From: Catalimonadaceae bacterium JC749
GTDB taxonomy: Bacteria > Bacteroidota > Bacteroidia > Cytophagales > Cyclobacteriaceae
Assembly (NCBI GenBank): GCA_021730635.1
Contig: JAJNNC010000011.1
Coordinates: 1 to 64,000, forward strand
DNA length: 64,000 bases
Reading direction: 5' to 3'
Shown here: positions 1 to 64,000 of the stretch, one piece after another
Layout of the letters: each line of letters begins with the position of its first letter
How positions within the stretch are numbered: the stretch's first letter is position 1
Position numbers and translations under genes: made by a program
Notes under the pieces: model-generated
Seen by the model: only the letters and a program-made list of their open reading frames with translations
Database searches by the model: none
What the model was told of the DNA's origin: nothing

Positions 1-2060
1 TCATCATAGGCAGAAGCAGACAGTGCATCCAGATCTCCATCATGGTCTAAGTCTGCTGCATAGACAGAACTAGCCCCTCTAGCCTTGGTAGTAATAACAA
101 GTGGTTCACTAAAGTTACCACTGCCATCATTTTCATACCAAGCTATGTTGTTTAAAAAGCCGGCAGCAGAAAGCACATCCAGGTCTCCATCTTGATCTAT
201 GTCTGCTGCATAAACAGACCAGGCATTATTAGCGGCAGTAGTAATGACTTGTTGATCTCCAAAGCTGCCATCCCCTTCGTTTTCATACCAAGCGATTTTG
301 AAATCATAAGTAGAAGCAGAGAGCACATCCAGATCTCCATCATGGTCTAAGTCTGCCGCATACACTGAACTGGCACCATATGCCTGACCAAAAATAACCT
401 GTTGACCACCGAACTTGCCATTACCCTGATTTTCATACCAGGCTATTTTGCTATCATTGGAAGCAGAGAGCACATCCATATCCCCATCCAGATCCAAATC
501 CGCTGCATAGACTGATTGTGCTACATTAGCTTCTGTAGTAATCAGGTGCTGAACACCAAAGTTACCATTCCCTTCGTTTTCATACCAAGCAATTTTATCA
601 TCATAGGCAGAAGCAGAGAGCACATCCAGATCTCCATCATGGTCTAAGTCTGCTGCATAGACAGAACTAGCACTGTAAGCCTGAGTAGTAATCACTTGTT
701 GCTCACCGAAGTTTCCACTGCCATCATTCTTATACCAGGCTATTTTATCATCATAGGCAGAAGCAGAGAGCACATCCAGATCTCCATCATGGTCTAAGTC
801 TGCTGCATAGACATCTTGGGCACCATCTGCCTCTGTTGTAATCATTTGTTGAGGTTCAAAGCTGTCATTGCCTACATTTTCATACCAGGCTATTTTGTCA
901 TCAAAGTAAGAAGCAGAGAGTACATCCAGATCTCCATCTTGGTCTAAGTCGGCTGCATAGACAGAACTAGCACCATCAGTCTCAGGAGTGATAACTTTCT
1001 GAATACCAAAATTGCCACCTCCTTCATTCTCATACCAGGCTATTTTGTTTCCATAGCCGGTAGAAGCCGACATCACATCTATATCTCCATCTTGGTCTAA
1101 GTCTGTAGCATAGACTGAATAAGTGCCATCGGCAGCAGCAGTAATCACTTGTTGATCACTGAAATTACCGCTTCCATCATTTTCATACCAAACTATGTCC
1201 GCTTCATAAGATGAAGTAGAAATCACGTCTATGTCTCCATCCTGATCTAAATCTGCCGCAAAGACTGATCGACCACTAGACTGAGTTGTTATCGCTTGTT
1301 GATCACTGAAATTACCACTGCCATCATTTTCATACCAAGCGACTTTGACATCTCCATCTGAAACTGAAAGCACATCTATGTCGCCATCTTGGTCTAAATC
1401 GGCTGCATAGACTGATCGGGTAAATCTAGCCTCAGTTGAAATGATTTGCTGATCACTAAAATTACCATTCCCTTGATTTTCATACCACGCTACTTTGCTG
1501 TTAAAGTAAAAGCCAGAAGCGGAGAGCACATCCATATCCCCATCGTTGTCTAAATCACTAGCATAGACTGAATACGCGCCTTCAGCTGCAGTAGTAATCA
1601 CTTGTTGCTCACCGAAGTTTCCACTGCCATCATTCTCATACCAGGCTATTTTGCCTTCATTGTAAAAACCAGAGGCTGAGAGTACATCCATATCCCCATC
1701 GTTGTCCAAATCGGCTGCATAGACTGATCGGGCAGCATCTGCCTCTATACTAATAACTAATTGGTCACTGAAATTACCATTGCCATCATTCTTATACCAG
1801 GCAATCTTATCATCATAGGCAGAAGCCGACAGCACATCCAGGTCTCCATCTTGATCTAAATCGGATGCATACACTGAAGTGGCACCATCTGCCTCTGTTG
1901 TGATGACTTGTTGGGAAGTAAAGGTAAAGTTACCACTGCCATCATTTTCATACCAAGAGATATTGCTATCATTATCAATGGTGTAAGAAGAAGAAGCGGA
2001 GAGCATATCCATATCTCCATCCCCATCTAAGTCTGCTGCATAAACAGCTTTGGCACCAAA
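1..2060 (-). repeat. Tandem ~150-bp coding repeats
   Basis: About 14 copies of a ~150-bp in-frame unit lie head to tail. The markers 'cataccaagc/cataccaggc' and 'tctgctgcata' recur at intervals of 147-165 bp from about 57 to 2040. Several units are almost identical over more than 60 bp. They code for the propeller repeats of the surrounding gene and are not a CRISPR or satellite element. Such arrays can gain or lose units by recombination and can collapse in short-read assemblies. Confidence 0.85.
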
Positions 2061-2171
2061 AGTTGTAGCGGAAAGTAGCCTCTGAGGACCAAAACCAGAG
2101 GGGGGTATCTCCTGTGCCTGTGCCCTTAAGGCAGCAGACAGACAGGCGACCAGTATGTATCTTCTTTTCAT
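1..2171 (-). CDS. VCBS/FG-GAP repeat protein, secreted, C-terminus outside window
   Basis: This partial gene reads without a stop from an ATG at 2171 to the left edge, giving about 723 residues. The N-terminus (MKRRYILVACLSAALRAQAQ) is a signal peptide. After it come about 14 tandem units of roughly 50 residues, each with a calcium-loop motif of the form AADLDxDGDxDVLSAS followed by IAWYENDGxGNF. These are VCBS/FG-GAP beta-propeller repeats, usual in secreted or cell-surface proteins that bind partners or ligands. In DNA the units recur every ~150 bp and many are nearly identical. The missing C-terminus may hold a type IX sorting domain, which cannot be checked here. No enzymatic domain is visible. 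The repeat class is certain; the function is unknown. Confidence 0.9.
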   Translation of the reverse strand, partial: MKRRYILVACLSAALRAQAQEIPPSGFGPQRLLSATTFGAKAVYAADLDGDGDMDMLSASSSYTIDNDSNISWYENDGSGNFTFTSQQVITTEADGATSVYASDLDQDGDLDVLSASAYDDKIAWYKNDGNGNFSDQLVISIEADAARSVYAADLDNDGDMDVLSASGFYNEGKIAWYENDGSGNFGEQQVITTAAEGAYSVYASDLDNDGDMDVLSASGFYFNSKVAWYENQGNGNFSDQQIISTEARFTRSVYAADLDQDGDIDVLSVSDGDVKVAWYENDGSGNFSDQQAITTQSSGRSVFAADLDQDGDIDVISTSSYEADIVWYENDGSGNFSDQQVITAAADGTYSVYATDLDQDGDIDVMSASTGYGNKIAWYENEGGGNFGIQKVITPETDGASSVYAADLDQDGDLDVLSASYFDDKIAWYENVGNDSFEPQQMITTEADGAQDVYAADLDHDGDLDVLSASAYDDKIAWYKNDGSGNFGEQQVITTQAYSASSVYAADLDHDGDLDVLSASAYDDKIAWYENEGNGNFGVQHLITTEANVAQSVYAADLDLDGDMDVLSASNDSKIAWYENQGNGKFGGQQVIFGQAYGASSVYAADLDHDGDLDVLSASTYDFKIAWYENEGDGSFGDQQVITTAANNAWSVYAADIDQDGDLDVLSAAGFLNNIAWYENDGSGNFSEPLVITTKARGASSVYAADLDHDGDLDALSASAYD

Positions 2172-2502
2172 GGAGAGTGGGTATTAGGTGGTTGTTTAGT
2201 TTCACTTTTCCAGTGATCTTGGGTAACTGACTAGAAAAGCTATAGTGAAATAAGGCTGTTTTGGTAACTATTATGAAGCTAATGGCTGGGCAGCATAGCT
2301 ATTCACCCTCCCTTTCCTTCAAGAGAGCTTGCTACCATTGGGTAGAGAAAAGATAAGCAAAAATAGTGAATATATTATATGTTGATTATAGAAAAATTTT
2401 ACAAGGATTTATGAATTTTTAATTTGAAAAAAAGGAGGCCCTCCTTGAAACACCTACAGCTGTCAGCCTGTCACTTTGGTATGTATCCTAGGCCAGCTAT
2501 TT
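2172..2502. other. Intergenic, 331 bp
   Basis: The region lies between the start of the repeat protein and the end of the isochorismatase-like gene, both on the minus strand. It must hold the promoter of the repeat protein, but I could not find a convincing TAnnTTTG box. It is AT-rich around 2350-2440. No gene is seen. Confidence 0.5.
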
Positions 2503-3390
2503 TTACTGTTTGAAGCTAAACGCCGGTTCCCCGGTCAAATCCGTACTCGTAAAACTGGGGCACCAATATTTTTCTACATGTTCAATAACCAGCCGGGTGC
2601 CTTCATGATGGCTTACCTGCGGGTCCCGCTCAGGGTTGTACATGGTATCTGTCATGTCACGCATCAGCACTACATTTTTTCCCTGCTGTACCATTTGCCG
2701 GATACCAAAAGGGCGCCCCAGTACACACATATTCAGATGTACGCCTAATAGCACCACATGTTTGATTCCATGCTGCGCCAGCAGGTTGAAAGTCTCCTGT
2801 CCGTTATCGGTAAGGGCATCTTCGGGAGCCATGCCAATCGTAGCGATCTGCCGGGTCCAGGCATCGCGAATGTCACACTTTACGGCGCAATCGCATCCCA
2901 TATCCGAATCATCTATGGGTAAATCCTGCTCCCGGGTCTTGTCCGGCCAGCACCAGGTAGTGCCCCATCGCTCGGCAGTGGAAAGCGGCTTTGGAGTTTT
3001 GGCAAACTTTGCCAGCTGCGCTTTCTTGCGTTGCGGTGTACCCTCATAAAAAGAAGTCACGCTGCTGGGGGCATGGATGATCAATGAACCCTGCGCTCGT
3101 ACACTTTCAATGATTGTATTCATGGGGCCGGCTAATTCCTGTACTCTTGCAGCCGCTGATTTACACCAATGATCATCCCACATATCGCAGATGATAAAGG
3201 CCGTTTCCCGGGGCTCCCAAACTACTTTTTTCTCTTCCACCTTATAGGAACCATCGGCGGTTTTGGTTCGTGAGCGCAAATTCAGATGATACTTCTCATC
3301 TTCCTTACCGGTGAGCCAGCCGGCGTTATGCATTCCCATACCGGCCAGCATGATCACCGTCAGTCCCAGCCAAAGTTGCCATAAGTTCAT
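2503..3390 (-). CDS. Secreted isochorismatase-fold cysteine hydrolase
   Basis: A 295-residue protein of the isochorismatase/nicotinamidase fold. The start at 3390 is preferred over an in-frame ATG at 3441 because it places a hydrophobic signal segment (MNLWQLWLGLTVIMLAGMG) at the N-terminus. The family uses a Cys-Asp-Lys triad. The Asp is visible in AFIICDMWDD (D69) and the nucleophile Cys in GVHLNMCVLGRPFGIR (C222). The NMCVLGRPF signature is typical of a secreted subgroup whose substrate is unknown; the fold normally hydrolyses amides or vinyl ethers of small molecules. A cluster of extra cysteines lies around residues 166-172. The gene stands alone, and the Nudix pseudogene ends 88 bp upstream. 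Fold assignment is firm; substrate is not. Confidence 0.85.
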   Translation of the reverse strand: MNLWQLWLGLTVIMLAGMGMHNAGWLTGKEDEKYHLNLRSRTKTADGSYKVEEKKVVWEPRETAFIICDMWDDHWCKSAAARVQELAGPMNTIIESVRAQGSLIIHAPSSVTSFYEGTPQRKKAQLAKFAKTPKPLSTAERWGTTWCWPDKTREQDLPIDDSDMGCDCAVKCDIRDAWTRQIATIGMAPEDALTDNGQETFNLLAQHGIKHVVLLGVHLNMCVLGRPFGIRQMVQQGKNVVLMRDMTDTMYNPERDPQVSHHEGTRLVIEHVEKYWCPSFTSTDLTGEPAFSFKQ

Positions 3391-3478
3391 AGTCTTATTG
3401 TTTTGTTGCTGTATTAAATGTAGTGGTTTGTTAGCTATCAAACTAATGGAATGAGAGGTAGTAATGCTATTCTGCTAT

Positions 3479-4203
3479 TTACTTTTTGAACCGGTATAAA
3501 TAGGGAGCCTTATTGGCCGCACCCGTATATTTCTTCTCCAGCCTCTCCAAGACGTGGAGGTCTAATATTTTTTTCTGAAAATTATTTCTGGGAAAGGGCG
3601 TATCATAAACCGTCTCATAAAGTTGCTGAAGTTCTTTCATCTTAAACATTTTAGGCAGAAGGTTGAACCACATCAGTTTGTGGTCAAAATTGACCCGTAA
3701 CATTTCCAGTGCAGTTCTTACCTGTTCATTGTGGTCCATGATCATGTCGGGCAGATCATAGATGTTGTACTAATCAATGGCCTCATCTATTTCAATTTTC
3801 CTGGGCACTACTTTGTTAATATCTACCAATGCATAATAACCAATGGAAATAAACCTGCGTGTAAACCACTCATACTCTTCCTTCATCAATCTTTCCTCAG
3901 GCAATTTTTCTACATTCAGTGCGATCAAACGTTCCATAAACTCAACACTGGTTCTTTTTGTATCGCCAAAAACACGGTATTGCTCCAGAAAAATATCCTT
4001 AATAACCGTTCTTTCCTCAAGAATTCTGCGGGCAGCCTGGTCAATATCTTCCTGTTGAAAGACAAACCACTCGGCAAAGCCCAGCAGTCGCCTTTGAAAT
4101 TAAGTTTAGGAACCAACACTTTAAGTTGCCTTTCTTTATAGCCGAATATGACGCAGTCAATAGAAAGCTGTTGAATAAAATTTTGTTGGCTGAGTGCCTT
4201 CAT
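3479..4203 (-). pseudogene. Broken NrtR/AraR-type Nudix transcriptional regulator
   Basis: Reading the minus strand from the ATG at 4203 gives the Nudix-like N-terminus of an NrtR-family regulator (SIDCVIFGY, LKVLVPKL, WALPSG). The frame breaks near 4064-4066: restoring one base in the aaa run there gives GFVFQQEDIDQAARRIL and continues through a Nudix helix and FGDTKR to EAID. A TAG at 3770-3772 then interrupts ...EAID*YNIYDLPD..., where a Trp codon would be expected. After it the winged-helix C-terminus runs to 3479 (ALEMLRVNF...FPRNNFQKKIL). Total length would be about 241 residues, as usual for the family. Members in Bacteroidota such as AraR regulate sugar catabolism. Two independent lesions imply a real pseudogene, unless the bases are sequencing errors. 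Confidence 0.8.
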
Positions 4204-4496
4204 ATTGTATCGTTATAAAAGTAGAGCGTAAAGAAATCAAAAAGCCAAACCTGATCTTTGATACACTGATCGTGCCTTACACGGGAATCTCTCTCAACAG
4301 ACAGATCCAACCCATACGGACCCCGGAGAGAATAATCTTTAAAACTTAGGTAGATGCACCTGATCTGACTTCTTTTATGATTAAATTGATCCCAAAGGTT
4401 GGGTAGGGGAGGTTTGTACTTATAGATGAAACATTGCCTCAAAACCTTTCAAAAACCCCGGAGACGTTATAGAGAACGAATATAAAAACGAATAAC

Positions 4497-5249
4497 ATGA
4501 ACCGATTTGAAGACCAAGTGGCAGTAATCTCAGGCGGTGCCGATGGATTGGGAAAAGGTATTGCCGAACGGATTGCACTCGAAGGTGGCAGGGTCGCTTT
4601 GTTTGATGTGAACCCGCATACCCTTGATCAGACTGTCAATGAATTTAAAAACAGAGGTTTTAAAGCAACCGCTTATGTAGTGGATGTTTCCTCAGAGGAA
4701 ATGGTCAGCCAAAGTTTTCAGCAGGTAGAAGCAAGCTATGGTAAAATTGATATCATGGTCAATGCTGCTGGCATTGTAGGGCCGACAAACATCAAAATTA
4801 CCGAATACCCTACAGATGCTTTTGACAAAATCTATTCCATCAATTTAAGAGGTTCCTTTTTGATGACAAAGTATGCCATCAAAGCCATGGAAAAGGCAAA
4901 TTACGGCCGTATCTTACTGATTGCTTCCATTGCCGGCAAAGAGGGCAATCCGGGGATGGTCGGCTATTCTGCGACCAAGTCAGGAGTCATTGGTCTGGTA
5001 AAAGGCATAGGAAAGGAGTATGCAGAAACGGGTATTACCCTCAATGGACTTGCGCCAGCAGTCATCAAAACGGCTATGAATGAAAAAACATCTCCTGAGC
5101 AGCTGGCTTATATGACAGCCAAAATTCCTATGAAGCGACTGGGAACAGTAGAAGAAGTAGCAGCGATCAGTACATGGATTGTTTCAAAAGAATGTAGTTT
5201 TTCAACAGGATTTGTCTTTGATATTTCTGGGGGAAGGGCTACTTATTGA
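4497..5249 (+). CDS. SDR family oxidoreductase
   Basis: A 250-residue classical short-chain dehydrogenase/reductase that oxidises or reduces a hydroxyl/keto group with NAD(P) in the cytosol. The Rossmann nucleotide motif GGADGLG sits at residues 13-19, the NNAG-like motif appears as VNAAG at 88-92, and the catalytic set is Ser144, Tyr157 and Lys161 (YSATK). An Asp after the second strand (FDVNP, D37) favours NAD over NADP. The next SDR gene follows after 54 bp, so the two probably form an operon. The broken Nudix regulator is divergent, about 290 bp upstream, and may once have controlled the pair. Substrate unknown; a sugar or sugar acid is a guess from the lost regulator type. Confidence 0.88.
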   Translation: MNRFEDQVAVISGGADGLGKGIAERIALEGGRVALFDVNPHTLDQTVNEFKNRGFKATAYVVDVSSEEMVSQSFQQVEASYGKIDIMVNAAGIVGPTNIKITEYPTDAFDKIYSINLRGSFLMTKYAIKAMEKANYGRILLIASIAGKEGNPGMVGYSATKSGVIGLVKGIGKEYAETGITLNGLAPAVIKTAMNEKTSPEQLAYMTAKIPMKRLGTVEEVAAISTWIVSKECSFSTGFVFDISGGRATY

Positions 5250-5303
5250 TAAAAAAAAGGTACTGTAAATCATATTGGATCTACTTTGTAAGATAATCTT
5301 GCC

Positions 5304-6056
5304 ATGAGCAAAAAAGTAATTGTCATCGGTGGTTCCTCGGGCATCGGAAAAGCCATTGCAGAGCGGTTTGCCAAAGAAGGCTATCGCGTGATGATCGGTT
5401 CACAGGATTTAGAGGCAACGCAAAAGGTGGTGAGCAGTTTGGCGGGTGAAGGCCATGTAGCCATCCAAATGGATGTCACTTCAGACGAACAAATAGAGCG
5501 CTTCAAACAACAGGCAGAAGAAAAGTTTACCGGTTTTCATGCGCTCATCAACAGCGTCGGTATCTCTAGAGCTAACCCTGTAGTGGACTCTGATTTTGCA
5601 GAATGGGACCATTCTTTGCAAGTCATGCTCTATGGTGCAGTAAAAGTTTGCCGGGCTTTGCTTCCCCTCATGGAAGATGGAGGCAGAATCATCCACATTA
5701 CCTCTATTCATTATGAACGGGTGGTCAAAGGCAGTTCTGCTTATGGTATGGCCAAAGCTGCTATCACACAATTTACAAGATCACTTGCCCTTGAACTGGC
5801 ACCCAGAAATATCCTGGCGAATGCGATTGCTCCAGGCTTTGTGGATACACCGATGTCTGTAAAGGCTGATGGAAAAAATGAACTGGAGAGTGAATGGTTC
5901 AAAGACAATTACATCAGATATGATCACTTGCCACTCAAACGAGCCGCCAGGGCCGAGGAAATAGCCGGTGTTGCCTGGTTTTTAGCGGGTCCGGATGCAT
6001 CTTACATAACCGGTACTGTTCTCACGGTAGACGGAGGATTAACAATTACATTTTAA
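5304..6056 (+). CDS. SDR family oxidoreductase
   Basis: A second 250-residue short-chain dehydrogenase, only moderately similar to its neighbour. The cofactor motif GGSSGIG lies at 9-15, and the NNAG motif is replaced by NSVG at 83-86. Catalytic Ser134, Tyr147 and Lys151 (YGMAK) are present, and the C-terminus (TGTVLTVDGGLTITF) is that of a classical SDR. It probably shares a transcript with the gene 54 bp upstream and may act on the product or the opposite stereocentre of the same substrate (inference). Cytosolic, with no signal peptide. No terminator with a T-run follows; the next gene begins 242 bp on, behind its own operator cluster. Confidence 0.88.
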   Translation: MSKKVIVIGGSSGIGKAIAERFAKEGYRVMIGSQDLEATQKVVSSLAGEGHVAIQMDVTSDEQIERFKQQAEEKFTGFHALINSVGISRANPVVDSDFAEWDHSLQVMLYGAVKVCRALLPLMEDGGRIIHITSIHYERVVKGSSAYGMAKAAITQFTRSLALELAPRNILANAIAPGFVDTPMSVKADGKNELESEWFKDNYIRYDHLPLKRAARAEEIAGVAWFLAGPDASYITGTVLTVDGGLTITF

Positions 6057-6211
6057 TAGTAGTCATTTTGAAGCGCTATCAATAGTTGTTTGGCGAATGC
6101 CTCAGCCCCTTTTACCTTCATGAATAAATGGCAATGATGCGACTTACCCCGCCGCTGATTCTACGCCAAAGCGTATCAAAACAAGCTTGCTGAAAGGTAT
6201 AAATCGGATAA

Positions 6212-6267
6212 AACTGAACTTTCAGTTATGTAACTGAAAAATAAGTTGTAAAACTGAAAAATAAGTT
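6212..6267 (+). promoter_or_regulatory. Triple dyad operator, probable BlaI-type site
   Basis: Three copies of AACT-N8-AGTT lie at 6212-6227, 6232-6247 and 6252-6267, exactly 20 bp apart. The first is a perfect inverted repeat (AACTGAA-CT-TTCAGTT); the other two share AACTGAAAAATAAGTT. The array ends 31 bp before the M56 protease start and overlaps a plausible promoter. BlaI/MecI-family repressors bind short dyads next to their own blaR1-blaI operons, so this is the likely autoregulatory site of the BlaI-like protein encoded at 7816. The spacing would place dimers on one face of the helix. Confidence 0.65.
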
Positions 6268-6276
6268 TTACCTTGC
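6245..6276 (+). promoter_or_regulatory. Putative promoter of the M56/BlaI operon
   Basis: A GTTG element at 6245-6248 is followed after 20 bp by TACCTTGC at 6269-6276, close to the Bacteroidota -33/-7 pattern (TTG, TAnnTTTG). The two distal operator dyads cover the -33 element and the spacer, which fits repression by occlusion. The start of transcription would be near 6283. Confidence 0.4.
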
Positions 6277-6298
6277 CTTAACTTTTAATGTTTCGCTC

Positions 6299-7798
6299 AT
6301 GACAAATCAACTGTTCTTTTACCTGCTGGAATCAGGCTTATGCCTGGCGGCCTTTTCTCTGGTTTATCGAGTAGTACTGAGCAGGTCTACTCACTTTTTC
6401 TGGATGCGCTTCTATCTCATGGCTAGCCTGGGGCTTAGTTGTGTATTACCCCTTATCCCTGAGCCGGCACTTTGGTATAGTCCCTGGTTTACTACACCGG
6501 TCGCCGTATCTTTTCCCGCTGCGTTTACCTTGGATACCAGCCTGTGGTTTGCCCAGGGTGCCTCTTCCTCTGCGGCTCACACTGGCCAGCCCCTGGGTAT
6601 ATTTACACTACTGTCTTACTGCCTACTGCTGATATACCTGAGCGGGTTGCTCTACAGGGCTTATTGGCTGGCCATGAATTTACGAAAGATACGGCAGTTG
6701 ATTAAGAGGAACCCAAAAGAAAGAACAGCGGATCATTGGATCGTGAATCTGTCAGAGAACGTACCGGTCTTCTCCTTCTTAAACTACCTGTTTCTGAATC
6801 CAACAAGCAGGCAACTGCCTGCTTATGAGTTACAGCAGATCAAGCAGCACGAATTAGTACACATACAACAAAAGCATAGCTGGGATGTGCTTTTTTTTGA
6901 GCTGGCAGCCCTGCTGTTCTGGTTTCATCCCTTACTGGCTTATCTTAAGAACAGGTTGCGGGAAGTGCATGAATACTTGGCAGATGCTTCTGTGGCAGGG
7001 AAGGGTAAAAGACAGAAGGCTTATGCTCATTTGTTACTCAGGTTAGCTACAGAAAGCAAAACGGTACCACTGGCAGCCCCCTTTTCAGACAAACAAATCA
7101 GCCGCAGAATTCTCATGCTATACAGGTCACGCTCCATCAGAGTAGAGAAACTATTGTTTACGCTCATCCTTCCGGTGGCGGCTTGTCTGCTGCTGCTTTT
7201 CGCCTGTATGGATGGTGATTCGCAACAGCCATCGCCCACTCAGCAAGCGGATACTGACAAGAGGAGCAGCCAGGTAGCACCCAGCCATACGGAGGTCATA
7301 GGGAAGATCAGTTGGCAGGGTAATACGCTTTATGAGGACCAGTTGCTGAATGAAGTGTTGAATTTGAAGCCTGGCGATGTCTACAATAAAGAGATGTTAA
7401 ACAAGCACTTATCGTACAATCCGGAAGGGAAGGATATTGCTTCTCTCTACATGGATCAGGGGTATCTATTCTTTAGTATTGACATAGAAGAAAAACCTGC
7501 CGGAGCAGGAAGGGTAGACCTGTTGATAAAAGTCTATGAAGGTCAGAAGGTAAGGCTGGGCAGGATCATCATCAAGGGAAATGGAGAAGTTGCCGAAGAG
7601 AAAATTCTTGAACAGATAGCGATGCAACCGGGAGAGTTTTTTAACCGTTCCCAACTGATCAAAGCACAGCAGGCTGTTGCAGCGATGGGTTATTTTGAAC
7701 CCCAGCAGGTCAGCATTAATCCTTTGCCTGATCCGGCAAAAGGAACTGTAGATATAGAATTTGTACTGACACCACTGACTGATCGTAATTTCCAATAA
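6299..7798 (+). CDS. M56 (BlaR1-like) membrane metalloprotease with POTRA-like repeats
   Basis: A 499-residue inner-membrane protein. Residues 1-300 are the M56/BlaR1 peptidase: hydrophobic segments at about 5-28, 38-52 and 102-125, the zinc motif HELVH at 184-188, a third-ligand region HEYLADA at 224-230, and a fourth membrane segment at 284-303. M56 proteins cleave a partner BlaI-type repressor when an external domain senses a signal. The external part here is not a penicillin-binding domain. Residues ~335-499 look like two POTRA modules as in BamA/Omp85 proteins (ISWQGNTLYEDQLLNE, VRLGRIIIKGNGEVAEEKILEQI, LKPGD and MQPGEFF). The BlaI-like gene follows after 17 bp. Signal unknown; envelope or outer-membrane assembly stress is an inference. 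Confidence 0.85.
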   Translation: MTNQLFFYLLESGLCLAAFSLVYRVVLSRSTHFFWMRFYLMASLGLSCVLPLIPEPALWYSPWFTTPVAVSFPAAFTLDTSLWFAQGASSSAAHTGQPLGIFTLLSYCLLLIYLSGLLYRAYWLAMNLRKIRQLIKRNPKERTADHWIVNLSENVPVFSFLNYLFLNPTSRQLPAYELQQIKQHELVHIQQKHSWDVLFFELAALLFWFHPLLAYLKNRLREVHEYLADASVAGKGKRQKAYAHLLLRLATESKTVPLAAPFSDKQISRRILMLYRSRSIRVEKLLFTLILPVAACLLLLFACMDGDSQQPSPTQQADTDKRSSQVAPSHTEVIGKISWQGNTLYEDQLLNEVLNLKPGDVYNKEMLNKHLSYNPEGKDIASLYMDQGYLFFSIDIEEKPAGAGRVDLLIKVYEGQKVRLGRIIIKGNGEVAEEKILEQIAMQPGEFFNRSQLIKAQQAVAAMGYFEPQQVSINPLPDPAKGTVDIEFVLTPLTDRNFQ

Positions 7799-7815
7799 TA
7801 AACTTAGGCCATACG

Positions 7816-8178
7816 ATGGAAGAACTTACCAAAGCCGAAGAGCGTGTGATGCAAATTTTCTGGAAGATGAAAAAAGCTTTTGTGAAGGATATCATTGAAG
7901 AAATACCCGATGAACCCAAACCTCCTTATAATACCATTTCTTCTGTGGTGCGTATTCTGGAAAAGAAGGGCTATCTGGGCTACAAAGCCTATGGTAAAAC
8001 CTATGAGTATTATCCTCTCATCAGCAAAGCAGCCTATAAGAAGATGTATCTGAAAAAACTACTGTCTGGTTATTTTGAAGATTCTCCCGCCTCTCTGATG
8101 TCCTTTCTGGTGAAAGAGGAAAAACTCAGTGAAGAGGAAATCGCCAAGCTGAAGGAGATCATTGAGAAATCATCCTGA
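7816..8178 (+). CDS. BlaI/MecI/CopY family transcriptional repressor
   Basis: A 120-residue winged-helix repressor. The N-terminal half has the family pattern (LTKAEERVMQIFWKMKKAFVKDI, then PPYNTISSVVRILEKKGYLGY as recognition helix and wing); the C-terminal half (YLKKLLSGYFEDSPASLMSFLV) is the dimerisation helix pair. Family members bind operators as dimers and are inactivated by proteolysis from the BlaR1/M56 partner. The partner is the gene 17 bp upstream, and the likely operators are the three dyads at 6212-6267. No beta-lactamase lies nearby, so the regulon is probably something other than antibiotic resistance. A structured region follows before the convergent hydrolase gene. Confidence 0.92.
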   Translation: MEELTKAEERVMQIFWKMKKAFVKDIIEEIPDEPKPPYNTISSVVRILEKKGYLGYKAYGKTYEYYPLISKAAYKKMYLKKLLSGYFEDSPASLMSFLVKEEKLSEEEIAKLKEIIEKSS

Positions 8179-8329
8179 AAGAATAGGACGCTCCCACAGG
8201 TTTCGGAAAATGATATCCATGAAGGTGAGCTAATAGCTGCCGCTGGCATGCTTGACTCCCTGATGTTGTGAAATAACGGGTAGTCATGACAAAAGCAAGG
8301 TCAGCGGAAGAGGCACTTGCGTTTTCTGT

Positions 8330-8399
8330 GAAGTCAAAAAGAAAGTAAAGTATATCCTTCATGCTCTCTTTTTGACTTCCAGGCTAAGCAAAGAGCCTG
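8330..8399. terminator. Hairpins between convergent genes
   Basis: A perfect 13-bp inverted repeat, GAAGTCAAAAAGA at 8330-8342 and TCTTTTTGACTTC at 8367-8379, has a 24-nt loop. Next to it lies a second hairpin, CAGGCT at 8380-8385 and AGCCTG at 8394-8399, followed by TTT on the plus strand. They lie between blaI (ending 8178) and the convergent hydrolase (ending 8402), as expected for a bidirectional terminator. Confidence 0.5.
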
Positions 8400-8401
8400 T
8401 T

Positions 8402-9556
8402 TCAACGCTGCGCTTTTTCTCTTCCCCACACGATCAGGTTGGCCTTGCCTTCTTCTGTGAGCACCTGCTCTGTATTGTCAGGACTCAGAAAGGAGATATT
8501 GGCGAGTGGAAAGCCTGTTTGGATAAAGGATGATACATCGGCCGCTACCGCTTGAGGAGCAGCCCATTGCAGGTTATGTCCTAAATCATTTGCCTGATAA
8601 CCGGATACTGGTAAAGGGATTTTGCCATAGGTTTTATACATGATGGGAATCCCTTGCCTGCGGGCTGCCTTTGACAAGGCAGTTTTTACCTTTTCCTGGT
8701 CAGGGGCGGGAAAAAACATATCCTGCGTGGGCCATAACACCAGCGTAGGTACCCGTAAATTTTCCAATGCCTTGCTATTGTCAAAGGTACTCAAAGCCAT
8801 GATGACACCGATCCAGGTGCCTAAAGGCGTCTGAATCGTTTCTTCAAAGATAGCTTGCAGATAAGCTTCAGGAGTGGCTATCTCATAGACCCAGTTCTTT
8901 TTAAGAAACGTGGTGACTTCACTGCCCATATCGCTTGCTGTGATCCTGTAAGCATCTTCAGGCCAGCGAAAACCTGTTTTTGCCTCCAGAGTGGGTTTCC
9001 AGGTTCCTTCCAACAATCCGGCCTTGAGAAAATCCTGGATACCCGTAGAGTATATACCCTCCACAAAAGTGCCGATCAGTACCAGAGACTTTACTCTTTC
9101 GGCATGATCAAGCGTCAGTTGCTGGGCAACCGCACTGCCCATAGAATGGCCCACCACATGCGCCTGGGAGATTTTTTTCGCATCCATCAGGGCTATGATG
9201 TCGGAGGCAAAAGCTGCCATGGTGAAACACTGTTCAGGAGCAGCGGCACAAGCACTGTCACTGGGCAAAGAAGATTGTCCATGTCCTCGCAGATCAGGGG
9301 CAATAATTCTGAGGTCTTGACGAATCCGGAGGAGCTCTGCTATCATGAGCTGAAAGGAGCGTCCCGTATCGGTAAAGCCGTGCAGTAAAATCAGAGGGGT
9401 ACCTTCGGCCCTGCCGGTTTCGATATATTTCATGGTAATCCCTGTGCTGAGTGCAATGGATTTCTTTTGCGCCTTGAATTCCGCATAAGGGTCAGCAGTC
9501 TGACCCAAGGTCTGTGTAGCGATGGCTACCATCAGGATAATAATAGTCTTTTTCAT
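8402..9556 (-). CDS. Secreted alpha/beta hydrolase
   Basis: A 384-residue protein with a signal peptide (MKKTIIILMVAIATQTLGQ) and an alpha/beta-hydrolase fold. The oxyanion region LLHGFTDTG starts at 57, the nucleophile elbow GHSMG is at 136-140 with Ser138, and a late His lies in NDLGHNLQW. The acid is probably the Asp in VLWPTQDMFF. Its closest general class is the epoxide-hydrolase/haloalkane-dehalogenase/esterase group, but the exact substrate cannot be read. It is a lone gene, convergent with blaI. A perfect -7 box lies about 47 bp upstream. Confidence 0.85.
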   Translation of the reverse strand: MKKTIIILMVAIATQTLGQTADPYAEFKAQKKSIALSTGITMKYIETGRAEGTPLILLHGFTDTGRSFQLMIAELLRIRQDLRIIAPDLRGHGQSSLPSDSACAAAPEQCFTMAAFASDIIALMDAKKISQAHVVGHSMGSAVAQQLTLDHAERVKSLVLIGTFVEGIYSTGIQDFLKAGLLEGTWKPTLEAKTGFRWPEDAYRITASDMGSEVTTFLKKNWVYEIATPEAYLQAIFEETIQTPLGTWIGVIMALSTFDNSKALENLRVPTLVLWPTQDMFFPAPDQEKVKTALSKAARRQGIPIMYKTYGKIPLPVSGYQANDLGHNLQWAAPQAVAADVSSFIQTGFPLANISFLSPDNTEQVLTEEGKANLIVWGREKAQR

Positions 9557-9932
9557 TTTTTTTAAGTTTAATCAATGAAGAAATATGTATTCAATCACGT
9601 TGCAAAGGTAAACGATGGCTGAATATGTTAGAGAAGGGAAGCAGGGTAGCAAAAGGTAACATTGGGTTTTTTTCCAGGTAGACAAGAGGTGAACAAGTGG
9701 AAAGCAACCTGGTGTATTTTGCTTACCTTTGGCTCAGATTTCATGTTAACTATGGTGATAGCCGGTAACTTTCTTCGTCTTGCGTAGTTTTTTCCTGGTA
9801 TTACTGGTATACACAAACCAGTGACCGTCTGAAGCAACGGCCACTCAAAAAGTTGATAACGTAAAGATCACTATAACAATCTAATATACCTATGCCAAAG
9901 GCTAAAGATCAGCGTGGCTGGCAGAGAACTTT
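9557..9932. other. Intergenic, 376 bp, with a -7 box for the hydrolase
   Basis: On the minus strand, TACCTTTG (9610-9603) matches the Bacteroidota -7 consensus TAnnTTTG exactly and would start transcription near 9596, about 40 nt before the hydrolase ATG. No clear -33 element is seen. A second TACCTTTG lies on the plus strand at 9724-9731, about 200 bp before the next plus-strand gene. A minus-strand reading of 69 codons at 9628-9837 has no protein-like character. Confidence 0.4.
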
Positions 9933-9938
9933 GTGAAG

Positions 9939-10343
9939 ATGGGAAAAAAAATGAAATACATCATTCTTACCCTATTCCTGGCCCTGTTGCTATGGATGGT
10001 GGCAGAGGCGCTCCTGCAACCAGGTGCCCAGGACCTGAAGGCAGGCTTTCAGGAACTGGCTTTTGTAAGAAATGAGCAGAATACAGGTCCGGTCATCAGG
10101 GTCTATGCCGTCAGTGTAAAGGATACGCTATGGGGAGACATGAGGCAGTATGGAGACTATATGCCCCATACCAAATATGGCCATACCACTGTTTACTTTT
10201 TTCTTGACCATCAGCCTGCACCTACGGAGCTCTTCTTAGGCCAGGACCCGATGGATAATCAATATAAAAGCTATTGTATAGGCAGCTATGAAAAGAATGC
10301 GATGGGACAGACTACTTTCAGCAGGTATCCTTTTGCGCAATAA
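9939..10343 (+). CDS. Hypothetical membrane-anchored or secreted small protein
   Basis: About 134 residues from the ATG at 9939; a GTG at 9933 and an ATG at 9951 are alternatives. One hydrophobic N-terminal segment (YIILTLFLALLLWMVAEALL) would serve as a signal anchor. The rest (about 100 residues) is soluble and mixed, with aromatic clusters such as GDYMPHTKYGHTTVYFFLD. I do not recognise a family. The protein-like composition and A-rich start region support a real gene. It stands alone between the alpha/beta hydrolase and a tiny minus-strand gene, so context says nothing about its role. Confidence 0.65.
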   Translation: MGKKMKYIILTLFLALLLWMVAEALLQPGAQDLKAGFQELAFVRNEQNTGPVIRVYAVSVKDTLWGDMRQYGDYMPHTKYGHTTVYFFLDHQPAPTELFLGQDPMDNQYKSYCIGSYEKNAMGQTTFSRYPFAQ

Positions 10344-10462
10344 ACGCGGAACAGGTAGCAGAGCCGCTATCGTATTATAGCCTTTAGTAGGGAAACAAAA
10401 GGTGTGATATGTTCAATAAACAAGACAAAGAAATAAAAGTATTATTTTACAACAGACGTCGC

Positions 10463-10633
10463 TTAGGGTATGCCATCGGTGATGTCTGGTGTCTCTACCA
10501 CCGTGCCAGAGACACTATGTATTTTGATATATTCTTCAGCCTCTTCCAGAGAGGAAAATACTAAAGACGAGCCCTCCTCATTACTGATGATTTGCTCTGC
10601 CTCTTCATTGACGATCATCCAGTAGTCTGTCAT
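10463..10633 (-). CDS. Small hypothetical protein, 56 aa
   Basis: An ATG at 10633 opens a 56-codon frame ending with TAA at 10463-10465. The product begins MTDYWMIVNEEAEQIIS and continues with VFSSLEEAEEYIK, ending near TPDITDGIP. It is acidic, with the pattern of a small beta-beta-alpha fold: a WMIV strand, then a helix SLEEAEEYIKIH. The sequence just before the ATG (AAAGAGAAAAG) is purine-rich, as a ribosome-binding site would be. No signal peptide. Its amino-acid pattern is far from random, so I consider it real. Function unknown; probably cytosolic. Confidence 0.55.
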   Translation of the reverse strand: MTDYWMIVNEEAEQIISNEEGSSLVFSSLEEAEEYIKIHSVSGTVVETPDITDGIP

Positions 10634-11037
10634 CTTTTCTCTTTATTTAGGTAAATGGTAGTGAAATAAAAAAGTAGTGCCCTGTTGACACTACTCTTAT
10701 GACTTTCTGTCTAAACTGTTAAAGTCGAAGCTTAAAAAATAAAAAAATATTCAGTTTAAAAAATTTCTCCTTATGCCTGAATAGTTGCCAAAGCTGTGCC
10801 AACACCAATGCTGCACTGTTTTATAGCATTTTCAGTTCCTATTAGGAAAATTTTTCCACACTATCGGGGCGTGGAAGCAGACTTTCTTCCCCACTTATCT
10901 TTTCTGCACAGGCCCAAGCACTATCCACCCCTCATGATGGATCAGACTAACCCGGTCCGGATCAACCGGGACAGAAACTGGATGGGGTGTATCTCCCATT
11001 TTTCTTTCAATTTTCGCCCTTCTGGGTGAATTGCCGG
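10634..11037. other. Intergenic, 404 bp
   Basis: The region holds the promoter of the 56-residue gene and the 3' flank of the FG-GAP gene. A short dyad, CCCGGT at 10951-10956 and ACCGGG at 10965-10970, lies about 70 bp beyond the FG-GAP stop, but no T-run follows it on the minus strand, so it is at most a weak terminator. The plus-strand reading at 10796-11029 has no protein-like character. Confidence 0.4.
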
Positions 11038-12252
11038 TCAGGGCTTTACCTGCTCAAAAACAAATACCCCTTTTTTATTGGCAATGATGATATCAACCAG
11101 TGCATCTTTGTTGATGTCTTCGGTCACTACATGTACCCCAACGCCCGAAAGATCATCAATCTGGTACGGAGTCCAGGTGGGGGTTTTTCCCGGCTTGAAG
11201 GCAAACCAATACAGCACAGGAGGTTCAAGTCCGCCCAGATCATGTCCCTGATGCGCAAAATAGCGCTTACCCGTGACCAGGTCAGGATGACCATCCGAAT
11301 TCATATCTGTCAAAGCCAGGCCGTGGGTTTGGGTAAAAGCATCAGAAATGAAGTGGGTTATCCAACGGATCTGCCCATGCTCATCTTTTATTTGTTCATG
11401 CCACCAGATGCCCAGCCGATGCGCAGAGGAAGATACTACATCCTGGTCACCATCTCCATCAAAATCATAGGCATACATCTGGGCAGCAGCCAGGCCTAAA
11501 TCAGCAGCGTGAAAGGTCCAGTTCTGCTGGCGTACATCAGCCGGTGCTTCCCACCACCCTTCTGTGATGATGACGTCTGGTCGTCCGTCTTTGTTCATGT
11601 CTCCTACACCCAGCCCATGAGAGAATTGGTCAGTGCCCGGGGCATTTTCTTTACTAATGGTAAATCTTTCCCACTTCGTACTGCCCTTGGTATCGGGAGC
11701 ACGTAACCAGATCATTTGGCGGGTGTTGTAATCCGAACCTAGGAGGTCAAGTCTGCCGTCTCCGTCGATATCATAAAAACCAGCCGACTCATTGCCGATG
11801 GCAGGATGAATGGTGTGCACTTTCCAATGCCCTTCCTTTTTCTTGGGGTTCTCAAACCACAAGGCTTCCTTACCGGGGAAACCAATGCGAACAAAATCCA
11901 GCCAGCCATCCAGGTTGACATCCATGGTCTGACTGATAAAGGCATTGCTATACCCCTGATCGTAATAAAACTTTTCCGGTTTGGTTAATTCATGTTTTTC
12001 CCAGTGCGGTGCCTCAAACCAGTAGGCACCTGCCAGCACATCTACCTGACCATCCTGGTTAATATCACCTACCGCTACGCCTTCAGCGATAAATTCTTCC
12101 AACAGTACATGTTTCTTAAAGGCAAGGTTGTCTGCAGCGTCAGCATTCCCTATTTCCTGTCCATGACTATTCGCTGAAAGGAAGTAGCTTCCCAGGAAAC
12201 AGGCCAGAAAAAAGCCATAGGCTTCTGGCTTAAAACTACATAGGATCATCAT
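11038..12252 (-). CDS. Secreted FG-GAP/VCBS repeat protein
   Basis: A 404-residue secreted protein. The hydrophobic start (FFLACFLGSYFLSANSHGQ) is a signal peptide. The rest is a beta-propeller of VCBS/FG-GAP repeats marked by calcium-loop motifs: GDINQDGQVDVLAG, DVNLDGWLDFV, DIDGDGRLDLLG, GDMNKDGRPDVI, DFDGDGDQDVV, DMNSDGHPDLVTG and DINKDALVDIII. This type, with FEAPHWEKH-like strands, is common next to PVC-type dehydrogenases in Planctomycetes and Bacteroidota. It is the last gene of the long minus-strand cluster, 135 bp after the cupredoxin-bearing dehydrogenase, and probably works with it as a scaffold or binding protein (inference). Confidence 0.85.
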   Translation of the reverse strand: MMILCSFKPEAYGFFLACFLGSYFLSANSHGQEIGNADAADNLAFKKHVLLEEFIAEGVAVGDINQDGQVDVLAGAYWFEAPHWEKHELTKPEKFYYDQGYSNAFISQTMDVNLDGWLDFVRIGFPGKEALWFENPKKKEGHWKVHTIHPAIGNESAGFYDIDGDGRLDLLGSDYNTRQMIWLRAPDTKGSTKWERFTISKENAPGTDQFSHGLGVGDMNKDGRPDVIITEGWWEAPADVRQQNWTFHAADLGLAAAQMYAYDFDGDGDQDVVSSSAHRLGIWWHEQIKDEHGQIRWITHFISDAFTQTHGLALTDMNSDGHPDLVTGKRYFAHQGHDLGGLEPPVLYWFAFKPGKTPTWTPYQIDDLSGVGVHVVTEDINKDALVDIIIANKKGVFVFEQVKP

Positions 12253-12387
12253 TTTTGAAGTTATGTAAGACTGAGTAAATATAACATAAGCGCCTCAAAA
12301 TCTTCTTTTGTAATAGTTGGACGAAAATTCTCAGGCGCTGGGATATCCCTGATCTCTTCAATTTTACGGCTGCCGAAAAGCCTCTTG

Positions 12388-15312
12388 TTAATTTTGAACA
12401 AGATACTTTTTGATCAGCATTTGTATCTCATGGTTCTGATGAGAATGATCCATTTTCTCCAGGCTCTGCTGCAACCTTTGCAGGGCTTTTTCCGCTTCCT
12501 CAGAGTCGATATCACCCACTCGTTGCACAGTAAAAGGCAGAATATGCGGCACCTTTGCTTTCAATGCCAGATCTACCGCTCTGTTGACATCAGTGGGTAC
12601 AGTGGGCTCAAAAGCATACCAAAGCATTAAGGGCTGGTTGTGGTCGCCTTCATCTTCAGCGCGTTGCAGGAGGGCTTCCAGGGTTTCCCACCTTTGCGCT
12701 TCAGGGATTCTCTGCATGGCGGAAGCCAGATATAATCTTACCAGGGCAGACTGATCGGTTGCTGCCATCTCCGCAAAACGTTGCAGGACATCCTCAGAAA
12801 GATCTTTGTCTTCTGCCATCAGTTGGATAGTCCAGCTTCTGATATACTCCTCTTCGTGATCCAGTAATTTGACCAGTTCTTTTTCACTCAGCCCTTCTGT
12901 TACATGAAGCGTCCACAGTGCCCGCAGCTTTCTTGTGACATCAGGATTATCGTTGAGAATTTTTTTCAAAGCGTTATGCACTTTCTTATTGGAGCCACGC
13001 TCCTGCAAAATCAGGCGAGCCGTTCTTACATACCATTCATTTTTATGCAGCTGATAGTTCACCAGTTCCATATCAGAGGCCTTCCTGAGATCCACCTGCA
13101 CCCATTGGTCACTTTCATGGGTGATCTTAAAAATACGTCCCAGAGTCTTGTCATGCACATCCGGATTGGGACTATGGCACTGGTTCTTATCATACCAGTC
13201 GATGGCAAAGACAGAACCGCTTGCGTCATATCTGAAGTTCAGCCATTGCGACCAGGTATCATTGGTGAGCAGGAAATCTTCCTCGTGGCTGGCCACATAG
13301 CCGGACCCATTTCTGGTGAGTTCATCAACATTGACCCGGCTGCCATGGATGTTATTCATGTAAATCTTGTTGCGATAGGCTGCCGGCCAGTTTTCACTTC
13401 CCAAATAAATCATAGCGCCTGCATGGGCATGACCTCCACCTTTGGAATTGGATCTGAAATTGCCTGCATGGGGGCCTCTTTCGCCTACCCAATGGACATG
13501 GTCTCCGATTTCCTTGATATCCTCATAAGTGTAGGGATTGAAATGTTCTCCGGCTTGCCGCAGATACCTGGCCCCCTGAATAGCATGAAACATATGGGGG
13601 ATGACACATACGGTAATAAAAGGATGACCATAGTCGTTGAAATCAATGCCCCAGGGGTTGCTGGTTCCTTCGGAAAACACTTCAAATTGTTTGGTAGTCG
13701 GATGGTACCGCCACACCCCGGCATTTATTTTGGTTCGCTCCTCATCCGTTGCCCCTGGCTGACCCACGTTAGAATGGGTGAAAACCCCATGGGTTCCATA
13801 TAGCCAGCCATCCGGTCCCCAACGGAAGTTGTTCAGTATTTCGTGGGTATCATCAAGGCCCCAACCATCGAGCAGTACTTGCGGAGGACCTGCCGGTTTG
13901 TCGGTCTTTTCGTCGACAGGAATGTACAATAGGTGAGGGGCTGATCCCAACCAGACACCTCCCATACCCACTTCGATGGCACTAATCAGGTTAAGTCCTT
14001 CCATAAAAACAGTTCTCTTATCCAGCGACCCATCCCCATTGGTATCTTCAAAGATGAGCACACGGTCTTTGCCTTGTCCTTCGGGTGCTCGTATGGGATA
14101 GGTATGCGCCTCGGCCACCCACAGCCTGCCACGGGCATCGATGGTAAAACTAATGGGGCGCACCACATCAGGTTCAGCGGCGGCCAGTGTCACAGAAAAT
14201 CCATCCTGCGGGGTCATACTTTTTGCGGCTTCCTGTCCCGAGAGGCCTGCGTGGATCACAGGATCCAGCGGAGGCAGGATGATGATATCACTTTGCTTGA
14301 GTTCGTTGGGAAAATTGGGGCGTTCCTCATAAAAGAGAAAATCATCAAAATTGATGTGGGCCCAGATATCATCCTTGATATAAGGAATTTGTGAGATTCC
14401 GGTTTCATTGTCTACCAGGCGGATAAAGATTTCTTTGTTCATGTGCTCCTGGAGATCTATTACCACCGGTTGTAAGGTGGCCCGTCCCGATCCGGTGATC
14501 TGAAAGATGATTTCCTGGTAGTCTGTTCTCACCACTTCCACACGTGTGTCCTGCAAAGCCCCTCCTGAAACCATAAAAGAAGCAAAGGGATGCGTCACTG
14601 TAAAAGGAGCGGAGGTAAGCGTTCCGGTGCCCTTGTAATTCTTAGTCCCGCCACTGCTGACAAAATAGTCTCCGGAGAAGTTAATGCGCATATCCTGTTC
14701 ATGGACAGGAGAAGGGTCCTGAGAGATGAGAGGATCTGAAAAGGCATCACCCGTAGCAGTCCAATCCTGCAGGGTTCCTGTTTCGAAGTTCAGATTCAGT
14801 GCCTTTCCCTCTTTGCTGGGTATTTGTCCGGCAACGGTTACAGTTTGGGTGACGATGCTATCAACCACCTCAAAATTTCCTACCATACCAGCTGCCCTGT
14901 GGCCTGGGATGGTACAGTAATAAGTGTCACTTTCTACAGCCTGAAAGACAATACTGGCGGTATCTCCCTTTTCTACCAGCACATCACTTTTAACGCCAAG
15001 CTTTTCAAGGGCGATGTCGTGTGTCATGGGCTCGCCATTGACAATTTTGATACGCACCCGTTCTCCCTTCAGGGCCTGAAGTACCGGGTTGCGTGTTCCG
15101 TCAGCATCAAAATATCCAAGCATGGTGGCCTGCAGCGTATAATCACGATCATAAGGGACAGCCTGCCTCACTTGTGAAGTGTCAGCATAGAAGGTCGCAC
15201 TGAAAGCATCCGGGCTGATGAATACTGCAAGCAGTATGAGAGCAAATAAACGAATTAAAAACATAAGCGATTGAGTATTTGAGGTTGTACTGGAAAAAAG
15301 TAGATTTTTCAT
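12388..15312 (-). CDS. PVC-type dehydrogenase with N-terminal cupredoxin domain and HEAT repeats
   Basis: A 974-residue secreted protein from the ATG at 15312; ATGs at 15342 and 15264 are in frame, the last placing the signal peptide (FLIRLFALILLAVF) right at the N-terminus. Order of domains: signal peptide; a plastocyanin-like cupredoxin (about 40-150) with type-1 copper ligands His98, Cys133, His138 and Met143 (MTHDI, YYCTIPGHRAAGM); a jelly-roll-like segment (about 170-340); the PVC 'membrane-bound dehydrogenase' beta-propeller (about 370-740, GFSVTLAAAEPDVVRP, RLWVAEAHTYP, WGPDGWLYG); and C-terminal HEAT-like helices. No CxxCH haem motif is present. Copper would pass electrons in place of haem. 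Likely periplasmic; substrate unknown, probably a sugar or alcohol group. The PEP-hydrolase-like gene ends about 100 bp upstream. Confidence 0.85.
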   Translation of the reverse strand: MKNLLFSSTTSNTQSLMFLIRLFALILLAVFISPDAFSATFYADTSQVRQAVPYDRDYTLQATMLGYFDADGTRNPVLQALKGERVRIKIVNGEPMTHDIALEKLGVKSDVLVEKGDTASIVFQAVESDTYYCTIPGHRAAGMVGNFEVVDSIVTQTVTVAGQIPSKEGKALNLNFETGTLQDWTATGDAFSDPLISQDPSPVHEQDMRINFSGDYFVSSGGTKNYKGTGTLTSAPFTVTHPFASFMVSGGALQDTRVEVVRTDYQEIIFQITGSGRATLQPVVIDLQEHMNKEIFIRLVDNETGISQIPYIKDDIWAHINFDDFLFYEERPNFPNELKQSDIIILPPLDPVIHAGLSGQEAAKSMTPQDGFSVTLAAAEPDVVRPISFTIDARGRLWVAEAHTYPIRAPEGQGKDRVLIFEDTNGDGSLDKRTVFMEGLNLISAIEVGMGGVWLGSAPHLLYIPVDEKTDKPAGPPQVLLDGWGLDDTHEILNNFRWGPDGWLYGTHGVFTHSNVGQPGATDEERTKINAGVWRYHPTTKQFEVFSEGTSNPWGIDFNDYGHPFITVCVIPHMFHAIQGARYLRQAGEHFNPYTYEDIKEIGDHVHWVGERGPHAGNFRSNSKGGGHAHAGAMIYLGSENWPAAYRNKIYMNNIHGSRVNVDELTRNGSGYVASHEEDFLLTNDTWSQWLNFRYDASGSVFAIDWYDKNQCHSPNPDVHDKTLGRIFKITHESDQWVQVDLRKASDMELVNYQLHKNEWYVRTARLILQERGSNKKVHNALKKILNDNPDVTRKLRALWTLHVTEGLSEKELVKLLDHEEEYIRSWTIQLMAEDKDLSEDVLQRFAEMAATDQSALVRLYLASAMQRIPEAQRWETLEALLQRAEDEGDHNQPLMLWYAFEPTVPTDVNRAVDLALKAKVPHILPFTVQRVGDIDSEEAEKALQRLQQSLEKMDHSHQNHEIQMLIKKYLVQN

Positions 15313-15410
15313 TATACAATGGTTAAAAAAAGTTATTGTCATTCAGTCACGGTAAGGTCACTTTCTTTCCTCTCGTCAGCTCTGCATGAACCAGCCACCT
15401 GACCTTTTTA

Positions 15411-16283
15411 TCATGGATGAGGTCTTTTAAGAGGAATGGCTTTAAAGCGACGGGTCAGGTCTGTCAGGGAGGCTTCCACCCCCATGCGCTCCAGCGAGGA
15501 AGCTCCCACAAATCCCTGGGCCTCTGTCTGCGAGAGTATCTCTTGCACATCCTCCGGGGTGTTGACCGGGCCTCCATGCGTGAGTACAAAGATGTCAGGA
15601 TTCACCTGCCTGCCTGCCTCCAGAATCTGTTGTGTCCGCTCTATGGCCTCTGCCATGCTGCAACTGGCCTCTACCACCCCCACTGAGCCTCCTACTGTGG
15701 TGCCCACATGAGCGATGATGGCATCAGCCCCCACCTGAGCCATCTGACGGGCTTCTTCCGGCTGGGCCACATACACAATAGAAAACAAATCCATCTTGGA
15801 GGCCAGTCTGACCATCTCCACTTCTTTGTCAAAGCCCATGCCTGTTTCTTCCAACACTGCTCTGAAATGACCATCCACTATGCAGTGGGTAGGAAAGTTG
15901 TTCACTCCTGAAAAGCCCATCTCCCTGACTTTCAACAGATGGTGCCACATCCTGCGGCGAGGATCCGAGCCATGCACCCCACAGATGACCGGGATGTCTT
16001 CCACCACAGGCAGCACCTCAAACTCTCCGATGTCCATGGCCACGGCATTGGCATCCCCATAGGCCATCAGCCCGGCTGTGGAGCCATGGCCTGCCATGCG
16101 AAAGCGGCCTGAGTTGTAGATGATCAGCAGGTCAGCCCCTCCTTTCTCTATGAACTTGGCACTGATACCGGTACCTGCTCCAGCGGCAATAATGGCCTTT
16201 TGTTGATCCAGGCTGCTTTGCAGTCTTTCTCTGACTTCTTGTCTGCTGTAAGGGTTTCCCTTACCCGTCCATGGGTTTGGCAT
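15411..16283 (-). CDS. Phosphoenolpyruvate hydrolase-family TIM-barrel protein
   Basis: A 290-residue cytosolic protein of the PEP-hydrolase-like (PF09370-type) TIM-barrel family. Visible features: a start with KGNPYSRQEVRERL, the barrel strands AIIAAGAGTGISAKFIEKGGADLLIIYNSG and VIAGVHGSDP-like ICGVHGSDPRRRMW, the loop GFSGVNNFPTH, and the C-terminal phosphate-type loop VLTHGGPVNTPEDV. In plants the equivalent domain is fused to a UPF0261 domain in the tomato Tm-1 resistance protein. Here the UPF0261 protein is encoded immediately upstream, with 21 bp between. Enzymatic activity of the bacterial pair is not established, to my knowledge; a role in cleaving or condensing a small organic acid is likely from the fold. 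Confidence 0.88.
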   Translation of the reverse strand: MPNPWTGKGNPYSRQEVRERLQSSLDQQKAIIAAGAGTGISAKFIEKGGADLLIIYNSGRFRMAGHGSTAGLMAYGDANAVAMDIGEFEVLPVVEDIPVICGVHGSDPRRRMWHHLLKVREMGFSGVNNFPTHCIVDGHFRAVLEETGMGFDKEVEMVRLASKMDLFSIVYVAQPEEARQMAQVGADAIIAHVGTTVGGSVGVVEASCSMAEAIERTQQILEAGRQVNPDIFVLTHGGPVNTPEDVQEILSQTEAQGFVGASSLERMGVEASLTDLTRRFKAIPLKRPHP

Positions 16284-16304
16284 AATGGTAATGTGATTAG
16301 TTGG

Positions 16305-17558
16305 TCAAATTGTGTTTTTTGAATCTATGATGTTATTTTTTTCTAGCATGTTTAACAATACTGCCACTGAGGTTTCGGCAAACTGTCTATCGTTGATATG
16401 GGCGTCTACTTCAAGAACGCTTACTTTTTCCTGGGCGTGTTTTTTGATAGACTCGAATAAAGCCCGATCCGCCTCGGGATAATAAAATACACCCCCTGCC
16501 GCATCTATCTGGGATAATCCTTTTGTCGGCAACAGAATCGCTGTGGCAGCGGTGGAACGATTCAGTTTTTGGGCAATTCTTTCTCCCAGTATGATATTCT
16601 CTTCTGTATTGGTTCGCATCAACGTGACATCGGGTGCCCAGCTATACAGCTTGCGTGATTGGTACTGCTCCGGTACGGTATCCCATTGGGCAAAGTTGAC
16701 CATATCCAGACAGCCCGGCACCACTACCTGGGGAATCTTCATCTCTGTCGCAGCAGTGAGGCGATCGGGGCCTGCACTTAAGATGCCTCCACATAATTCA
16801 TCGGCCAACTCTGTGGTGGTAATATCCAGGACAGCGTCAAAATACCCTTCACGGATCAAGGCTTCCATGGTTTTGCCGCCTACCCCCGTGGCATGAAAAG
16901 CGAGTACCTCATAGCCTTTATGGTTCAATAGCTCAGTGCATTGGTCCACACAGGGGGTGGTATTGCCAAACATGCTGATGGCAATGGTACCGGCCGTCAC
17001 TACCTCTTCAGTGGCCGTCACTTTTGCCATGGCACAGATGGCCGATGCTGCTTGCTCTATTAATATTTTACTGATCCTGTTCAGACCAGCCACATCCACC
17101 ACTGAAGGCATGAGGGTAATATTCTTGTTTCCCATTTGACGGGTCAAATCATTGGCTGCTACCGTGGATACACAAAGTTTGGGAACTGCCAAAGGGATGG
17201 CCTGCATAGCGGAGAGAGCCAGATAAGTGCCGCCGCCACCCCCCATGCCAATAGCGGCCTTGATTTGTCCCCGCTCAATGAGTTTTGATACGATTTTGGC
17301 GGCTCCCTTTCCCATAATATCTACGGCATGTCCCCGGTCCGCTTTTTTCCTTAAGTCGGTCAGGGTAGCGCCTCCTTCCTGCGCTATGACCTCTGCTTCA
17401 AAATCTACCGGAAAATAGTCGGTAGAACCCATGATCCCCGTATTGATTGTGAGTACCTGCTCTCCCTGGGCCAGAATGCACTGCCGGAGATAGGAAAATA
17501 CTTCTCCTTTGGTATCAAAGCAGCCAAGCATGAGAATGGATTTGTTAGTCGCAGCCAT
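16305..17558 (-). CDS. Tm-1-like ATP-binding domain protein (UPF0261)
   Basis: A 417-residue cytosolic protein of the UPF0261/Tm-1-like family. The N-terminal Rossmann-like domain starts ILMLGCFDTKGEVFSYLRQCI; a glycine-rich nucleotide loop AAIGMGGGGGTYLALSAM lies around residues 104-122; the second domain has ISMFGNTTPCVDQC and EVLAFHATGVGGKTMEALI. These match the family in full length and order. In tomato Tm-1 this domain binds ATP and a viral replicase; the bacterial role is unknown but is always tied to the TIM-barrel partner, encoded 21 bp downstream. A Dabb protein precedes it by 109 bp. The three probably form a cytosolic catabolic module within the longer operon (inference). Confidence 0.9.
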   Translation of the reverse strand: MAATNKSILMLGCFDTKGEVFSYLRQCILAQGEQVLTINTGIMGSTDYFPVDFEAEVIAQEGGATLTDLRKKADRGHAVDIMGKGAAKIVSKLIERGQIKAAIGMGGGGGTYLALSAMQAIPLAVPKLCVSTVAANDLTRQMGNKNITLMPSVVDVAGLNRISKILIEQAASAICAMAKVTATEEVVTAGTIAISMFGNTTPCVDQCTELLNHKGYEVLAFHATGVGGKTMEALIREGYFDAVLDITTTELADELCGGILSAGPDRLTAATEMKIPQVVVPGCLDMVNFAQWDTVPEQYQSRKLYSWAPDVTLMRTNTEENIILGERIAQKLNRSTAATAILLPTKGLSQIDAAGGVFYYPEADRALFESIKKHAQEKVSVLEVDAHINDRQFAETSVAVLLNMLEKNNIIDSKNTI

Positions 17559-17667
17559 TATTGTTCAATTTGAGGTTACAATCACCTTTCATAGATATCT
17601 CTTTGCGTCATCAATCTCCAGACTTAGAAGCGCAGGATAACTGTTTTTTCATTAATATCAGTGGTTT

Positions 17668-17964
17668 TTAGACAATAAAATCAAAAACCACTACTCTTTC
17701 CAGCCTGGGCACGACCAACTCCTTGACTTCTTCATGGATGGGGTGGGGCAAATAGGCATCTCTGGATTCGGGAGAGTCAAAGGTCATGATAAAGCCATGG
17801 GTAAAATCCTCGTTTAAGCCTTCCTTGCTGTTGTAAGGACCATATTCCATGGCCAAGAGCCCGGGAATTTTCTCTACCATCGCTTTCATCGATTGGAAAC
17901 ATTCCTTGATTTGTTCCTCTGAAATGGTGGGTTTGAATTTAAATACGCCAAAGTGTCTAACCAT
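17668..17964 (-). CDS. Dabb (stress-responsive alpha/beta barrel) protein
   Basis: About 98 residues from the ATG at 17964, which gives the family's usual MVRHFGVFKFKP start; an ATG at 17985 would add seven residues. The dimeric ferredoxin-like Dabb fold is seen in the pattern HxxxFKFKP..SEEQIKECF, LLAMEYGPYNSKEG and DFTHGFIMTFDSPESRDAYLPHPIHEEV. Members are small cytosolic proteins; some are cyclases or decarboxylases, most are unassigned. It follows the haem-bearing dehydrogenase with about 47 bp between and precedes the Tm-1-like gene, so it probably belongs to the same pathway. Confidence 0.88.
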   Translation of the reverse strand: MVRHFGVFKFKPTISEEQIKECFQSMKAMVEKIPGLLAMEYGPYNSKEGLNEDFTHGFIMTFDSPESRDAYLPHPIHEEVKELVVPRLERVVVFDFIV

Positions 17965-18011
17965 TGTATTATTGTTTTCGGCCACTGATCATGTTAACTG
18001 CTTGAAAATCT

Positions 18012-21000
18012 TTATTTTAAAGTACGGATATAAGTAATCAGATCCGCAATTTGCTCCTCGGTATAACTTTCTATGAGCCCTTTGGGCATAAAGGATCGCC
18101 CTCCCAGAAAACCCTGGCTCCGGATCGCTTCTGCTGCAATGAAGACCTGACTACCGCCCATGAAGGCGAGGGTGGTTCCACGCTCATCTTTTTTCACTAA
18201 ATAACCTTCCATACTGCTACCATCTTTTTTAGTGACACGATAAGCCGCATAACCGGATTCTACAGCTGCGTCCGGATCAAGAATGGCAGTGAGCAGGGCT
18301 TCGGTATCCCGGTTGGCAGAACCGTCTAAGGCAGGGGCAATGTCCTGTCCTTTGTTGCCCACTTTGTGGCACATCAGGCAGGTCTGAAAGAGTACTTCCC
18401 CTTTGGGAGCACTGCCTTCTTTTTTCTCCGCAATGCTGATGTACCGGGCGAGTTTATCTTCAAAAGCCTTCTTTTCTTCTTCCTCCCGTTTTTTTACTCC
18501 TTCCAGAATGGCCGAGCCACGAGGATCGGTGCGGTTGGTATTATAAACCCGTTCTGCCGCAGAGAGGTCAAAAGCGGCCAGCGCTATGAGGTTTTGATCG
18601 TATACCTGCTTTAGTAGATCAGCCCCTTGTGCTGTACCCGATAACATATCGGCCAGCTCACTTTTCTGAGAAGCGGTAAGCTTGGGTATCCATGGCTGCA
18701 GAGCCTGCAGGCCTGCCTCCGGATTTGCTTTGGTGAGGCTGTGCAATGCCGTTGCCCGTATTGGGAAGCTGTATTTTTCATTGTGAAGTATGCGTGCAAA
18801 CACCTCCTGATGGGCCTTCGGATGATTCTCCAGTGCTTTGAGTGCGAGTGCCAGGGTTTGGTCAGACCATTGATCATTGAGCAAAGCCACAACCGCTTCC
18901 TGCGAATTTTTCATGTTGAAGCGGCCTATGGCATCCAGCGCCAGGTTTATGTCTGACTCCGCATTTTTCCGGAGTAGTGCACTGACCGGCTCCTGGAGTA
19001 GGGCCGAGAGTTCGGGAGACTGCACCTGCTCCTGATTTTGCAGGGCAAAGTGGATGTATTCCGCGGCGTGAGCCGGATTTTGCAGGACAGGCTTGACGGC
19101 AGTATACACCTCTTTGTTTCCCAGCATTTGGGCAATGCTTACGAAGGTAGGCTCGTCGAGTTGGGTGATGTTGGCTTCGGGCCAGAACTTGAGAAAAGCG
19201 GTTTCTTTTTGCGCATCTGGCAACGCCTGTATCGCCCACAGTAAGTTTTCAACGGGGACTTTTTTGGCAGAGGGACCCTTTAGGTAGGTCTGTAAGGCTT
19301 CCGGATATTGTTCCAACGCTTTGCGCGCGAGAAAACGTTCGTGCTTTCTCTCATAAGCGCCACCCATGGCATTCCCCGGAAGTTCCGGTTTGGCGGCACG
19401 AACGAGTAGATCGATGGTAGACTGATCTGCCGCTCCTATTTCTGCGAGTGTACGAATGACCTGAGCGCGGACCGTAGGATTTTTGTCTTCTATCAGCTCT
19501 TTGACAGCACTGGCTGTCTGGGCAGGCTTGAGAGAAAAGCTTGTCAGGGAACGAACCGCCTCCCGGCGAAGATGAGGTAAGGGAGACTGTAGTAAGGATG
19601 TCAGGAGTTTGTGATCGTAATGTTGGATACCTTCCAACGACCAGAGCGCATGGATACGTGTAATTTCATCTTGCGAGGGATCACCGGCTAAAGCCACCAG
19701 CGCCGGCGCTAGCTTTCTGGTTTCTGCCAAAGGACGATCAGTAATCTGATGCCAGGCTGCCCGTTTCGCCCAGAGCGAGGGTGACTTCAGATGGCTGACC
19801 AGGGCTTCCGTTTGCATTTGATAGAAGTCAGGAATATCCCGTGGCTGTTGACTCTTGTGACGGATGCGCCAGATTCTACCGTGCGATTTGTCACGGTCGG
19901 GGTGGGTGGTAGGCACTTCATTGTGAGAGACAATTTTGTTGTACCAATCTGCAATATAAAGACATCCGTCAGGGCCAAACTCCATGTTCACCGGGCGGAA
20001 CCAGTCGTCTTTAGAGGTTAAAAGATCCGGCAGATGCTGAGAAGTAACGCTCCCATCGGGGTTTCTGATGATCTTCACGGCGTTGATCGTACTGGTGATG
20101 GGATTGGCCAGAAAAGCCACATCCTTCCATTCGTCGGGGAAAGATCCGGAAACATCATCTGAAAAGGCTAACCCTGAGATGCCGGTACCGCCCACACGAA
20201 ATTCGTGCAGTTGAGGCATCCAGGGTTGGTAGAAACGTAATCGCTCATTCCCAATGCCCGGAAATCCCATGCCTGACTCTAAGGGAACCACGGAATAGCC
20301 TAAATCATTGGCTTCGGAGCCAAACCACTGCCCGTTGTGGCGGAGCTGAAAGCCCCAGATATTATTGAGCCCTGCATTCAGGAGTTCTATTTTTTTAGCA
20401 TCCAGGGAGAAGCGAACTATCTTACTGTAATTGATGGTCAGTTTGACATCGCTTTGTAAGGAAGAAACCTCCCCTTTATTCAGCGCGCCATGGCTGAAAT
20501 GAATCCAGTCGCCAGGCGCTCTTATCAATACATGCGACATGGTATGAGAATCGGTAAAACCAAAGCCGGTAAACATAGGCGTGCGTTGATCTGCCTTGCC
20601 ATCTCCGTTGGTATCGTCAAGGAAGAAAAGCTCAGAGCCCTGGGCTACGTAAGCGCCATCTTTATAAGGCAGAATACTCTGGGGAATGGTAAGACCGTCA
20701 GCCCATACGGTGGTTTTGACCGGTGCCTCGTCATACAGGTTGGAGAGTATCAGGATCTTATCCGTCCCTTGGGTCTTTCCCTGATACAGCGACAGGACGC
20801 GCTTGAAGTTGGGATGATTCTTCTGCGCTTCCTGATCATTCATCAGCGCCAGTAAATCATTCCATTGGATATCTGCGACAGGGTCCAGGGGATACATGGC
20901 GGCGGTCTGGGTCCAGAGTCGGCCGGCATCGTCGAAGGTGAGATCAATGGGGTTCACGATCCCTTCTCTTTCGCTGGCGACCAGCTCGATGACAAAACCT

Positions 21001-21128
21001 TCGGGAACGGTAAATCCTGCCAGTTCCTGTTCGGGTGTATTGATCTGGGTACGGGTAGAGAGAGATTGTGCCCATAGGGCTGCTGTACAATATAGGCTCG
21101 TTACGAGCAATAGCGTAATAAACTTCAT
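18012..21128 (-). CDS. PVC-type dehydrogenase with HEAT repeats and C-terminal haem c domain
   Basis: A 1038-residue secreted protein. Signal peptide (MKFITLLLVTSLYCTAALWAQ), then the PVC-type 'membrane-bound dehydrogenase' propeller (about 35-420: GFVIELVASEREGIVNPIDL, GRLWTQTAAMYP, WGFQLRHNGQWFGSEANDLGY, MEFGPDGCLYIADWYNKIV), then HEAT repeats (about 450-860), and a C-terminal cytochrome domain of the TIGR02603 type with the haem motif CLMCH at 917-921 and a likely axial Met1014 (SFMPKG). The protein would oxidise a periplasmic substrate and pass electrons to the respiratory chain. It lies between the DUF1080 gene (103 bp upstream) and the Dabb gene. Family name is firm; catalytic activity has not been shown for the family, so the substrate is inference. 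Confidence 0.9.
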   Translation of the reverse strand: MKFITLLLVTSLYCTAALWAQSLSTRTQINTPEQELAGFTVPEGFVIELVASEREGIVNPIDLTFDDAGRLWTQTAAMYPLDPVADIQWNDLLALMNDQEAQKNHPNFKRVLSLYQGKTQGTDKILILSNLYDEAPVKTTVWADGLTIPQSILPYKDGAYVAQGSELFFLDDTNGDGKADQRTPMFTGFGFTDSHTMSHVLIRAPGDWIHFSHGALNKGEVSSLQSDVKLTINYSKIVRFSLDAKKIELLNAGLNNIWGFQLRHNGQWFGSEANDLGYSVVPLESGMGFPGIGNERLRFYQPWMPQLHEFRVGGTGISGLAFSDDVSGSFPDEWKDVAFLANPITSTINAVKIIRNPDGSVTSQHLPDLLTSKDDWFRPVNMEFGPDGCLYIADWYNKIVSHNEVPTTHPDRDKSHGRIWRIRHKSQQPRDIPDFYQMQTEALVSHLKSPSLWAKRAAWHQITDRPLAETRKLAPALVALAGDPSQDEITRIHALWSLEGIQHYDHKLLTSLLQSPLPHLRREAVRSLTSFSLKPAQTASAVKELIEDKNPTVRAQVIRTLAEIGAADQSTIDLLVRAAKPELPGNAMGGAYERKHERFLARKALEQYPEALQTYLKGPSAKKVPVENLLWAIQALPDAQKETAFLKFWPEANITQLDEPTFVSIAQMLGNKEVYTAVKPVLQNPAHAAEYIHFALQNQEQVQSPELSALLQEPVSALLRKNAESDINLALDAIGRFNMKNSQEAVVALLNDQWSDQTLALALKALENHPKAHQEVFARILHNEKYSFPIRATALHSLTKANPEAGLQALQPWIPKLTASQKSELADMLSGTAQGADLLKQVYDQNLIALAAFDLSAAERVYNTNRTDPRGSAILEGVKKREEEEKKAFEDKLARYISIAEKKEGSAPKGEVLFQTCLMCHKVGNKGQDIAPALDGSANRDTEALLTAILDPDAAVESGYAAYRVTKKDGSSMEGYLVKKDERGTTLAFMGGSQVFIAAEAIRSQGFLGGRSFMPKGLIESYTEEQIADLITYIRTLK

Positions 21129-21231
21129 AGTTTCAGGGTATTAGTGCTAAAAAAACTTCCATTCAATGTGGCTCGCCCGCTTTGTGGTGAGCAGGCCGGT
21201 AGGCAATGCTATGGATTATCTTTTTAGCGCA

Positions 21232-21894
21232 TTATTTTAGTTCATTGATGGTAAGGTTCCGAAACTCCACCTTGGCTGCACCACCACTATGCACTTGCAC
21301 GGCGATCACCCCCCTGGCAGGTATCTGGGCATCTTTCTCTATATAATCACAGGTTTTGACACCGTTGATGTACAGTTCATGGTGGTTGCCTTTGACCCGA
21401 ATGATGTAGCTATTCCAGCCATCTTCCTTCAGGATATGTTTGAGTGTGCGGAGGTCGCCACCACAAAGTTTTCCTCGACGATGCTCATCATAAATATCTC
21501 CCCAGTAACCATTACCAATATCAGCCTGATAACCTACCATCTGTCCCTCATGTATCTTGGAACGATATTGAATACCGCTGTTGATCATCCCCGTTTCAGG
21601 GTCACCGGAGAGACGGAACAGGCATCGGAACTCGAAGTCACCAAACTCCTTTTCAGTGTAGAGATAGGTGTTTTCTGTGATGATCGTACTTCCATCACCC
21701 CCTATGATGACACTGTCTTTCGCATGCCATAACTTCTCCTCCGCCGGTTTCATGGTTTTCCAACCTTTGAGGGTTTTTCCATCAAAAAGGGAGGTACTTT
21801 TGACTGTCTCCTGTCCGTAGGTATCTGATGCGGGAAAAAATAGAACTAAAATAAGTATTTTTAGACTTAAAGCTATTTTTGCGATCTTCTTCAT
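21232..21894 (-). CDS. DUF1080 (3-keto-disaccharide hydrolase) family protein, secreted
   Basis: A 220-residue protein from the ATG at 21894; the ATG at 21924 adds ten residues before the signal peptide and is less likely. Signal peptide (KKIAKIALSLKILILVLFF), then a concanavalin-like DUF1080 domain: SLFDGKTLKGWK, FGDFEFRCLFRLSG, NSGIQYRSKIHEG, YQADIGNGYWGDIYDEHRRG and the closing VIAVQVHSGGAAKVEFRNL. Members act on 3-keto-glycosides made by sugar 3-dehydrogenases, either hydrolysing them or eliminating the aglycone. The downstream neighbour is the haem-bearing dehydrogenase and the upstream neighbour is SusD (146 bp), so it probably acts in the periplasm on an imported glycoside. Confidence 0.88.
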   Translation of the reverse strand: MKKIAKIALSLKILILVLFFPASDTYGQETVKSTSLFDGKTLKGWKTMKPAEEKLWHAKDSVIIGGDGSTIITENTYLYTEKEFGDFEFRCLFRLSGDPETGMINSGIQYRSKIHEGQMVGYQADIGNGYWGDIYDEHRRGKLCGGDLRTLKHILKEDGWNSYIIRVKGNHHELYINGVKTCDYIEKDAQIPARGVIAVQVHSGGAAKVEFRNLTINELK

Positions 21895-22070
21895 GTTGTT
21901 GTAATAGTTCCAATGTTTTCTCATAGTATGCTATTTTTATTAAAAGGCTTTCTTACCCGATCCTGTCACCGATGCACAAAATAGTGCTTTTCAGTGACAC
22001 GATCAGGAAGGGCCTGCCTTTTTTCTGCCACAGGCCATGCGTTTGGGTGAAGATTTCCAAACCTGCCTTG

Positions 22071-23822
22071 TTAATTGTACCCTATATTTTGTTCATATAC
22101 CCCTTCACTTAAATCAATCTGAGCCTGGGGTATCGGTAAATATTCATGTTTTCCTTTGGTGAACTCCGCTTCTTTCAGATGCACCCGATATTCCCTTTCT
22201 TTAACAAAATAGGGGTTTAACACTTCGGCAGCAATACCCCAGCGGACTAAATCATAAAAACGCTCTCCTTCCATGGCCAGCTCGAGTCTGCGTTCCCACA
22301 TCAATGCCTTGAAGGCAAAATCCTGTGTCCAGTCGCAGTTCACTCCTGGTTCGTACTCCCTGATGTAATAGTTTGAGAAAGTTTCTCCATTGGGATAAGA
22401 CAATTTACTCATACTATTCTGGGCACGCCTTCTGATCTGGTTGATGATGACAAGCGCTTCATCTATGCGATTCAGCTGAATCAGGGCCTCGGCCTTCCAA
22501 AGCAACACCTCGTCAAAACGGATAATATCTTTATTTTTGGAGTCCGTATCATAGGCATAGCCCTTGGCTACGGTTTTGCTGGGGCTATCGGGGTGCTGTG
22601 GAGATCGCATGGGTGAAAAGGGGCCATACGTATCCGGGTCCCTTACCCAATTGACGGAATAGATGAATTCAGTGTCATATTTGAAGGGATGTCCGGGAAT
22701 GCCAACGGTATGATCCAGGCGCGGATCTACTGTATTACTCCAGAAATCTTCCGGATTGATCATGGGTACCTCATTGAAGGTATCAAACATGGGAAGCCCT
22801 GTTTGCGGATCTGTTTTAAAAGCGTTCACCATGTTTTGACTGGGTTGATGAAAGCTGCAGCACCCATAACGCGGAGAGGTATTGTAGTTGAGGGCTTCTT
22901 CCATATTGATATTACCCATGGGGGTACCATCGTCAATAGAATACTGTACGGAAAAGATGGACTCCATGCCATTATCAAAATCCCACAGGAAGTTTTTGCT
23001 GATATCGTCGAACAAATCATATTGGCCTGAACCAATGACCTCGTCTGTTAAAGTCACAACTTCCAGAAGATAGGCAGCATTCATGTTAATCACCTGGTGT
23101 TGTTCATTTTGTTCATAAGCCTGAAAAAGCCGGGTTTTGGCCAGGTAGGCTTTTGCCGCATAGCTATTGGCTCTTCCAATTTGCGTTTGTGTGGGCGGCA
23201 GGTTGTCGATGGCATACTGAAAATCTTCTGCAATTTTTCCCCATAACTCCTGGTCGGACAATGCCCTGTTGGAGACCGTTTTGATATCCTCTTCGGTCAT
23301 TTCTTCATCGATGTAGGGTAAATGTTTAAACAAAACTTTTAAGCTAAAGTAATAATGACCTCTCAGGAATCGCATTTCAGCCATACGAGATGTTTTTTCC
23401 GGAAACTCTTCTTCCGACAAATTTTTTAAGCTTCTCAGGGCGACATTCGTCCTTTGGATGCAACTGTACAGATCAACCCACATTTTATCAGGTCCGGCCC
23501 AACCACCTTCTTGTGGCGTACCATATTTAAACCCTTCAAAAAGGTTCCACTGACCCTGGTCATTGGTGCCGCCTCCTCCTTTGTACGCATCGTCGGAACG
23601 TACACTGGACCACATCCATTTTGAGTTATAAGGGGCTCTCCAATGACCCGCCGCCAAGGTAGCGTAAGCGGCATTGCATAGTTTTTCAACAGCATCGGGT
23701 GTAGAAAGTTGCTCCTCTGATAAAACACCTTGAGGTTTGTACTCTAAAAACGCGGCGTCCTCACAAGCCAGCAGCAGCATGCTGGTTATCACTACAGAAA
23801 TATAAAATATATGCTTTTTCAT
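22071..23822 (-). CDS. SusD/RagB-family outer-membrane lipoprotein
   Basis: A 583-residue lipoprotein. The N-terminus (MKKHIFYISVVITSMLLLAC) ends in a lipobox, so the Cys at residue 20 is lipidated. The SusD-like N-terminal helical part (DAVEKLCNAAYATLAAG, MRFLRGHYYFSLKVLF) and the RagB/SusD C-terminal part (DIIRFDEVLLWKAEALIQLNR, ELAMEGERFYDLVRWG, YLPIPQAQIDLSEG) are complete. SusD proteins sit on the outer surface as the lid of the SusC transporter and bind the ligand. It follows susC by 30 bp. The ligand cannot be deduced; DUF1080 and the dehydrogenases downstream hint at a glycoside. Confidence 0.95.
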   Translation of the reverse strand: MKKHIFYISVVITSMLLLACEDAAFLEYKPQGVLSEEQLSTPDAVEKLCNAAYATLAAGHWRAPYNSKWMWSSVRSDDAYKGGGGTNDQGQWNLFEGFKYGTPQEGGWAGPDKMWVDLYSCIQRTNVALRSLKNLSEEEFPEKTSRMAEMRFLRGHYYFSLKVLFKHLPYIDEEMTEEDIKTVSNRALSDQELWGKIAEDFQYAIDNLPPTQTQIGRANSYAAKAYLAKTRLFQAYEQNEQHQVINMNAAYLLEVVTLTDEVIGSGQYDLFDDISKNFLWDFDNGMESIFSVQYSIDDGTPMGNINMEEALNYNTSPRYGCCSFHQPSQNMVNAFKTDPQTGLPMFDTFNEVPMINPEDFWSNTVDPRLDHTVGIPGHPFKYDTEFIYSVNWVRDPDTYGPFSPMRSPQHPDSPSKTVAKGYAYDTDSKNKDIIRFDEVLLWKAEALIQLNRIDEALVIINQIRRRAQNSMSKLSYPNGETFSNYYIREYEPGVNCDWTQDFAFKALMWERRLELAMEGERFYDLVRWGIAAEVLNPYFVKEREYRVHLKEAEFTKGKHEYLPIPQAQIDLSEGVYEQNIGYN

Positions 23823-23852
23823 AATCGTTTTTCTTTAGGATCATTCTTGAAG

Positions 23853-26800
23853 TTATAATGAGAAATTGACACCCAAGGTGAACTTGAGCGGTCTTCCATA
23901 ATCATTATTGGGATTTTCAGGATCCGGACCTGTATAGGTATTGCTCTTCAGCAGGACGAGATTCTCGCCAATGAGAAAAACACGCAGGTTGTCCAGGAAC
24001 TTCAGTCCACTTGTATCAAAATTGTAGTTGAGTTCTACATTTCGTACTTTCATGTACGATCCGTTTTCAATAAAATAGCTGGAAGACCGGTATTCATTAT
24101 TCTTATTGGAGGTAATCAGGGCAGGAATGGGGCTGCCTGAATTCTGGGGTGTCCAGGCATCCAGCACCCTTGTTCCATAGTTAATGCCTGCTCTGGAGAA
24201 AATAAAATCTGTGTTCTGCTTCGTCGAGTTATAAACGTTTTTCCCCGATTCCCCATTCAGGAAGACAGTCAAACCCCATCGTTTGTAGGTTACATTGGCC
24301 GTTAAACCATAAATGAATGCCGGTAATGTGTTTCCCTGAAATTTCTGATCCAGAGAATTGATGACCCCGTCGTTATTCAAATCCGCATACCTGATTCTTC
24401 CAATATCTTTCCCTACCTGATCGGCATGGGCATCTACCTCTTCCTGGTTCTGGAAAAGGCCATCGGCCACATAACCAAACAAGGCCCGTTGGGAATGACC
24501 TAAAATGGTTTGCTCCACGTTGCCGGGGTAAGCCCTGACGACGTCTTCCGGTAAATAAGTGATTTTGTCCTCAAAATGCCCGACATTGGTAGAAATCGTG
24601 TATTTAAAGTCTCCGGCAGCTTTACTGTATTCCAGAATAAATTCCCATCCCTTGTTTTCTACCGTAGCGCCATTGTACCATTTGTTGCCTCCTTCTCCGA
24701 TAGCGCCCAGATAGGGCGGCTGAATTAAAATATCTTTGGATTTTCTGACATAATAATCAAAGGAACCGGTGATAGCCATGCCTAAAAATCCAAAGTCAAG
24801 CCCTACGTTGTTCTCTGTGGTCGTCTCCCATTTTAAGATAGGGTTGCCTGCTTTTACCCGCCGGAACCCGGATGGTAAATTGCCACTGTCATTGCCGCCT
24901 ATATCATAGGAGGTACTGTAATCCCAGTCCCAGGTGTAGTCTATCCCATAACGAGCTTCATAGAGGGCCAGTGCGGCATCATTGCCAATCTCCTGGTTAC
25001 CCACAATGCCAAATCCATATCTTGGTTTCAGAAAATCAATAAATTCAAAATTATCCTTGATAAAAGGTTCCTGATCCATTCTCCAGCCAGCGGAGACAGA
25101 CGGGAAAGTACCAAATTTATTCTCTACCCCGAACCGGGAAGAACCATCGTAGCGTAAAGTGGCAGCGAGAAGATATTTGTCAGAAAAATTATAGTTTATT
25201 TTTCCAAAAAATGATAAGAGCTGATAGCCGGTTTCCGACCCTGATACGGTCTGGGTTCCCACAGCGGCATTCATCTCATAATAGTCCCGTTCGTCTGAAG
25301 CAAAATCATCGGCAAAGGTATTGAGCCAGACGTCATTGTTCTTGTAGAGTTCTGTGCCAGCCAGGATCGTAGCGGAATGTTTGTTATGCGCAATATTATA
25401 GTTTAAGGTATTACTTAAACTCCAGTTAAAAGTATTGTTTTTGTTGATGGTCAGGTTGGCTATTTCACGATGCAGGAAGCCGGATTCAAAAGGTCTTTGT
25501 ATGTCAGTCAGGGTAGAATTAAGGTACTCGATGCCCAAGGTGGATCGCAGCTCGAGATTTTTGATCACATTGATGGCCACATAACCACTTCCCATGATTC
25601 TTTCCGTTTTGGTATTGTCCCATGCATTAATATGGGAATCCAATACGGGTTGAAGCCAGTCTTCAAATCCGGCACCCCAGGGACCTCCCCAACCTCCATC
25701 TTCTGTGTGAACAGGAATGATGGGTTGTATGGTCAAAGCACCACCCCTGACATGGTCCGGATACCTGACAGAGGAAGTTACTACGATATTTTCCCCAATT
25801 TCAATGGCATCATTCAGAAATTTATAGTGGGAGTTAAGGCTTAGATTCAGTCTGTTAAATTTATCATTGATAAAGACACCTTTGTTCAGGTAATGAGCGA
25901 TGGATAATCTTGAGCCTCCCGCTTGGCCCCCTGTGGATAGGGTCAGTTCATTTCTTAAAATGAGTCCCGGCTGTGTCACTTCCTCCCACCAATCCGTATC
26001 GGCGCTTCTTATGCCTAACTCCTGGCTGATCCATTCGTTGGGGATGACCCGATTCAAAACAGGATTGCCGTTGCCATCATAATTCCAGTCATAATCGTAA
26101 AGAGGATGGTCGTTCGGGTCGTTCCCTTCATTGATAAAAGCTTGCCACATGGCCCGTCCGCGCTGCTCCGTATTCAGCACCGGCGTGATGCTTTGGTATT
26201 TCTGGGTGGTCACCCTGGAATCAAAGGTGATTCTGTTTCCTTTTCCTTTTTTGGTTTCTATGATAATTACACCATTGGAAGCTCTGGAGCCATAAATAGA
26301 AGAGGCTGCGGCATCTTTCAATACCTGAATATTCTCAATACTGCTGGCATCTATATTGTTGATACCGTTTTTGGTGGGCAAACCATCAATAATGTAGAGA
26401 GGAGAATTATCGCCAAGGGTGCTCAACCCTCTGATGACAATGCCTACCCCCGCCCCTGGGGCTCCTGAAGTTGTGACATAGGCTCCAGGCATTTGTCCTT
26501 GCAGTGCTTCCAAGGGGTTACTGGCAGAACTCCTCACCAGTGTTTCTGTATCCACCACATCAATAGCGCCTGTCAAATCACTTTTTCTTTGCGTTCCATA
26601 CCCCACAACCACTACCTCGTTCAGGCTTTGTACATCTTCTGCCAGGGTCACATCAATAGTATTTCTTCCATTCACCGGTATTTCCTGTATCGCATAACCA
26701 ATGGAGGAAAATATCAAGGTATCATTTTCATTGGGTACATTGAGGCTATACTTACCATCAATATCCGTCACTGTCCCGATGGTGGTGCTTTTTACCAGCA

Positions 26801-27266
26801 CATTGACCCCTGGCAGGGTGCCTCCCCCTGTAGTGGAGGTGACGGTGCCTGTCACCATAATTTCCGGTTTTATTTCCACTTCATACCTTAAGGTTTCCCC
26901 GGCCATTTTGCTCACATTAATGCTATTGTTGACCTGCTTGAATTTAAGGTGTGCCTGGCTGGATATTTCCAGTAAAATGTCTGCGACAGATTGTCGATTA
27001 GACTTCAGGCTCATTTTCACCTCCCCATCCAGGTCTTTCTTTTCATAAGAAAATTTAAATTTCGTTTTTGACTCTATGGCTTCAAAAACTTCTGTCAGAG
27101 AGGCATCTTCAAGGTCGATAGAAATAAACACCTCTTTGGCACTAAGGGCTTCTTGCGTGACCCCATCGGTTGCAAACAGAGCGCTGAAAAGCACATCCTG
27201 TATCATTACACTGCCAAAAAGTAGGTTTGGCGTAAAGAGTAGTAGGTGTATTAGTATAAATTTCAT
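23853..27266 (-). CDS. SusC/RagA TonB-dependent transporter with STN signalling domain
   Basis: A 1137-residue outer-membrane transporter. Signal peptide; a secretin/TonB short N-terminal (STN) domain at about 45-115 (VFISIDLEDASLTEVFEAIESK); a carboxypeptidase-D-like beta-sandwich at about 133-215 (GVNVLVKSTTIGTVTDIDGKY); TonB-box-like VVVGYGTQRKSDLTGAI; a plug (LQGQMPGAYVTTSG, VIRGLSTLGDNSPLYIIDGLP); and a 22-strand barrel ending in FTLGVNFSL. The STN domain is the part that speaks to a FecR anti-sigma factor, and the fecR and sigma genes lie directly upstream, so the transporter probably induces its own operon when loaded. It is paired with susD, 30 bp downstream. Confidence 0.95.
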   Translation of the reverse strand: MKFILIHLLLFTPNLLFGSVMIQDVLFSALFATDGVTQEALSAKEVFISIDLEDASLTEVFEAIESKTKFKFSYEKKDLDGEVKMSLKSNRQSVADILLEISSQAHLKFKQVNNSINVSKMAGETLRYEVEIKPEIMVTGTVTSTTGGGTLPGVNVLVKSTTIGTVTDIDGKYSLNVPNENDTLIFSSIGYAIQEIPVNGRNTIDVTLAEDVQSLNEVVVVGYGTQRKSDLTGAIDVVDTETLVRSSASNPLEALQGQMPGAYVTTSGAPGAGVGIVIRGLSTLGDNSPLYIIDGLPTKNGINNIDASSIENIQVLKDAAASSIYGSRASNGVIIIETKKGKGNRITFDSRVTTQKYQSITPVLNTEQRGRAMWQAFINEGNDPNDHPLYDYDWNYDGNGNPVLNRVIPNEWISQELGIRSADTDWWEEVTQPGLILRNELTLSTGGQAGGSRLSIAHYLNKGVFINDKFNRLNLSLNSHYKFLNDAIEIGENIVVTSSVRYPDHVRGGALTIQPIIPVHTEDGGWGGPWGAGFEDWLQPVLDSHINAWDNTKTERIMGSGYVAINVIKNLELRSTLGIEYLNSTLTDIQRPFESGFLHREIANLTINKNNTFNWSLSNTLNYNIAHNKHSATILAGTELYKNNDVWLNTFADDFASDERDYYEMNAAVGTQTVSGSETGYQLLSFFGKINYNFSDKYLLAATLRYDGSSRFGVENKFGTFPSVSAGWRMDQEPFIKDNFEFIDFLKPRYGFGIVGNQEIGNDAALALYEARYGIDYTWDWDYSTSYDIGGNDSGNLPSGFRRVKAGNPILKWETTTENNVGLDFGFLGMAITGSFDYYVRKSKDILIQPPYLGAIGEGGNKWYNGATVENKGWEFILEYSKAAGDFKYTISTNVGHFEDKITYLPEDVVRAYPGNVEQTILGHSQRALFGYVADGLFQNQEEVDAHADQVGKDIGRIRYADLNNDGVINSLDQKFQGNTLPAFIYGLTANVTYKRWGLTVFLNGESGKNVYNSTKQNTDFIFSRAGINYGTRVLDAWTPQNSGSPIPALITSNKNNEYRSSSYFIENGSYMKVRNVELNYNFDTSGLKFLDNLRVFLIGENLVLLKSNTYTGPDPENPNNDYGRPLKFTLGVNFSL

Positions 27267-27422
27267 AGAATAACTTGGTTATGATTGAGGTTCAGTATTA
27301 GTCTGAGCACAACGATCCTGGGGAAAGCCCACCTAGCCCATTGGGCTTATGATCCTGACAGGCGAGGCTCACAAAGCTGGCAATGCTAATTTAGGAGGTG
27401 TCTTTTTTCATGGTAGTGTTGT

Positions 27423-28436
27423 TTATAAGTGATTGAAGGTTATGGTGACCAGTTTCCCGGTGATTTCGTAAGTGAAGTGTTTTACATATCCTATACTGAC
27501 CAAAACATCCTCTAAACTTTGGCTTTGGAAAGTACCGCTGTATTGCCATTCCTGAGGGTTTTTGCCAGCGGCCTGTATCTCTATGTCGTACCAGCGTTCT
27601 AATGCTTTTTTTACTTCTTCAAAGGAGGCATCACTGAAGTACAGGATCTCATCTTTCCAGGCCATTCTTTCTTTTGGCTCAAAATCCTTTAGGGTAAAAA
27701 CCTTGAGATCTGTTTGGTAAATGGCTTCTTTGTTCGGAAATAAGTAGTGTGCCTGATCCGTCAGATGACGCTGAGATACCTTCACTTGCCCGCTGGCTAC
27801 AGAGACAGTCACCTGGGCGTCATCCGCATAGGCTTTGATGTTAAAGGAGGTACCCAGTACGGTAGTGTAAATGTCCCCGCTTATAATGATAAATGGGCGG
27901 TTTTCATCTCTGACCACTTCAAAAAAAGCTTCTCCTTCCAGCGTCACTTCCCGTTTGTTCTCTGAAAAATGCGCAGGGTAGGAAAGCCTGCTCTCAGCAT
28001 TCAAAGTTACCATCGTTCCGTCTGCGAGCGTGACCCTTTGTCTTTGTCCCCTAGGCACTTCCTTGACTATCAGGGAAACGATCGCTGATTCCTTGTCCTC
28101 AGACTTGATCTTTTGCATAAGAAATGAAAGGCTGAAAGCCATTACAATAATGGCGGCCACTCTATAAAACTGATCAATAGGGGTAGATTTAGGGGTAGAT
28201 TTTTTCAGCCCTATTTCTCCCTCTTTTCTTAGCCTTGCATGGATATTACCAAGTAATACTTCCGGGCGATGCTGCGGTAACGCCTCTTCGGGGTCTTCAA
28301 ATTCCAGCCAGTAATTCTGTAATTGCTGTAATACCTTTTCCTTGTCACCTTCCGCATCAAACCAGCGAAGCACTTCTTTAACTTCTTCTTCAGAGCAGGC
28401 ACCTCTGTAAAATTTTTCTAAAAGCCTGATGTCCAT
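27423..28436 (-). CDS. FecR-family anti-sigma factor
   Basis: A 337-residue inner-membrane protein. The cytosolic N-terminus (MDIRLLEKFYRGACSEEEVKEVLRWF) binds the sigma factor, one membrane segment lies at about 92-110 (VAAIIVMAFSLSFLMQKI), and the periplasmic FecR domain (VPRGQRQRVTLADGTMVTLNAESRLSYP, REVTLEGEAFFEVVRDENRPF) is followed by a C-terminal DUF4974-type domain (FSDASFEEVKKALERWYDIEI). It would hold the ECF factor until the STN domain of the SusC protein signals. It lies 147 bp after the sigma gene and 156 bp before susC. Confidence 0.95.
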   Translation of the reverse strand: MDIRLLEKFYRGACSEEEVKEVLRWFDAEGDKEKVLQQLQNYWLEFEDPEEALPQHRPEVLLGNIHARLRKEGEIGLKKSTPKSTPIDQFYRVAAIIVMAFSLSFLMQKIKSEDKESAIVSLIVKEVPRGQRQRVTLADGTMVTLNAESRLSYPAHFSENKREVTLEGEAFFEVVRDENRPFIIISGDIYTTVLGTSFNIKAYADDAQVTVSVASGQVKVSQRHLTDQAHYLFPNKEAIYQTDLKVFTLKDFEPKERMAWKDEILYFSDASFEEVKKALERWYDIEIQAAGKNPQEWQYSGTFQSQSLEDVLVSIGYVKHFTYEITGKLVTITFNHL

Positions 28437-28583
28437 ACCTTTTAACTTATTTATATGAGTAATACAGATAAGTCAGGGGTAGCACCTAAGCGCTGGTGAA
28501 AAATTTTTAAAAAAGTTTTTGGGAGGGGTTGGCCTGTCAGGAGCAAAGCTCATTCCGGACAGGCGGGTTCTTGACCAGAAGGC

Positions 28584-29171
28584 TTAAGGCCACCAACATA
28601 AGAACAGCAGACAGAGATGGATATCGTGCAAAGGAAGCTGCTGCTTCAGCATTTTTAAGGATTTATTGATATGGTTCTCAACCGTGCTTAAAGACAGGTT
28701 CAGTTGATCGGCAATTTCCCGGTTGCTTAACCCCTGGAAGCGACTCATCGTGAAGACCTGCTTTCTTTTATCCGGCATATTACTGACTATCTGTTCAATA
28801 ATGTTTTTCATCTCTTGAAAGCAGCAGGTTTCTTCCGCGTTGTTGACCAGGTTTGAGGTCGTATCCGAGCAATAGCGCTTGTAAGCGGTTTCAGAAACTC
28901 TTTTGGACAGAAGGTTATAGATATGATTTTTGGCTACGGTAAAGATAAAAGCTTTAAAGGAGAGTTGTTCATCCAGTAAATATCTTTTCTTCCAGATCTT
29001 ATAAAAGACTTCCTGTACTACCTCTTCTGCATCTTCTTCAGAAGGTAGTATTTTAAGGGAAAAGGCATAGAGTATTCTTTCGTATTTATAAAACAAAAGA
29101 TTAAAGGCCTCTTCACTGCCTGCTTTGAGCTTTAAAATAAGCTCCCTGTCTTGATAGGATTGGGTCTTCAT
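28584..29171 (-). CDS. ECF RNA polymerase sigma factor (FecI-like)
   Basis: A 195-residue sigma-70 family ECF factor. Region 2 contains EEDAEEVVQEVFYKIWKKR, and region 4 the helix-turn-helix GLSNREIADQLNLSLSTVENHINKSLKMLK. The last residues (DIHLCLLFLCWWP) are strongly hydrophobic, as in many Bacteroidota sus-type sigma factors. It is first in the long minus-strand cluster and upstream of its FecR partner, and probably transcribes susC onward. No matching ECF promoter could be identified by eye ahead of susC. Confidence 0.93.
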   Translation of the reverse strand: MKTQSYQDRELILKLKAGSEEAFNLLFYKYERILYAFSLKILPSEEDAEEVVQEVFYKIWKKRYLLDEQLSFKAFIFTVAKNHIYNLLSKRVSETAYKRYCSDTTSNLVNNAEETCCFQEMKNIIEQIVSNMPDKRKQVFTMSRFQGLSNREIADQLNLSLSTVENHINKSLKMLKQQLPLHDIHLCLLFLCWWP

Positions 29172-29235
29172 AAGCTAACATAGAAAAACCAGTTAAATGG
29201 AAAAATGTAAACAAGTTAACATAAACAGAATAGGC

Positions 29236-29305
29236 TGCTAAATCGTTTAATCACTTGAATTTTCTAAGTTAAAAAAATATATCTACAATTCAAGTGTTAT
29301 TAGCA
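29236..29305. promoter_or_regulatory. Compound inverted repeat upstream of the sigma gene
   Basis: CACTTGAATT (29252-29261) is the exact reverse complement of AATTCAAGTG (29287-29296), with 25 AT-rich bases between. Outside these arms, TGCTAA (29236-29241) matches TTAGCA (29300-29305). The dyad lies 80-135 bp before the sigma-factor start and about 120 bp after the Gfo/Idh stop, so it could be an operator or the terminator of the upstream gene. No T-run follows on the minus strand. Confidence 0.35.
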
Positions 29306-29424
29306 ACAGTTTAAGTGCCTATCCCATAAAAGCAGGAGAGATTCCACCAATCATCCAGGCTCAATCCATGTCCCGCTCCGGGATTTACAGGAGCGTGCTA
29401 AATTAAGTCAGGGCTTAGGGTAGA

Positions 29425-30756
29425 TTATAAAACTTTGGTTTTACCAGGGATAGGAACAGGATAATTACCATCTTCTCCCGGGACCGTAGGCGGTTTGGTA
29501 TCCCAGCCAATCGGGTCAGGCACCAGGCTGAGGGTAGCGTTGAGCGCCTCCTCCCAATGAATGATTTGTCCTGAATGAGCAGCCATACGCCCCATCAGTG
29601 TGGTGAGGGTGCTTTTGGCACCCCATTCTGTATCATTGATAGGAGTACCGTTACGGATAGCGGCAAATAACTCATCATGTTCTTTTTGGTAGGGATTGAC
29701 CTCTTTCAGCCCTCTTTTCTTCCAGAGGGTTTTTCCTGCCAGATCTTGGATGCCTTTACTCACCTCTCCTGTGCCTTGCGTACCCTGAAAGAATGAACCC
29801 CCATTGTTCCAGGTACCATCAATGGTTCTGATCTGGCTATGCAGTTTACTGCCATCGGCATACTCATATTCAATATAGAAATGATCAAAAATGTCTCCAT
29901 ACTCGGGGCCATGATAGGAAGCGCGCCCTCCCATCCCCTGGGCTCTGACCGGATAGGAGCCTTTGACCCAGTGGACTACATCCGTATTGTGGATTTGTAA
30001 TCCGGCGGGAGAACCCGCCCAGAGCCAGTTAAAATAACGCCAGTTACGCATCTGGTATTCCATCTCAGTTTGTCCGGGCTGTCGGGGAACCAAATTGACA
30101 TGGCCTATCATGTAATAACAGGTAGAAGAAACGATATCCCCAATAGCGCCGTCCTGCAAGCGGCTGACAAATTCCTGATAGACCGGGTCATAGCGGTTTT
30201 GCAGACCTACCACTACACTCAGGTTTTTCTTTTTGGCCAGTGCTCCGGCTGCCAGTACCTTCCGGATGCCAGGGGCATCGCTGGCCAGCGGTTTTTCCAT
30301 AAAGACATGTTTGCCGGCGTGTACGGCAGCCTCAAAGTGAACAGGCCGAAAGGCGGGAGGGGTGGCTAAGAGTACCACATCGGCCAGCGCTATGGCCTTT
30401 TGATAAGCATCAAAGCCGACGAACTTTTGTTCTTCAGCAACCACTACCCGATCTTTGATGTCTGCGACCTGCCTGAGGTTGTGGTAGGTTTCATCCAGGC
30501 GGTCTCTGAAAGCATCCGCCATAGCGACCAATTTTACATTGTCCTGCGTACGCAAGGCTTCTACCACAGCGCCGGCCCCTCTTTTGCCACAGCCGATCAG
30601 GGCTACTGTAAGGGTATCTGAGCCTGCTACATAGGCGCTGGCCTCTACGGGCAAAGGGGAGAGCAGCATGCTACCCATCACGGCGGTGGAGCTTTTGATA
30701 AACTCCCGGCGGGAGGCTGTTTTGTTGTCAGAGAGATCACATGTCTTTTCCATCAT
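29425..30756 (-). CDS. Gfo/Idh/MocA family oxidoreductase, Tat-exported
   Basis: A 443-residue protein. The N-terminus carries a twin-arginine signal (SRREFIKSSTAVMGSMLLS), so the enzyme is probably exported folded with its NAD(P). The Rossmann domain starts VALIGCGKRGAGAV (about 51-64), and the family motif EKP occurs in HVFMEKPLASD. The substrate domain includes NRYDPVYQEF, NWRYFNWLWAGSPAGLQIHNTDVVHW and the C-terminal beta-sheet region. Such exported members oxidise sugars or glycosides, in some systems at C3 ahead of a DUF1080 enzyme. It ends about 250 bp upstream of the sigma factor, but more likely shares a transcript with the acetyltransferase and MFS genes behind it (112 bp gap). Confidence 0.88.
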   Translation of the reverse strand: MMEKTCDLSDNKTASRREFIKSSTAVMGSMLLSPLPVEASAYVAGSDTLTVALIGCGKRGAGAVVEALRTQDNVKLVAMADAFRDRLDETYHNLRQVADIKDRVVVAEEQKFVGFDAYQKAIALADVVLLATPPAFRPVHFEAAVHAGKHVFMEKPLASDAPGIRKVLAAGALAKKKNLSVVVGLQNRYDPVYQEFVSRLQDGAIGDIVSSTCYYMIGHVNLVPRQPGQTEMEYQMRNWRYFNWLWAGSPAGLQIHNTDVVHWVKGSYPVRAQGMGGRASYHGPEYGDIFDHFYIEYEYADGSKLHSQIRTIDGTWNNGGSFFQGTQGTGEVSKGIQDLAGKTLWKKRGLKEVNPYQKEHDELFAAIRNGTPINDTEWGAKSTLTTLMGRMAAHSGQIIHWEEALNATLSLVPDPIGWDTKPPTVPGEDGNYPVPIPGKTKVL

Positions 30757-30868
30757 GTTGCTGTTTTATAGCGAATATAGCGTTAAGCGATATCAGGTAC
30801 AAAACTTATGATGCAGGTCGTACTGAAGAAATTGAGATTTCTGCGACAGCTTCCGCTGATAGGGGTCT

Positions 30869-31435
30869 TTATGCTGTCGGCTTTAAGTGACGGATGACCT
30901 TGCAGGGGTTGCCGGCAGCAAACACATCAGCGGGAATATCCCTGGTGACCACACTGCCAGCCCCAATGATGCTGCGGTCGCCAATGTTGACACCGGGACA
31001 GATGATCGCACTACCTCCCACCCACACATCTTCGCCAATCGCAATAGGTTTAGCGAACTCGCGTCCGGAAGCTCTTTCCTGGTAGTCTGTGGGATGAGTG
31101 GCGGTATAAATTTGCACATTGGGACCAAACAAGGTTCTGCTGCCAATCTTCACGTAGGTTACATCCAGTACAATGCAATTGAAGTTAAAGAAGACTTTCT
31201 CACCCACAATCATATTACTGCCATAGTCACAGTAGAAGGGAGGTTGTAACCACAGGCCTGCCTGGGCCTGAGGAATGAGTTCTTTTAAAAGACGGGTTCG
31301 TTCCTCGGTCTGATCTTCTCTGGTATCATTGAGGGCTTTGATGAGTAATCGGGTTCGCATTCTTTCCTCGGAAAGCTGTGGGTCCAAAGGGTCATACATC
31401 TCTCCATCAAGCATTTTTTCTTTTTCGGTTTTCAT
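30869..31435 (-). CDS. Maltose O-acetyltransferase-type sugar acetyltransferase
   Basis: A 188-residue hexapeptide-repeat transferase, the usual length for the maltose/galactoside O-acetyltransferase family. The N-terminal maltose-acetyltransferase cap (MLDGEMYDPLDPQL) is followed by left-handed beta-helix repeats (VGEKVFFNFNCIVLDV, IGSRTLFGPNVQIYTATHP, IGEDVWVGGSAIICPGVNIGDRSIIGAGSVV). The catalytic His is in TATHP. It transfers acetyl from acetyl-CoA to a sugar in the cytosol, perhaps to detoxify non-metabolised sugar. It follows the MFS gene by 42 bp and probably shares its transcript. Confidence 0.92.
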   Translation of the reverse strand: MKTEKEKMLDGEMYDPLDPQLSEERMRTRLLIKALNDTREDQTEERTRLLKELIPQAQAGLWLQPPFYCDYGSNMIVGEKVFFNFNCIVLDVTYVKIGSRTLFGPNVQIYTATHPTDYQERASGREFAKPIAIGEDVWVGGSAIICPGVNIGDRSIIGAGSVVTRDIPADVFAAGNPCKVIRHLKPTA

Positions 31436-31477
31436 AGCTGGGTGTTGTCTTTTATTAGTGTTAACGCTGTGTGTATT

Positions 31478-32641
31478 TTAAGCCTGTACTTTATATTTTG
31501 AAGAAAGCCACAGATAAAAGAAAAGCAGCAGGACGGCTTCCACTACGTGAATGACGGGAATAAAGTTAATCCCAAAAGAATCGATCATCAGTCCGGCAAA
31601 GCCAGGCAGCAAAGCACCCCCCGACATGGCAGCCGATATTTGAAAGCCTACCGTATTGGCAGCATGGGTAGCCCCTACCCGTTTAGGGGTCAGGGCAATC
31701 AGGCTTGGAAAAATAGGAGCCAGGGCAAATCCAGCCAGGGCAATCCCCGAGAGTGTTACGATATTGGAGGTATTCACGGCGACCAGTAAGGCACCGATCA
31801 CAATCGCCACAAAACAAGCCAGCAATACCTTATTGACAGAGACTTTGGTCAGAATGATTCCAAAAAATATTCTACCCACTGTCAAACTTCCCCAGTAGGC
31901 ACTGGTCCAGAAACCGGCCGCTGTTTCGCTGGTATTTCTGGCTTTGGTCAGTACGGTGAAGAGCCATTGCCCGATGCTGATTTCTGTTCCCGTGTACAAG
32001 AAAAAGACGATGAGGCTTAACCAGACAACCGGACGGCTCAGGGTCTCCCGGATGCTGGCATTCACCACGGGTTCCTGTTGCTCTGTCTGTGTTTTCCATA
32101 ACCGAAGCGTAAACATAAAAATGATAGCCAGGGTCAGCTGAACACTTCCTACGGTGATATAGCCTGAAAACCAGGGGAAGCGATTGACCAGGAAGGATGT
32201 CATGATGATAGGACCCAGGGTAGCGCCTACCCCATAAAAGGCATGGAGCCAGTTGACCGTACTGGTACTGAAGTTGTGGGCCGCAAAGGTATTGATAGAA
32301 GCGTCAATAGCTCCCCCGCCTGCGCCCAACAGAAAGGCCATGACCAAAAGGACTATCCACCACGTCCCAAAAGCAAAACCGAATAAGCTCAGGCCTGTCA
32401 GGGCGCAACTGGCAGCCAGCAGTACGCCCAGACTGACTTTTGCCATGATCTTTCCGCTACTAAAACTCGACAGCAGATACCCGGCAGTGAAAAAGATCAA
32501 AAGCAAACCCAGTGCGTCCAGTGGCACCTGATAATCAAGATGCATATAGGGCCAGGCCACACCCAAAAGCCCGTCGGGAAGTCCCAGGCTGATAAAGGCA
32601 ATGAAGCAGATGAGTACTACTATTTGTTTTTTACTGGACAT
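31478..32641 (-). CDS. MFS transporter
   Basis: A 387-residue, twelve-segment major-facilitator transporter. Segment 1 is IVVLICFIAFISLGLPDGLLGVAWP, with TAGYLLSSFSSGKIM as the cytosolic loop motif after segment 2. The protein lacks a signal peptide or extra domains and resembles the FucP/hexose-type and related sugar carriers. It is divergent from a DeoR-family regulator, with about 170 bp between, and heads a possible three-gene unit with the acetyltransferase and the Gfo/Idh oxidoreductase. Substrate probably a sugar (inference from neighbours). Confidence 0.9.
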   Translation of the reverse strand: MSSKKQIVVLICFIAFISLGLPDGLLGVAWPYMHLDYQVPLDALGLLLIFFTAGYLLSSFSSGKIMAKVSLGVLLAASCALTGLSLFGFAFGTWWIVLLVMAFLLGAGGGAIDASINTFAAHNFSTSTVNWLHAFYGVGATLGPIIMTSFLVNRFPWFSGYITVGSVQLTLAIIFMFTLRLWKTQTEQQEPVVNASIRETLSRPVVWLSLIVFFLYTGTEISIGQWLFTVLTKARNTSETAAGFWTSAYWGSLTVGRIFFGIILTKVSVNKVLLACFVAIVIGALLVAVNTSNIVTLSGIALAGFALAPIFPSLIALTPKRVGATHAANTVGFQISAAMSGGALLPGFAGLMIDSFGINFIPVIHVVEAVLLLFFYLWLSSKYKVQA

Positions 32642-32709
32642 AGAAGAGGCTTTGAGGGTTGTATCTGATGCTATAGGATCGAGGTATGGTAAATGTTCTT
32701 TGAGGATAG

Positions 32710-32766
32710 TTTGCCTAAAGTCCTGAGAACATGCAAATATTTGCTAATTTGCGTAACATTGCAAAC
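32710..32766. promoter_or_regulatory. Cluster of TTTGC half-sites between MFS and deoR
   Basis: A perfect 12-bp palindrome, GCAAATATTTGC, lies at 32733-32744. Further TTTGC or GCAAA half-sites lie at 32710-32714, 32748-32752 and 32761-32765. All are within the 172-bp divergent region. DeoR-family repressors bind repeated short elements near their own promoter, so this is a candidate operator for the regulator at 32814. Confidence 0.45.
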
Positions 32767-32813
32767 AAACCATTAAGTATATTTATTTACTTCGGTATTG
32801 AATTAACGCTTAT

Positions 32814-33563
32814 ATGCTCAAGGAAGAACGCTTCAACTACATATTGCAACAAATCAAGAAAAGAGATAAGGTAACCTATGACTTCTTGGCAAAAGAGTTA
32901 GCCGTCTCAGCAGATACGGTTCGCAGAGACATTGAAGCGCTTTACAGAAATGGTTTACTCACCAAAATAAGAGGAGGTGCTATGAAGCGGGCACTTACTC
33001 CTTTAGCCTTTCAGGATCGTATCGCTCATTTCTCAGAAAACAAAAATATCATTGCTGTCAAAGCGCAACCATTCATTCAACAGGGGCAAACTATTTTTAT
33101 GGATGGAGGGACAACCATTTGTGCTGTAGCCACTCATTTTCCGGAAAACGCCAGCCTGAGGGTAGTCACCAATAACCAGGCTTTGCTGCCCATACTGTTA
33201 CGATTCAAAGAGATTGAAATCATCATGTTGGGAGGTCAGTACAATCGTAATACAGAAACCAATGTAGGTATGCAGACCTGCAAACAAGTATCGGGCTATG
33301 TGGCTGACCTTTATTTCATGGGTACCTGCGCCATAGACACAAAATTTGGGGTAACCGCTTCCGTCTATGAGGATGCTGAAGTGAAACAAGCCATGCGGCA
33401 GGCATCTTTAAAAACTATGGTTGTAACGGATAGTCATAAGTTAGGAAGTACAGACCATTTTAGTGTATGCAGTCTGAAAGAAATTGATGTGATGATTACC
33501 GACCTTCCCAGCAACCACGCCTTGCTTGATCCATTCAGGTATATAGACATCATGCTGGTGTAG
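32814..33563 (+). CDS. DeoR/GlpR-family transcriptional regulator
   Basis: A 249-residue repressor. The N-terminal winged helix (MLKEERFNYILQQIKKRDKVTYDFLAKELAVSADTVRRDIEAL) is the DeoR HTH, and the C-terminal DeoRC domain has the phosphate-sugar pocket motifs MDGGTTICAVA, VVTNNQALL and LGGQYNRNTETNVG. The family responds to phosphorylated sugars. It is divergent from the MFS/acetyltransferase/oxidoreductase set, which is its likely target along with its own promoter. Confidence 0.94.
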   Translation: MLKEERFNYILQQIKKRDKVTYDFLAKELAVSADTVRRDIEALYRNGLLTKIRGGAMKRALTPLAFQDRIAHFSENKNIIAVKAQPFIQQGQTIFMDGGTTICAVATHFPENASLRVVTNNQALLPILLRFKEIEIIMLGGQYNRNTETNVGMQTCKQVSGYVADLYFMGTCAIDTKFGVTASVYEDAEVKQAMRQASLKTMVVTDSHKLGSTDHFSVCSLKEIDVMITDLPSNHALLDPFRYIDIMLV

Positions 33564-33759
33564 ATAGGTCTTGAGTCGGCTATCCGGTGTGGTGAAAAAC
33601 GACGCCTGACGGATACTCACCTTTGACGCGTGACACAAAGCCATAAGGAAGAAAAAATACTGGCGGACAAACGGCTGTTCGTTATGACATTTACTGTGAT
33701 AAATAGTATCTTCATGGGATCATCACTGAAATAGTAAAGAACTTACACAACAACCTATT

Positions 33760-35049
33760 ATGATTAAAAAAATACTCATTGTACTGATTTTTCTGGCAGG
33801 AGGGTTTTTTTCCACAGCCGAGGCCCAGATGGCAAAGGGCGAATATGCCGTCATCATAGAAGGCTACGATTGGGGGCCGGCCGTCAGTAAAGTGGTCCTT
33901 TCCTTCAACGACACCGTCACGGCTGTCAACCACCAGGATTATTCGGTTTTTGTCGAACGGCAGACGGATTGTATGGTGCTACCCGCTGACCAGGCTTCCG
34001 GCGAACGGAGAGTGCTTTATGCCTATGTGTCGGACGCTGAGGGTAAGGTAACTCCCCAAGGAAGACACATCACGCTGGTACTGGCAGTAGCCCCGAACAT
34101 GCCCCTGGGGTCTCCCATCCAGTATGCCCGCAACGAAAGCTGTCGTGGCAATGATTGGATTGATTATCAAATAACCGTCACCCATAACGCCACTGAGCAG
34201 ACATGGAACACAGAAGTGGATCGCATCATGCCGCTCATTGACCAGTTTGATCTGAGTGGTCAATACAAGCACGATAGTGTAACCCTGACATATGCTGCCT
34301 ATGCCCCGGAAGCAGAAGAAAGCAATGAAAAATTACCGCTGATCATCTGGTTGCACGGTGGTGGAGAGGGCGGAACCAATCCGTCCATTCCGCTGATTGC
34401 CAACCGGGCGGCTAACTATGCGTCCGATGAGATTCAGGCCCTATTGGGGGGTGCTTATGTGCTGGTGCCCCAGACCCCCACCCGCTGGATGGACGATGGC
34501 AAGGGAGGTTCAACAAGCGGGCAGGAAAATGATATGTACAACGAAGCCCTCATGGCACTCATCCAGGATTATGTGGCGGAGCATCCGGGCATTGACCCAG
34601 ACCGCATTTACGTGGGCGGTTGTTCCAACGGGGGGTACATGAGCTTAAAACTTATCCTATTGCATCCGGATTATTTTGCGGCCGGATATATCAGTGCGCT
34701 GGCTTACCAATCGCAGTATATTAGCGATGAAGAAATCCAGCGCATCAAGAACGTACCTATCTGGTTTGTCCACGCCAAAGACGATTCTACGACGGTAGCC
34801 AACAACACAGTGGTGCCTGTTTATGAACGTCTGAAAGCGGCCGGTGCTGAGAACGTCTACCTTTCCCTGTATGATCATGTGGTGGATATCACCGGCTTCT
34901 TCGGAGGTGAGGATTACCACTACAACGGGCACTGGTCCTGGATTTATTGTCATGCCAACGAATGCCGCAGGGATGCGGACGGATCGCTGGTGATGCTGGA
35001 GGGGCGCCCGGTCACTATCATGGAATGGATGGCTGCCCAGCGTAAATAG
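33760..35049 (+). CDS. Secreted esterase/prolyl-oligopeptidase-like hydrolase
   Basis: A 429-residue secreted protein. Signal peptide (MIKKILIVLIFLAGGFFSTAEA), an N-terminal beta domain (about 25-160) and a C-terminal alpha/beta-hydrolase domain with the oxyanion loop IIWLHGGGEGG at 195-205 and the nucleophile elbow GCSNG at 287-291 (Ser289). Asp in VHAKDDST and a His near HYNGHWSW probably complete the triad. The layout resembles secreted feruloyl/acetyl-xylan-type esterases with an N-terminal Ig-like domain. It is convergent with the LytTR regulator and may be part of the nearby glycan locus. Confidence 0.85.
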   Translation: MIKKILIVLIFLAGGFFSTAEAQMAKGEYAVIIEGYDWGPAVSKVVLSFNDTVTAVNHQDYSVFVERQTDCMVLPADQASGERRVLYAYVSDAEGKVTPQGRHITLVLAVAPNMPLGSPIQYARNESCRGNDWIDYQITVTHNATEQTWNTEVDRIMPLIDQFDLSGQYKHDSVTLTYAAYAPEAEESNEKLPLIIWLHGGGEGGTNPSIPLIANRAANYASDEIQALLGGAYVLVPQTPTRWMDDGKGGSTSGQENDMYNEALMALIQDYVAEHPGIDPDRIYVGGCSNGGYMSLKLILLHPDYFAAGYISALAYQSQYISDEEIQRIKNVPIWFVHAKDDSTTVANNTVVPVYERLKAAGAENVYLSLYDHVVDITGFFGGEDYHYNGHWSWIYCHANECRRDADGSLVMLEGRPVTIMEWMAAQRK

Positions 35050-35132
35050 GGCAGGGGCTATTGTAGGGTAACCCATGTATGAAGCGAATGATCAGAACGC
35101 TATCAACCATGCGTTGCCCTCCATACCTTCCC

Positions 35133-35837
35133 TCAGTTTAAAAATCTTCCTGAAAAATCGTCCTTATAAGCTCTTCCGATGGGCAGGATTGCCTCATTGA
35201 TCATGTACAATTGATTGCCCATGACTTTGACAATTTTGGCCGTATTGATAATATAGGATTTGTGTACCCTGGCAAACTGATGACTCTCCAGTTTTTCCAA
35301 CCAGTTTCTCAGCGGTTCGGCCGACAGGTACTTTTTATGGGGCAGGTATATTTCGCTATAATCCGCATCCGATTTGATGTAGATGATATCGTCAACCAGA
35401 ATTCTGATATGCTCATAACCCGACTTGATAAACAGTTCCTGGCGCATGGCAGGAGGAGGAACGGTCGCTTCCTGCTTGAGCTCATGGTGGCTGCCGGTAG
35501 GCACTTTGGACACTGCCTTGACAAATCGCTGAAAGGAGAAAGGCTTTAAAAGATAGTCTACCACATCAAACTCATAACTTTCCAAGGCATAGTCGGGGAA
35601 AGCAGTCGTTAGAATTACCGGCGGCAACTGCGGTATGGATCTAAGCAAATCAATGCCTGACATTTTAGGCAGGTGTATGTCCAGAAAGATCAAATCCACC
35701 GGTTCGGTTTTCAGATATTCCATCGCCTGAAGGGCATCGGTAAAGGTGGCTTTCAACTGCAACGACCCCATATCTTCTATGTACTTTTTGAGAATACGTT
35801 GGGCAGGGGGCTGGTCTTCAATGATGATACAGTTCAT
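35133..35837 (-). CDS. LytTR-family response regulator
   Basis: A 234-residue two-component regulator. The receiver domain (1-120) has the acid pocket EDQPP, the phospho-acceptor Asp in LIFLDIHLPKMSG (D55) and the conserved Lys in LLKPF. The C-terminal LytTR DNA-binding domain (about 140-232) contains IKSDADYSEIYL, HKSYIINT and the closing PIGRAYKDDF. It overlaps the histidine-kinase gene upstream by 20 bp, so the two are co-translated. The TonB-dependent receptor at 37076 is divergent and a possible target. Confidence 0.95.
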   Translation of the reverse strand: MNCIIIEDQPPAQRILKKYIEDMGSLQLKATFTDALQAMEYLKTEPVDLIFLDIHLPKMSGIDLLRSIPQLPPVILTTAFPDYALESYEFDVVDYLLKPFSFQRFVKAVSKVPTGSHHELKQEATVPPPAMRQELFIKSGYEHIRILVDDIIYIKSDADYSEIYLPHKKYLSAEPLRNWLEKLESHQFARVHKSYIINTAKIVKVMGNQLYMINEAILPIGRAYKDDFSGRFLN

Positions 35838-36939
35838 GGGGCACAGACTTTTGTAGTTGCATGGATAAATAAACTTCGTAGTGGTTGTCAGTTTGCTGAA
35901 TTTTCAATTGATGGGCATTGGGATACAGCAACTGCAAGCGTTTTTTGACATTTTCTAACCCTATACCCTTGGAGGTATGATTGGCAGGGGCAACGGAGTG
36001 GAAATTATTTTTACAGATAAATGCCAGTGTACCTTCCTCCGACACCCGAATGTCGATATCAATCAAAATATCGCTGGACTGGCTGGCCTGACTGTGTTTG
36101 AAAGCATTTTCAATAAAAACAATCAGGATCAGTGGCGCAATTCGAAAGTAAGACGGAATGGGAGGGGTGTTGAAACGGATCACCCCCCTTTGTTCAATTT
36201 GCAGCTCATAGAGCTGGGTAAAATTTCTCAAATGCTCAATTTCTTTGGACAAAGGCACCGATTTTTCCCGGCACTCATACAACATATAGCGTAACACGGA
36301 GCTCAACTCAAGAATGATGGTAGGCGTTTTGGGAGAATTTTCAATCGCGTAAGCATACAGGTTATTCAGATTGTTGAATAAAAAATGCGGATTGATCTGA
36401 GACTTTAAAAACTCCAGTTCACTTTCTTTGATGATGGCTTTCAGTTCATCTACCTGCCGTTGTTTGGTTAAAGCATCCCAGGCAAATTTGAACCCGGATA
36501 AGATAGCAATGATAGGCAATACCTGCGCTAGGCTGAACAATACCCCCGGAAAACTGGCCCCTCTGGAATCAGGAAAATAAATTTTTTCTATGAGGAGTTC
36601 TTCTATGAGAATTACTACGGCAAGGGTCAATAGGGTATAGGCAAAAAAGTGAGCGTATTTTTTTCTGTAAAAGAATTGGGGCAGCAGTCCGTAGCTTATG
36701 ACAGCGTTTGCCAGGGCATAGTTAAGAAAGAATATAATCTGGTGAGCCTCAAGGTGAAATTCAGTATACGGATGTTCACTATCTAATGCATAAAAGGTAA
36801 ACACCAGACTGTGCAGTACCAGCTGGAAGAAAAACTCCCTGGAGGAGAGAAAGGCCATTTTTACTTTTTGCACCATTGTTCGAAGATAACCATTGCAGCG
36901 CAGTTCATCAAAAGAAAACAGCTCAACGGCCGATTTCAT
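35818..36939 (-). CDS. LytS-type sensor histidine kinase
   Basis: A 373-residue membrane kinase. The N-terminus has four or so hydrophobic segments (FFFQLVLHSLVFTFYAL, IIFFLNYALANAVISYG, FAYTLLTLAVVILIEELL, LPIIAILSGFKFAWDAL). The His_kinase motif LKSQINPHFLFNNLNNLYAYA carries the phospho-acceptor His, and the HATPase region contains IVFIENAFKHS and GIGLENVKKRL. Its partner regulator follows with a 20-bp overlap. Like many LytS-type kinases it has no large sensor domain, so the signal is probably membrane-borne or a small molecule. Confidence 0.94.
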   Translation of the reverse strand: MKSAVELFSFDELRCNGYLRTMVQKVKMAFLSSREFFFQLVLHSLVFTFYALDSEHPYTEFHLEAHQIIFFLNYALANAVISYGLLPQFFYRKKYAHFFAYTLLTLAVVILIEELLIEKIYFPDSRGASFPGVLFSLAQVLPIIAILSGFKFAWDALTKQRQVDELKAIIKESELEFLKSQINPHFLFNNLNNLYAYAIENSPKTPTIILELSSVLRYMLYECREKSVPLSKEIEHLRNFTQLYELQIEQRGVIRFNTPPIPSYFRIAPLILIVFIENAFKHSQASQSSDILIDIDIRVSEEGTLAFICKNNFHSVAPANHTSKGIGLENVKKRLQLLYPNAHQLKIQQTDNHYEVYLSMQLQKSVPHELYHH

Positions 36940-37075
36940 CCCCTCAACAACATTTACCTGTCTTTAAGCAGAAATCCTGTCGTTCAGGGGAAAAGTTTTG
37001 CCGTTTAAAGAAGTTATTTTTTCCCTTGAAAAAAGATATTCTTATTTGTGCTTTCTGCTCATTAAAATAGTTTCA

Positions 37076-39502
37076 ATGATGAAAGTCTTCCCTGTTTTAC
37101 TATTGATATTTTCTGTTGGTGTCTACCCTGTGATGGCTCAGCAACAGCCTGTCAGGATCACCGGAAAGGTGGTGGAAAGTGCCAGCCAACAACCTCTCGA
37201 GTATGCTACTGTTAAACTTTCTGATCCCCAGACGGAAGCCTTGATTACGGGCACCACTACGGCGGCAGACGGCAGTTTTATGCTGGAAACGGAAGCGTCT
37301 GATTTTTCTTTGGAGGTGGGCTTCATCGGTTTTGTGGCTACCACCATCCGTTCGTTTGAGGTGGTCAACGGCAGCGTGGCGCTGGGTACCATTGCCTTGT
37401 CTGAAGATACGGAAACTCTCGAGGAAGTGGTGGTGCAGGGAGAAAAATCTCAGACTGTTTTTAAACTGGACAAACGGGTATTCAATGTAGGGCAAGATCT
37501 GAGTAGCACTGGAGCGAGCGCGCTGGAAGTATTGAATAACGTGCCTTCAGTCACAGTGAACATTGAAGGGGAGATCCGGTTGCGGGGAAATGCGGGGGTT
37601 CAGATATTGATCGATGGCAAACCCTCTGTGCTCACCAGTGAGAAAGGAAATGCTTTGGGTACCCTGACAGCCGATATGATCGAACGCATTGAAGTGATCA
37701 CCAACCCGTCGGCAAAGTATGAAGCCTCAGGCACTTCCGGTATTATTAATATCGTGCTCAAAAAAGAAGAAAAGCGTGGGCTCAATGGCTCCGTCACCCT
37801 GAACACGGGGGTGCCTAACAATCATAGTATAGGGTTTAGCGTGAACAATCGTACCGAAAAGTTCAACCTCTTCAGCCAGCTGGGTGTAGGGCACCGGACA
37901 TTTCCGGAGCGATATGTGAACATCAACCGTAATCGGGTGGATAGCACTACCATCAATAGTGGGGGAGAGGGTGAAAAGAATGAAACCTTTTTCAATGTCA
38001 TCCTGGGTACCGATTATCACATCAATGCACAAAATGTGCTTTCACTCACCGGGAGCTTTGCCTACGAACTGGAGACAGAATATTCCGACACCGACTTTCG
38101 CTTTTTGGACGCATCAAACACCGCAACTTCCCAATGGAGCAGAAACGAGGTGACGGAGGCTACTAATCCAAAATTTCAGTATGAATTGCAATACAAGAAA
38201 GATTTCTCAGACAATCGGGACCCCGACCGTGAAGCGCACACCCTGCTGTTCAGTGCCTTGGGAAGCTTTTTTGGGAAAGACCAGTCGTCGGAGTTTATCA
38301 ATACGCCTGTCTTCGGAGCAGCATCGATGAATGGGCAGCAGCAAACCCAGACCATTTTTCATCAAGGAGAATACACCTTGAAACTGGACTATACCCATCC
38401 GTTTTCCGATAAGACGACTTTAGAAACTGGTGCGCAGTACGTCATTACCGACGTGACAAATGACTATGCCGTGAGTGATTGGGCCGATACACGCTGGGTG
38501 GAAGATCCGGACCTGACGAATAGCTTTGCCTATAACCAAAAAGTGCTGGGTGTGTATGGAACCGGTGCTTATGAGGGAGATCAGTTTGGGGTGAAAGTGG
38601 GCCTCCGTGTAGAGAACACCGATTTGACTACCTTCCTGATCAACACCGACCAGGCTAACCAGCAGCAGTTCACCAATTTTTTTCCTACAGTCCATACCTC
38701 TTACAAATTGATGGATAATTTCTCGATGCAGGCAGGCTATTCCCGGCGCATTTCCCGGCCCAATCTGTTTGACCTGAACCCGTTTTTCAATATCAGAAAC
38801 AACTACGCCATTCGCACTGGCAATCCGAACTTAATGCCTGAGTATACAGACTCTTATGAAATCACCAGCATTTATGACCAGGGGCCTTTTTCCCTGAATG
38901 CAGCCATTTACCACCGGTATACGACCGATGTGGTGGAAGAGGTGGCTACTTTTGAGGATAATGTCAGCCTGACCCGGCCAGAGAATATCGGTACCAACCG
39001 GGCTACCGGACTGGAATTCAATACCAAGTTTGAACTCACGGATTGGTGGTCAGTCAACGGTGATTTCAACTACAACTACTTTCAGCGTGAAGGTACCTTC
39101 GAGTCTCCTACGGTGGCGGCCACCGCAGTGGCGGCCACCTCCTTTGATTTCAATGCGGATCAGTGGTCGGCCCGCATGACGACAAAGTTTGGTTTGCCTG
39201 CCGATATAGATGTGGAGGTTACCGGAAACTACCAGTCCAGCTTTCAAACCTTCCAGCGGGAAGTGTCCGGTTACCTGTTTGCCGACCTGGGTGTCCGTAA
39301 AAAAGTGATGAACGGTAAAACCATTCTTAACCTGAGTGTCCGGGATGTGTTTGCCAGCCGGATATTGGAAGCAGAGACGGTACAGTCATCCTTTTATCTG
39401 TATGATTACCGGCAAAGGGGCCGCTTCATCACGGTGGGCATCAGCTATGGTTTTGGCAAAGGAGAAGCCATGGAGTTTAGTGGGCAAAAGCGACATTTTT
39501 AG
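37076..39502 (+). CDS. TonB-dependent outer-membrane receptor
   Basis: An 808-residue receptor. The ATG at 37076 is chosen over an in-frame TTG at 36998 because it puts the signal peptide (MKVFPVLLLIFSVGVYPVMA) at the start. A carboxypeptidase-regulatory-like sandwich (VRITGKVVESASQQPLEYATV...), a plug domain (SALEVLNNVPSVTVNIEGEIRLRGNAG) and a barrel ending in FITVGISYGFGKG follow. It is not a SusC and has no adjacent SusD. It is divergent from the LytS/LytTR pair and upstream of a GH3 gene. A strong terminator follows at 39582. Confidence 0.9.
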   Translation: MMKVFPVLLLIFSVGVYPVMAQQQPVRITGKVVESASQQPLEYATVKLSDPQTEALITGTTTAADGSFMLETEASDFSLEVGFIGFVATTIRSFEVVNGSVALGTIALSEDTETLEEVVVQGEKSQTVFKLDKRVFNVGQDLSSTGASALEVLNNVPSVTVNIEGEIRLRGNAGVQILIDGKPSVLTSEKGNALGTLTADMIERIEVITNPSAKYEASGTSGIINIVLKKEEKRGLNGSVTLNTGVPNNHSIGFSVNNRTEKFNLFSQLGVGHRTFPERYVNINRNRVDSTTINSGGEGEKNETFFNVILGTDYHINAQNVLSLTGSFAYELETEYSDTDFRFLDASNTATSQWSRNEVTEATNPKFQYELQYKKDFSDNRDPDREAHTLLFSALGSFFGKDQSSEFINTPVFGAASMNGQQQTQTIFHQGEYTLKLDYTHPFSDKTTLETGAQYVITDVTNDYAVSDWADTRWVEDPDLTNSFAYNQKVLGVYGTGAYEGDQFGVKVGLRVENTDLTTFLINTDQANQQQFTNFFPTVHTSYKLMDNFSMQAGYSRRISRPNLFDLNPFFNIRNNYAIRTGNPNLMPEYTDSYEITSIYDQGPFSLNAAIYHRYTTDVVEEVATFEDNVSLTRPENIGTNRATGLEFNTKFELTDWWSVNGDFNYNYFQREGTFESPTVAATAVAATSFDFNADQWSARMTTKFGLPADIDVEVTGNYQSSFQTFQREVSGYLFADLGVRKKVMNGKTILNLSVRDVFASRILEAETVQSSFYLYDYRQRGRFITVGISYGFGKGEAMEFSGQKRHF

Positions 39503-39581
39503 AAATCCATCAAAAAAGTGGCAGGCATGGTCAGCGTGTCTTCAAGACTGTAAATAGTTCAATTATAAGTAAAGAGAAAAG

Positions 39582-39611
39582 AAAAACCGGAGCAGCTTGT
39601 TCCGGTTTTTT
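39582..39611 (+). terminator. Rho-independent terminator after the receptor gene
   Basis: AAAAACCGGA at 39582-39591 and TCCGGTTTTT at 39601-39610 form a perfect 10-bp stem with a 9-nt loop, ending in a T-run. It lies 80 bp after the receptor stop and could act in both directions. Confidence 0.85.
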
Positions 39612-39752
39612 CTACACACAGCCTTGTGTAAGCCTATCGAGCATAAAGCGAACTTTGATGAATTCAGCTATATTGGAAATGATGAGGTGTTTAAATGTTA
39701 ATTTTATCAGAAGAAAATCTATTCCTGTTCATTCTACAACAACTTAAAAGAC

Positions 39753-41786
39753 ATGATCAGATTGCTTGTTTTGCTTTTAGTAATAAAGGGTAGTCATTCT
39801 TTTGCACAAGGCATTGATAGATTTCAACCCGATATTCAGGCCCGGGCAGTTGATAGGCGGCACGAGGATGGGTTTACGTTTAAAGATCTGAATAAAAATG
39901 GAAAGCTCGATGCCTACGAAGACTGGCGCCAACCCACAGAAAGCCGTATTGAAAATCTGATAAGTCAGATGAATCTGCAAGAAAAGGTAGGGATGATGCT
40001 CATCAATACCCTTAATGCGGAAGAGAAGGGAAGGCTAAGCGAGAGAGCAGTTGAATTGATAGAAGATGAGAAAATGACCCGATTCATCTTTAGAAATACG
40101 ATTACCGAAAATCCGGTTAACGCTGGTGGCGGCAATGGATTTAGAGGGGTTCAGATCACCCCTTTTGAAGCCGCTCAGTTTATGAATTCGGTACAGGAAC
40201 TGGCCGAAAATACCCGCCTGGGTATACCGGTCATGTTTAAGTCCAACGCGAGAAACCACGTGGACTACGATGCCCGGGCCGGTATCAATGTGGCATCCGG
40301 TGCATTTTCATCCTGGCCTAAAGAAAGTGGTTTGGCTGCCACCCGAGATATGGAGCTCATTGCTGACTTCGCCAACATCATGGCGCAGGAATGGACGGCG
40401 ATTGGCTTAAGAGGTATGTACGGATACATGGCCGATCTTTCCACTGAACCGCGTTGGTATCGGGTCCATGAGACGTTTACCGAAGACAGTGATCTTGCTT
40501 CCGAGATCATTTCTGTCCTTATCAAAAATTTGCAGGGTGATTCTTTACATACCGGGAGTGTTGCCCTCACCATCAAGCATTTTCCGGGGGGAGGGCCGCA
40601 GGAAGGAGGGGGAGATCCACATTACGATTTTGGTAAAAACCAAGTGTATCCGGCCAATAACTTTGATTATCATCTCGCCCCCTTTGAAGCGGCTATTAAA
40701 GCCGGGGCATCATCCATCATGGCCTATTATGGCATTCCCGTGGGTCAGCCTTACCTGCCCAATAACGTTGGAATGGCCTTCTCAAAGGGCATGATCACCG
40801 GTTTACTGAGAAATAAGCTTGGCTTCAAAGGATATGTCAATTCTGATACCGGCATTATTGGAGAAAGAGCCTGGGGCTTGGAAGACAAAAGTGAGGAAGA
40901 GCAAATTCTTATCGCTATTGAAGCAGGCACAGATATTCTTTCCGGTTTTAATAATAACCAACAACTCCTGGACCTGGTTGCCTCAGGAAAACTTTCAGAA
41001 AGTCGAGTCGATCTGTCGGTCAGGAGACTATTAAAAGAGCAATTCGAGCTTGGCTTATTTGAGAACCCATACGTAGACCCGAACCGGGCAGCATATTTAG
41101 TGGGTAATCCTTCTTTCCAGAGAAAAGCCGATATCGCCCAGCGAAAATCCATTGTGCTGCTTCAGAATAACATGAACCTTCCCATCGCCTTGCCCAAAGA
41201 GGGTGACTCGTTAAAGCTATTTACGATGGGGGTCCATACAGAAATGTTTGAGGAGGCTGTTTGGTCCAACATTAAAGCTACGCCGGGAGACTATGAGGCT
41301 GGTAAAGGGGAGGTGATGCCGTCCATCACGAAAGATATTGATTATGCCATTATCAGGGTACATGTAGCAAATGACGAAGGCGGGGGTGAACGAAGATACG
41401 GGGGAGCGAGTGCTGATGAATTAAATATGTTGGCATTCTCCGAAATGGCTGAAGCAAAGTCATGGAAGATGACTCCTTCGTTAGAAGATATAAAGACCAT
41501 TATGAAAACAGTTGGCGCAGAGAAAACGATTTTATCCATCGATTTTCGTCAACCTTATGTGCTGGATGAAGGCAGTGGTCTCCTGAAAGCGGGTGCTATT
41601 CTGGCCACATTTGGAGTGAGTGATGCCGCCGTGATGGACATCCTTACCGGAACATTTAAACCCACAGGAAAGCTTCCTTTTGCTTTAGCGAATAAGCCCG
41701 AGGCTATTATCGAACAACACCCGGATGCACCAGGATACCCTGAGGAAGATACACTGTTCCCCTTCGGTCATGGCCTGACTTATTAA
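39753..41786 (+). CDS. Glycoside hydrolase family 3 protein
   Basis: A 677-residue secreted GH3 enzyme. Signal peptide (MIRLLVLLLVIKGSHSFA), an EF-hand-like loop DLNKNGKLDAYED at 45-57, the GH3 N-domain with GIPVMFKSNARNH and the conserved KHFPGGG at 275-281, and the nucleophile Asp365 in GYVNSDTGII. The C-terminal GH3 domain (KSIVLLQNN, GKLPFALANKP) ends in PFGHGLTY, the family's usual finish. Such enzymes remove beta-linked sugars from non-reducing ends. The calcium-loop insertion near the start is seen in some Bacteroidota GH3 proteins. The gene has its own promoter region beyond the preceding terminator. Confidence 0.93.
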   Translation: MIRLLVLLLVIKGSHSFAQGIDRFQPDIQARAVDRRHEDGFTFKDLNKNGKLDAYEDWRQPTESRIENLISQMNLQEKVGMMLINTLNAEEKGRLSERAVELIEDEKMTRFIFRNTITENPVNAGGGNGFRGVQITPFEAAQFMNSVQELAENTRLGIPVMFKSNARNHVDYDARAGINVASGAFSSWPKESGLAATRDMELIADFANIMAQEWTAIGLRGMYGYMADLSTEPRWYRVHETFTEDSDLASEIISVLIKNLQGDSLHTGSVALTIKHFPGGGPQEGGGDPHYDFGKNQVYPANNFDYHLAPFEAAIKAGASSIMAYYGIPVGQPYLPNNVGMAFSKGMITGLLRNKLGFKGYVNSDTGIIGERAWGLEDKSEEEQILIAIEAGTDILSGFNNNQQLLDLVASGKLSESRVDLSVRRLLKEQFELGLFENPYVDPNRAAYLVGNPSFQRKADIAQRKSIVLLQNNMNLPIALPKEGDSLKLFTMGVHTEMFEEAVWSNIKATPGDYEAGKGEVMPSITKDIDYAIIRVHVANDEGGGERRYGGASADELNMLAFSEMAEAKSWKMTPSLEDIKTIMKTVGAEKTILSIDFRQPYVLDEGSGLLKAGAILATFGVSDAAVMDILTGTFKPTGKLPFALANKPEAIIEQHPDAPGYPEEDTLFPFGHGLTY

Positions 41787-42288
41787 AGGCAAGTCTAGGA
41801 TGGCCCTTGTCCTGAAGCTGGTCAGTGTAGTGATGTTGCACAACAGAAAGCATCCCTGTTTGAGGATTTTTCAGAAGCTTTTAGAGTGTCTATGTAGAAA
41901 CTAAAATCTCCAGTGTAATTCCTTTTCTTGCTGATTCTTTCAGAAAGATGTTCAATAAAAAGAACGTGTACCAGGACGTTGCTTGTGGTACTTATCATTA
42001 AACGCCAGCACAGAACGCACTAAAAATTCTTATAGCAATATTTTGTTGCATCCTAAGCAGGGAAGCGCTTCAAATAATACTAAAACCGGATGAGAAAGGG
42101 TGCTAGCATGCCGGCCTTTGACCCCACTGTCTATGGGAGTAGCCTCTGGCGGTAGAGATAAGGGGCTGACTTCTGTCGTTGGTGGTTTCAAATGAGTCGT
42201 TTAAAGAATAATTTTTTTATCACTTAAGATTATCATTAATTTGATCCCTTAGCATTTATGTATACTTCGTAAAATAAATAACTTCTAA
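41787..42288. other. Intergenic, 502 bp
   Basis: No gene or decayed gene could be recognised. The right end holds the probable promoter of the DoxX gene (42240-42270). The middle is AT-rich around 41930-42080. Confidence 0.5.
42240..42270 (+). promoter_or_regulatory. Putative promoter of the DoxX/hydrolase operon
   Basis: TTTG at 42240-42243 and TACTTCGT at 42263-42270 are 19 bp apart, close to the Bacteroidota -33 TTTG and -7 TAnnTTTG elements. The -7 element is imperfect. Confidence 0.35.
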
Positions 42289-42747
42289 ATGATGAATTTA
42301 CCTTTGATAAAATTGTCTCCCCGTTTTCATGATTACGGTCTGCTCTTCTTACGTCTTGCTTTTGGCTTTTCCATGATCTATGGCCATGGCTTTGGTAAGG
42401 TGACCCGGCTATTCGGCGCTGAAGAGATAAAATTTGCCGATCCTTTTGGTCTGGGGCCGGTGGCTTCCCTCACGTTGGTGGTTTTTGCCGAAGTCCTTTG
42501 TTCTTTATTCATTATGGTGGGCCTCTTTACCAGAGCAGCCGTCATTCCTTTGATGATTACCATGGCAACAGCCTTTTTTACTGCTCACTTCAATGATGAA
42601 TTTGGTCAGCAGGAAAAAGTGATTTTGTTTGGATTTGCCTTTCTTACTTTATTTTTTACCGGTCCTGGCCGTTTCTCACTGGATGCTTACTTCCAGAAAG
42701 ATAATCAGTATATTGGGAAACAGTATAGCCATTCCATGCAAAACTAA
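42289..42747 (+). CDS. DoxX family membrane protein
   Basis: A 152-residue, four-segment membrane protein of the DoxX family. The start region LLFLRLAFGFSMIYGHGFGKVTRLFG has the family's first segment with the conserved GHG. The rest (LVVFAEVLCSLFIMVGLFTRAAVIPLMI) is typical. DoxX members are tied to sulphur/thiosulphate redox chemistry or envelope homeostasis but most are unassigned. The dienelactone hydrolase follows by 24 bp, so the two are probably one operon. Confidence 0.9.
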   Translation: MMNLPLIKLSPRFHDYGLLFLRLAFGFSMIYGHGFGKVTRLFGAEEIKFADPFGLGPVASLTLVVFAEVLCSLFIMVGLFTRAAVIPLMITMATAFFTAHFNDEFGQQEKVILFGFAFLTLFFTGPGRFSLDAYFQKDNQYIGKQYSHSMQN

Positions 42748-42771
42748 ATGTAATCCTAACCCTCATGAATC

Positions 42772-43659
42772 ATGAAAAAACTCAGCAAAGAAAACATCAG
42801 TCAGGAGGTCTTTGATCTCTACGATGATTATGCTCACAATCGTATCGGGCGCAGGGAATTTATGGATAAACTATCCACCTATGCGGTGGGTGGCATCACC
42901 CTGGCCACCTTGCTCAGCACCATCATGCCCGACTACATCAATAAAATTCAGGTGAGCCAGGACGACCCCCGATTGAAGGCTGAGTATGTAACCTACAACT
43001 CACCGAAAGGGGCAGGGGAGATCCGGGGCTTGCTAGCCAGACCGGCAGAGGCTTCCGGTAAATTACCTGGCATTGTAGTGGTGCATGAGAACAGAGGGTT
43101 AAACCCCCATATTGAAGATGTGTGCAGAAGAGCCGGCCTGGAAGGCTTTATCGCCTTAGCGCCGGATGCCCTTACCCCCCTGGGTGGATATCCCGGCACT
43201 GACGATGAGGGACGTGAATTACAAAGTCAAAGAGATCGTAATGAGATGCTGGAAGATTTCATAGCGGGCTATGAGTATTTAAAAGCCCACGATCAATGCA
43301 CAGGATCAGTGGGGGTTGTCGGTTTTTGTTTTGGCGGCTGGATCTCCAATATGATGGCCGTGAAAATACCCGGTTTGTCGGCGGCTGTTCCCTTTTATGG
43401 AGGGCAGCCTCCTGTGGAGATGGTGCCTGATATTCAGGCGCCTTTGCTGTTGCATTATGCGGGCCTGGATAACAGGGTCAATGAAGGCTGGCCTGCCTAT
43501 GAAGCTGCCCTGAAAAAGCATGACAAAACCTATCAGGCCTATATGTACCCGGAGGTGAATCATGGGTTTCATAACGACACGACACCCCGTTATGACAAGG
43601 ACGCCGCTACCTTAGCCTGGCAGCGAACGGTAGATTTTTTCAAAGAACATCTTCAGTAA
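42772..43659 (+). CDS. Dienelactone hydrolase family protein
   Basis: A 295-residue alpha/beta hydrolase of the dienelactone-hydrolase class. After a twin-arginine-like start ([29 protein letters not shown], residues 25-53) the hydrolase domain has [14 protein letters not shown], the nucleophile Cys186 in GFCFGG, Asp in [10 protein letters not shown] and His in EVNHGFHND. The Cys nucleophile and the ENRG loop are family hallmarks. Tat-type export is probable. It follows the DoxX gene by 24 bp and precedes a terminator. Confidence 0.9.
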
Positions 43660-43736
43660 CGTGGGCTGTTTGCGCATCGCTTAACTGATCATTTTGATTT
43701 GTATCCTGAACTGGTACTGCTGAAAATCAGCAATTT

Positions 43737-43768
43737 AGGAGTGGTTTTTTATGCCGCTCCTTTTTTTT
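43737..43768 (+). terminator. Rho-independent terminator
   Basis: AGGAGTGG (43737-43744) pairs with CCGCTCCT (43754-43761, one G-T pair) over a T-rich loop and is followed by a T-run to 43768. It ends the DoxX/dienelactone-hydrolase unit. Confidence 0.8.
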
Positions 43769-43921
43769 GCCTATAACTCGGATTTATCTTTTCTGTACCT
43801 ATCATAAGTAGTTAATATTCATCTTATTAGGGATATAGAGAGCTTTTCTGCAACAGGTTTGACTGGCTAAAGTAGTAAACTCCCTGGCATAGCTGATGTA
43901 CCTATCCGTTATGGGAAGCCA

Positions 43922-44827
43922 TCAGTAGCCATTATTGTTGAGCCACTGCGCACATTCTTTTCCCAGTTTTTCTTCAGCCATTCTTTCGTACCGCTCACTG
44001 TCTTCCTGAGAGAGTATATCTTTCCAGCGTCCGTTCACGCCTTTGTGAATAAATGTTTGAGAACCTCCATCCCAGAAAGCCCCACCCAGCGGAACACTTT
44101 TGCTGGCATGCTGCTTCATATAGTCAAAACTGCAGTGCGTCAGAATAGCTTCCCATTGGGAAGGATCAATGGTGATATCCAGAAAATCAGCAATCTTTTG
44201 TATTTCTCCTGCCATATCTTCTTTCAGCTTGCCATAGTGTAATAACAGCACATTGGGCAGCTGTCTGATTTCCCACCAGGATTTGATATTTTCCCAAAAA
44301 GACCAGAAAGGAAAGCCATCCTTTTCCAGCCAATCATGGTAGTAGGATACGATAGAATCCACAGGTTTCTCAATGGGAGGTCCTACCCGGCCGGGGGTTT
44401 CATTCAAGGCCTGGTACCAAAATTCATTGGCATTGGCATGATGATTATACATGCTCCAGACCACATCTCGTCCATCACGACCGATGTAGATGTATTTGGC
44501 TTTGGGAGAAAATACCAGGGCATCCACAGGCAGATGGGTTTTAATAAACCTGCGATGTTGCATGGCTTCCACGGCAGGCAGTTTGACCTCTTTAGCAGGC
44601 ACACGCAAATCAAGCCATGGCGACATGTCGGCCACTTCCAGACCTTCCTGACCCTTAAAAATGAGCTGAGAAACAATTTGCTGCAACCAGGTAGTGCCTG
44701 ATTTTGCATAAGTAGCAATGACGATATCATCTGCTCTGAAAGTAAAGTCGTTCCAGATAGTAGAATCAAAATGGTGATTCAGATACTCTCGGGTTTTGAT
44801 GGGCCAGGTGATGGTCTGTGTTTCCAT
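43922..44827 (-). CDS. Sulfotransferase domain protein
   Basis: A 301-residue cytosolic sulfotransferase that moves a sulfuryl group from PAPS to an acceptor. The 5'-phosphosulfate loop is KSGTTW at 42-47, the catalytic base probably His98 in KTHLP, and the 3'-phosphate loop RDGRDVVWS at 117-125. Size and order match the cytosolic Sulfotransfer_1 family (as in eukaryotic SULT enzymes and bacterial homologues). The C-terminal part shows the dimer-like motif region GVNGRWKD, a match to the PAPS-binding C-terminal motif. The acceptor is unknown. It is a lone gene with a good promoter upstream. Confidence 0.92.
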   Translation of the reverse strand: METQTITWPIKTREYLNHHFDSTIWNDFTFRADDIVIATYAKSGTTWLQQIVSQLIFKGQEGLEVADMSPWLDLRVPAKEVKLPAVEAMQHRRFIKTHLPVDALVFSPKAKYIYIGRDGRDVVWSMYNHHANANEFWYQALNETPGRVGPPIEKPVDSIVSYYHDWLEKDGFPFWSFWENIKSWWEIRQLPNVLLLHYGKLKEDMAGEIQKIADFLDITIDPSQWEAILTHCSFDYMKQHASKSVPLGGAFWDGGSQTFIHKGVNGRWKDILSQEDSERYERMAEEKLGKECAQWLNNNGY

Positions 44828-44858
44828 AGTTTATTGCGTTAGATGATGAATGTTGAGA

Positions 44859-44889
44859 CAAAATTATTGTATAGACATGCAATGAGAAA
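44859..44889 (-). promoter_or_regulatory. Promoter of the sulfotransferase gene
   Basis: On the minus strand, TTTC (44889-44886) is followed after 19 bp by TAATTTTG (44866-44859), a perfect -7 match to TAnnTTTG. Transcription would start near 44852, giving a leader of about 25 nt. Confidence 0.5.
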
Positions 44890-45317
44890 TACCGCTCAGA
44901 TAGTAATTCATCTACCGGATTACCCTTATTTTTAGGCAGGAGTTAGGGTATGTTCCTGGTCTGTGATAGTATGGGTTACATAACCAAAATGCTTTTTTGC
45001 TGGATATTTAATTTCTGGGTGTATGGTTTTTTAGAATTCTCAAGCCAGGCGAAAAAAGTCTGTTTGCGTCTACGAATGAATAAGTCAACCCTACACGGAT
45101 CCGTAAGCTTAGTTTGTTACTACTGTGAAGCAATCCAGTATTATATGCTAAAAAATTTGACTTCTCCCTGAGTGGCATATTTTAAATCAGTCGCGCTGCG
45201 AAGCGCTTGGCATGAGTAGTCTTTTCGATCCAATAAATCCTTTTCGCCTTTAGTATGAATCCGACGGATATGTGATTTTTACAAGAAAATGTAAAATTTT
45301 TTCTACTAAGCCTTGGA

Positions 45318-45325
45318 TATATTTG
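45318..45325 (+). promoter_or_regulatory. -7 box of the gene at 45367
   Basis: TATATTTG matches TAnnTTTG exactly and lies 42 bp before the ATG at 45367. A T-run about 20 bp upstream may serve as a weak -33 element. Its position inside the frame that extends upstream supports the ATG at 45367 as the true start. Confidence 0.5.
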
Positions 45326-45366
45326 TGATCCAAATTTTTAGATATACTCATAAATTAAGAACAAGT

Positions 45367-46014
45367 ATGAAGATCAACTTATTTCCTTTAAAAAGATTTA
45401 CTTTGACAGTGCTGGTAGGATGCTTAAGTTTTAGTGTAATGGCTACAGACAAAGAAGATAATAAAGACGAGTCAACCATTTCTTTAAAACCTGGCAAAAC
45501 AAACGCAACAGTAGTTGTACGTTTCTTGAATATCTCAACCAGTGCTCCCGCCACTGTCAAAGTACTTGACAAGTATGGAGATACCATCTATCAGGAAGAT
45601 TTACTAGAAAAGGATAACCACATTAGAAAGTATAACTTCTCTAGTTTAAGGCCAGGTAAGTATTTCATGATCTTAAGCAGTGAAACAGGGGAAATACGCA
45701 AGCCTTTTATAGTAAGAGAAAATGGTAAGGTAAGTGAGGACTATAGTGAAGCTATTAAAAAATTTAAACCTATTATTTTAGAGAAACAGGAAGGAGAGCA
45801 AGTACGGGTAATGTTTAATAACAGCACCGGAGCCCCTTTGACAGTAAAATTAGTTGATAAAAAGGGCCGTATTTTATATAGGGAGGAAGTACAAGAAGAC
45901 CAAAACTACCTCAAAGCCTTCAATTTAAACAATATACCTTCTGGTCAATATGCATTGATGATCAATGGGTATGAATACCCTTATAGCTTTTACAAAGAAA
46001 TCCGTAAATTCTAA
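45367..46014 (+). CDS. Hypothetical secreted protein with two Ig-like repeats
   Basis: A 215-residue protein from the ATG at 45367; a TTG at 45313 is in frame but lies upstream of the -7 box. Signal peptide (FPLKRFTLTVLVGCLSFSVMA), then two similar modules of about 75 residues: the first with VRFLNISTSAPATVKVLDKYGDTIYQE and SLRPGKYFMIL, the second with VMFNNSTGAPLTVKLVDKKGRILYREE and NIPSGQYALMI. Both resemble the beta-sandwich of type IX sorting domains and of DUF3244-like proteins, but here they make up the whole protein. Function unknown; periplasmic or surface. A clear terminator follows. Confidence 0.85.
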   Translation: MKINLFPLKRFTLTVLVGCLSFSVMATDKEDNKDESTISLKPGKTNATVVVRFLNISTSAPATVKVLDKYGDTIYQEDLLEKDNHIRKYNFSSLRPGKYFMILSSETGEIRKPFIVRENGKVSEDYSEAIKKFKPIILEKQEGEQVRVMFNNSTGAPLTVKLVDKKGRILYREEVQEDQNYLKAFNLNNIPSGQYALMINGYEYPYSFYKEIRKF

Positions 46015-46399
46015 AAAATAGAGCTAGCCAAAGGCTCATTAGTCTTTGAGCTCGTGACAGGCAGCCTCTACAACTTATGTAGAGGCTTTTTTATTGGTTG
46101 AAAGAACTGTCCGGGAAATCTTTAGCGATCTGGTCAATACACCTGAGAGGCCGGAGCTATTGCGGAAGAAGTGGTGTAAAGAGGACGCCCTGGAAATCCA
46201 TTTGTGGAATTGATAAAGCAATACAAGAGTTGGCTGGGTCAGCCTAAAAGGCGTTGGCAGTCAGAGGCTGGTTTTGATATAGGAATAAAAACCTTTCACT
46301 GTTATGAAAAAGCCCGGTAAAAATTCCTGTCATAACTTTATGGAATCTGAAAACTTTTGGCCCATCTTGCCGTAAGCATTATTTCTTACCCTGCAATCC
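46015..46399. other. Intergenic, 385 bp
   Basis: It holds the terminator at 46064-46092. Between about 46100 and 46320 several frames give protein-like stretches broken by stops, possibly a decayed gene, but I could not match them to a family. The promoter of the MFS gene is not evident. Confidence 0.35.
46064..46092 (+). terminator. Rho-independent terminator
   Basis: GCCTCTACA (46064-46072) and TGTAGAGGC (46078-46086) form a perfect 9-bp stem with a 5-nt loop and are followed by TTTTTTATT. It lies 50 bp after the two-repeat protein. Confidence 0.9.
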
Positions 46400-47614
46400 A
46401 TGCTGAAAATATTGTCTCTATACAAGAAGGCTTTTGGAGGCCTGTCAGAAGCTGCCTGGATGCTGGCTTTGGTCATGTTCATCAACCGGGCGGGGTCCAT
46501 GGTATTTCCTTTTCTGAGCATTTATCTGACCAATGCCCTTGGTTATGGCATTCGTGAAGCCGGTATATTGCTGGCTACCTATGGACTTGGGGCCATGGCT
46601 GGGTCATTAGCCGGAGGCTGGCTTTCTGATAAAATGGGTAACTTCTGGGTACAGTTTCTCAGCTTGGTCGTCGGGGGATCTTTCTTTATGCTATTACCAG
46701 CCATCAGGAGTTTTGCCTACCTGCTGCCCGCTCTTTTCCTGACAAGCCTGATTGTGGAATGCCTGCGTCCGGCCAATACCGCTTCGGTCGCTTCTTATTC
46801 AAAACCTGAAAATGTCACCCGTTCGTTCTCGCTCAACCGCATGGCCATCAATCTTGGATTTTCTATGGGACCAGCCCTGGGTGGCTTGCTGGCTACGCAT
46901 TCTTATGCCTTGTTATTTTATGCCGATGGACTGACCTGTATTGTCGCCGGTATCTTTTTTTACTTTTATTTTAAGAAAAGAACGCCGAAAACTCCTGTTG
47001 CCACCGAGGTGGTAAATCCTGCCTTCAAAGCTACTTCCCCTTATCGGGATGCTGCTTTTGTGGTCTTCGTCTTGCTGACTACCGGTTATGCCATTGTCTT
47101 TTTTCAGCTTTTTAACACCCTGCCCATCTTTTACCGGGAGGTGCATCAACTCTCTGAAGGAACCATTGGCCTGTTACTCGGTCTCAATGGCCTGATTGTA
47201 TTTCTCTTTGAGATGATTCTGGTCAACTATCTGGAGCATAAGGTGAGTGTGGTAAGAATGATCATCATTGGTACTTTGCTTTGTGGTCTGTCTTTCGCCC
47301 TGCTCAACTTCAGCGCGGGAGTGCCCTTACTGGTGGTGGCTATGATTGTACTGAGTTTCGCAGAAATTATGGCCATGCCTTTTATGGTGACTTATGTAAT
47401 CAGACGTGCTGGCGATGGTAAAAAAGGAGCCTATATTGGATTGTATTCCCTGGCCTGGGCAAGTGCTTTTATGCTGGCCCCTTATTTAGGCACCACCCTG
47501 ATTGCGATGTCAGGATTTACCACGCTATGGTGGGCATCGGCTTTTTTTGCTTTGTTCATTGCTTTCCTGTACTACTTCAACCTGAGAGTGTCTAAAGCTG
47601 AAAAATACGCCTGA
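46400..47614 (+). CDS. MFS transporter
   Basis: A 404-residue, twelve-segment major-facilitator transporter. The start (ILSLYKKAFGGLSEAAWMLALVMFINRAGSMVFPFLSIYL) and GGWLSDKMGNFWVQFLS after segment 2 are characteristic of the drug/peptide-type (MdtH-like) group. It has no fused domains. It stands alone, convergent with an EamA permease 105 bp downstream. An efflux role is likely, but the substrate cannot be read. Confidence 0.9.
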   Translation: MLKILSLYKKAFGGLSEAAWMLALVMFINRAGSMVFPFLSIYLTNALGYGIREAGILLATYGLGAMAGSLAGGWLSDKMGNFWVQFLSLVVGGSFFMLLPAIRSFAYLLPALFLTSLIVECLRPANTASVASYSKPENVTRSFSLNRMAINLGFSMGPALGGLLATHSYALLFYADGLTCIVAGIFFYFYFKKRTPKTPVATEVVNPAFKATSPYRDAAFVVFVLLTTGYAIVFFQLFNTLPIFYREVHQLSEGTIGLLLGLNGLIVFLFEMILVNYLEHKVSVVRMIIIGTLLCGLSFALLNFSAGVPLLVVAMIVLSFAEIMAMPFMVTYVIRRAGDGKKGAYIGLYSLAWASAFMLAPYLGTTLIAMSGFTTLWWASAFFALFIAFLYYFNLRVSKAEKYA

Positions 47615-47720
47615 AAATCGCCATTATTAGGGAAGAGGTACGCAGCAACCCGGCTCCTGTATTTGGGCGATGCTAACTGATATCACGCTGATCTTCACGA
47701 TGCCACTTTACACACAGGGA

Positions 47721-48602
47721 CTATAAAGAAAGGGTGAGGATCCCCAGAACAGCCAGCAACCCCCCGGCCATTGCGATGAAGCTCACCCGCTCTTCAAAAT
47801 AGATAAAGGCAAGAACCATGGTGAGGACCGGATAGCAGGCAGAAAGAGCAACCATAATAGATCCACCGGTGCTATCAAGTCCGAGTCCGATATTTAGTAG
47901 AATACTACCTGTCTGCTGTGTCAGGGCAGCCCCAAGGATAAAAGGATTTTTGATGGAAGAGAAGAGTGTTATGCGATCCATTCCATAACGGCGTTTTATT
48001 GACAGCCCCAGTACCAAATAACAAACCAACAGGACACTGAATTGAAACAGACTCGCTACTTGCCAGCCCAGTAGACGGATGCCCTCAGCCAGCAGACCAT
48101 AACCGACCCCCCAGCAACAGGAAGCCAGTAAGGCGAAGAGTGGGCCTGAGGTTCCGATGTTTGGCTTGCGCTGTTGTGTTTTGGAAAACAAACCCGAAGC
48201 CGTCGCCACCCCAATCAACACCAGGCCTATACCAATACTTTGTTGCAGACTGAGTTGGGCCCCGAAAATCCCAATGGCAATAAGCAGGGTAACGGCCGGA
48301 TAGGTACTTGAAATAGCACTCACAATACCCACAGGACCCTGATGGAGGCCGATAAAAAAGAAAGTGGAAGCCAGAGCAATAAAGACACCGGCGCCGGCAG
48401 ACAGCAGTATGCCTGAAAAGTCTGGCAGGACAGGCTGACGAACAAAGAGGAGGTAATACAGTCCGAACAAGATAGCGCCTAGGCAATTCACCAGCACAGC
48501 AGCAAAGACAGGTTTGATGGTTTTGGTTGAACTGGCTATAAAAATATCGGCGACACCCCAGGCGATTGTCGTCAAAATACCGAAAGATATGATTAGTAGC
48601 AT
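47721..48602 (-). CDS. EamA family (DMT) transporter
   Basis: A 293-residue membrane protein with ten hydrophobic segments arranged as two EamA repeats: the first from residues 1 to 137 (IISFGILTTIAWGVADIFIA), the second from about 150 to 293 (PLFALLASCCWGVGYGLLAEG). The conserved Pro in VSAISSTYPAVTLLIAIGIFG and its repeat VALSACYPVLTMVLAFIYFEE are present. Drug/metabolite transporters of this type export amino acids, nucleobases or other small metabolites. It stands alone. Confidence 0.92.
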   Translation of the reverse strand: MLLIISFGILTTIAWGVADIFIASSTKTIKPVFAAVLVNCLGAILFGLYYLLFVRQPVLPDFSGILLSAGAGVFIALASTFFFIGLHQGPVGIVSAISSTYPAVTLLIAIGIFGAQLSLQQSIGIGLVLIGVATASGLFSKTQQRKPNIGTSGPLFALLASCCWGVGYGLLAEGIRLLGWQVASLFQFSVLLVCYLVLGLSIKRRYGMDRITLFSSIKNPFILGAALTQQTGSILLNIGLGLDSTGGSIMVALSACYPVLTMVLAFIYFEERVSFIAMAGGLLAVLGILTLSL

Positions 48603-48967
48603 GTGATGTCTGGGCTCATATCAAACACTGTTTTATTGAGACCTGAGCTGTTGAGAAAAGCCAGGAAGATATCCCATACTTACGTGCTAATCGGAACAGG
48701 GATACAAAATTTTATACAATCCGCAGCAGGCACATCCGGCAATCCAAGGCAAGGTGTGGAAGAGAACCTGACAGAGGCTCCATGGCTGCTTCAAGGTATT
48801 GCCTCCGGCATTTGTATGTTGTCTTATTAGGCAAATAATAGCCATTCACAGGAATACAGGAAGCGGCTGGGCTTTGATATTATTTTCAAAGTGTCCTATT
48901 TAATGAATTTATTTTTGTACCTTTTTTATGAAATTACTTCAGTACAGGCTATCATCAAAGAGGTACT
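48603..48967. other. Intergenic, 365 bp, with a -7 box
   Basis: It divides the minus-strand EamA gene from the plus-strand DRHyd/TPR gene. On the plus strand TATTTTTG at 48910-48917 is an exact -7 match and would start transcription near 48924, about 44 nt before the ATG at 48968. No gene is supported between. Confidence 0.45.
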
Positions 48968-50422
48968 ATGAGTACAGAAAAAAACCAAAAACGATGTTTT
49001 GTAGTCATGGGGTTTGGTACTAAGACCGATCTGGCCACCGGCCGGCTGCTCGATCTCAACAAATCATACCGGCTTTTGATCAAACCTGTGGTAGAAAACA
49101 AAGGGTTGATCTGCATTCGGGCTGATGAGATTCCCCACTCCGGCTCAATAGATGTTCGCATGTACCAGGAATTGTTACGCTCCGATGTTGTTATTGCAGA
49201 CCTCTCTACCGCCAATGTGAATGCTTTTTATGAATTGGGCATCCGGCATGCCCTTCGCCCGCGTACTACCATTGTTATTTCTGAAGATAAACTCACGTAT
49301 CCTTTTGATCTGAACCATGTCAAAATTACCAGTTATACGCATTTGGGAAAAGATATCGATTATGATGAAGTGATGCGATTCCGCAGCAAACTAGGTGAGA
49401 TGATTGATGCCGTTTTGTTAGACGAACAGCCAGACAGCCCCGTTTATACTTACCTGCACGAACTTGTGCCCCCATCCTTTCAGAAGCAGCCTGCCAATGC
49501 CATTGAAGAAGCAGCAGTGGAGGCATTCGGCAAAAAAAGTGCAGAGGAAAAACAATCGTACAGTGCCAGTAGCCAGGGTAATGCACAGGAAAATGAAACG
49601 TTAGCTTTACTGACCCAGCAAGGGGAGCAGGCACTCAAAGATAATAACTTTGTCCAGGCCAGATCCTTTTTTAAGACGGCTACCCTCTTGTGTCAGAAGA
49701 ATGTGGGAAATACAATCATTGCTAATGATGCTTACCTCATTCATCGCCTGGCACTGGCTACCTATAAAGCGGAGGAGCCCGCACCGATCCCAGCCCTCAA
49801 AGAAGCCCTTCAGCTATTGTCCCAGCTGGATCTGGATCATACCAATGACTCGGAAACGGTGGTGTTGGCAGGTGTGATTGAAAAACAGCTTTATGAAATG
49901 GAACAGGGTGAGGACCATCTTGCCAATGCCATTCTTTACTATGAGCGTGGATATTATTTGTTGAACAACCGTTACAATGGTATTAATCTGGCATTCTTAC
50001 TCAACTGTCGGGCCGATTCAACACTCGTCACGACAAAAGAAGAGCAAATAGCTGATATGGTCAATGCCAACCGTACCCGTCAGCGGGTTCTGATGATTTG
50101 TGAGAGGGAGTGGCATGCTATACACAATCTGAAAGATGAGAAAGCCAAAAAAGTAATCATGCTAGAGGATAGAGAACTTTCTTTAAGTCAGAAAGCTGTG
50201 GAAAATGAGCAGAAATTTTGGATCCTGGTCAACAAAGCTGAAGCTTATTTTGGTTTAGGAGCCTTGGAGGAATATAAAAAAGCCCTTGGCGAGGCCAAAA
50301 CCATCGAGCATGCTCCCTGGATGATGAACTCTTTTGAGCAGCAGCTCAACAGGCTTACCCTGTTGTTGGAGAAGCATGGGCATTTGTTAAATCCACCCTG
50401 GCCCAAAAGTGTTTTGGCATAA
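48968..50422 (+). CDS. DRHyd-like nucleotide-binding plus TPR (TRAFs-binding/DUF4071-like) protein
   Basis: A 484-residue cytosolic protein. Residues 1-150 form a Rossmann-like fold related to nucleoside deoxyribosyltransferases: it begins RCFVVMGFGTKTD, and the active-site-like motif SDVVIADLSTANVNAFYELGIRHAL contains Glu89, the position of the catalytic Glu. Residues ~200-470 are TPR helices (ALLTQQGEQALKDNNFVQARSFFK, ILVNKAEAYFGLGALEEYKKAL), as in the TRAFs-binding domain of animal ASK1 (MAP3K5). The same pair of domains sits at the N-terminus of ASK kinases. In bacteria such proteins are linked to defence or nucleotide signalling. No kinase, TIR or nuclease partner lies beside it. Fold good; function inferred. 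Confidence 0.75.
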   Translation: MSTEKNQKRCFVVMGFGTKTDLATGRLLDLNKSYRLLIKPVVENKGLICIRADEIPHSGSIDVRMYQELLRSDVVIADLSTANVNAFYELGIRHALRPRTTIVISEDKLTYPFDLNHVKITSYTHLGKDIDYDEVMRFRSKLGEMIDAVLLDEQPDSPVYTYLHELVPPSFQKQPANAIEEAAVEAFGKKSAEEKQSYSASSQGNAQENETLALLTQQGEQALKDNNFVQARSFFKTATLLCQKNVGNTIIANDAYLIHRLALATYKAEEPAPIPALKEALQLLSQLDLDHTNDSETVVLAGVIEKQLYEMEQGEDHLANAILYYERGYYLLNNRYNGINLAFLLNCRADSTLVTTKEEQIADMVNANRTRQRVLMICEREWHAIHNLKDEKAKKVIMLEDRELSLSQKAVENEQKFWILVNKAEAYFGLGALEEYKKALGEAKTIEHAPWMMNSFEQQLNRLTLLLEKHGHLLNPPWPKSVLA

Positions 50423-50703
50423 ACTCACATAGCTGTTTCTGCCAGGTATTCGTACAAAGAACAGAAAAAGTACCTGCTGTCCGAGTTTATGACAAGTACA
50501 GCAGGCAAACATACTCAGGTAGTATCTTAGTGGCATTTTGTCGTATTTTGATCTATCTGATAGTGCAGTACTACAGGCAGCCATAAAAACAATGGTTGAT
50601 TTCGTAACAATTTAACTCTGTCAAACCATCTTTTTTACTAGCGTTCTCACGGGAAGTATGAGTACAGACAGAACCAACTGTAAAGAGGGTTTAAATCTTT
50701 TAT

Positions 50704-52050
50704 TTAACGATGAGGTTTGTTGGCGGTTATGGGTAAGCCATGATCAGCACCATCAGTGCTCCCTTGCTGAATGACCCTGGCTGCCACCTTTCTACCCAAT
50801 GCCAGTCCTACCTCATTGTCAGTACGGAAATGGATGCCTGCCTGGAAACGGGATTCGGCAGCTTCTTTGGCTTTCCGCTGGAAATAGGCTCTTTCTGCCG
50901 GAAAGAAGTAGGAATACAGTTCACCCAATACGCCGCTGATGGCCGCATGTCCGGAAGGGTATCCTGGAAAAGGGGGCGTGTGTATGACTACCGGGCGGTA
51001 GGTGGTATCATACTGATCCGGGCGGATACCCCAATACGCATATTTAGCATCCCAGCAGGCTATCACACCATCATACATGGCAACAGCGGTGATGGCATAT
51101 AATCTGGCTGCCCGAGGTGGGTTCAGATGAAGGTTATACTCAAAGATTTTTTTGTGCAACAATTCGTCCCAGAAAGACTGACTGGCATAGAAAAATGCAT
51201 TCGACATGGAGCGGAAAGTTTGTTGATGGTTTTTCAGTTCCTCCATTTCATTAGCAAAGTCAGGAGGTGGAGCAGGACGAAACTGGCTACTGCTGTCCAG
51301 TACCACTGTTTTGCTAAGCCCTAAAAGAGGGGCCATAGGTTTTTCCCCCTGCCAGATGCCAGTTTGATGCGGCCTCTTCCCATCCCATACAGTGGCTGGA
51401 GAAAAGCCTTTCGTATGCTCCAGTTCTTTTTCGGCAATCTTTTTACCCAAGGCAAAGCCCGCACGGGTATCACTTGGAAAAGCCACACCGGCGGCAATCC
51501 GTGAGTTCATGACCTGCTGGGCGAGCCGTTGGACAGAATCAGCCATGGAAGGATAGAAATGAGCGATGAGGGTGACAGCCACCCCGGCAGCGACAGCTTG
51601 TTCGCAGGGATATGACGGGCTATCCGGCTTCACCCCATAAGCCTCTATCTGGCTATCAGCAGCAAAAGGTCTGGGACGTTGATAAGCATACTTGGTATCC
51701 CAGGCAGCGATGGTAGCATCGTAGATGGCTACACTGAGCAACATGTTTGCCAGGAAGCCATTGTAGGTGGTATCTGTCATCCATAAGCCATACATCATAT
51801 CATACCACCGGTAGCCAGGGGCTCCTGCATTCCAGTATAGGATCTGCTGCCAACCAGTAGAATCTAAAGCTTTTTGTAGGGCAAGTACCTGCGAAATTTC
51901 TTCCTCATAAGAGGAGGGGGGTGGTAAACGATAGTCTTTGCCGGAGGGAATGAACCAGGTTCTCCAATGACCAGCCGCAGGTTCTTGCTGAGCCTGTAGG
52001 GGAGCAGCCATGAGAAGGACAACGGCAAGGATAGCTATATTCTTTTTCAT
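50704..52050 (-). CDS. Duplicated vanadium-haloperoxidase/PAP2-like protein, secreted
   Basis: A 448-residue protein from the ATG at 52050, chosen over the ATG at 52134 because it starts the signal peptide (MKKNIAILAVVLLMAAPLQA) and lies just after a promoter. It contains two copies of the haloperoxidase/PAP2 core. The C-terminal copy has a full vanadate/phosphate site: KYAYWGIRP (Lys336, Arg343), PSGH at 365-368, and SRFQAGIHFRTD at 400-411 with Arg401 and His407. The N-terminal copy keeps KYAYQRPRP but has YPCEQ in place of PSGH and SRIAAGVAFPSD with Ala in place of His, so it is probably inactive. Active copy: phosphatase or haloperoxidase; cannot be decided. Confidence 0.88.
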   Translation of the reverse strand: MKKNIAILAVVLLMAAPLQAQQEPAAGHWRTWFIPSGKDYRLPPPSSYEEEISQVLALQKALDSTGWQQILYWNAGAPGYRWYDMMYGLWMTDTTYNGFLANMLLSVAIYDATIAAWDTKYAYQRPRPFAADSQIEAYGVKPDSPSYPCEQAVAAGVAVTLIAHFYPSMADSVQRLAQQVMNSRIAAGVAFPSDTRAGFALGKKIAEKELEHTKGFSPATVWDGKRPHQTGIWQGEKPMAPLLGLSKTVVLDSSSQFRPAPPPDFANEMEELKNHQQTFRSMSNAFFYASQSFWDELLHKKIFEYNLHLNPPRAARLYAITAVAMYDGVIACWDAKYAYWGIRPDQYDTTYRPVVIHTPPFPGYPSGHAAISGVLGELYSYFFPAERAYFQRKAKEAAESRFQAGIHFRTDNEVGLALGRKVAARVIQQGSTDGADHGLPITANKPHR

Positions 52051-52303
52051 AAAATGAGTATTTTTATACAAGAATATCGAATAAAGAAATACCCCGAAAG
52101 CTTGCGTCAACACACAGCGGATGATGGTATACAAACAACATCATGGTGACAACCAACGAAAAACATGGATCAACCAATTAGGGGTGAGTGCTATAGAAGA
52201 TATAATTTTGTTGTTTGACTTTTAAGTATTTTGCGTGCCACGAAGTCAATATGATAGATAGCAAAAAGGAAAAGCTTTGCTGAAGCCTTTCACAAGCAAA
52301 AAG
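52051..52303. other. Divergent intergenic region with promoters
   Basis: The region between the VHPO-like gene and the histidine kinase holds the minus-strand promoter at 52069-52099 and, on the plus strand, a perfect -7 box TAATTTTG at 52203-52210, about 95 bp before the kinase start. No -33 match was found for the latter. Confidence 0.4.
52069..52099 (-). promoter_or_regulatory. Promoter of the VHPO-like gene
   Basis: On the minus strand TTTC (52099-52096) precedes TATTCTTG (52076-52069) by 19 bp; the -7 box matches TAnnTTTG in seven of eight positions. The start would be near 52062, between the two candidate ATGs, which supports the ATG at 52050. Confidence 0.5.
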
Positions 52304-53341
52304 ATGAAGATAGCATTGGATAAAAAGCGGTTTAAACTTTACCTCCGGATTGGACTTGCTTATTTATTGCTATGGCTATTTGTTGATCTAGCAAGTCATC
52401 CTGAGTTGTTTTATCAATATTTTATAAATGAAGTTTGGCGGGCTGTTTATATTGTTTTTGTCAATTACCTGTTTTTCGAGTATACCCTTTCTCATTTGAG
52501 CAGGAAAAGAAAGTTTAAATCCCTCTTCCTGTTAGCAGTTCAGTTTTTTTTATATTCTTTCGGCTTGTATAGCTGGAGATCTATTGGCATTCAGTTACAT
52601 GTTTTTACCGCTTTCAAGACATACCCATCGTTGTCAGAAGGGATCGGTGATCAGTTCGGAGATGGGATATTCTCTATTTTCTTTTTTGGCATTATCAGGC
52701 ACATTTATGATTATATCAAATTAAAACAAGCAGCACAGCAGCTCCGCATTGAAAAGCAGCAAGCAGAATTGAACTATCTGAAGTCACAGACAAATCCGCA
52801 TTTCTTATTTAATACCCTGAATAATATCTATTCTTTGGCGAAAGATAAGTCTGACCTGGCTCCGGAATCTATTTTACGTCTGTCGAAAATATTGCGGTTT
52901 ATGCTGTATGAAACCAGTGGAGCCTATATAGCCATAGAACAGGAACTGAAAATTATGAGTGACTATATTGCCCTTGAGAAATTACGCTATGATGATACGT
53001 TACATGTCAATTTTAACTACGACATTGAAGATATGAAACAAGCCTTGCCACCACTCATGCTAATCCCGCTGGTGGAAAATGCGTTCAAACATGGTGTTTC
53101 TGAAACGCGGCATCATCCCTTTGTCGATATCCATCTGTCGGTGAATCAGCGGCAGTTAGCATTTTTTGTAAAAAATTCTACAGAAGCGTTTCCTGGAGAA
53201 CAGCCTGTAAAAGAAAATATCGGTCTTTCTAACCTGAGACGCCAACTGGAATTGCTCTATACAGATTACCAACTATCTGTTCAACAAGAGGAATCTATAT
53301 TTTCTGCCACTCTAAAAATTAATCTTGCAAGCCATGTCTAA
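52304..53341 (+). CDS. LytS-type sensor histidine kinase
   Basis: A 345-residue membrane kinase from the ATG at 52304; a TTG at 52277 is in frame but less likely. Hydrophobic segments lie at about 16-30, 45-60, 75-95 and 130-145 (YLRIGLAYLLLWLFVDLA, AVYIVFVNYLFFEYT, SLFLLAVQFFLYSFGLY). The kinase motif QTNPHFLFNTLNNIYSLA holds the phospho-acceptor His, and the HATPase part has LIPLVENAFKHG and NIGLSNLRRQLELLY. It overlaps the LytTR regulator gene by 8 bp. It is divergent from the VHPO-like gene, a possible target. Confidence 0.93.
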   Translation: MKIALDKKRFKLYLRIGLAYLLLWLFVDLASHPELFYQYFINEVWRAVYIVFVNYLFFEYTLSHLSRKRKFKSLFLLAVQFFLYSFGLYSWRSIGIQLHVFTAFKTYPSLSEGIGDQFGDGIFSIFFFGIIRHIYDYIKLKQAAQQLRIEKQQAELNYLKSQTNPHFLFNTLNNIYSLAKDKSDLAPESILRLSKILRFMLYETSGAYIAIEQELKIMSDYIALEKLRYDDTLHVNFNYDIEDMKQALPPLMLIPLVENAFKHGVSETRHHPFVDIHLSVNQRQLAFFVKNSTEAFPGEQPVKENIGLSNLRRQLELLYTDYQLSVQQEESIFSATLKINLASHV

Positions 53342-54032
53342 TAATATTAAGTGCATAATCATAGAGGATGAACCTTTGGCCGTAAAAGTTTTATCGGATT
53401 ATATTTTGCAGGTACCTTTTCTGGCATTACAAGGAACCTGTAAAGATGCGATTGCTGCCACCGACTACCTGCGGAAGCATGCTGTTGACCTTATTTTTTT
53501 GGATATTCATCTGCCTAAATTAAAAGGGATGGCTTTTTTAAAAACACTTCTCCATCCCCCTGCGGTCATCGTTACTACAGCTTATCATCAATATGCTGTA
53601 GAGGGGTTTAACTTAAACGTAACGGATTACTTGTTAAAACCATTTGATTTTGAGCGTTTTCTAATAGCAGTCAATAAAGTAAAAACAGCACATAGAGAAA
53701 AACCGGATCCTGATGAAAATCAAGCGGAAAAAGATTTTATCTTTCTTACTGTACAAAAAAAGAAAGTGAAAATTTTATTCTCAGAGATTGTCTATATTGA
53801 GAGTCAGCGGGAATATATCAAGATTATTACCACAAAACAGGTATATGTTTCTAAAATGAGTACGCATGAAATAGAGGCTCTCTTACCAGCAAAGCTTTTC
53901 AAAAGGATCCATCGTTCTTTTATCGTCTCCATCAGCAAGATTGAATCTTATACAGCCGAAATGGTCGAGGTAAATGGCATATCTATTCCTATTGGCAGGG
54001 GGTATAGAGACATTATTGAAAGCTTGTGGTAG
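53334..54032 (+). CDS. LytTR-family response regulator
   Basis: A 232-residue regulator from the ATG at 53334, overlapping the kinase stop by 8 bp. The receiver has IIIEDEP, the acceptor Asp in LIFLDIHLPKLKG and Lys in LLKPFDF. The C-terminal LytTR domain has IVYIESQREYIKIITT, RIHRSFIVSISKI and the closing PIGRGYRDII. It is a paralogue of the regulator at 35133-35837 and probably forms a separate pair. A lipoprotein gene lies 405 bp downstream on the same strand. Confidence 0.95.
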   Translation: MSNNIKCIIIEDEPLAVKVLSDYILQVPFLALQGTCKDAIAATDYLRKHAVDLIFLDIHLPKLKGMAFLKTLLHPPAVIVTTAYHQYAVEGFNLNVTDYLLKPFDFERFLIAVNKVKTAHREKPDPDENQAEKDFIFLTVQKKKVKILFSEIVYIESQREYIKIITTKQVYVSKMSTHEIEALLPAKLFKRIHRSFIVSISKIESYTAEMVEVNGISIPIGRGYRDIIESLW

Positions 54033-54437
54033 TACCCATGGAGAGAAAGTACAGCATACAGACTGTTGACAGGATCGTCATGAATGAATACTGCCGCTCG
54101 CTTCCATGTATAAAAGTGATGATATCACCACTAGCAGGCAAGATAATGTAATGAGAAGGGGAAGAACATGACCTCCCAGGTTGAGGTGGGATAGGACTTA
54201 CTAACGAAACATAAGACCGGAATAGGTCGACATCCGGTAGACTGTCACCAACAACAAGCCCTGATTTTTGTAGAAATACCGGGTTTTAGTCTTTATTACT
54301 TACCATCAATCCCTTTTTTTACTCACTATGCCCTGATGAATTCATATGACTCCTTCATTTTTCTTACTCAGACATAAGACAGGCAGTTTTTCAATTTTTT
54401 ACCACCCGGTTTTACTTTTTTTTTGCCAAAAAAACTT
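54033..54437. other. Intergenic, 405 bp
   Basis: It holds the promoter of the lipoprotein gene, whose A/T-rich flank (54290-54437) contains TACTTTTT (-7-like). No gene is supported. Confidence 0.4.
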
Positions 54438-54872
54438 ATGAAAAAACTTGGCTATTTATTGCTTGTATTCACTGTCGTATTTACTTCTTGTTCAGAGGAT
54501 AAAGAGGTAATTGATGAGCGTAATGCTTTTGTAGGTACCTGGTCAGAGACTTATGATTTGGATGTGATGATGGATGGTCAGGAGTTTGAACAGAATGGTA
54601 CTGCTGATATAGCTATCTCTAAGGGTAGTCAGGCAAATGAAATTTTGTTTACCTCTGAAGGTCAAACGGTAAAGGCGAACGTAAGTGGTTCCACTTTCGT
54701 AATCCCAGTGCAAACTATTACAGTGGATTTTGGGGGTACAATCTATGAATTGAATTATTCAGCCAGCGGCCAACTGCTCAACAGCCAGTTAGAATACGAT
54801 ATTGTCATGGTGGAAAAAACAGGACAGGATCTCAGTGTTTCCGGTAAAGCTGTGGCCAGCAAAGTTGAATAA
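54438..54872 (+). CDS. Small lipoprotein, lipocalin-like
   Basis: A 144-residue lipoprotein from the ATG at 54438; a TTG at 54423 adds five residues. The signal peptide (KKLGYLLLVFTVVFTSC) ends in a lipobox Cys, so it is lipidated. The rest has a lipocalin-like start (NAFVGTWSETYDLDVMMDG) and a run of alternating beta strands (TITVDFGGTIYELNYSASGQ) but no further match. Function unknown; outer-membrane or periplasmic. Hairpins lie downstream. Confidence 0.85.
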   Translation: MKKLGYLLLVFTVVFTSCSEDKEVIDERNAFVGTWSETYDLDVMMDGQEFEQNGTADIAISKGSQANEILFTSEGQTVKANVSGSTFVIPVQTITVDFGGTIYELNYSASGQLLNSQLEYDIVMVEKTGQDLSVSGKAVASKVE

Positions 54873-54891
54873 TTTTTTTTAGCATAGTTTG

Positions 54892-54925
54892 ACAAGCCAA
54901 CAGCATCGCAGGCTTGTAACTTTTT
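54892..54925 (+). terminator. Probable terminator after the lipoprotein gene
   Basis: ACAAGCC (54892-54898) and GGCTTGT (54911-54917) form a 7-bp stem followed by a T-run at 54921-54925. A further inverted repeat, AGGCTGAAG (54939-54947) and CTTCAGCCT (54976-54984), lies next to it; with the convergent gene ending at 55104 this is a terminator region. Confidence 0.6.
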
Positions 54926-55103
54926 CTGGAAAGTGAAAAGGCTGAAGGAAAACCTAAAGATTATTACCGCTCATTCTTCAGCCTCTTAACTCCTTTTCAG
55001 TGGGCTCTGTCAGCACTATAATTTTTGAAAGTATAGGTTCATAGGCATTTTTTCTACGGGTTCGGCCTTAGAGAGCTTTAGCTGACAATAGTTGCGAGAT
55101 CAT

Positions 55104-56477
55104 TTAACCTATCAGAAGTTCAGTATTCCCTCTCGGTAAATCAAAACAAATCACGGCCTGTTCATGCTGCTGGTAGTAGCAACCTGATTTGAGCTGTTGT
55201 TTTGAGGTTACTTTTTCCAACTTCACAGATTGTCCTTTGGATTGCAAGGTTAGCACATTCACCGGGCGGACATTCACCTGCAAGGTAAAACTATCTGCGG
55301 CAAAGGGAGCATACAGATGCATCCTCTGACCATCAAACGTTATCTCTGTGAGCGCTTTAGCCGCCCAGTATCTGGCTATCTCACTATTCTTCATCCAGTT
55401 CAGGTTTCCATATTTTTGTTCTAATCGCCGCACCACTTCCTGGAAAATTTTAAACCCCGTTTTCTGCCCATTATAATAAATACCAGGCCAGTGACAGACC
55501 ATAATCGCCGGTTCTCCACGGTTGATCACTTCTACCATGCGTCCTTTGGAAAGGTCTTCCGTGATAAATTGATCCACCGAACCGGGTGTCAGACCATCCC
55601 ATCCACCAAACCAATCCCCGGTACAGCCGATTACAGATACCACACAGCTAGGATGGTCGCTGTGCAGATCAGCCGGGTATTTTACCAAAGGGACCACACT
55701 TTCGTCAGGCTCAGTGTACAGATCCCTGAAATAATGGGTGACGTCAACCTCGCCATAGACCTCTCTGACAGCCGCTAAGGTCGCTTTTGCCAGATTTTCT
55801 TTGTTTTGACTGCCAAAACCACCCGGCGTGGTAACGCCCTGGCAGTGTAATCCGGCATTCTTTAACACCTTCAGTGCATAGGCCAGATATTCTCCCAGTT
55901 CGTCAGCACTTTTATCCTGACTCCACCCCCAGTTTTCCATGTACTTCTCGTGTGCATCGGGAAAGGGCCTTCCTGTTTTCACATCGATGACCCGGGTGTG
56001 GCTGACCATTTCAGGATGAATGTCCCAGTCGGGCTGCATCGTTTCCCGTACCAGCTGAAGGCTTTCCTGCAACTCTTGTTTGGTCCAGCCCGGAATAAAT
56101 CGATCTACCCAACCGGTACAGGCCGGATAGGGGACAATGCTATATTTTCCTTTGACCCCATGGGCCTGACAGTAATCCCGAAATTCCCTTACAAAATCGT
56201 CAGGGATTTCACGAGGTAGTTTTCGCCAGTCCTGCAGGTATTGGTCCGGAAACACCTCCTGGAATTGAGGAATGCCGAAGTAAGCCATGTTTACCAGGGT
56301 GGTAGAATCATCAATGATAAAGCTGATGGGAACCTGGTCTTTGGGATTTAAGACAGCGACCTGATGGTTTTGAAAAGGGCGGGCCAACACACTCCGGTCA
56401 GCACCTACTATAAGACTGGCTCCGGTGAGCGTCGCCTGCCTGACGAAATTTCTGCGGGTAAGATGATTTGGCTTCAT
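55104..56477 (-). CDS. Tat-exported protein, polysaccharide-deacetylase-like (uncertain)
   Basis: A 457-residue protein with a twin-arginine signal (LTRRNFVRQATLTGASLIVGA). The main part (about 50-380) has motifs of a barrel hydrolase: PISFIIDDSTTLVNM, KGKYSIVPYPACTGW, HPEMVSHTRVI, GVTTPGGFGSQ, IGCTGDWFGGW and VCHWPGIYYNG. The DD near the first strand, the HxxxxSH and the late CHWPG are reminiscent of polysaccharide-deacetylase-type metal sites, but I cannot match it to a named family. The C-terminus (from about 385) is a small beta domain (FAADSFTLQVNVRPVNVLTL). Exported; substrate unknown. Convergent with the lipoprotein gene. Confidence 0.6.
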   Translation of the reverse strand: MKPNHLTRRNFVRQATLTGASLIVGADRSVLARPFQNHQVAVLNPKDQVPISFIIDDSTTLVNMAYFGIPQFQEVFPDQYLQDWRKLPREIPDDFVREFRDYCQAHGVKGKYSIVPYPACTGWVDRFIPGWTKQELQESLQLVRETMQPDWDIHPEMVSHTRVIDVKTGRPFPDAHEKYMENWGWSQDKSADELGEYLAYALKVLKNAGLHCQGVTTPGGFGSQNKENLAKATLAAVREVYGEVDVTHYFRDLYTEPDESVVPLVKYPADLHSDHPSCVVSVIGCTGDWFGGWDGLTPGSVDQFITEDLSKGRMVEVINRGEPAIMVCHWPGIYYNGQKTGFKIFQEVVRRLEQKYGNLNWMKNSEIARYWAAKALTEITFDGQRMHLYAPFAADSFTLQVNVRPVNVLTLQSKGQSVKLEKVTSKQQLKSGCYYQQHEQAVICFDLPRGNTELLIG

Positions 56478-56652
56478 TGCAATCGGGTTGCCAGCGGCCT
56501 ATGGCCGAAGTGATTGTTATAGAATTTTACTTTTATGAAAAATATTGAATTGTGTGCCCAAAAACAACAAATAGAAAAGGTGGATTTTCATTTATACTGC
56601 AACATTTTGCAGGTGTTTTTTTGTTATCCAAATTGATGTATAAACATTTATT

Positions 56653-57693
56653 ATGGAAATTGGGATTACCACCTTCGTAGAAAATACACCCGATCCTTCT
56701 TCAGGGAAGCTACTCAGCCCCTATGAAAGGATGATGAACCTGATGGAAGAAATAACCTTGTCGGACCAGCTGGGATTAGATGTATTTGCCATCGGAGAAC
56801 ATCACAGACCTGACTTTATTGTTTCTTCTCCGGCCACGGTTCTGGCAGCCGCTGCTGTCAAAACCAAAAACATTAAGCTTTCCAGTGCGGTCACGGTGCT
56901 AAGCTCTGATGATCCTGTTCGTGTTTTTCAGGACTTTGCCCATGTAGATCTGCTCTCGAAAGGCAGGGCGGAGATGATGGCAGGTCGGGGTTCCTTCATT
57001 GAGTCCTTTCCGCTTTTTGGCTACGATTTGAAGGATTATGATACGCTCTTTGCCGAGAAACTGGAATTGCTCATACAGCTGAACAAAAGCGAAAAGGTGA
57101 CATGGAAAGGACAGCACAGAGCTTCTATTGAGGGCCGTGGGGTGTACCCCAGACCTTACCAGCAAGAAATACCCCTTTGGGTAGCCATAGGGGGTACGCC
57201 TCAGTCTGTGATCCGCGCAGCGCATCATGGTTTACCGATGGCGTTGGCCATTATCGGGGGTATGCCGGATCGGTTTGTTCCCTTTACCAACCTTTACAAA
57301 GAAACTTACCGACGATCCGGTCATGATCCGGCCAAGATCCAACTGGCAATCAATTCTCATGGTTATATCGCTGATGATTCCCAAAAAGCGGCTGATGAAT
57401 TTTATGGCCCCTATGCCTATGTGATGAGCAAGATAGGGCGGGAGCGGGGATGGCCTCCCATGAACAGGGAGCACTATGAAATGATGCGTATGCCGGAGGG
57501 CTCTTTGCTGGTGGGTAGTCCGCAGCAGGTGATTGATAAGATCTTATTTGAGCATGAGTTATTTGGAAATACCCGTTTCCTGCTGCACATCAGTGTCGGA
57601 ACCCTGCCTCATGCGAAGGTGATGCGTGCCATAGAGTTGTTGGGTACGGTGGTGGCACCGGCTGTGAAGAAAGCTGTAGGTAAGATGCAATAA
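56653..57693 (+). CDS. Luciferase-like (LLM class) flavin-dependent oxidoreductase
   Basis: A 346-residue TIM-barrel flavoenzyme of the bacterial-luciferase-like class. It has [77 protein letters not shown] and [21 protein letters not shown], followed by a long C-terminal part ending [13 protein letters not shown]. Members bind reduced FMN or F420 and oxidise aldehydes, alkanes, sulfonates or sugars; the F420-independent groups dominate in Bacteroidota. It stands alone. A decayed fragment of a related gene lies about 1 kb downstream. Confidence 0.93.
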
Positions 57694-57869
57694 AGGTGTC
57701 GTATATTGGGGCTCTTTTGGTTTGATTACATTTGGGTGAGCAACTGTCAGCTCCGTGCCTGTGCCCGGTGTTCGATTCATGTACTAGCGATCGTTTCTGC
57801 GACCTTTCATACAGCCCTTGGAAGGTAATCATTTTGCTGGTCGGCTCACCCACAGTTTTTAGAAGAGGA

Positions 57870-58511
57870 TCATGCCCCTTTCAACAATATGAGGGCTATA
57901 ACACCCCCGATGACCAAACCAGAAACCGTAGCAATACCCATCCCCCGGGCAGCATTTCCAAGCTTACGACCTCGAGCCCCTTTTCGGTAACCTTCTACAT
58001 ACAGTCTATCCTGAAACAGCTGATCAATAGATTCCCTCATCTCCGGGCTACGATAGCGTATATCATGCAACTTGAAGTTTTTCTCTTTTGGTTTAATGAG
58101 CCCTATGGCCAGTCCGGCACCATAACCAGGCAAAGGATTTTGAAGCGCAAAAGAACTCAAGACCAAAGTACCCACTGGCATCCAGAAAGCACCTCTGTTT
58201 TTATAAAAGGTTTTGGCATCCAGTCTCCCTTTTTCGTACATGGAAAGGGGAGAGATGGAGTCCTGAAAATAATGAAAGCCTGCCCAGGGTGTAGTAAAGG
58301 AAAGCTCATATTTCTTTGCATGGTATCCGATTTTCCTGCTCAGGTAGGCCGGGTTGGACGTGGACACTTCCGGAGTGGACACTTTCAGTGGGGACACTTC
58401 CCGTGTGGACAAGTCCCGGTCTGGTATGACAGATGATAAAATCCGGGTGTTAGCCCATAAGGGTGTCTCAAATAGACTTATGGTCATCAGTATCAGTAGT
58501 AGTCTTTTCAT
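57870..58511 (-). CDS. Hypothetical secreted protein with C-terminal membrane segment
   Basis: A 213-residue protein from the ATG at 58511, chosen because MKRLLLILMTISLFETPLWA is a signal peptide; an ATG at 58604 would add an unrelated 31 residues. After the signal come a low-complexity stretch with four five-residue repeats (VSTPE-like), then a soluble part (YHAKKYELSFTTPWAGFHYFQDSISPLSMYEKGRL) with GYGAGLAIGLIKPKEK, and a C-terminal hydrophobic segment (GIATVSGLVIGGVIALILL). No family was recognised. It is convergent with the LLM enzyme. Confidence 0.75.
   Translation of the reverse strand: MKRLLLILMTISLFETPLWANTRILSSVIPDRDLSTREVSPLKVSTPEVSTSNPAYLSRKIGYHAKKYELSFTTPWAGFHYFQDSISPLSMYEKGRLDAKTFYKNRGAFWMPVGTLVLSSFALQNPLPGYGAGLAIGLIKPKEKNFKLHDIRYRSPEMRESIDQLFQDRLYVEGYRKGARGRKLGNAARGMGIATVSGLVIGGVIALILLKGA
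58362..58421 (-). repeat. 15-bp minisatellite, four units
   Basis: Four imperfect 15-bp units starting with GGACA lie at 58362, 58377, 58392 and 58407. They are in frame in the hypothetical secreted protein and encode LSTRE-VSPLK-VSTPE-VSTSN-type repeats just after its signal peptide. Confidence 0.75.
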
Positions 58512-59027
58512 GCCCAAGATTATGTTTAGGGTGAGCAAGTGGTCAGAAGAAATCTGGCTGGCGGTCAAACAAAAAGCCAGAGGATCTATAAGGTAGACGG
58601 ACACATTATCAACCTAACTAAAAATAGTGAAAAATTCTTAATATTCCTTCCTATTCAAAAAGCTATTTTTTAGCAGGGTACTATGGATGTAGCTATTTGA
58701 ACCAAAAAGCTGTTTGAGTGCAGTTCCACGACAGTCCAGGTCTGTATTGCTCAAGGGCGGCAATCAGGGTTTACCTATGGCTCTGGCCATGATTGTAGTT
58801 ATGTGAGGGCACTTTGATTCTCAACCATAAAGGAGCAACAAAAAAGTAATGACAATAAAACTTTAGCCCGTCAGGAGATGATACAATAAACGGGAGAATA
58901 GTAATAGGGAAGTGACATCCGGCAGAAAGAAACAGCGGTGGCAACAAATGATGACAAACAAGCCGTGAGCCATCCTACCTACACCCTGGATGCGGGGTAT
59001 TACAAAAGTGTTGTCTTTCTGCTCGGC
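58512..59027. other. Intergenic, 516 bp, with a gene remnant
   Basis: The region holds the start flank of the 57870-58511 gene, a decayed luciferase-like fragment at 58720-58806, and further AT-rich sequence up to the end of the GYD gene. A plus-strand reading at 58938-59135 has no protein character. Confidence 0.45.
58720..58806 (+). pseudogene. Remnant of a luciferase-like oxidoreductase gene
   Basis: The plus-strand reading from 58720 to a TGA at 58804-58806 contains SVLLKGGNQGLPMALAMIVVM, which aligns with [20 protein letters not shown] in the luciferase-like enzyme encoded at 56653 (one extra residue between SV and GLP). The match is limited to about 25 residues, with no start codon or other domain. 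It is a broken fragment, most likely left by a deleted paralogue. Confidence 0.5.
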
Positions 59028-59351
59028 TTACTTCGGTGGTTGATAGTTACTCTTTGGTGCTTTCCGCATGGCCTCCATCCCTTCTTCCATGGTGAGCAGC
59101 GTTGTGGTTTTGAGGGCTTTGACCATGGGATTTGACGCAGCGCCCATCATGAAGGCCGCTATATCAGTTTTGTCAGGCATTTCGAAGATCCCTAATATGT
59201 CGTACTCTCCGAAGGAGAACCACAGCCCATGAATTCGTCCTCCCAGTCTCTCTATACCTTCCCGAATTGCGTCCTCCCTGTTTTGAGGAGTGGCTACCAT
59301 AGCAGCCCATGCTTCGGGCCGGTAAGCAGCTTCAATGAGATAATAAGCCAT
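59028..59351 (-). CDS. GYD domain protein
   Basis: A 107-residue cytosolic protein of the GYD family, with YYLIEAAYRPEAWAAMVATPQNR, IERLGGRIHGLWFSFGEYDILGIFEMPD and TTTLLTMEEGMEAMRKA. The GEYD motif (GYD-type) in the third strand and the alpha/beta ferredoxin-like fold are diagnostic. Function is not established; some members are found near metal or stress genes. It is a lone minus-strand gene. Confidence 0.9.
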   Translation of the reverse strand: MAYYLIEAAYRPEAWAAMVATPQNREDAIREGIERLGGRIHGLWFSFGEYDILGIFEMPDKTDIAAFMMGAASNPMVKALKTTTLLTMEEGMEAMRKAPKSNYQPPK

Positions 59352-59665
59352 AAGGTTTTGTATTGATTTGAGGTGATAGATGTCAATAGAGTAGGCTGCC
59401 TTGCGGGCAGTCTATCACGCCTTAGAGGTTGACAAAACTGACTTAAAACGAAACTAGGTCGAATATATCAATAATCAGCATAATAGTAAATATGCGGCAG
59501 GAAAGTGTAAGCATTAAAAAATCATGGAGAGGCGGCCAGCTCTTTCTTTGTTGGTCCTTCAAGGATGAATGACACTTCGCCTGCCAGGAGCCGGACACTT
59601 ACTGTGGATGACAAGTAAACTGAGGCCTTTATCCCATAGTTTCTATCGTTTTCATTTGACGGTCA
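59352..59665. other. Intergenic, 314 bp
   Basis: The promoter of the GYD gene must lie at the left end but no clear -7 box was found. No gene or decayed gene is seen. Confidence 0.45.
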
Positions 59666-62053
59666 TTATTCATCTCTGAGGCTGTCGGTAGGGTTAGCAG
59701 AGGCCGCTTTCAGGCTTTGCCCACTCACTGCCAGCAGCGCAACGATCAAAACAGCCATACCGGGTAAGGCATACATCCACCAGAGCATGGGAATGTGGTA
59801 GGCAAAACCCTGCAACCATTCCTGCATAAAGTAATTTGCGACAGGCACCGCCACCACAAAAGCCAGGAAAATCATTTTGACATAGTCTTTGGAGAGTAAA
59901 AACAGGATACTGCTTAGGGAAGCGCCCAGTACTTTGCGGATACCAATTTCTTTAGCACGTTGAGCGACCGTATAGGAGGTCAGCCCGAACAGCCCCAGGC
60001 AGGCAATGATGATGGCCAGTACAGAAAAAATCAGCAGCATTTTCTTGATATTGTTTTCTGCCAGGTACATCTCCTGCATCTCACTATCCACAAAGCTGTA
60101 TAACATTTGTGTACCGGGTATTAAGGTGCTGAACTTACCCTCTATCTGTGCGACTGTCTGCAAGGGCGCTGCGCCCTGCATTTTAATCAGCATGGTTCCT
60201 ACCCAATCGGGCCGGTATTCGATGATCATGGGCTCTACCTCATAATGAAGGGAAGCATAGTTGAAATTCTTCACAACTCCCACAATTTCGCCCTGTGCTC
60301 CGTTAGAGATATTCTGTGCCAGTTTACCAATAGGGTCTTTCAGGTTGAGTACTTCCACCGCTTTTTCGTTCAGAATGAATACCAGGGAAGTATCGGCTTT
60401 GGGTTGGAAATTTCTTCCGGCTATGAGCTGTAAACCTAGGGTGGGAAGAAAGCCTTCGTCGGCCCGGATACAGCGCATGGTGGGAGAATTCTCTTCAGGG
60501 GTTTCTTCCAGGATTCTCAACCCTTCCACGCTCAAACCATTCCCCAGAAAACCTGAAGTATTTGCCATGCTCATGACACCAGGAATGCTACTCAGTTCGT
60601 TTCTGAAGGTTTCCCGGCGATTAACAGCTTCCTCCCAAAGCTGCCCGTATAACCGGACAGAAATGAGCTGTTCTTTGTCAAAGCCTAGGTCTTTGTTCTG
60701 CAGGTATTCCATCTGTCCGTTGATCACCAGCGTGCTGATGACAATAAAGATAGAGATGGCAAACTGAAATACAACCAGCTTTCTCCGGGATTTCAGCAGC
60801 CAGGAAGTAGGCAACTGATTCCCTTTGATGGTCTTGATGACTGAAAAACCTGAGATAGCAAAGGAGGGGCCTCCGCTGGAAAGCATTACCACCGCGGCCA
60901 CAATGCCTGACAACAGGAGAAGGTGATGGATGCTCAGCAGGTCGGAAGGTCGCATAGCCAGCACGGCCAGCTCATTATACACAGGGATGAGCAGCAGGCA
61001 TAATACCAGAGAAAGGATGGTAGCAAGCAGGGTTACGACCAATCCTTCGCCTAGAAATTGCCAGAAGATGTGAGACCTGCGGGCACCAATCACCTTCCTG
61101 AGTCCAATCTCTTTGCTGCGCCGGATCACTTGGGTGGAAAATAAATTAATAAAGTTGACGCTGGCAATCAGAATGATGAGCAAAGCCAAACCGCCAAAGA
61201 TATAGACATACACTTTGTCACTGTTCTTACCCATTTCCTGCTCCCGGTTGCCACCCAGGTGAATGGAGGCCATAGGGTGTAACTCATAATAAGCCTGTTC
61301 ACGATCAAGTTCTTCCCGAGTGGTACCACTATCTTTGTAAAACTGATAGGTAAAGGCTGGCAGACCTTCTCTGACATCCTGCAGGGCCTGCTGATCTCTG
61401 AATAGCGCATAGGTATACACCGACATCCAACCTCTCGATTCTTCACTCCCTTCGTCTAACCTGGCATAATTGGTAGGCATAGAAATGAGATATTCAAAAT
61501 TTAGATGGGTGGTAGGCGGTAAATCTTGAATCACGGCGGTTACTTCCAGTTCTTCCAACCCTCCAAATCTGATGGTTTTCCCGATGGGATTTTCAGGGCC
61601 GAACAGCTTTTGTGCTACACTTTCTGTCAATACAAGCGTATAGGGGCGAGTGAGCGCTTCTGTTGGGGAGCCCTGCAATACCTGTAAGTCGAACATAGGG
61701 ATGACGGTCTGATCTGCCAGATAGCCTCTGCCAACGGGAATATGTTTATCCTCATACATCGCTACGTCAAAAGCCCGGTGCTGGCCAAAGCGAGCTGTCT
61801 GTTCGATGCCCGGAAATGCTTTCTCCAGTTCACTGGCCAATGGCAAAGAGGATTTAGCCCATTCATGCAAGGAGATTCTACCGATCCGTTCATATTGGGG
61901 GAAAGATTTCTCGTAAGATAGCTCTTGCCGGATATGCATCAGCATCATCAGGCTGGCTGCAATGCCTAAGGCAAGCCCCAACAGATTGATCAGGGTATAA
62001 GTTTTGTTTCTCAATAAGTTGCGGAGTGCAATGAGCAAATTATTCTTAATCAT
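59666..62053 (-). CDS. ABC transporter permease, MacB/FtsX type
   Basis: A 795-residue inner-membrane protein from the ATG at 62053, where the family N-terminus (MIKNNLLIALRNLLRNKTYTLINLLGLALGIAASLMML) begins; an ATG at 62110 adds 19 residues. It has a large periplasmic MacB-PCD-like domain (to about 270), an FtsX permease domain with three segments (about 285-400: LALLIILIASVNFINLFSTQVIRRSKEIGLRKVIGARR), a second periplasmic domain and a second FtsX domain (about 670-795: YTVAQRAKEIGIRKVLGASL). Mechanotransmission-type exporters of this sort work with a separate ATPase, which is not in the window. Substrate unknown. Confidence 0.92.
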   Translation of the reverse strand: MIKNNLLIALRNLLRNKTYTLINLLGLALGIAASLMMLMHIRQELSYEKSFPQYERIGRISLHEWAKSSLPLASELEKAFPGIEQTARFGQHRAFDVAMYEDKHIPVGRGYLADQTVIPMFDLQVLQGSPTEALTRPYTLVLTESVAQKLFGPENPIGKTIRFGGLEELEVTAVIQDLPPTTHLNFEYLISMPTNYARLDEGSEESRGWMSVYTYALFRDQQALQDVREGLPAFTYQFYKDSGTTREELDREQAYYELHPMASIHLGGNREQEMGKNSDKVYVYIFGGLALLIILIASVNFINLFSTQVIRRSKEIGLRKVIGARRSHIFWQFLGEGLVVTLLATILSLVLCLLLIPVYNELAVLAMRPSDLLSIHHLLLLSGIVAAVVMLSSGGPSFAISGFSVIKTIKGNQLPTSWLLKSRRKLVVFQFAISIFIVISTLVINGQMEYLQNKDLGFDKEQLISVRLYGQLWEEAVNRRETFRNELSSIPGVMSMANTSGFLGNGLSVEGLRILEETPEENSPTMRCIRADEGFLPTLGLQLIAGRNFQPKADTSLVFILNEKAVEVLNLKDPIGKLAQNISNGAQGEIVGVVKNFNYASLHYEVEPMIIEYRPDWVGTMLIKMQGAAPLQTVAQIEGKFSTLIPGTQMLYSFVDSEMQEMYLAENNIKKMLLIFSVLAIIIACLGLFGLTSYTVAQRAKEIGIRKVLGASLSSILFLLSKDYVKMIFLAFVVAVPVANYFMQEWLQGFAYHIPMLWWMYALPGMAVLIVALLAVSGQSLKAASANPTDSLRDE

Positions 62054-62451
62054 AACCTTGTATTTTGGCGAATATGGGGAGTGACAGCTGCGCCCTGTGC
62101 CTTCCTCCATTGACCGGAATCAGTTAGGTAGCGTGATCCATCCTATGGAAGATACCATAAGCAGGGCAGAAGTAACAGAGATTTGCAGCTAAGTGCCGGA
62201 ATTATGCAGGGAAAGGAAAAAACAGTTTGTCTATGAGCCTATGTAGTGCATCGTCAGGAAGACATCATGGGTGATAAGCAGTATGCTTATGTTCACTACG
62301 ATCTCCACCAAGATAAACCTTTGCTGATTTTTGTTTCTGGGATTCAGGTAGGGGAGTACTCACCAAATTTAGTATTCAGCATCAGTAAAAATTCAAATTA
62401 TTGTTTGTAGTTATATGGAAGGATGGCCATATTTGCGTCAACAATTCCCTT
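62054..62451. other. Intergenic, 398 bp
   Basis: Between the divergent permease and the small His/Cys protein. It contains an AT-rich tract before the latter with TATTGTTTG, a -7-like box. No gene is seen. Confidence 0.4.
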
Positions 62452-62835
62452 ATGGCAAAGAGAGTTTCATATCTGTTGATTGTTTTTGCATTCCTGATTG
62501 CCTTGAGTCATTCCATGGTTCCGCATTGCCATAACAATTTTTCTGCTCAGACCACGGTTCAGCTCTCTGAACAAGCACCCCCAAATACATTTTTAGCATT
62601 TTTGCGTACTGTTTTTTCCGTTGATCTGGGCTTAAACCACCTTCAGGATTACAGAGGGCAGGATCATTCTCCGGATCCTTTACTGTTGACAGCCGTCTTT
62701 GTCTTTTCTCTTTTTGAATTCACCCTGGGCCAGCCAGCAGTAAGCAATGAGTTCTCTACTGTCCAACCCGTTTTGCTGGCTACAACGGATGCTATTCTAA
62801 CAGCAAAACCTCTCAGAGCCCCACCACAGGTTTAA
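62452..62835 (+). CDS. Small membrane-associated protein preceding a metal-efflux pump
   Basis: A 127-residue protein from the ATG at 62452 (a TTG at 62401 is in frame but weaker). It has a hydrophobic N-terminal segment (VSYLLIVFAFLIALSHSM) that ends in a possible metal-binding cluster (SMVPHCHNN), and a later hydrophobic region (PLLLTAVFVFSLFEFTLG). The CzcA-type pump gene starts 91 bp downstream, so the pair is likely co-transcribed. Proteins of this sort at Bacteroidota czc loci are thought to bind or chaperone the metal; I could not match a family. Confidence 0.7.
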   Translation: MAKRVSYLLIVFAFLIALSHSMVPHCHNNFSAQTTVQLSEQAPPNTFLAFLRTVFSVDLGLNHLQDYRGQDHSPDPLLLTAVFVFSLFEFTLGQPAVSNEFSTVQPVLLATTDAILTAKPLRAPPQV

Positions 62836-62926
62836 TATCATTCTTTCCTGTTTTTTTTGGAAGCAAACTACCTATCGAAGGCTTCCTCCGAATGATTATC
62901 AAATCTAAAGGCTATCTGTTATTACA

Positions 62927-64000
62927 ATGTTTGAGAACATCATTTATTTTTCCATCAGGAATAAGCTGATTGTCTTTCTGCTTATTTTCCTGCTGATTGG
63001 TTTGGGGCTGTATTCTATGCAGCACATTCCTATCAATGCCATTCCGGATATCACCAACAACCAGGTTCAGGTGGTAACGGTATCTCCTTCCCTAGCTCCC
63101 CAGGAGGTAGAAAAGTTTATCACTTACCCTGTAGAAGTGGCTATGGCCAATATTCCGGACGTGATTGAAATCAGGTCTATTTCCCGCTATGGGTTGTCTG
63201 TTGTCACCATTGTTTTCAATGAAGACGTGCCCATGATGATAGCCAGGCAGTATGTGGGTGAACAAATCAATCTGGCAGCAGAAGAAATTCCGGAAGGGCT
63301 GGGCGTGCCTGAGTTGATGCCTATCACCACAGGATTGGGTGAAATATACCAGTATACGCTCGAAGTAGAAGAGGGGTATGAACAGCGCTATGACGCTATG
63401 GAACTTCGCAGCATCCAGGACTGGATTGTGAAAAGACAGCTCTCAGGACTTCCAGGTATTGTAGAAATCAGCAGTTTTGGAGGCTTTCTAAAACAGTACG
63501 AAGTCGCTATTGAGCCTGCCAGATTGCAGAGTTTCGGGCTGACGATTGCTGAAGTTTTCAGGGCGCTGGAGGCGAATAACCAAAATTCAGGAGGCAGTTA
63601 TATAGAGAAAAAAACCAATGCTTATTATATCCGGGCGGAAGGCCTGATCAGTCAGGTGCAGGATATTGAAAATATTGTAGTCACAGTCAGAAACGGTATT
63701 CCCGTGCTGGTACGGGACCTGGCGGTGGTTCAGTTTGGCCATGCCAAGCGCTTTGGCGCTATGACAAAGAACGGGCAGGGAGAGGCCGTAGGGGGCATTA
63801 CCCTGATGTTGAAAGGAGCCAACTCCTCACAGGCACTGGCGCATGTCCATCAACGGATCAGCCAGGTGCAGAAGTCGCTGCCGGAAGGGGTGTACATCGA
63901 ACCCTATCTGGACCGATCTGAGTTTGTGAGCCGTACAATTAACACGGTGAAGACCAATCTGATAGAAGGAGGATTGATCGTTATTTTTGTGCTTATCCTC
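62927..64000 (+). CDS. CzcA/CusA-family heavy-metal efflux RND pump, N-terminal part
   Basis: The gene starts at an ATG at 62927 and runs off the right edge after 358 codons. The N-terminus (MFENIIYFSIRNKLIVFLLIFLLIGLGLYSMQHIPINAIPDITN) is the first membrane helix of HME-type RND pumps, followed by the porter domain (VQVVTVSPSLAPQEVEKFITYPVE, LMPITTGLGEIYQYTLE, LPGIVEISSFGGFLKQYEV). The last visible residues (TVKTNLIEGGLIVIFVLIL) begin the second membrane helix. Such pumps export Co, Zn, Cd, Cu or Ag with an adaptor and outer-membrane channel, which would lie outside the window. Which metal cannot be read. Confidence 0.95.
   Translation, partial: MFENIIYFSIRNKLIVFLLIFLLIGLGLYSMQHIPINAIPDITNNQVQVVTVSPSLAPQEVEKFITYPVEVAMANIPDVIEIRSISRYGLSVVTIVFNEDVPMMIARQYVGEQINLAAEEIPEGLGVPELMPITTGLGEIYQYTLEVEEGYEQRYDAMELRSIQDWIVKRQLSGLPGIVEISSFGGFLKQYEVAIEPARLQSFGLTIAEVFRALEANNQNSGGSYIEKKTNAYYIRAEGLISQVQDIENIVVTVRNGIPVLVRDLAVVQFGHAKRFGAMTKNGQGEAVGGITLMLKGANSSQALAHVHQRISQVQKSLPEGVYIEPYLDRSEFVSRTINTVKTNLIEGGLIVIFVLIL

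Follow-up and report, generated by a model that had tools for sequence, protein, structure and literature searches.

Does a run of eleven same-strand genes in a Bacteroidota genome constitute one complete catabolic pathway, as the initial annotation of this DNA proposed, or have parts of different origin been joined at one locus? The window, i.e. the whole stretch of 64,000 nucleotides that was analysed, belongs to a host genome of 8.0 Mb. According to the ORF list of the window 11 ORFs lie between 29171 and 11038, all on the minus strand. They are assigned below either to a frame (regulation, uptake and two further secreted proteins) or to a five-gene core.

Organisation of the gene run

The genes and further features of the cluster are given in the direction of transcription.

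28584-29171, minus strand: ECF sigma factor (frame); TIGR02985 148 bits, cut-off 126.4
27423-28436, minus strand: FecR anti-sigma factor (frame); FecR and FecR_C over the Pfam cut-off
23853-27266, minus strand: SusC TonB-dependent transporter (frame); TIGR04056 765 bits
22071-23822, minus strand: SusD surface lipoprotein (frame); SusD_RagB 137 bits, lipobox LLLAC by reading the sequence
21925-22070, minus strand: frame/core junction with a very stable mRNA stem-loop; -59 kcal/mol, z -6.6; none of 200 shuffled sequences reached this stability
21232-21924, minus strand: DUF1080 / 3-keto-disaccharide hydrolase-like secreted protein (core); PF06439 126.6 bits, cut-off 26.8
18012-21128, minus strand: PVC-type periplasmic haem dehydrogenase (PVC haem, core); DUF7133 propeller, HEAT repeats, cytochrome c
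17668-17964, minus strand: Dabb small barrel protein, cytoplasmic (core); PF07876 91.5 bits
16305-17558, minus strand: Tm-1-like / UPF0261 protein (core); PF06792 and PF23189 (N and C domains, 179.8 and 306 bits)
15411-16283, minus strand: TIM barrel, PF09370 "PEP hydrolase-like" (core); 354.9 bits, solved relative 2p10
12388-15342, minus strand: PVC-type protein with N-terminal cupredoxin (PVC-Cu, frame); TIGR02604 332.5 bits, Copper-bind 24.3 bits
12264-12383, minus strand: possible 3'-terminal remnant of a PVC haem gene that was lost; 40-codon open frame in the PVC-Cu/FG-GAP gap
11038-12252, minus strand: FG-GAP repeat secreted protein (frame); PF13517 106 bits
10670-10698, minus strand: likely transcription terminator of the run, downstream of FG-GAP; 12-bp stem, then a T-rich tail

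From the sigma factor to FG-GAP the intergenic gaps measure 147, 156, 30, 146, 103, 47, 109, 21, 68 and 135 bp. The initial annotation had described a one-way run of eleven genes with gaps of about 20-156 bp, and coordinates, strand and gaps (21-156 bp) all agree with it. Its family names were recovered with Pfam and NCBIfam models as well, except for the STN domain of SusC: the N-terminal STN-like domain is weak, with 23 bits (E 6.7e-5) against a Pfam cut-off of 28.4. SusC and SusD are adjacent (30-bp gap), with the ECF sigma factor and FecR upstream. For Dabb the ATG at 17964 was taken as start codon instead of the GTG at 17985, because 17/17 aligned relatives begin there; with the GTG start the 47-bp gap to the PVC haem gene becomes 26 bp.

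The eleven genes appear to form one operon. A single transcript is predicted because of the gaps, the shared direction and the absence of any minus-strand terminator-like site from the gaps between the eleven genes. The stem-loop between SusD and DUF1080 (arms CCTGATC...GATCGGG) could be an attenuator, a processing site or an mRNA stabiliser. It could also reduce read-through, which would count against a single transcript. A repeated mobile element was ruled out as an explanation for this structure, since it is present in one copy in the genome. Sigma-70-like sites, rarer than in shuffled sequence, gave no information, a simple pattern detected no Bacteroidota-type promoter, and the RNA family search gave no match. 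The sigma/FecR gap (28437-28583, minus strand) contains a perfect inverted repeat, GCCTGTC/GACAGGC (z -2.5).

Upstream of the sigma factor the same-strand run extends past a 253-bp gap to position 32641 with genes for a Gfo/Idh protein, a hexapeptide acetyltransferase and an MFS transporter. The Gfo/Idh/MocA oxidoreductase, which has a Tat-like signal and lies immediately upstream of the sigma factor (29425-30756, minus strand), shows weak likeness to inositol 2-dehydrogenase and to the glycoside 3-dehydrogenase BT_2158, far under the cut-offs (49 bits with the BT_2158 model, cut-off 750). None of the eleven genes encodes a classical-family glycoside hydrolase or polysaccharide lyase; the nearest glycoside hydrolase is a GH3 at 39753-41786, outside of the run. 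An ORF on the plus strand (6299-7798), likewise outside of the cluster, encodes an M56 BlaR1-type peptidase domain together with POTRA-like repeats.

The five core genes and their conservation

DUF1080 and the PVC genes carry secretion signals as read from the sequence, and Dabb, Tm-1 and TIM lack them. DUF1080 is 54-67% identical over 18 core loci and contains an invariant block, YWGDIYDEHRR. The DUF1080 clade of the core is only distantly related to the solved and characterised 3-keto enzymes (8rr2, E 0.004). The PVC haem protein scores above the cut-off with both TIGR02604 (152.5 bits) and TIGR02603 (105.2 bits), and its CxxCH motif (C917, C920, H921) is invariant in 21 sequences. A profile search with this protein against the PDB retrieved cytochrome domains only. 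In its predicted structure (pLDDT 71.5) the propeller is poorly modelled, and a fold search with the model returned almost only HEAT/armadillo-repeat proteins; therefore no cofactor was deduced from it. Both families are abundant in the 8-Mb host genome, with 23 matches for DUF1080 and 21 for DUF7133, and for PVC haem and copper proteins we found no assigned substrate. A 3-dehydrogenase of the LacABC or BT2158 type is absent from the eleven genes.

The Tm-1-like gene, which is present in single copy in the host genome, comprises the UPF0261 N and C domains and is separated by 21 bp from the gene for the PF09370 TIM barrel. The Tm-1-like protein is homologous to the tomato Tm-1 structures 3wrw/3wry and to 9mpy, and by the former homology it is predicted to bind ATP. 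The TIM barrel looks catalytically intact, because its conserved residues, among them the HGGP and GASS-ER blocks, recur in relatives from haloarchaea and actinobacteria. The only strong match of its model (pLDDT 69) was 2p10, a structure of unknown function, followed by generic TIM barrels, so no reaction was assigned; comparison of the model with viral structures gave nothing useful. The pairing of Tm-1 with TIM was described in 2016, when co-evolution of the two was reported, and the window encodes as two separate genes what plant Tm-1 unites as its two halves (PMC5028733). UPF0261 proteins occur in bacteria, haloarchaea, fungi and land plants, and the family is the source of a virus-resistance gene in a crop plant (tomato). 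A normal metabolic role for Tm-1/UPF0261 was not found in the literature searched.

A Tm-1 profile built from five relatives was used to collect 80 loci, onto which the window proteins were mapped. All ORFs of these loci and of the loci of further relatives were clustered, and same-strand neighbours were counted. The order DUF1080-PVC haem-Dabb-Tm-1/UPF0261-TIM recurs in Cytophagales, Flavobacteriaceae, Chitinophagaceae and Pedobacter; gaps are typically 13-42 bp. Tm-1 and TIM are adjacent 75 times, DUF1080 and PVC haem 32 times, Dabb and Tm-1 28 times, PVC haem and Dabb 15 times, and PVC haem and FG-GAP 10 times; DUF1080 is thus the commonest partner of PVC haem. With 23 DUF1080 and 21 DUF7133 matches in the 8-Mb host genome, far too few copies exist for these adjacencies to be due to chance.

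The surroundings of the core vary. In Dyadobacter (L039, L040) the order is sigma-FecR-SusC-SusD-DUF1080-PVC haem-Dabb-Tm-1-TIM, followed by a GH3-type gene. In Dyadobacter core loci this gene (L039:3345-4868; L119:12198-13721) lies directly 3' of TIM and resembles the lyso-ornithine lipid synthetase OlsH (290 bits, cut-off 620). The Flavobacteriaceae form (Arenibacter, Cellulophaga and others) starts with an AraC regulator and continues with DUF1080-PVC haem-FG-GAP-Dabb-Tm-1-TIM-MFS; the MFS gene 3' of TIM is found in about 12 loci, mostly from this family. In Arenibacter palladensis (L094:1600-5500) Dabb-Tm-1 occurs twice in tandem around the TIM gene. Saprospiraceae and others have Tm-1-TIM followed by a cupin and/or a PVC protein that contains cupredoxin and ThuA domains. 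Outside of the Bacteroidota the Tm-1/TIM pair is accompanied by cupins, by ABC, SSS or MFS transporters and by GntR, IclR or TetR regulators, settings that are compatible with a general role in small-molecule catabolism.

Of about 390 genomes of the order, 16 have a close orthologue of PVC haem and 29 have UPF0261. Both occur in 10 genomes where about 1.2 are expected (Fisher p 6e-9, or 5e-8 when the window genome is left out), in a test that ignores shared ancestry, several of the ten genomes being Dyadobacter. By coordinates the two genes are adjacent in 9 of the 10. The mapped set of 80 loci is independent of the genomes used in the Fisher test and covers several families. In the PVC haem tree the window protein groups near G040, Dyadobacter and Pedobacter, and some genomes of the same family as the window fall within an Arenibacter clade; according to this the core has probably moved between families. 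A co-occurrence of the cluster genes in other genomes, which the initial annotation had named as a check by gene neighbourhood, was thus found for DUF1080, PVC haem, Dabb, Tm-1 and TIM and does not extend to all eleven. For the core this rejects a lack of co-occurrence, which the annotation had listed under what would refute it.

Frame and core as separate modules

A frame of sigma-FecR-SusC-SusD-PVC-Cu-FG-GAP exists without the core at L172 in the Dyadobacter genome G288, and sigma-FecR-SusC-SusD-PVC-Cu (PVC-Cu 78% identical) also lacks it at L165. The same genome G288 carries the core at a separate locus, L041. Compared with the window, L041 shows identities of 69% for DUF1080, 68% for PVC haem, 72% for Dabb, 66% for Tm-1 and 84% for TIM, with 30% for SusC and 24% for SusD. 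L172 shows 40% for SusC, 46% for SusD, 68% for PVC-Cu and 50% for FG-GAP, and has none of the core genes. At 25-38% identity the sigma factor and FecR favour neither locus. This split suggests that the window contains a frame in which the core has been placed exactly between SusD and PVC-Cu.

Window SusD is 46-47% identical to that of frame loci versus 24% to that of core loci; its nearest relatives (46-55%) stand in other gene settings. PVC-Cu contains TIGR02604 and the cupredoxin only, with no cytochrome c domain in the Pfam and NCBIfam searches, and its ligand motif C-x4-H-x4-M is intact as read from the sequence. The gene is very widespread, with orthologues of 65-79% identity in about 70 genomes of the order. 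No relative searched has a close PVC-Cu copy beside Tm-1, and the best identity at mapped core loci is 30%. FG-GAP is paired with PVC-Cu also in L170 and L172. The 40-codon stretch between these two genes resembles the C-termini of PVC haem proteins (ORFs of 1042-1074 amino acids; best E 0.0066) and may, on weak evidence, be a PVC haem remnant near the merger seam.

Since the frame is found without the core and the core recurs elsewhere, the core is regarded as a conserved catabolic unit and the eleven-gene set as a local merger. The direction of the event, insertion and not an ancestral fusion that was later split, is proposed on grounds of parsimony. The case illustrates the merging of uptake and catabolic modules in Bacteroidota: here the enzymes keep 66-84% identity while the SusCD partner changes. 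The description as a complete eleven-gene pathway therefore gives way to a merger of two modules, and the run is without an obvious inner-membrane transporter and without a known 3-dehydrogenase.

Proposed function and comparison with known systems

We lean towards one self-regulated operon for uptake and catabolism, joined from two independent modules, in which uptake is followed by periplasmic oxidation and cleavage and then by cytoplasmic processing. This reading builds on the observed gene content, module boundaries, conservation and haem and copper motifs; compartments and electron flow are taken from the protein families. The ECF sigma factor and FecR would sense transport through SusC, and SusC/SusD would bring an oligomeric or glycosidic nutrient across the outer membrane. 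The secreted PVC haem dehydrogenase would oxidise the imported compound, with its own cytochrome c as electron acceptor, and DUF1080 would cleave the oxidised glycoside, probably of the 3-keto type. PVC-Cu and its FG-GAP partner would act in the periplasm too. The cleavage product would enter the cytoplasm via a transporter encoded elsewhere, where Dabb, the putatively ATP-binding Tm-1-like protein and the TIM barrel would convert it to central metabolites, of which small hydroxy or keto acids are the likeliest. Import of a periplasmic product for Dabb, Tm-1 and TIM is suggested by the MFS gene that follows TIM in the Flavobacteriaceae form. What the substrate is, that a 3-keto step takes place and which reaction Tm-1/TIM carry out are guesses.

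A glycan as substrate is suggested by SusCD and DUF1080 only. Several core loci have glycan-related neighbours, namely GH20 (beside L016, L088 and L131), GH123 (beside L095) and sulfatases (near L071, L077 and L103), which hint at amino-sugar or sulfated glycans but carry no weight for the window. Acid products are suggested by neighbours of other kinds. In Cyclobacteriaceae YHN15 (L097:260-5325) an AraC gene, an enolase-superfamily (sugar-acid) dehydratase-like gene and LutA/LutB-like genes directly precede the core, and in L131 an FMN lactate dehydrogenase-like gene lies beside it.

The same neighbours speak for the core as a sugar-acid or hydroxy-acid pathway, in which PVC haem would make an acid directly from an aldose or alcohol, DUF1080 would be a binding protein or a lyase, and Tm-1 would use ATP to activate the acid for C-C cleavage by TIM. 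The remoteness of DUF1080 from characterised 3-keto enzymes fits this alternative, as does the company of Tm-1/TIM elsewhere, where glycoside genes are few and the pair is accompanied by ABC (amino-acid type), SSS or MFS transporters. However, the acid genes adjoin single core loci only, and the top partner of PVC haem (32 adjacencies) is DUF1080, whose family is tied to 3-keto sugars (PMC9007349). We regard the alternative as somewhat unlikely.

The single pathway of the initial annotation could be an ancestral one of eleven genes, evolved jointly for one plant glycoside and reduced in relatives by loss. Shared strand and short gaps would agree with it, and SusCD precedes the core also in Dyadobacter, L016/L099 and L115. 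Yet the SusC and SusD found there share only 23-30% identity with the window proteins versus 58-84% for the core, PVC-Cu/FG-GAP adjoin a different and closer SusCD, and PVC-Cu exceeds 30% identity at no other core locus. In its plain form this view is largely refuted by G288, where frame and core occupy separate loci, and we consider it improbable. That unrelated periplasmic and cytoplasmic genes share one operon merely by accident is very improbable: with 23 DUF1080 and 21 DUF7133 matches some clustering is expected, but one gene order is kept at 54-84% identity over several Bacteroidota families (Fisher p 6e-9).

It is possible, if rather doubtful, that the five core genes make up a complete and undescribed pathway, with the split Tm-1 (UPF0261 and TIM) as the cytoplasmic enzyme that finishes the breakdown of the PVC haem/DUF1080 product. 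The two halves need not form one pathway, as at least 6 loci have DUF1080-PVC haem but no Tm-1, and Tm-1/TIM occurs without the remaining core genes in other phyla. If the proposal is true, the Tm-1/UPF0261 family gains its first physiological substrate class. A conserved operon with inducible transporters and dehydrogenases offers a direct route to the Tm-1 substrate via growth screens, e.g. in culturable Dyadobacter. None of the open-licence papers searched joins UPF0261 with DUF1080 or PVC proteins. The term "undescribed" therefore stands for the five-gene core in the literature searched; it does not apply to the Tm-1/TIM pairing itself, which was already known (PMC5028733).

Four kinds of known systems resemble parts of the cluster. 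As in polysaccharide utilization loci with SusC/SusD and ECF sigma/FecR, the genes for sigma, FecR, SusC and SusD head the operon in canonical order, whereas a classical glycoside hydrolase is lacking and the catabolic part is oxidative (DUF1080 and PVC proteins). In Caulobacter the DUF1080 protein beside LacABC was proposed to be a 3'-ketolactose hydrolase (PMC9007349). The 3-keto-glycoside pathways (LacABC with DUF1080 in Caulobacter; BT2156-BT2160 in Bacteroides thetaiotaomicron) share with the window a secreted DUF1080 adjoining a periplasmic dehydrogenase, but in the window this enzyme is a PVC haem protein and not LacABC or BT2158. The adjacent single-domain Tm-1/UPF0261 and TIM genes match the two halves of the plant Tm-1-like fusion; in Bacteroidota, however, they are linked with Dabb, PVC haem and DUF1080, an arrangement absent from the literature searched. 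Both large window proteins belong by score to the PVC-type haem/copper dehydrogenase-like proteins (TIGR02604/TIGR02603, DUF7133), the copper one differing by its cupredoxin at the N-terminus. The cluster is therefore an inducible SusCD utilisation locus of a known kind, which differs by an oxidative core with a split Tm-1.
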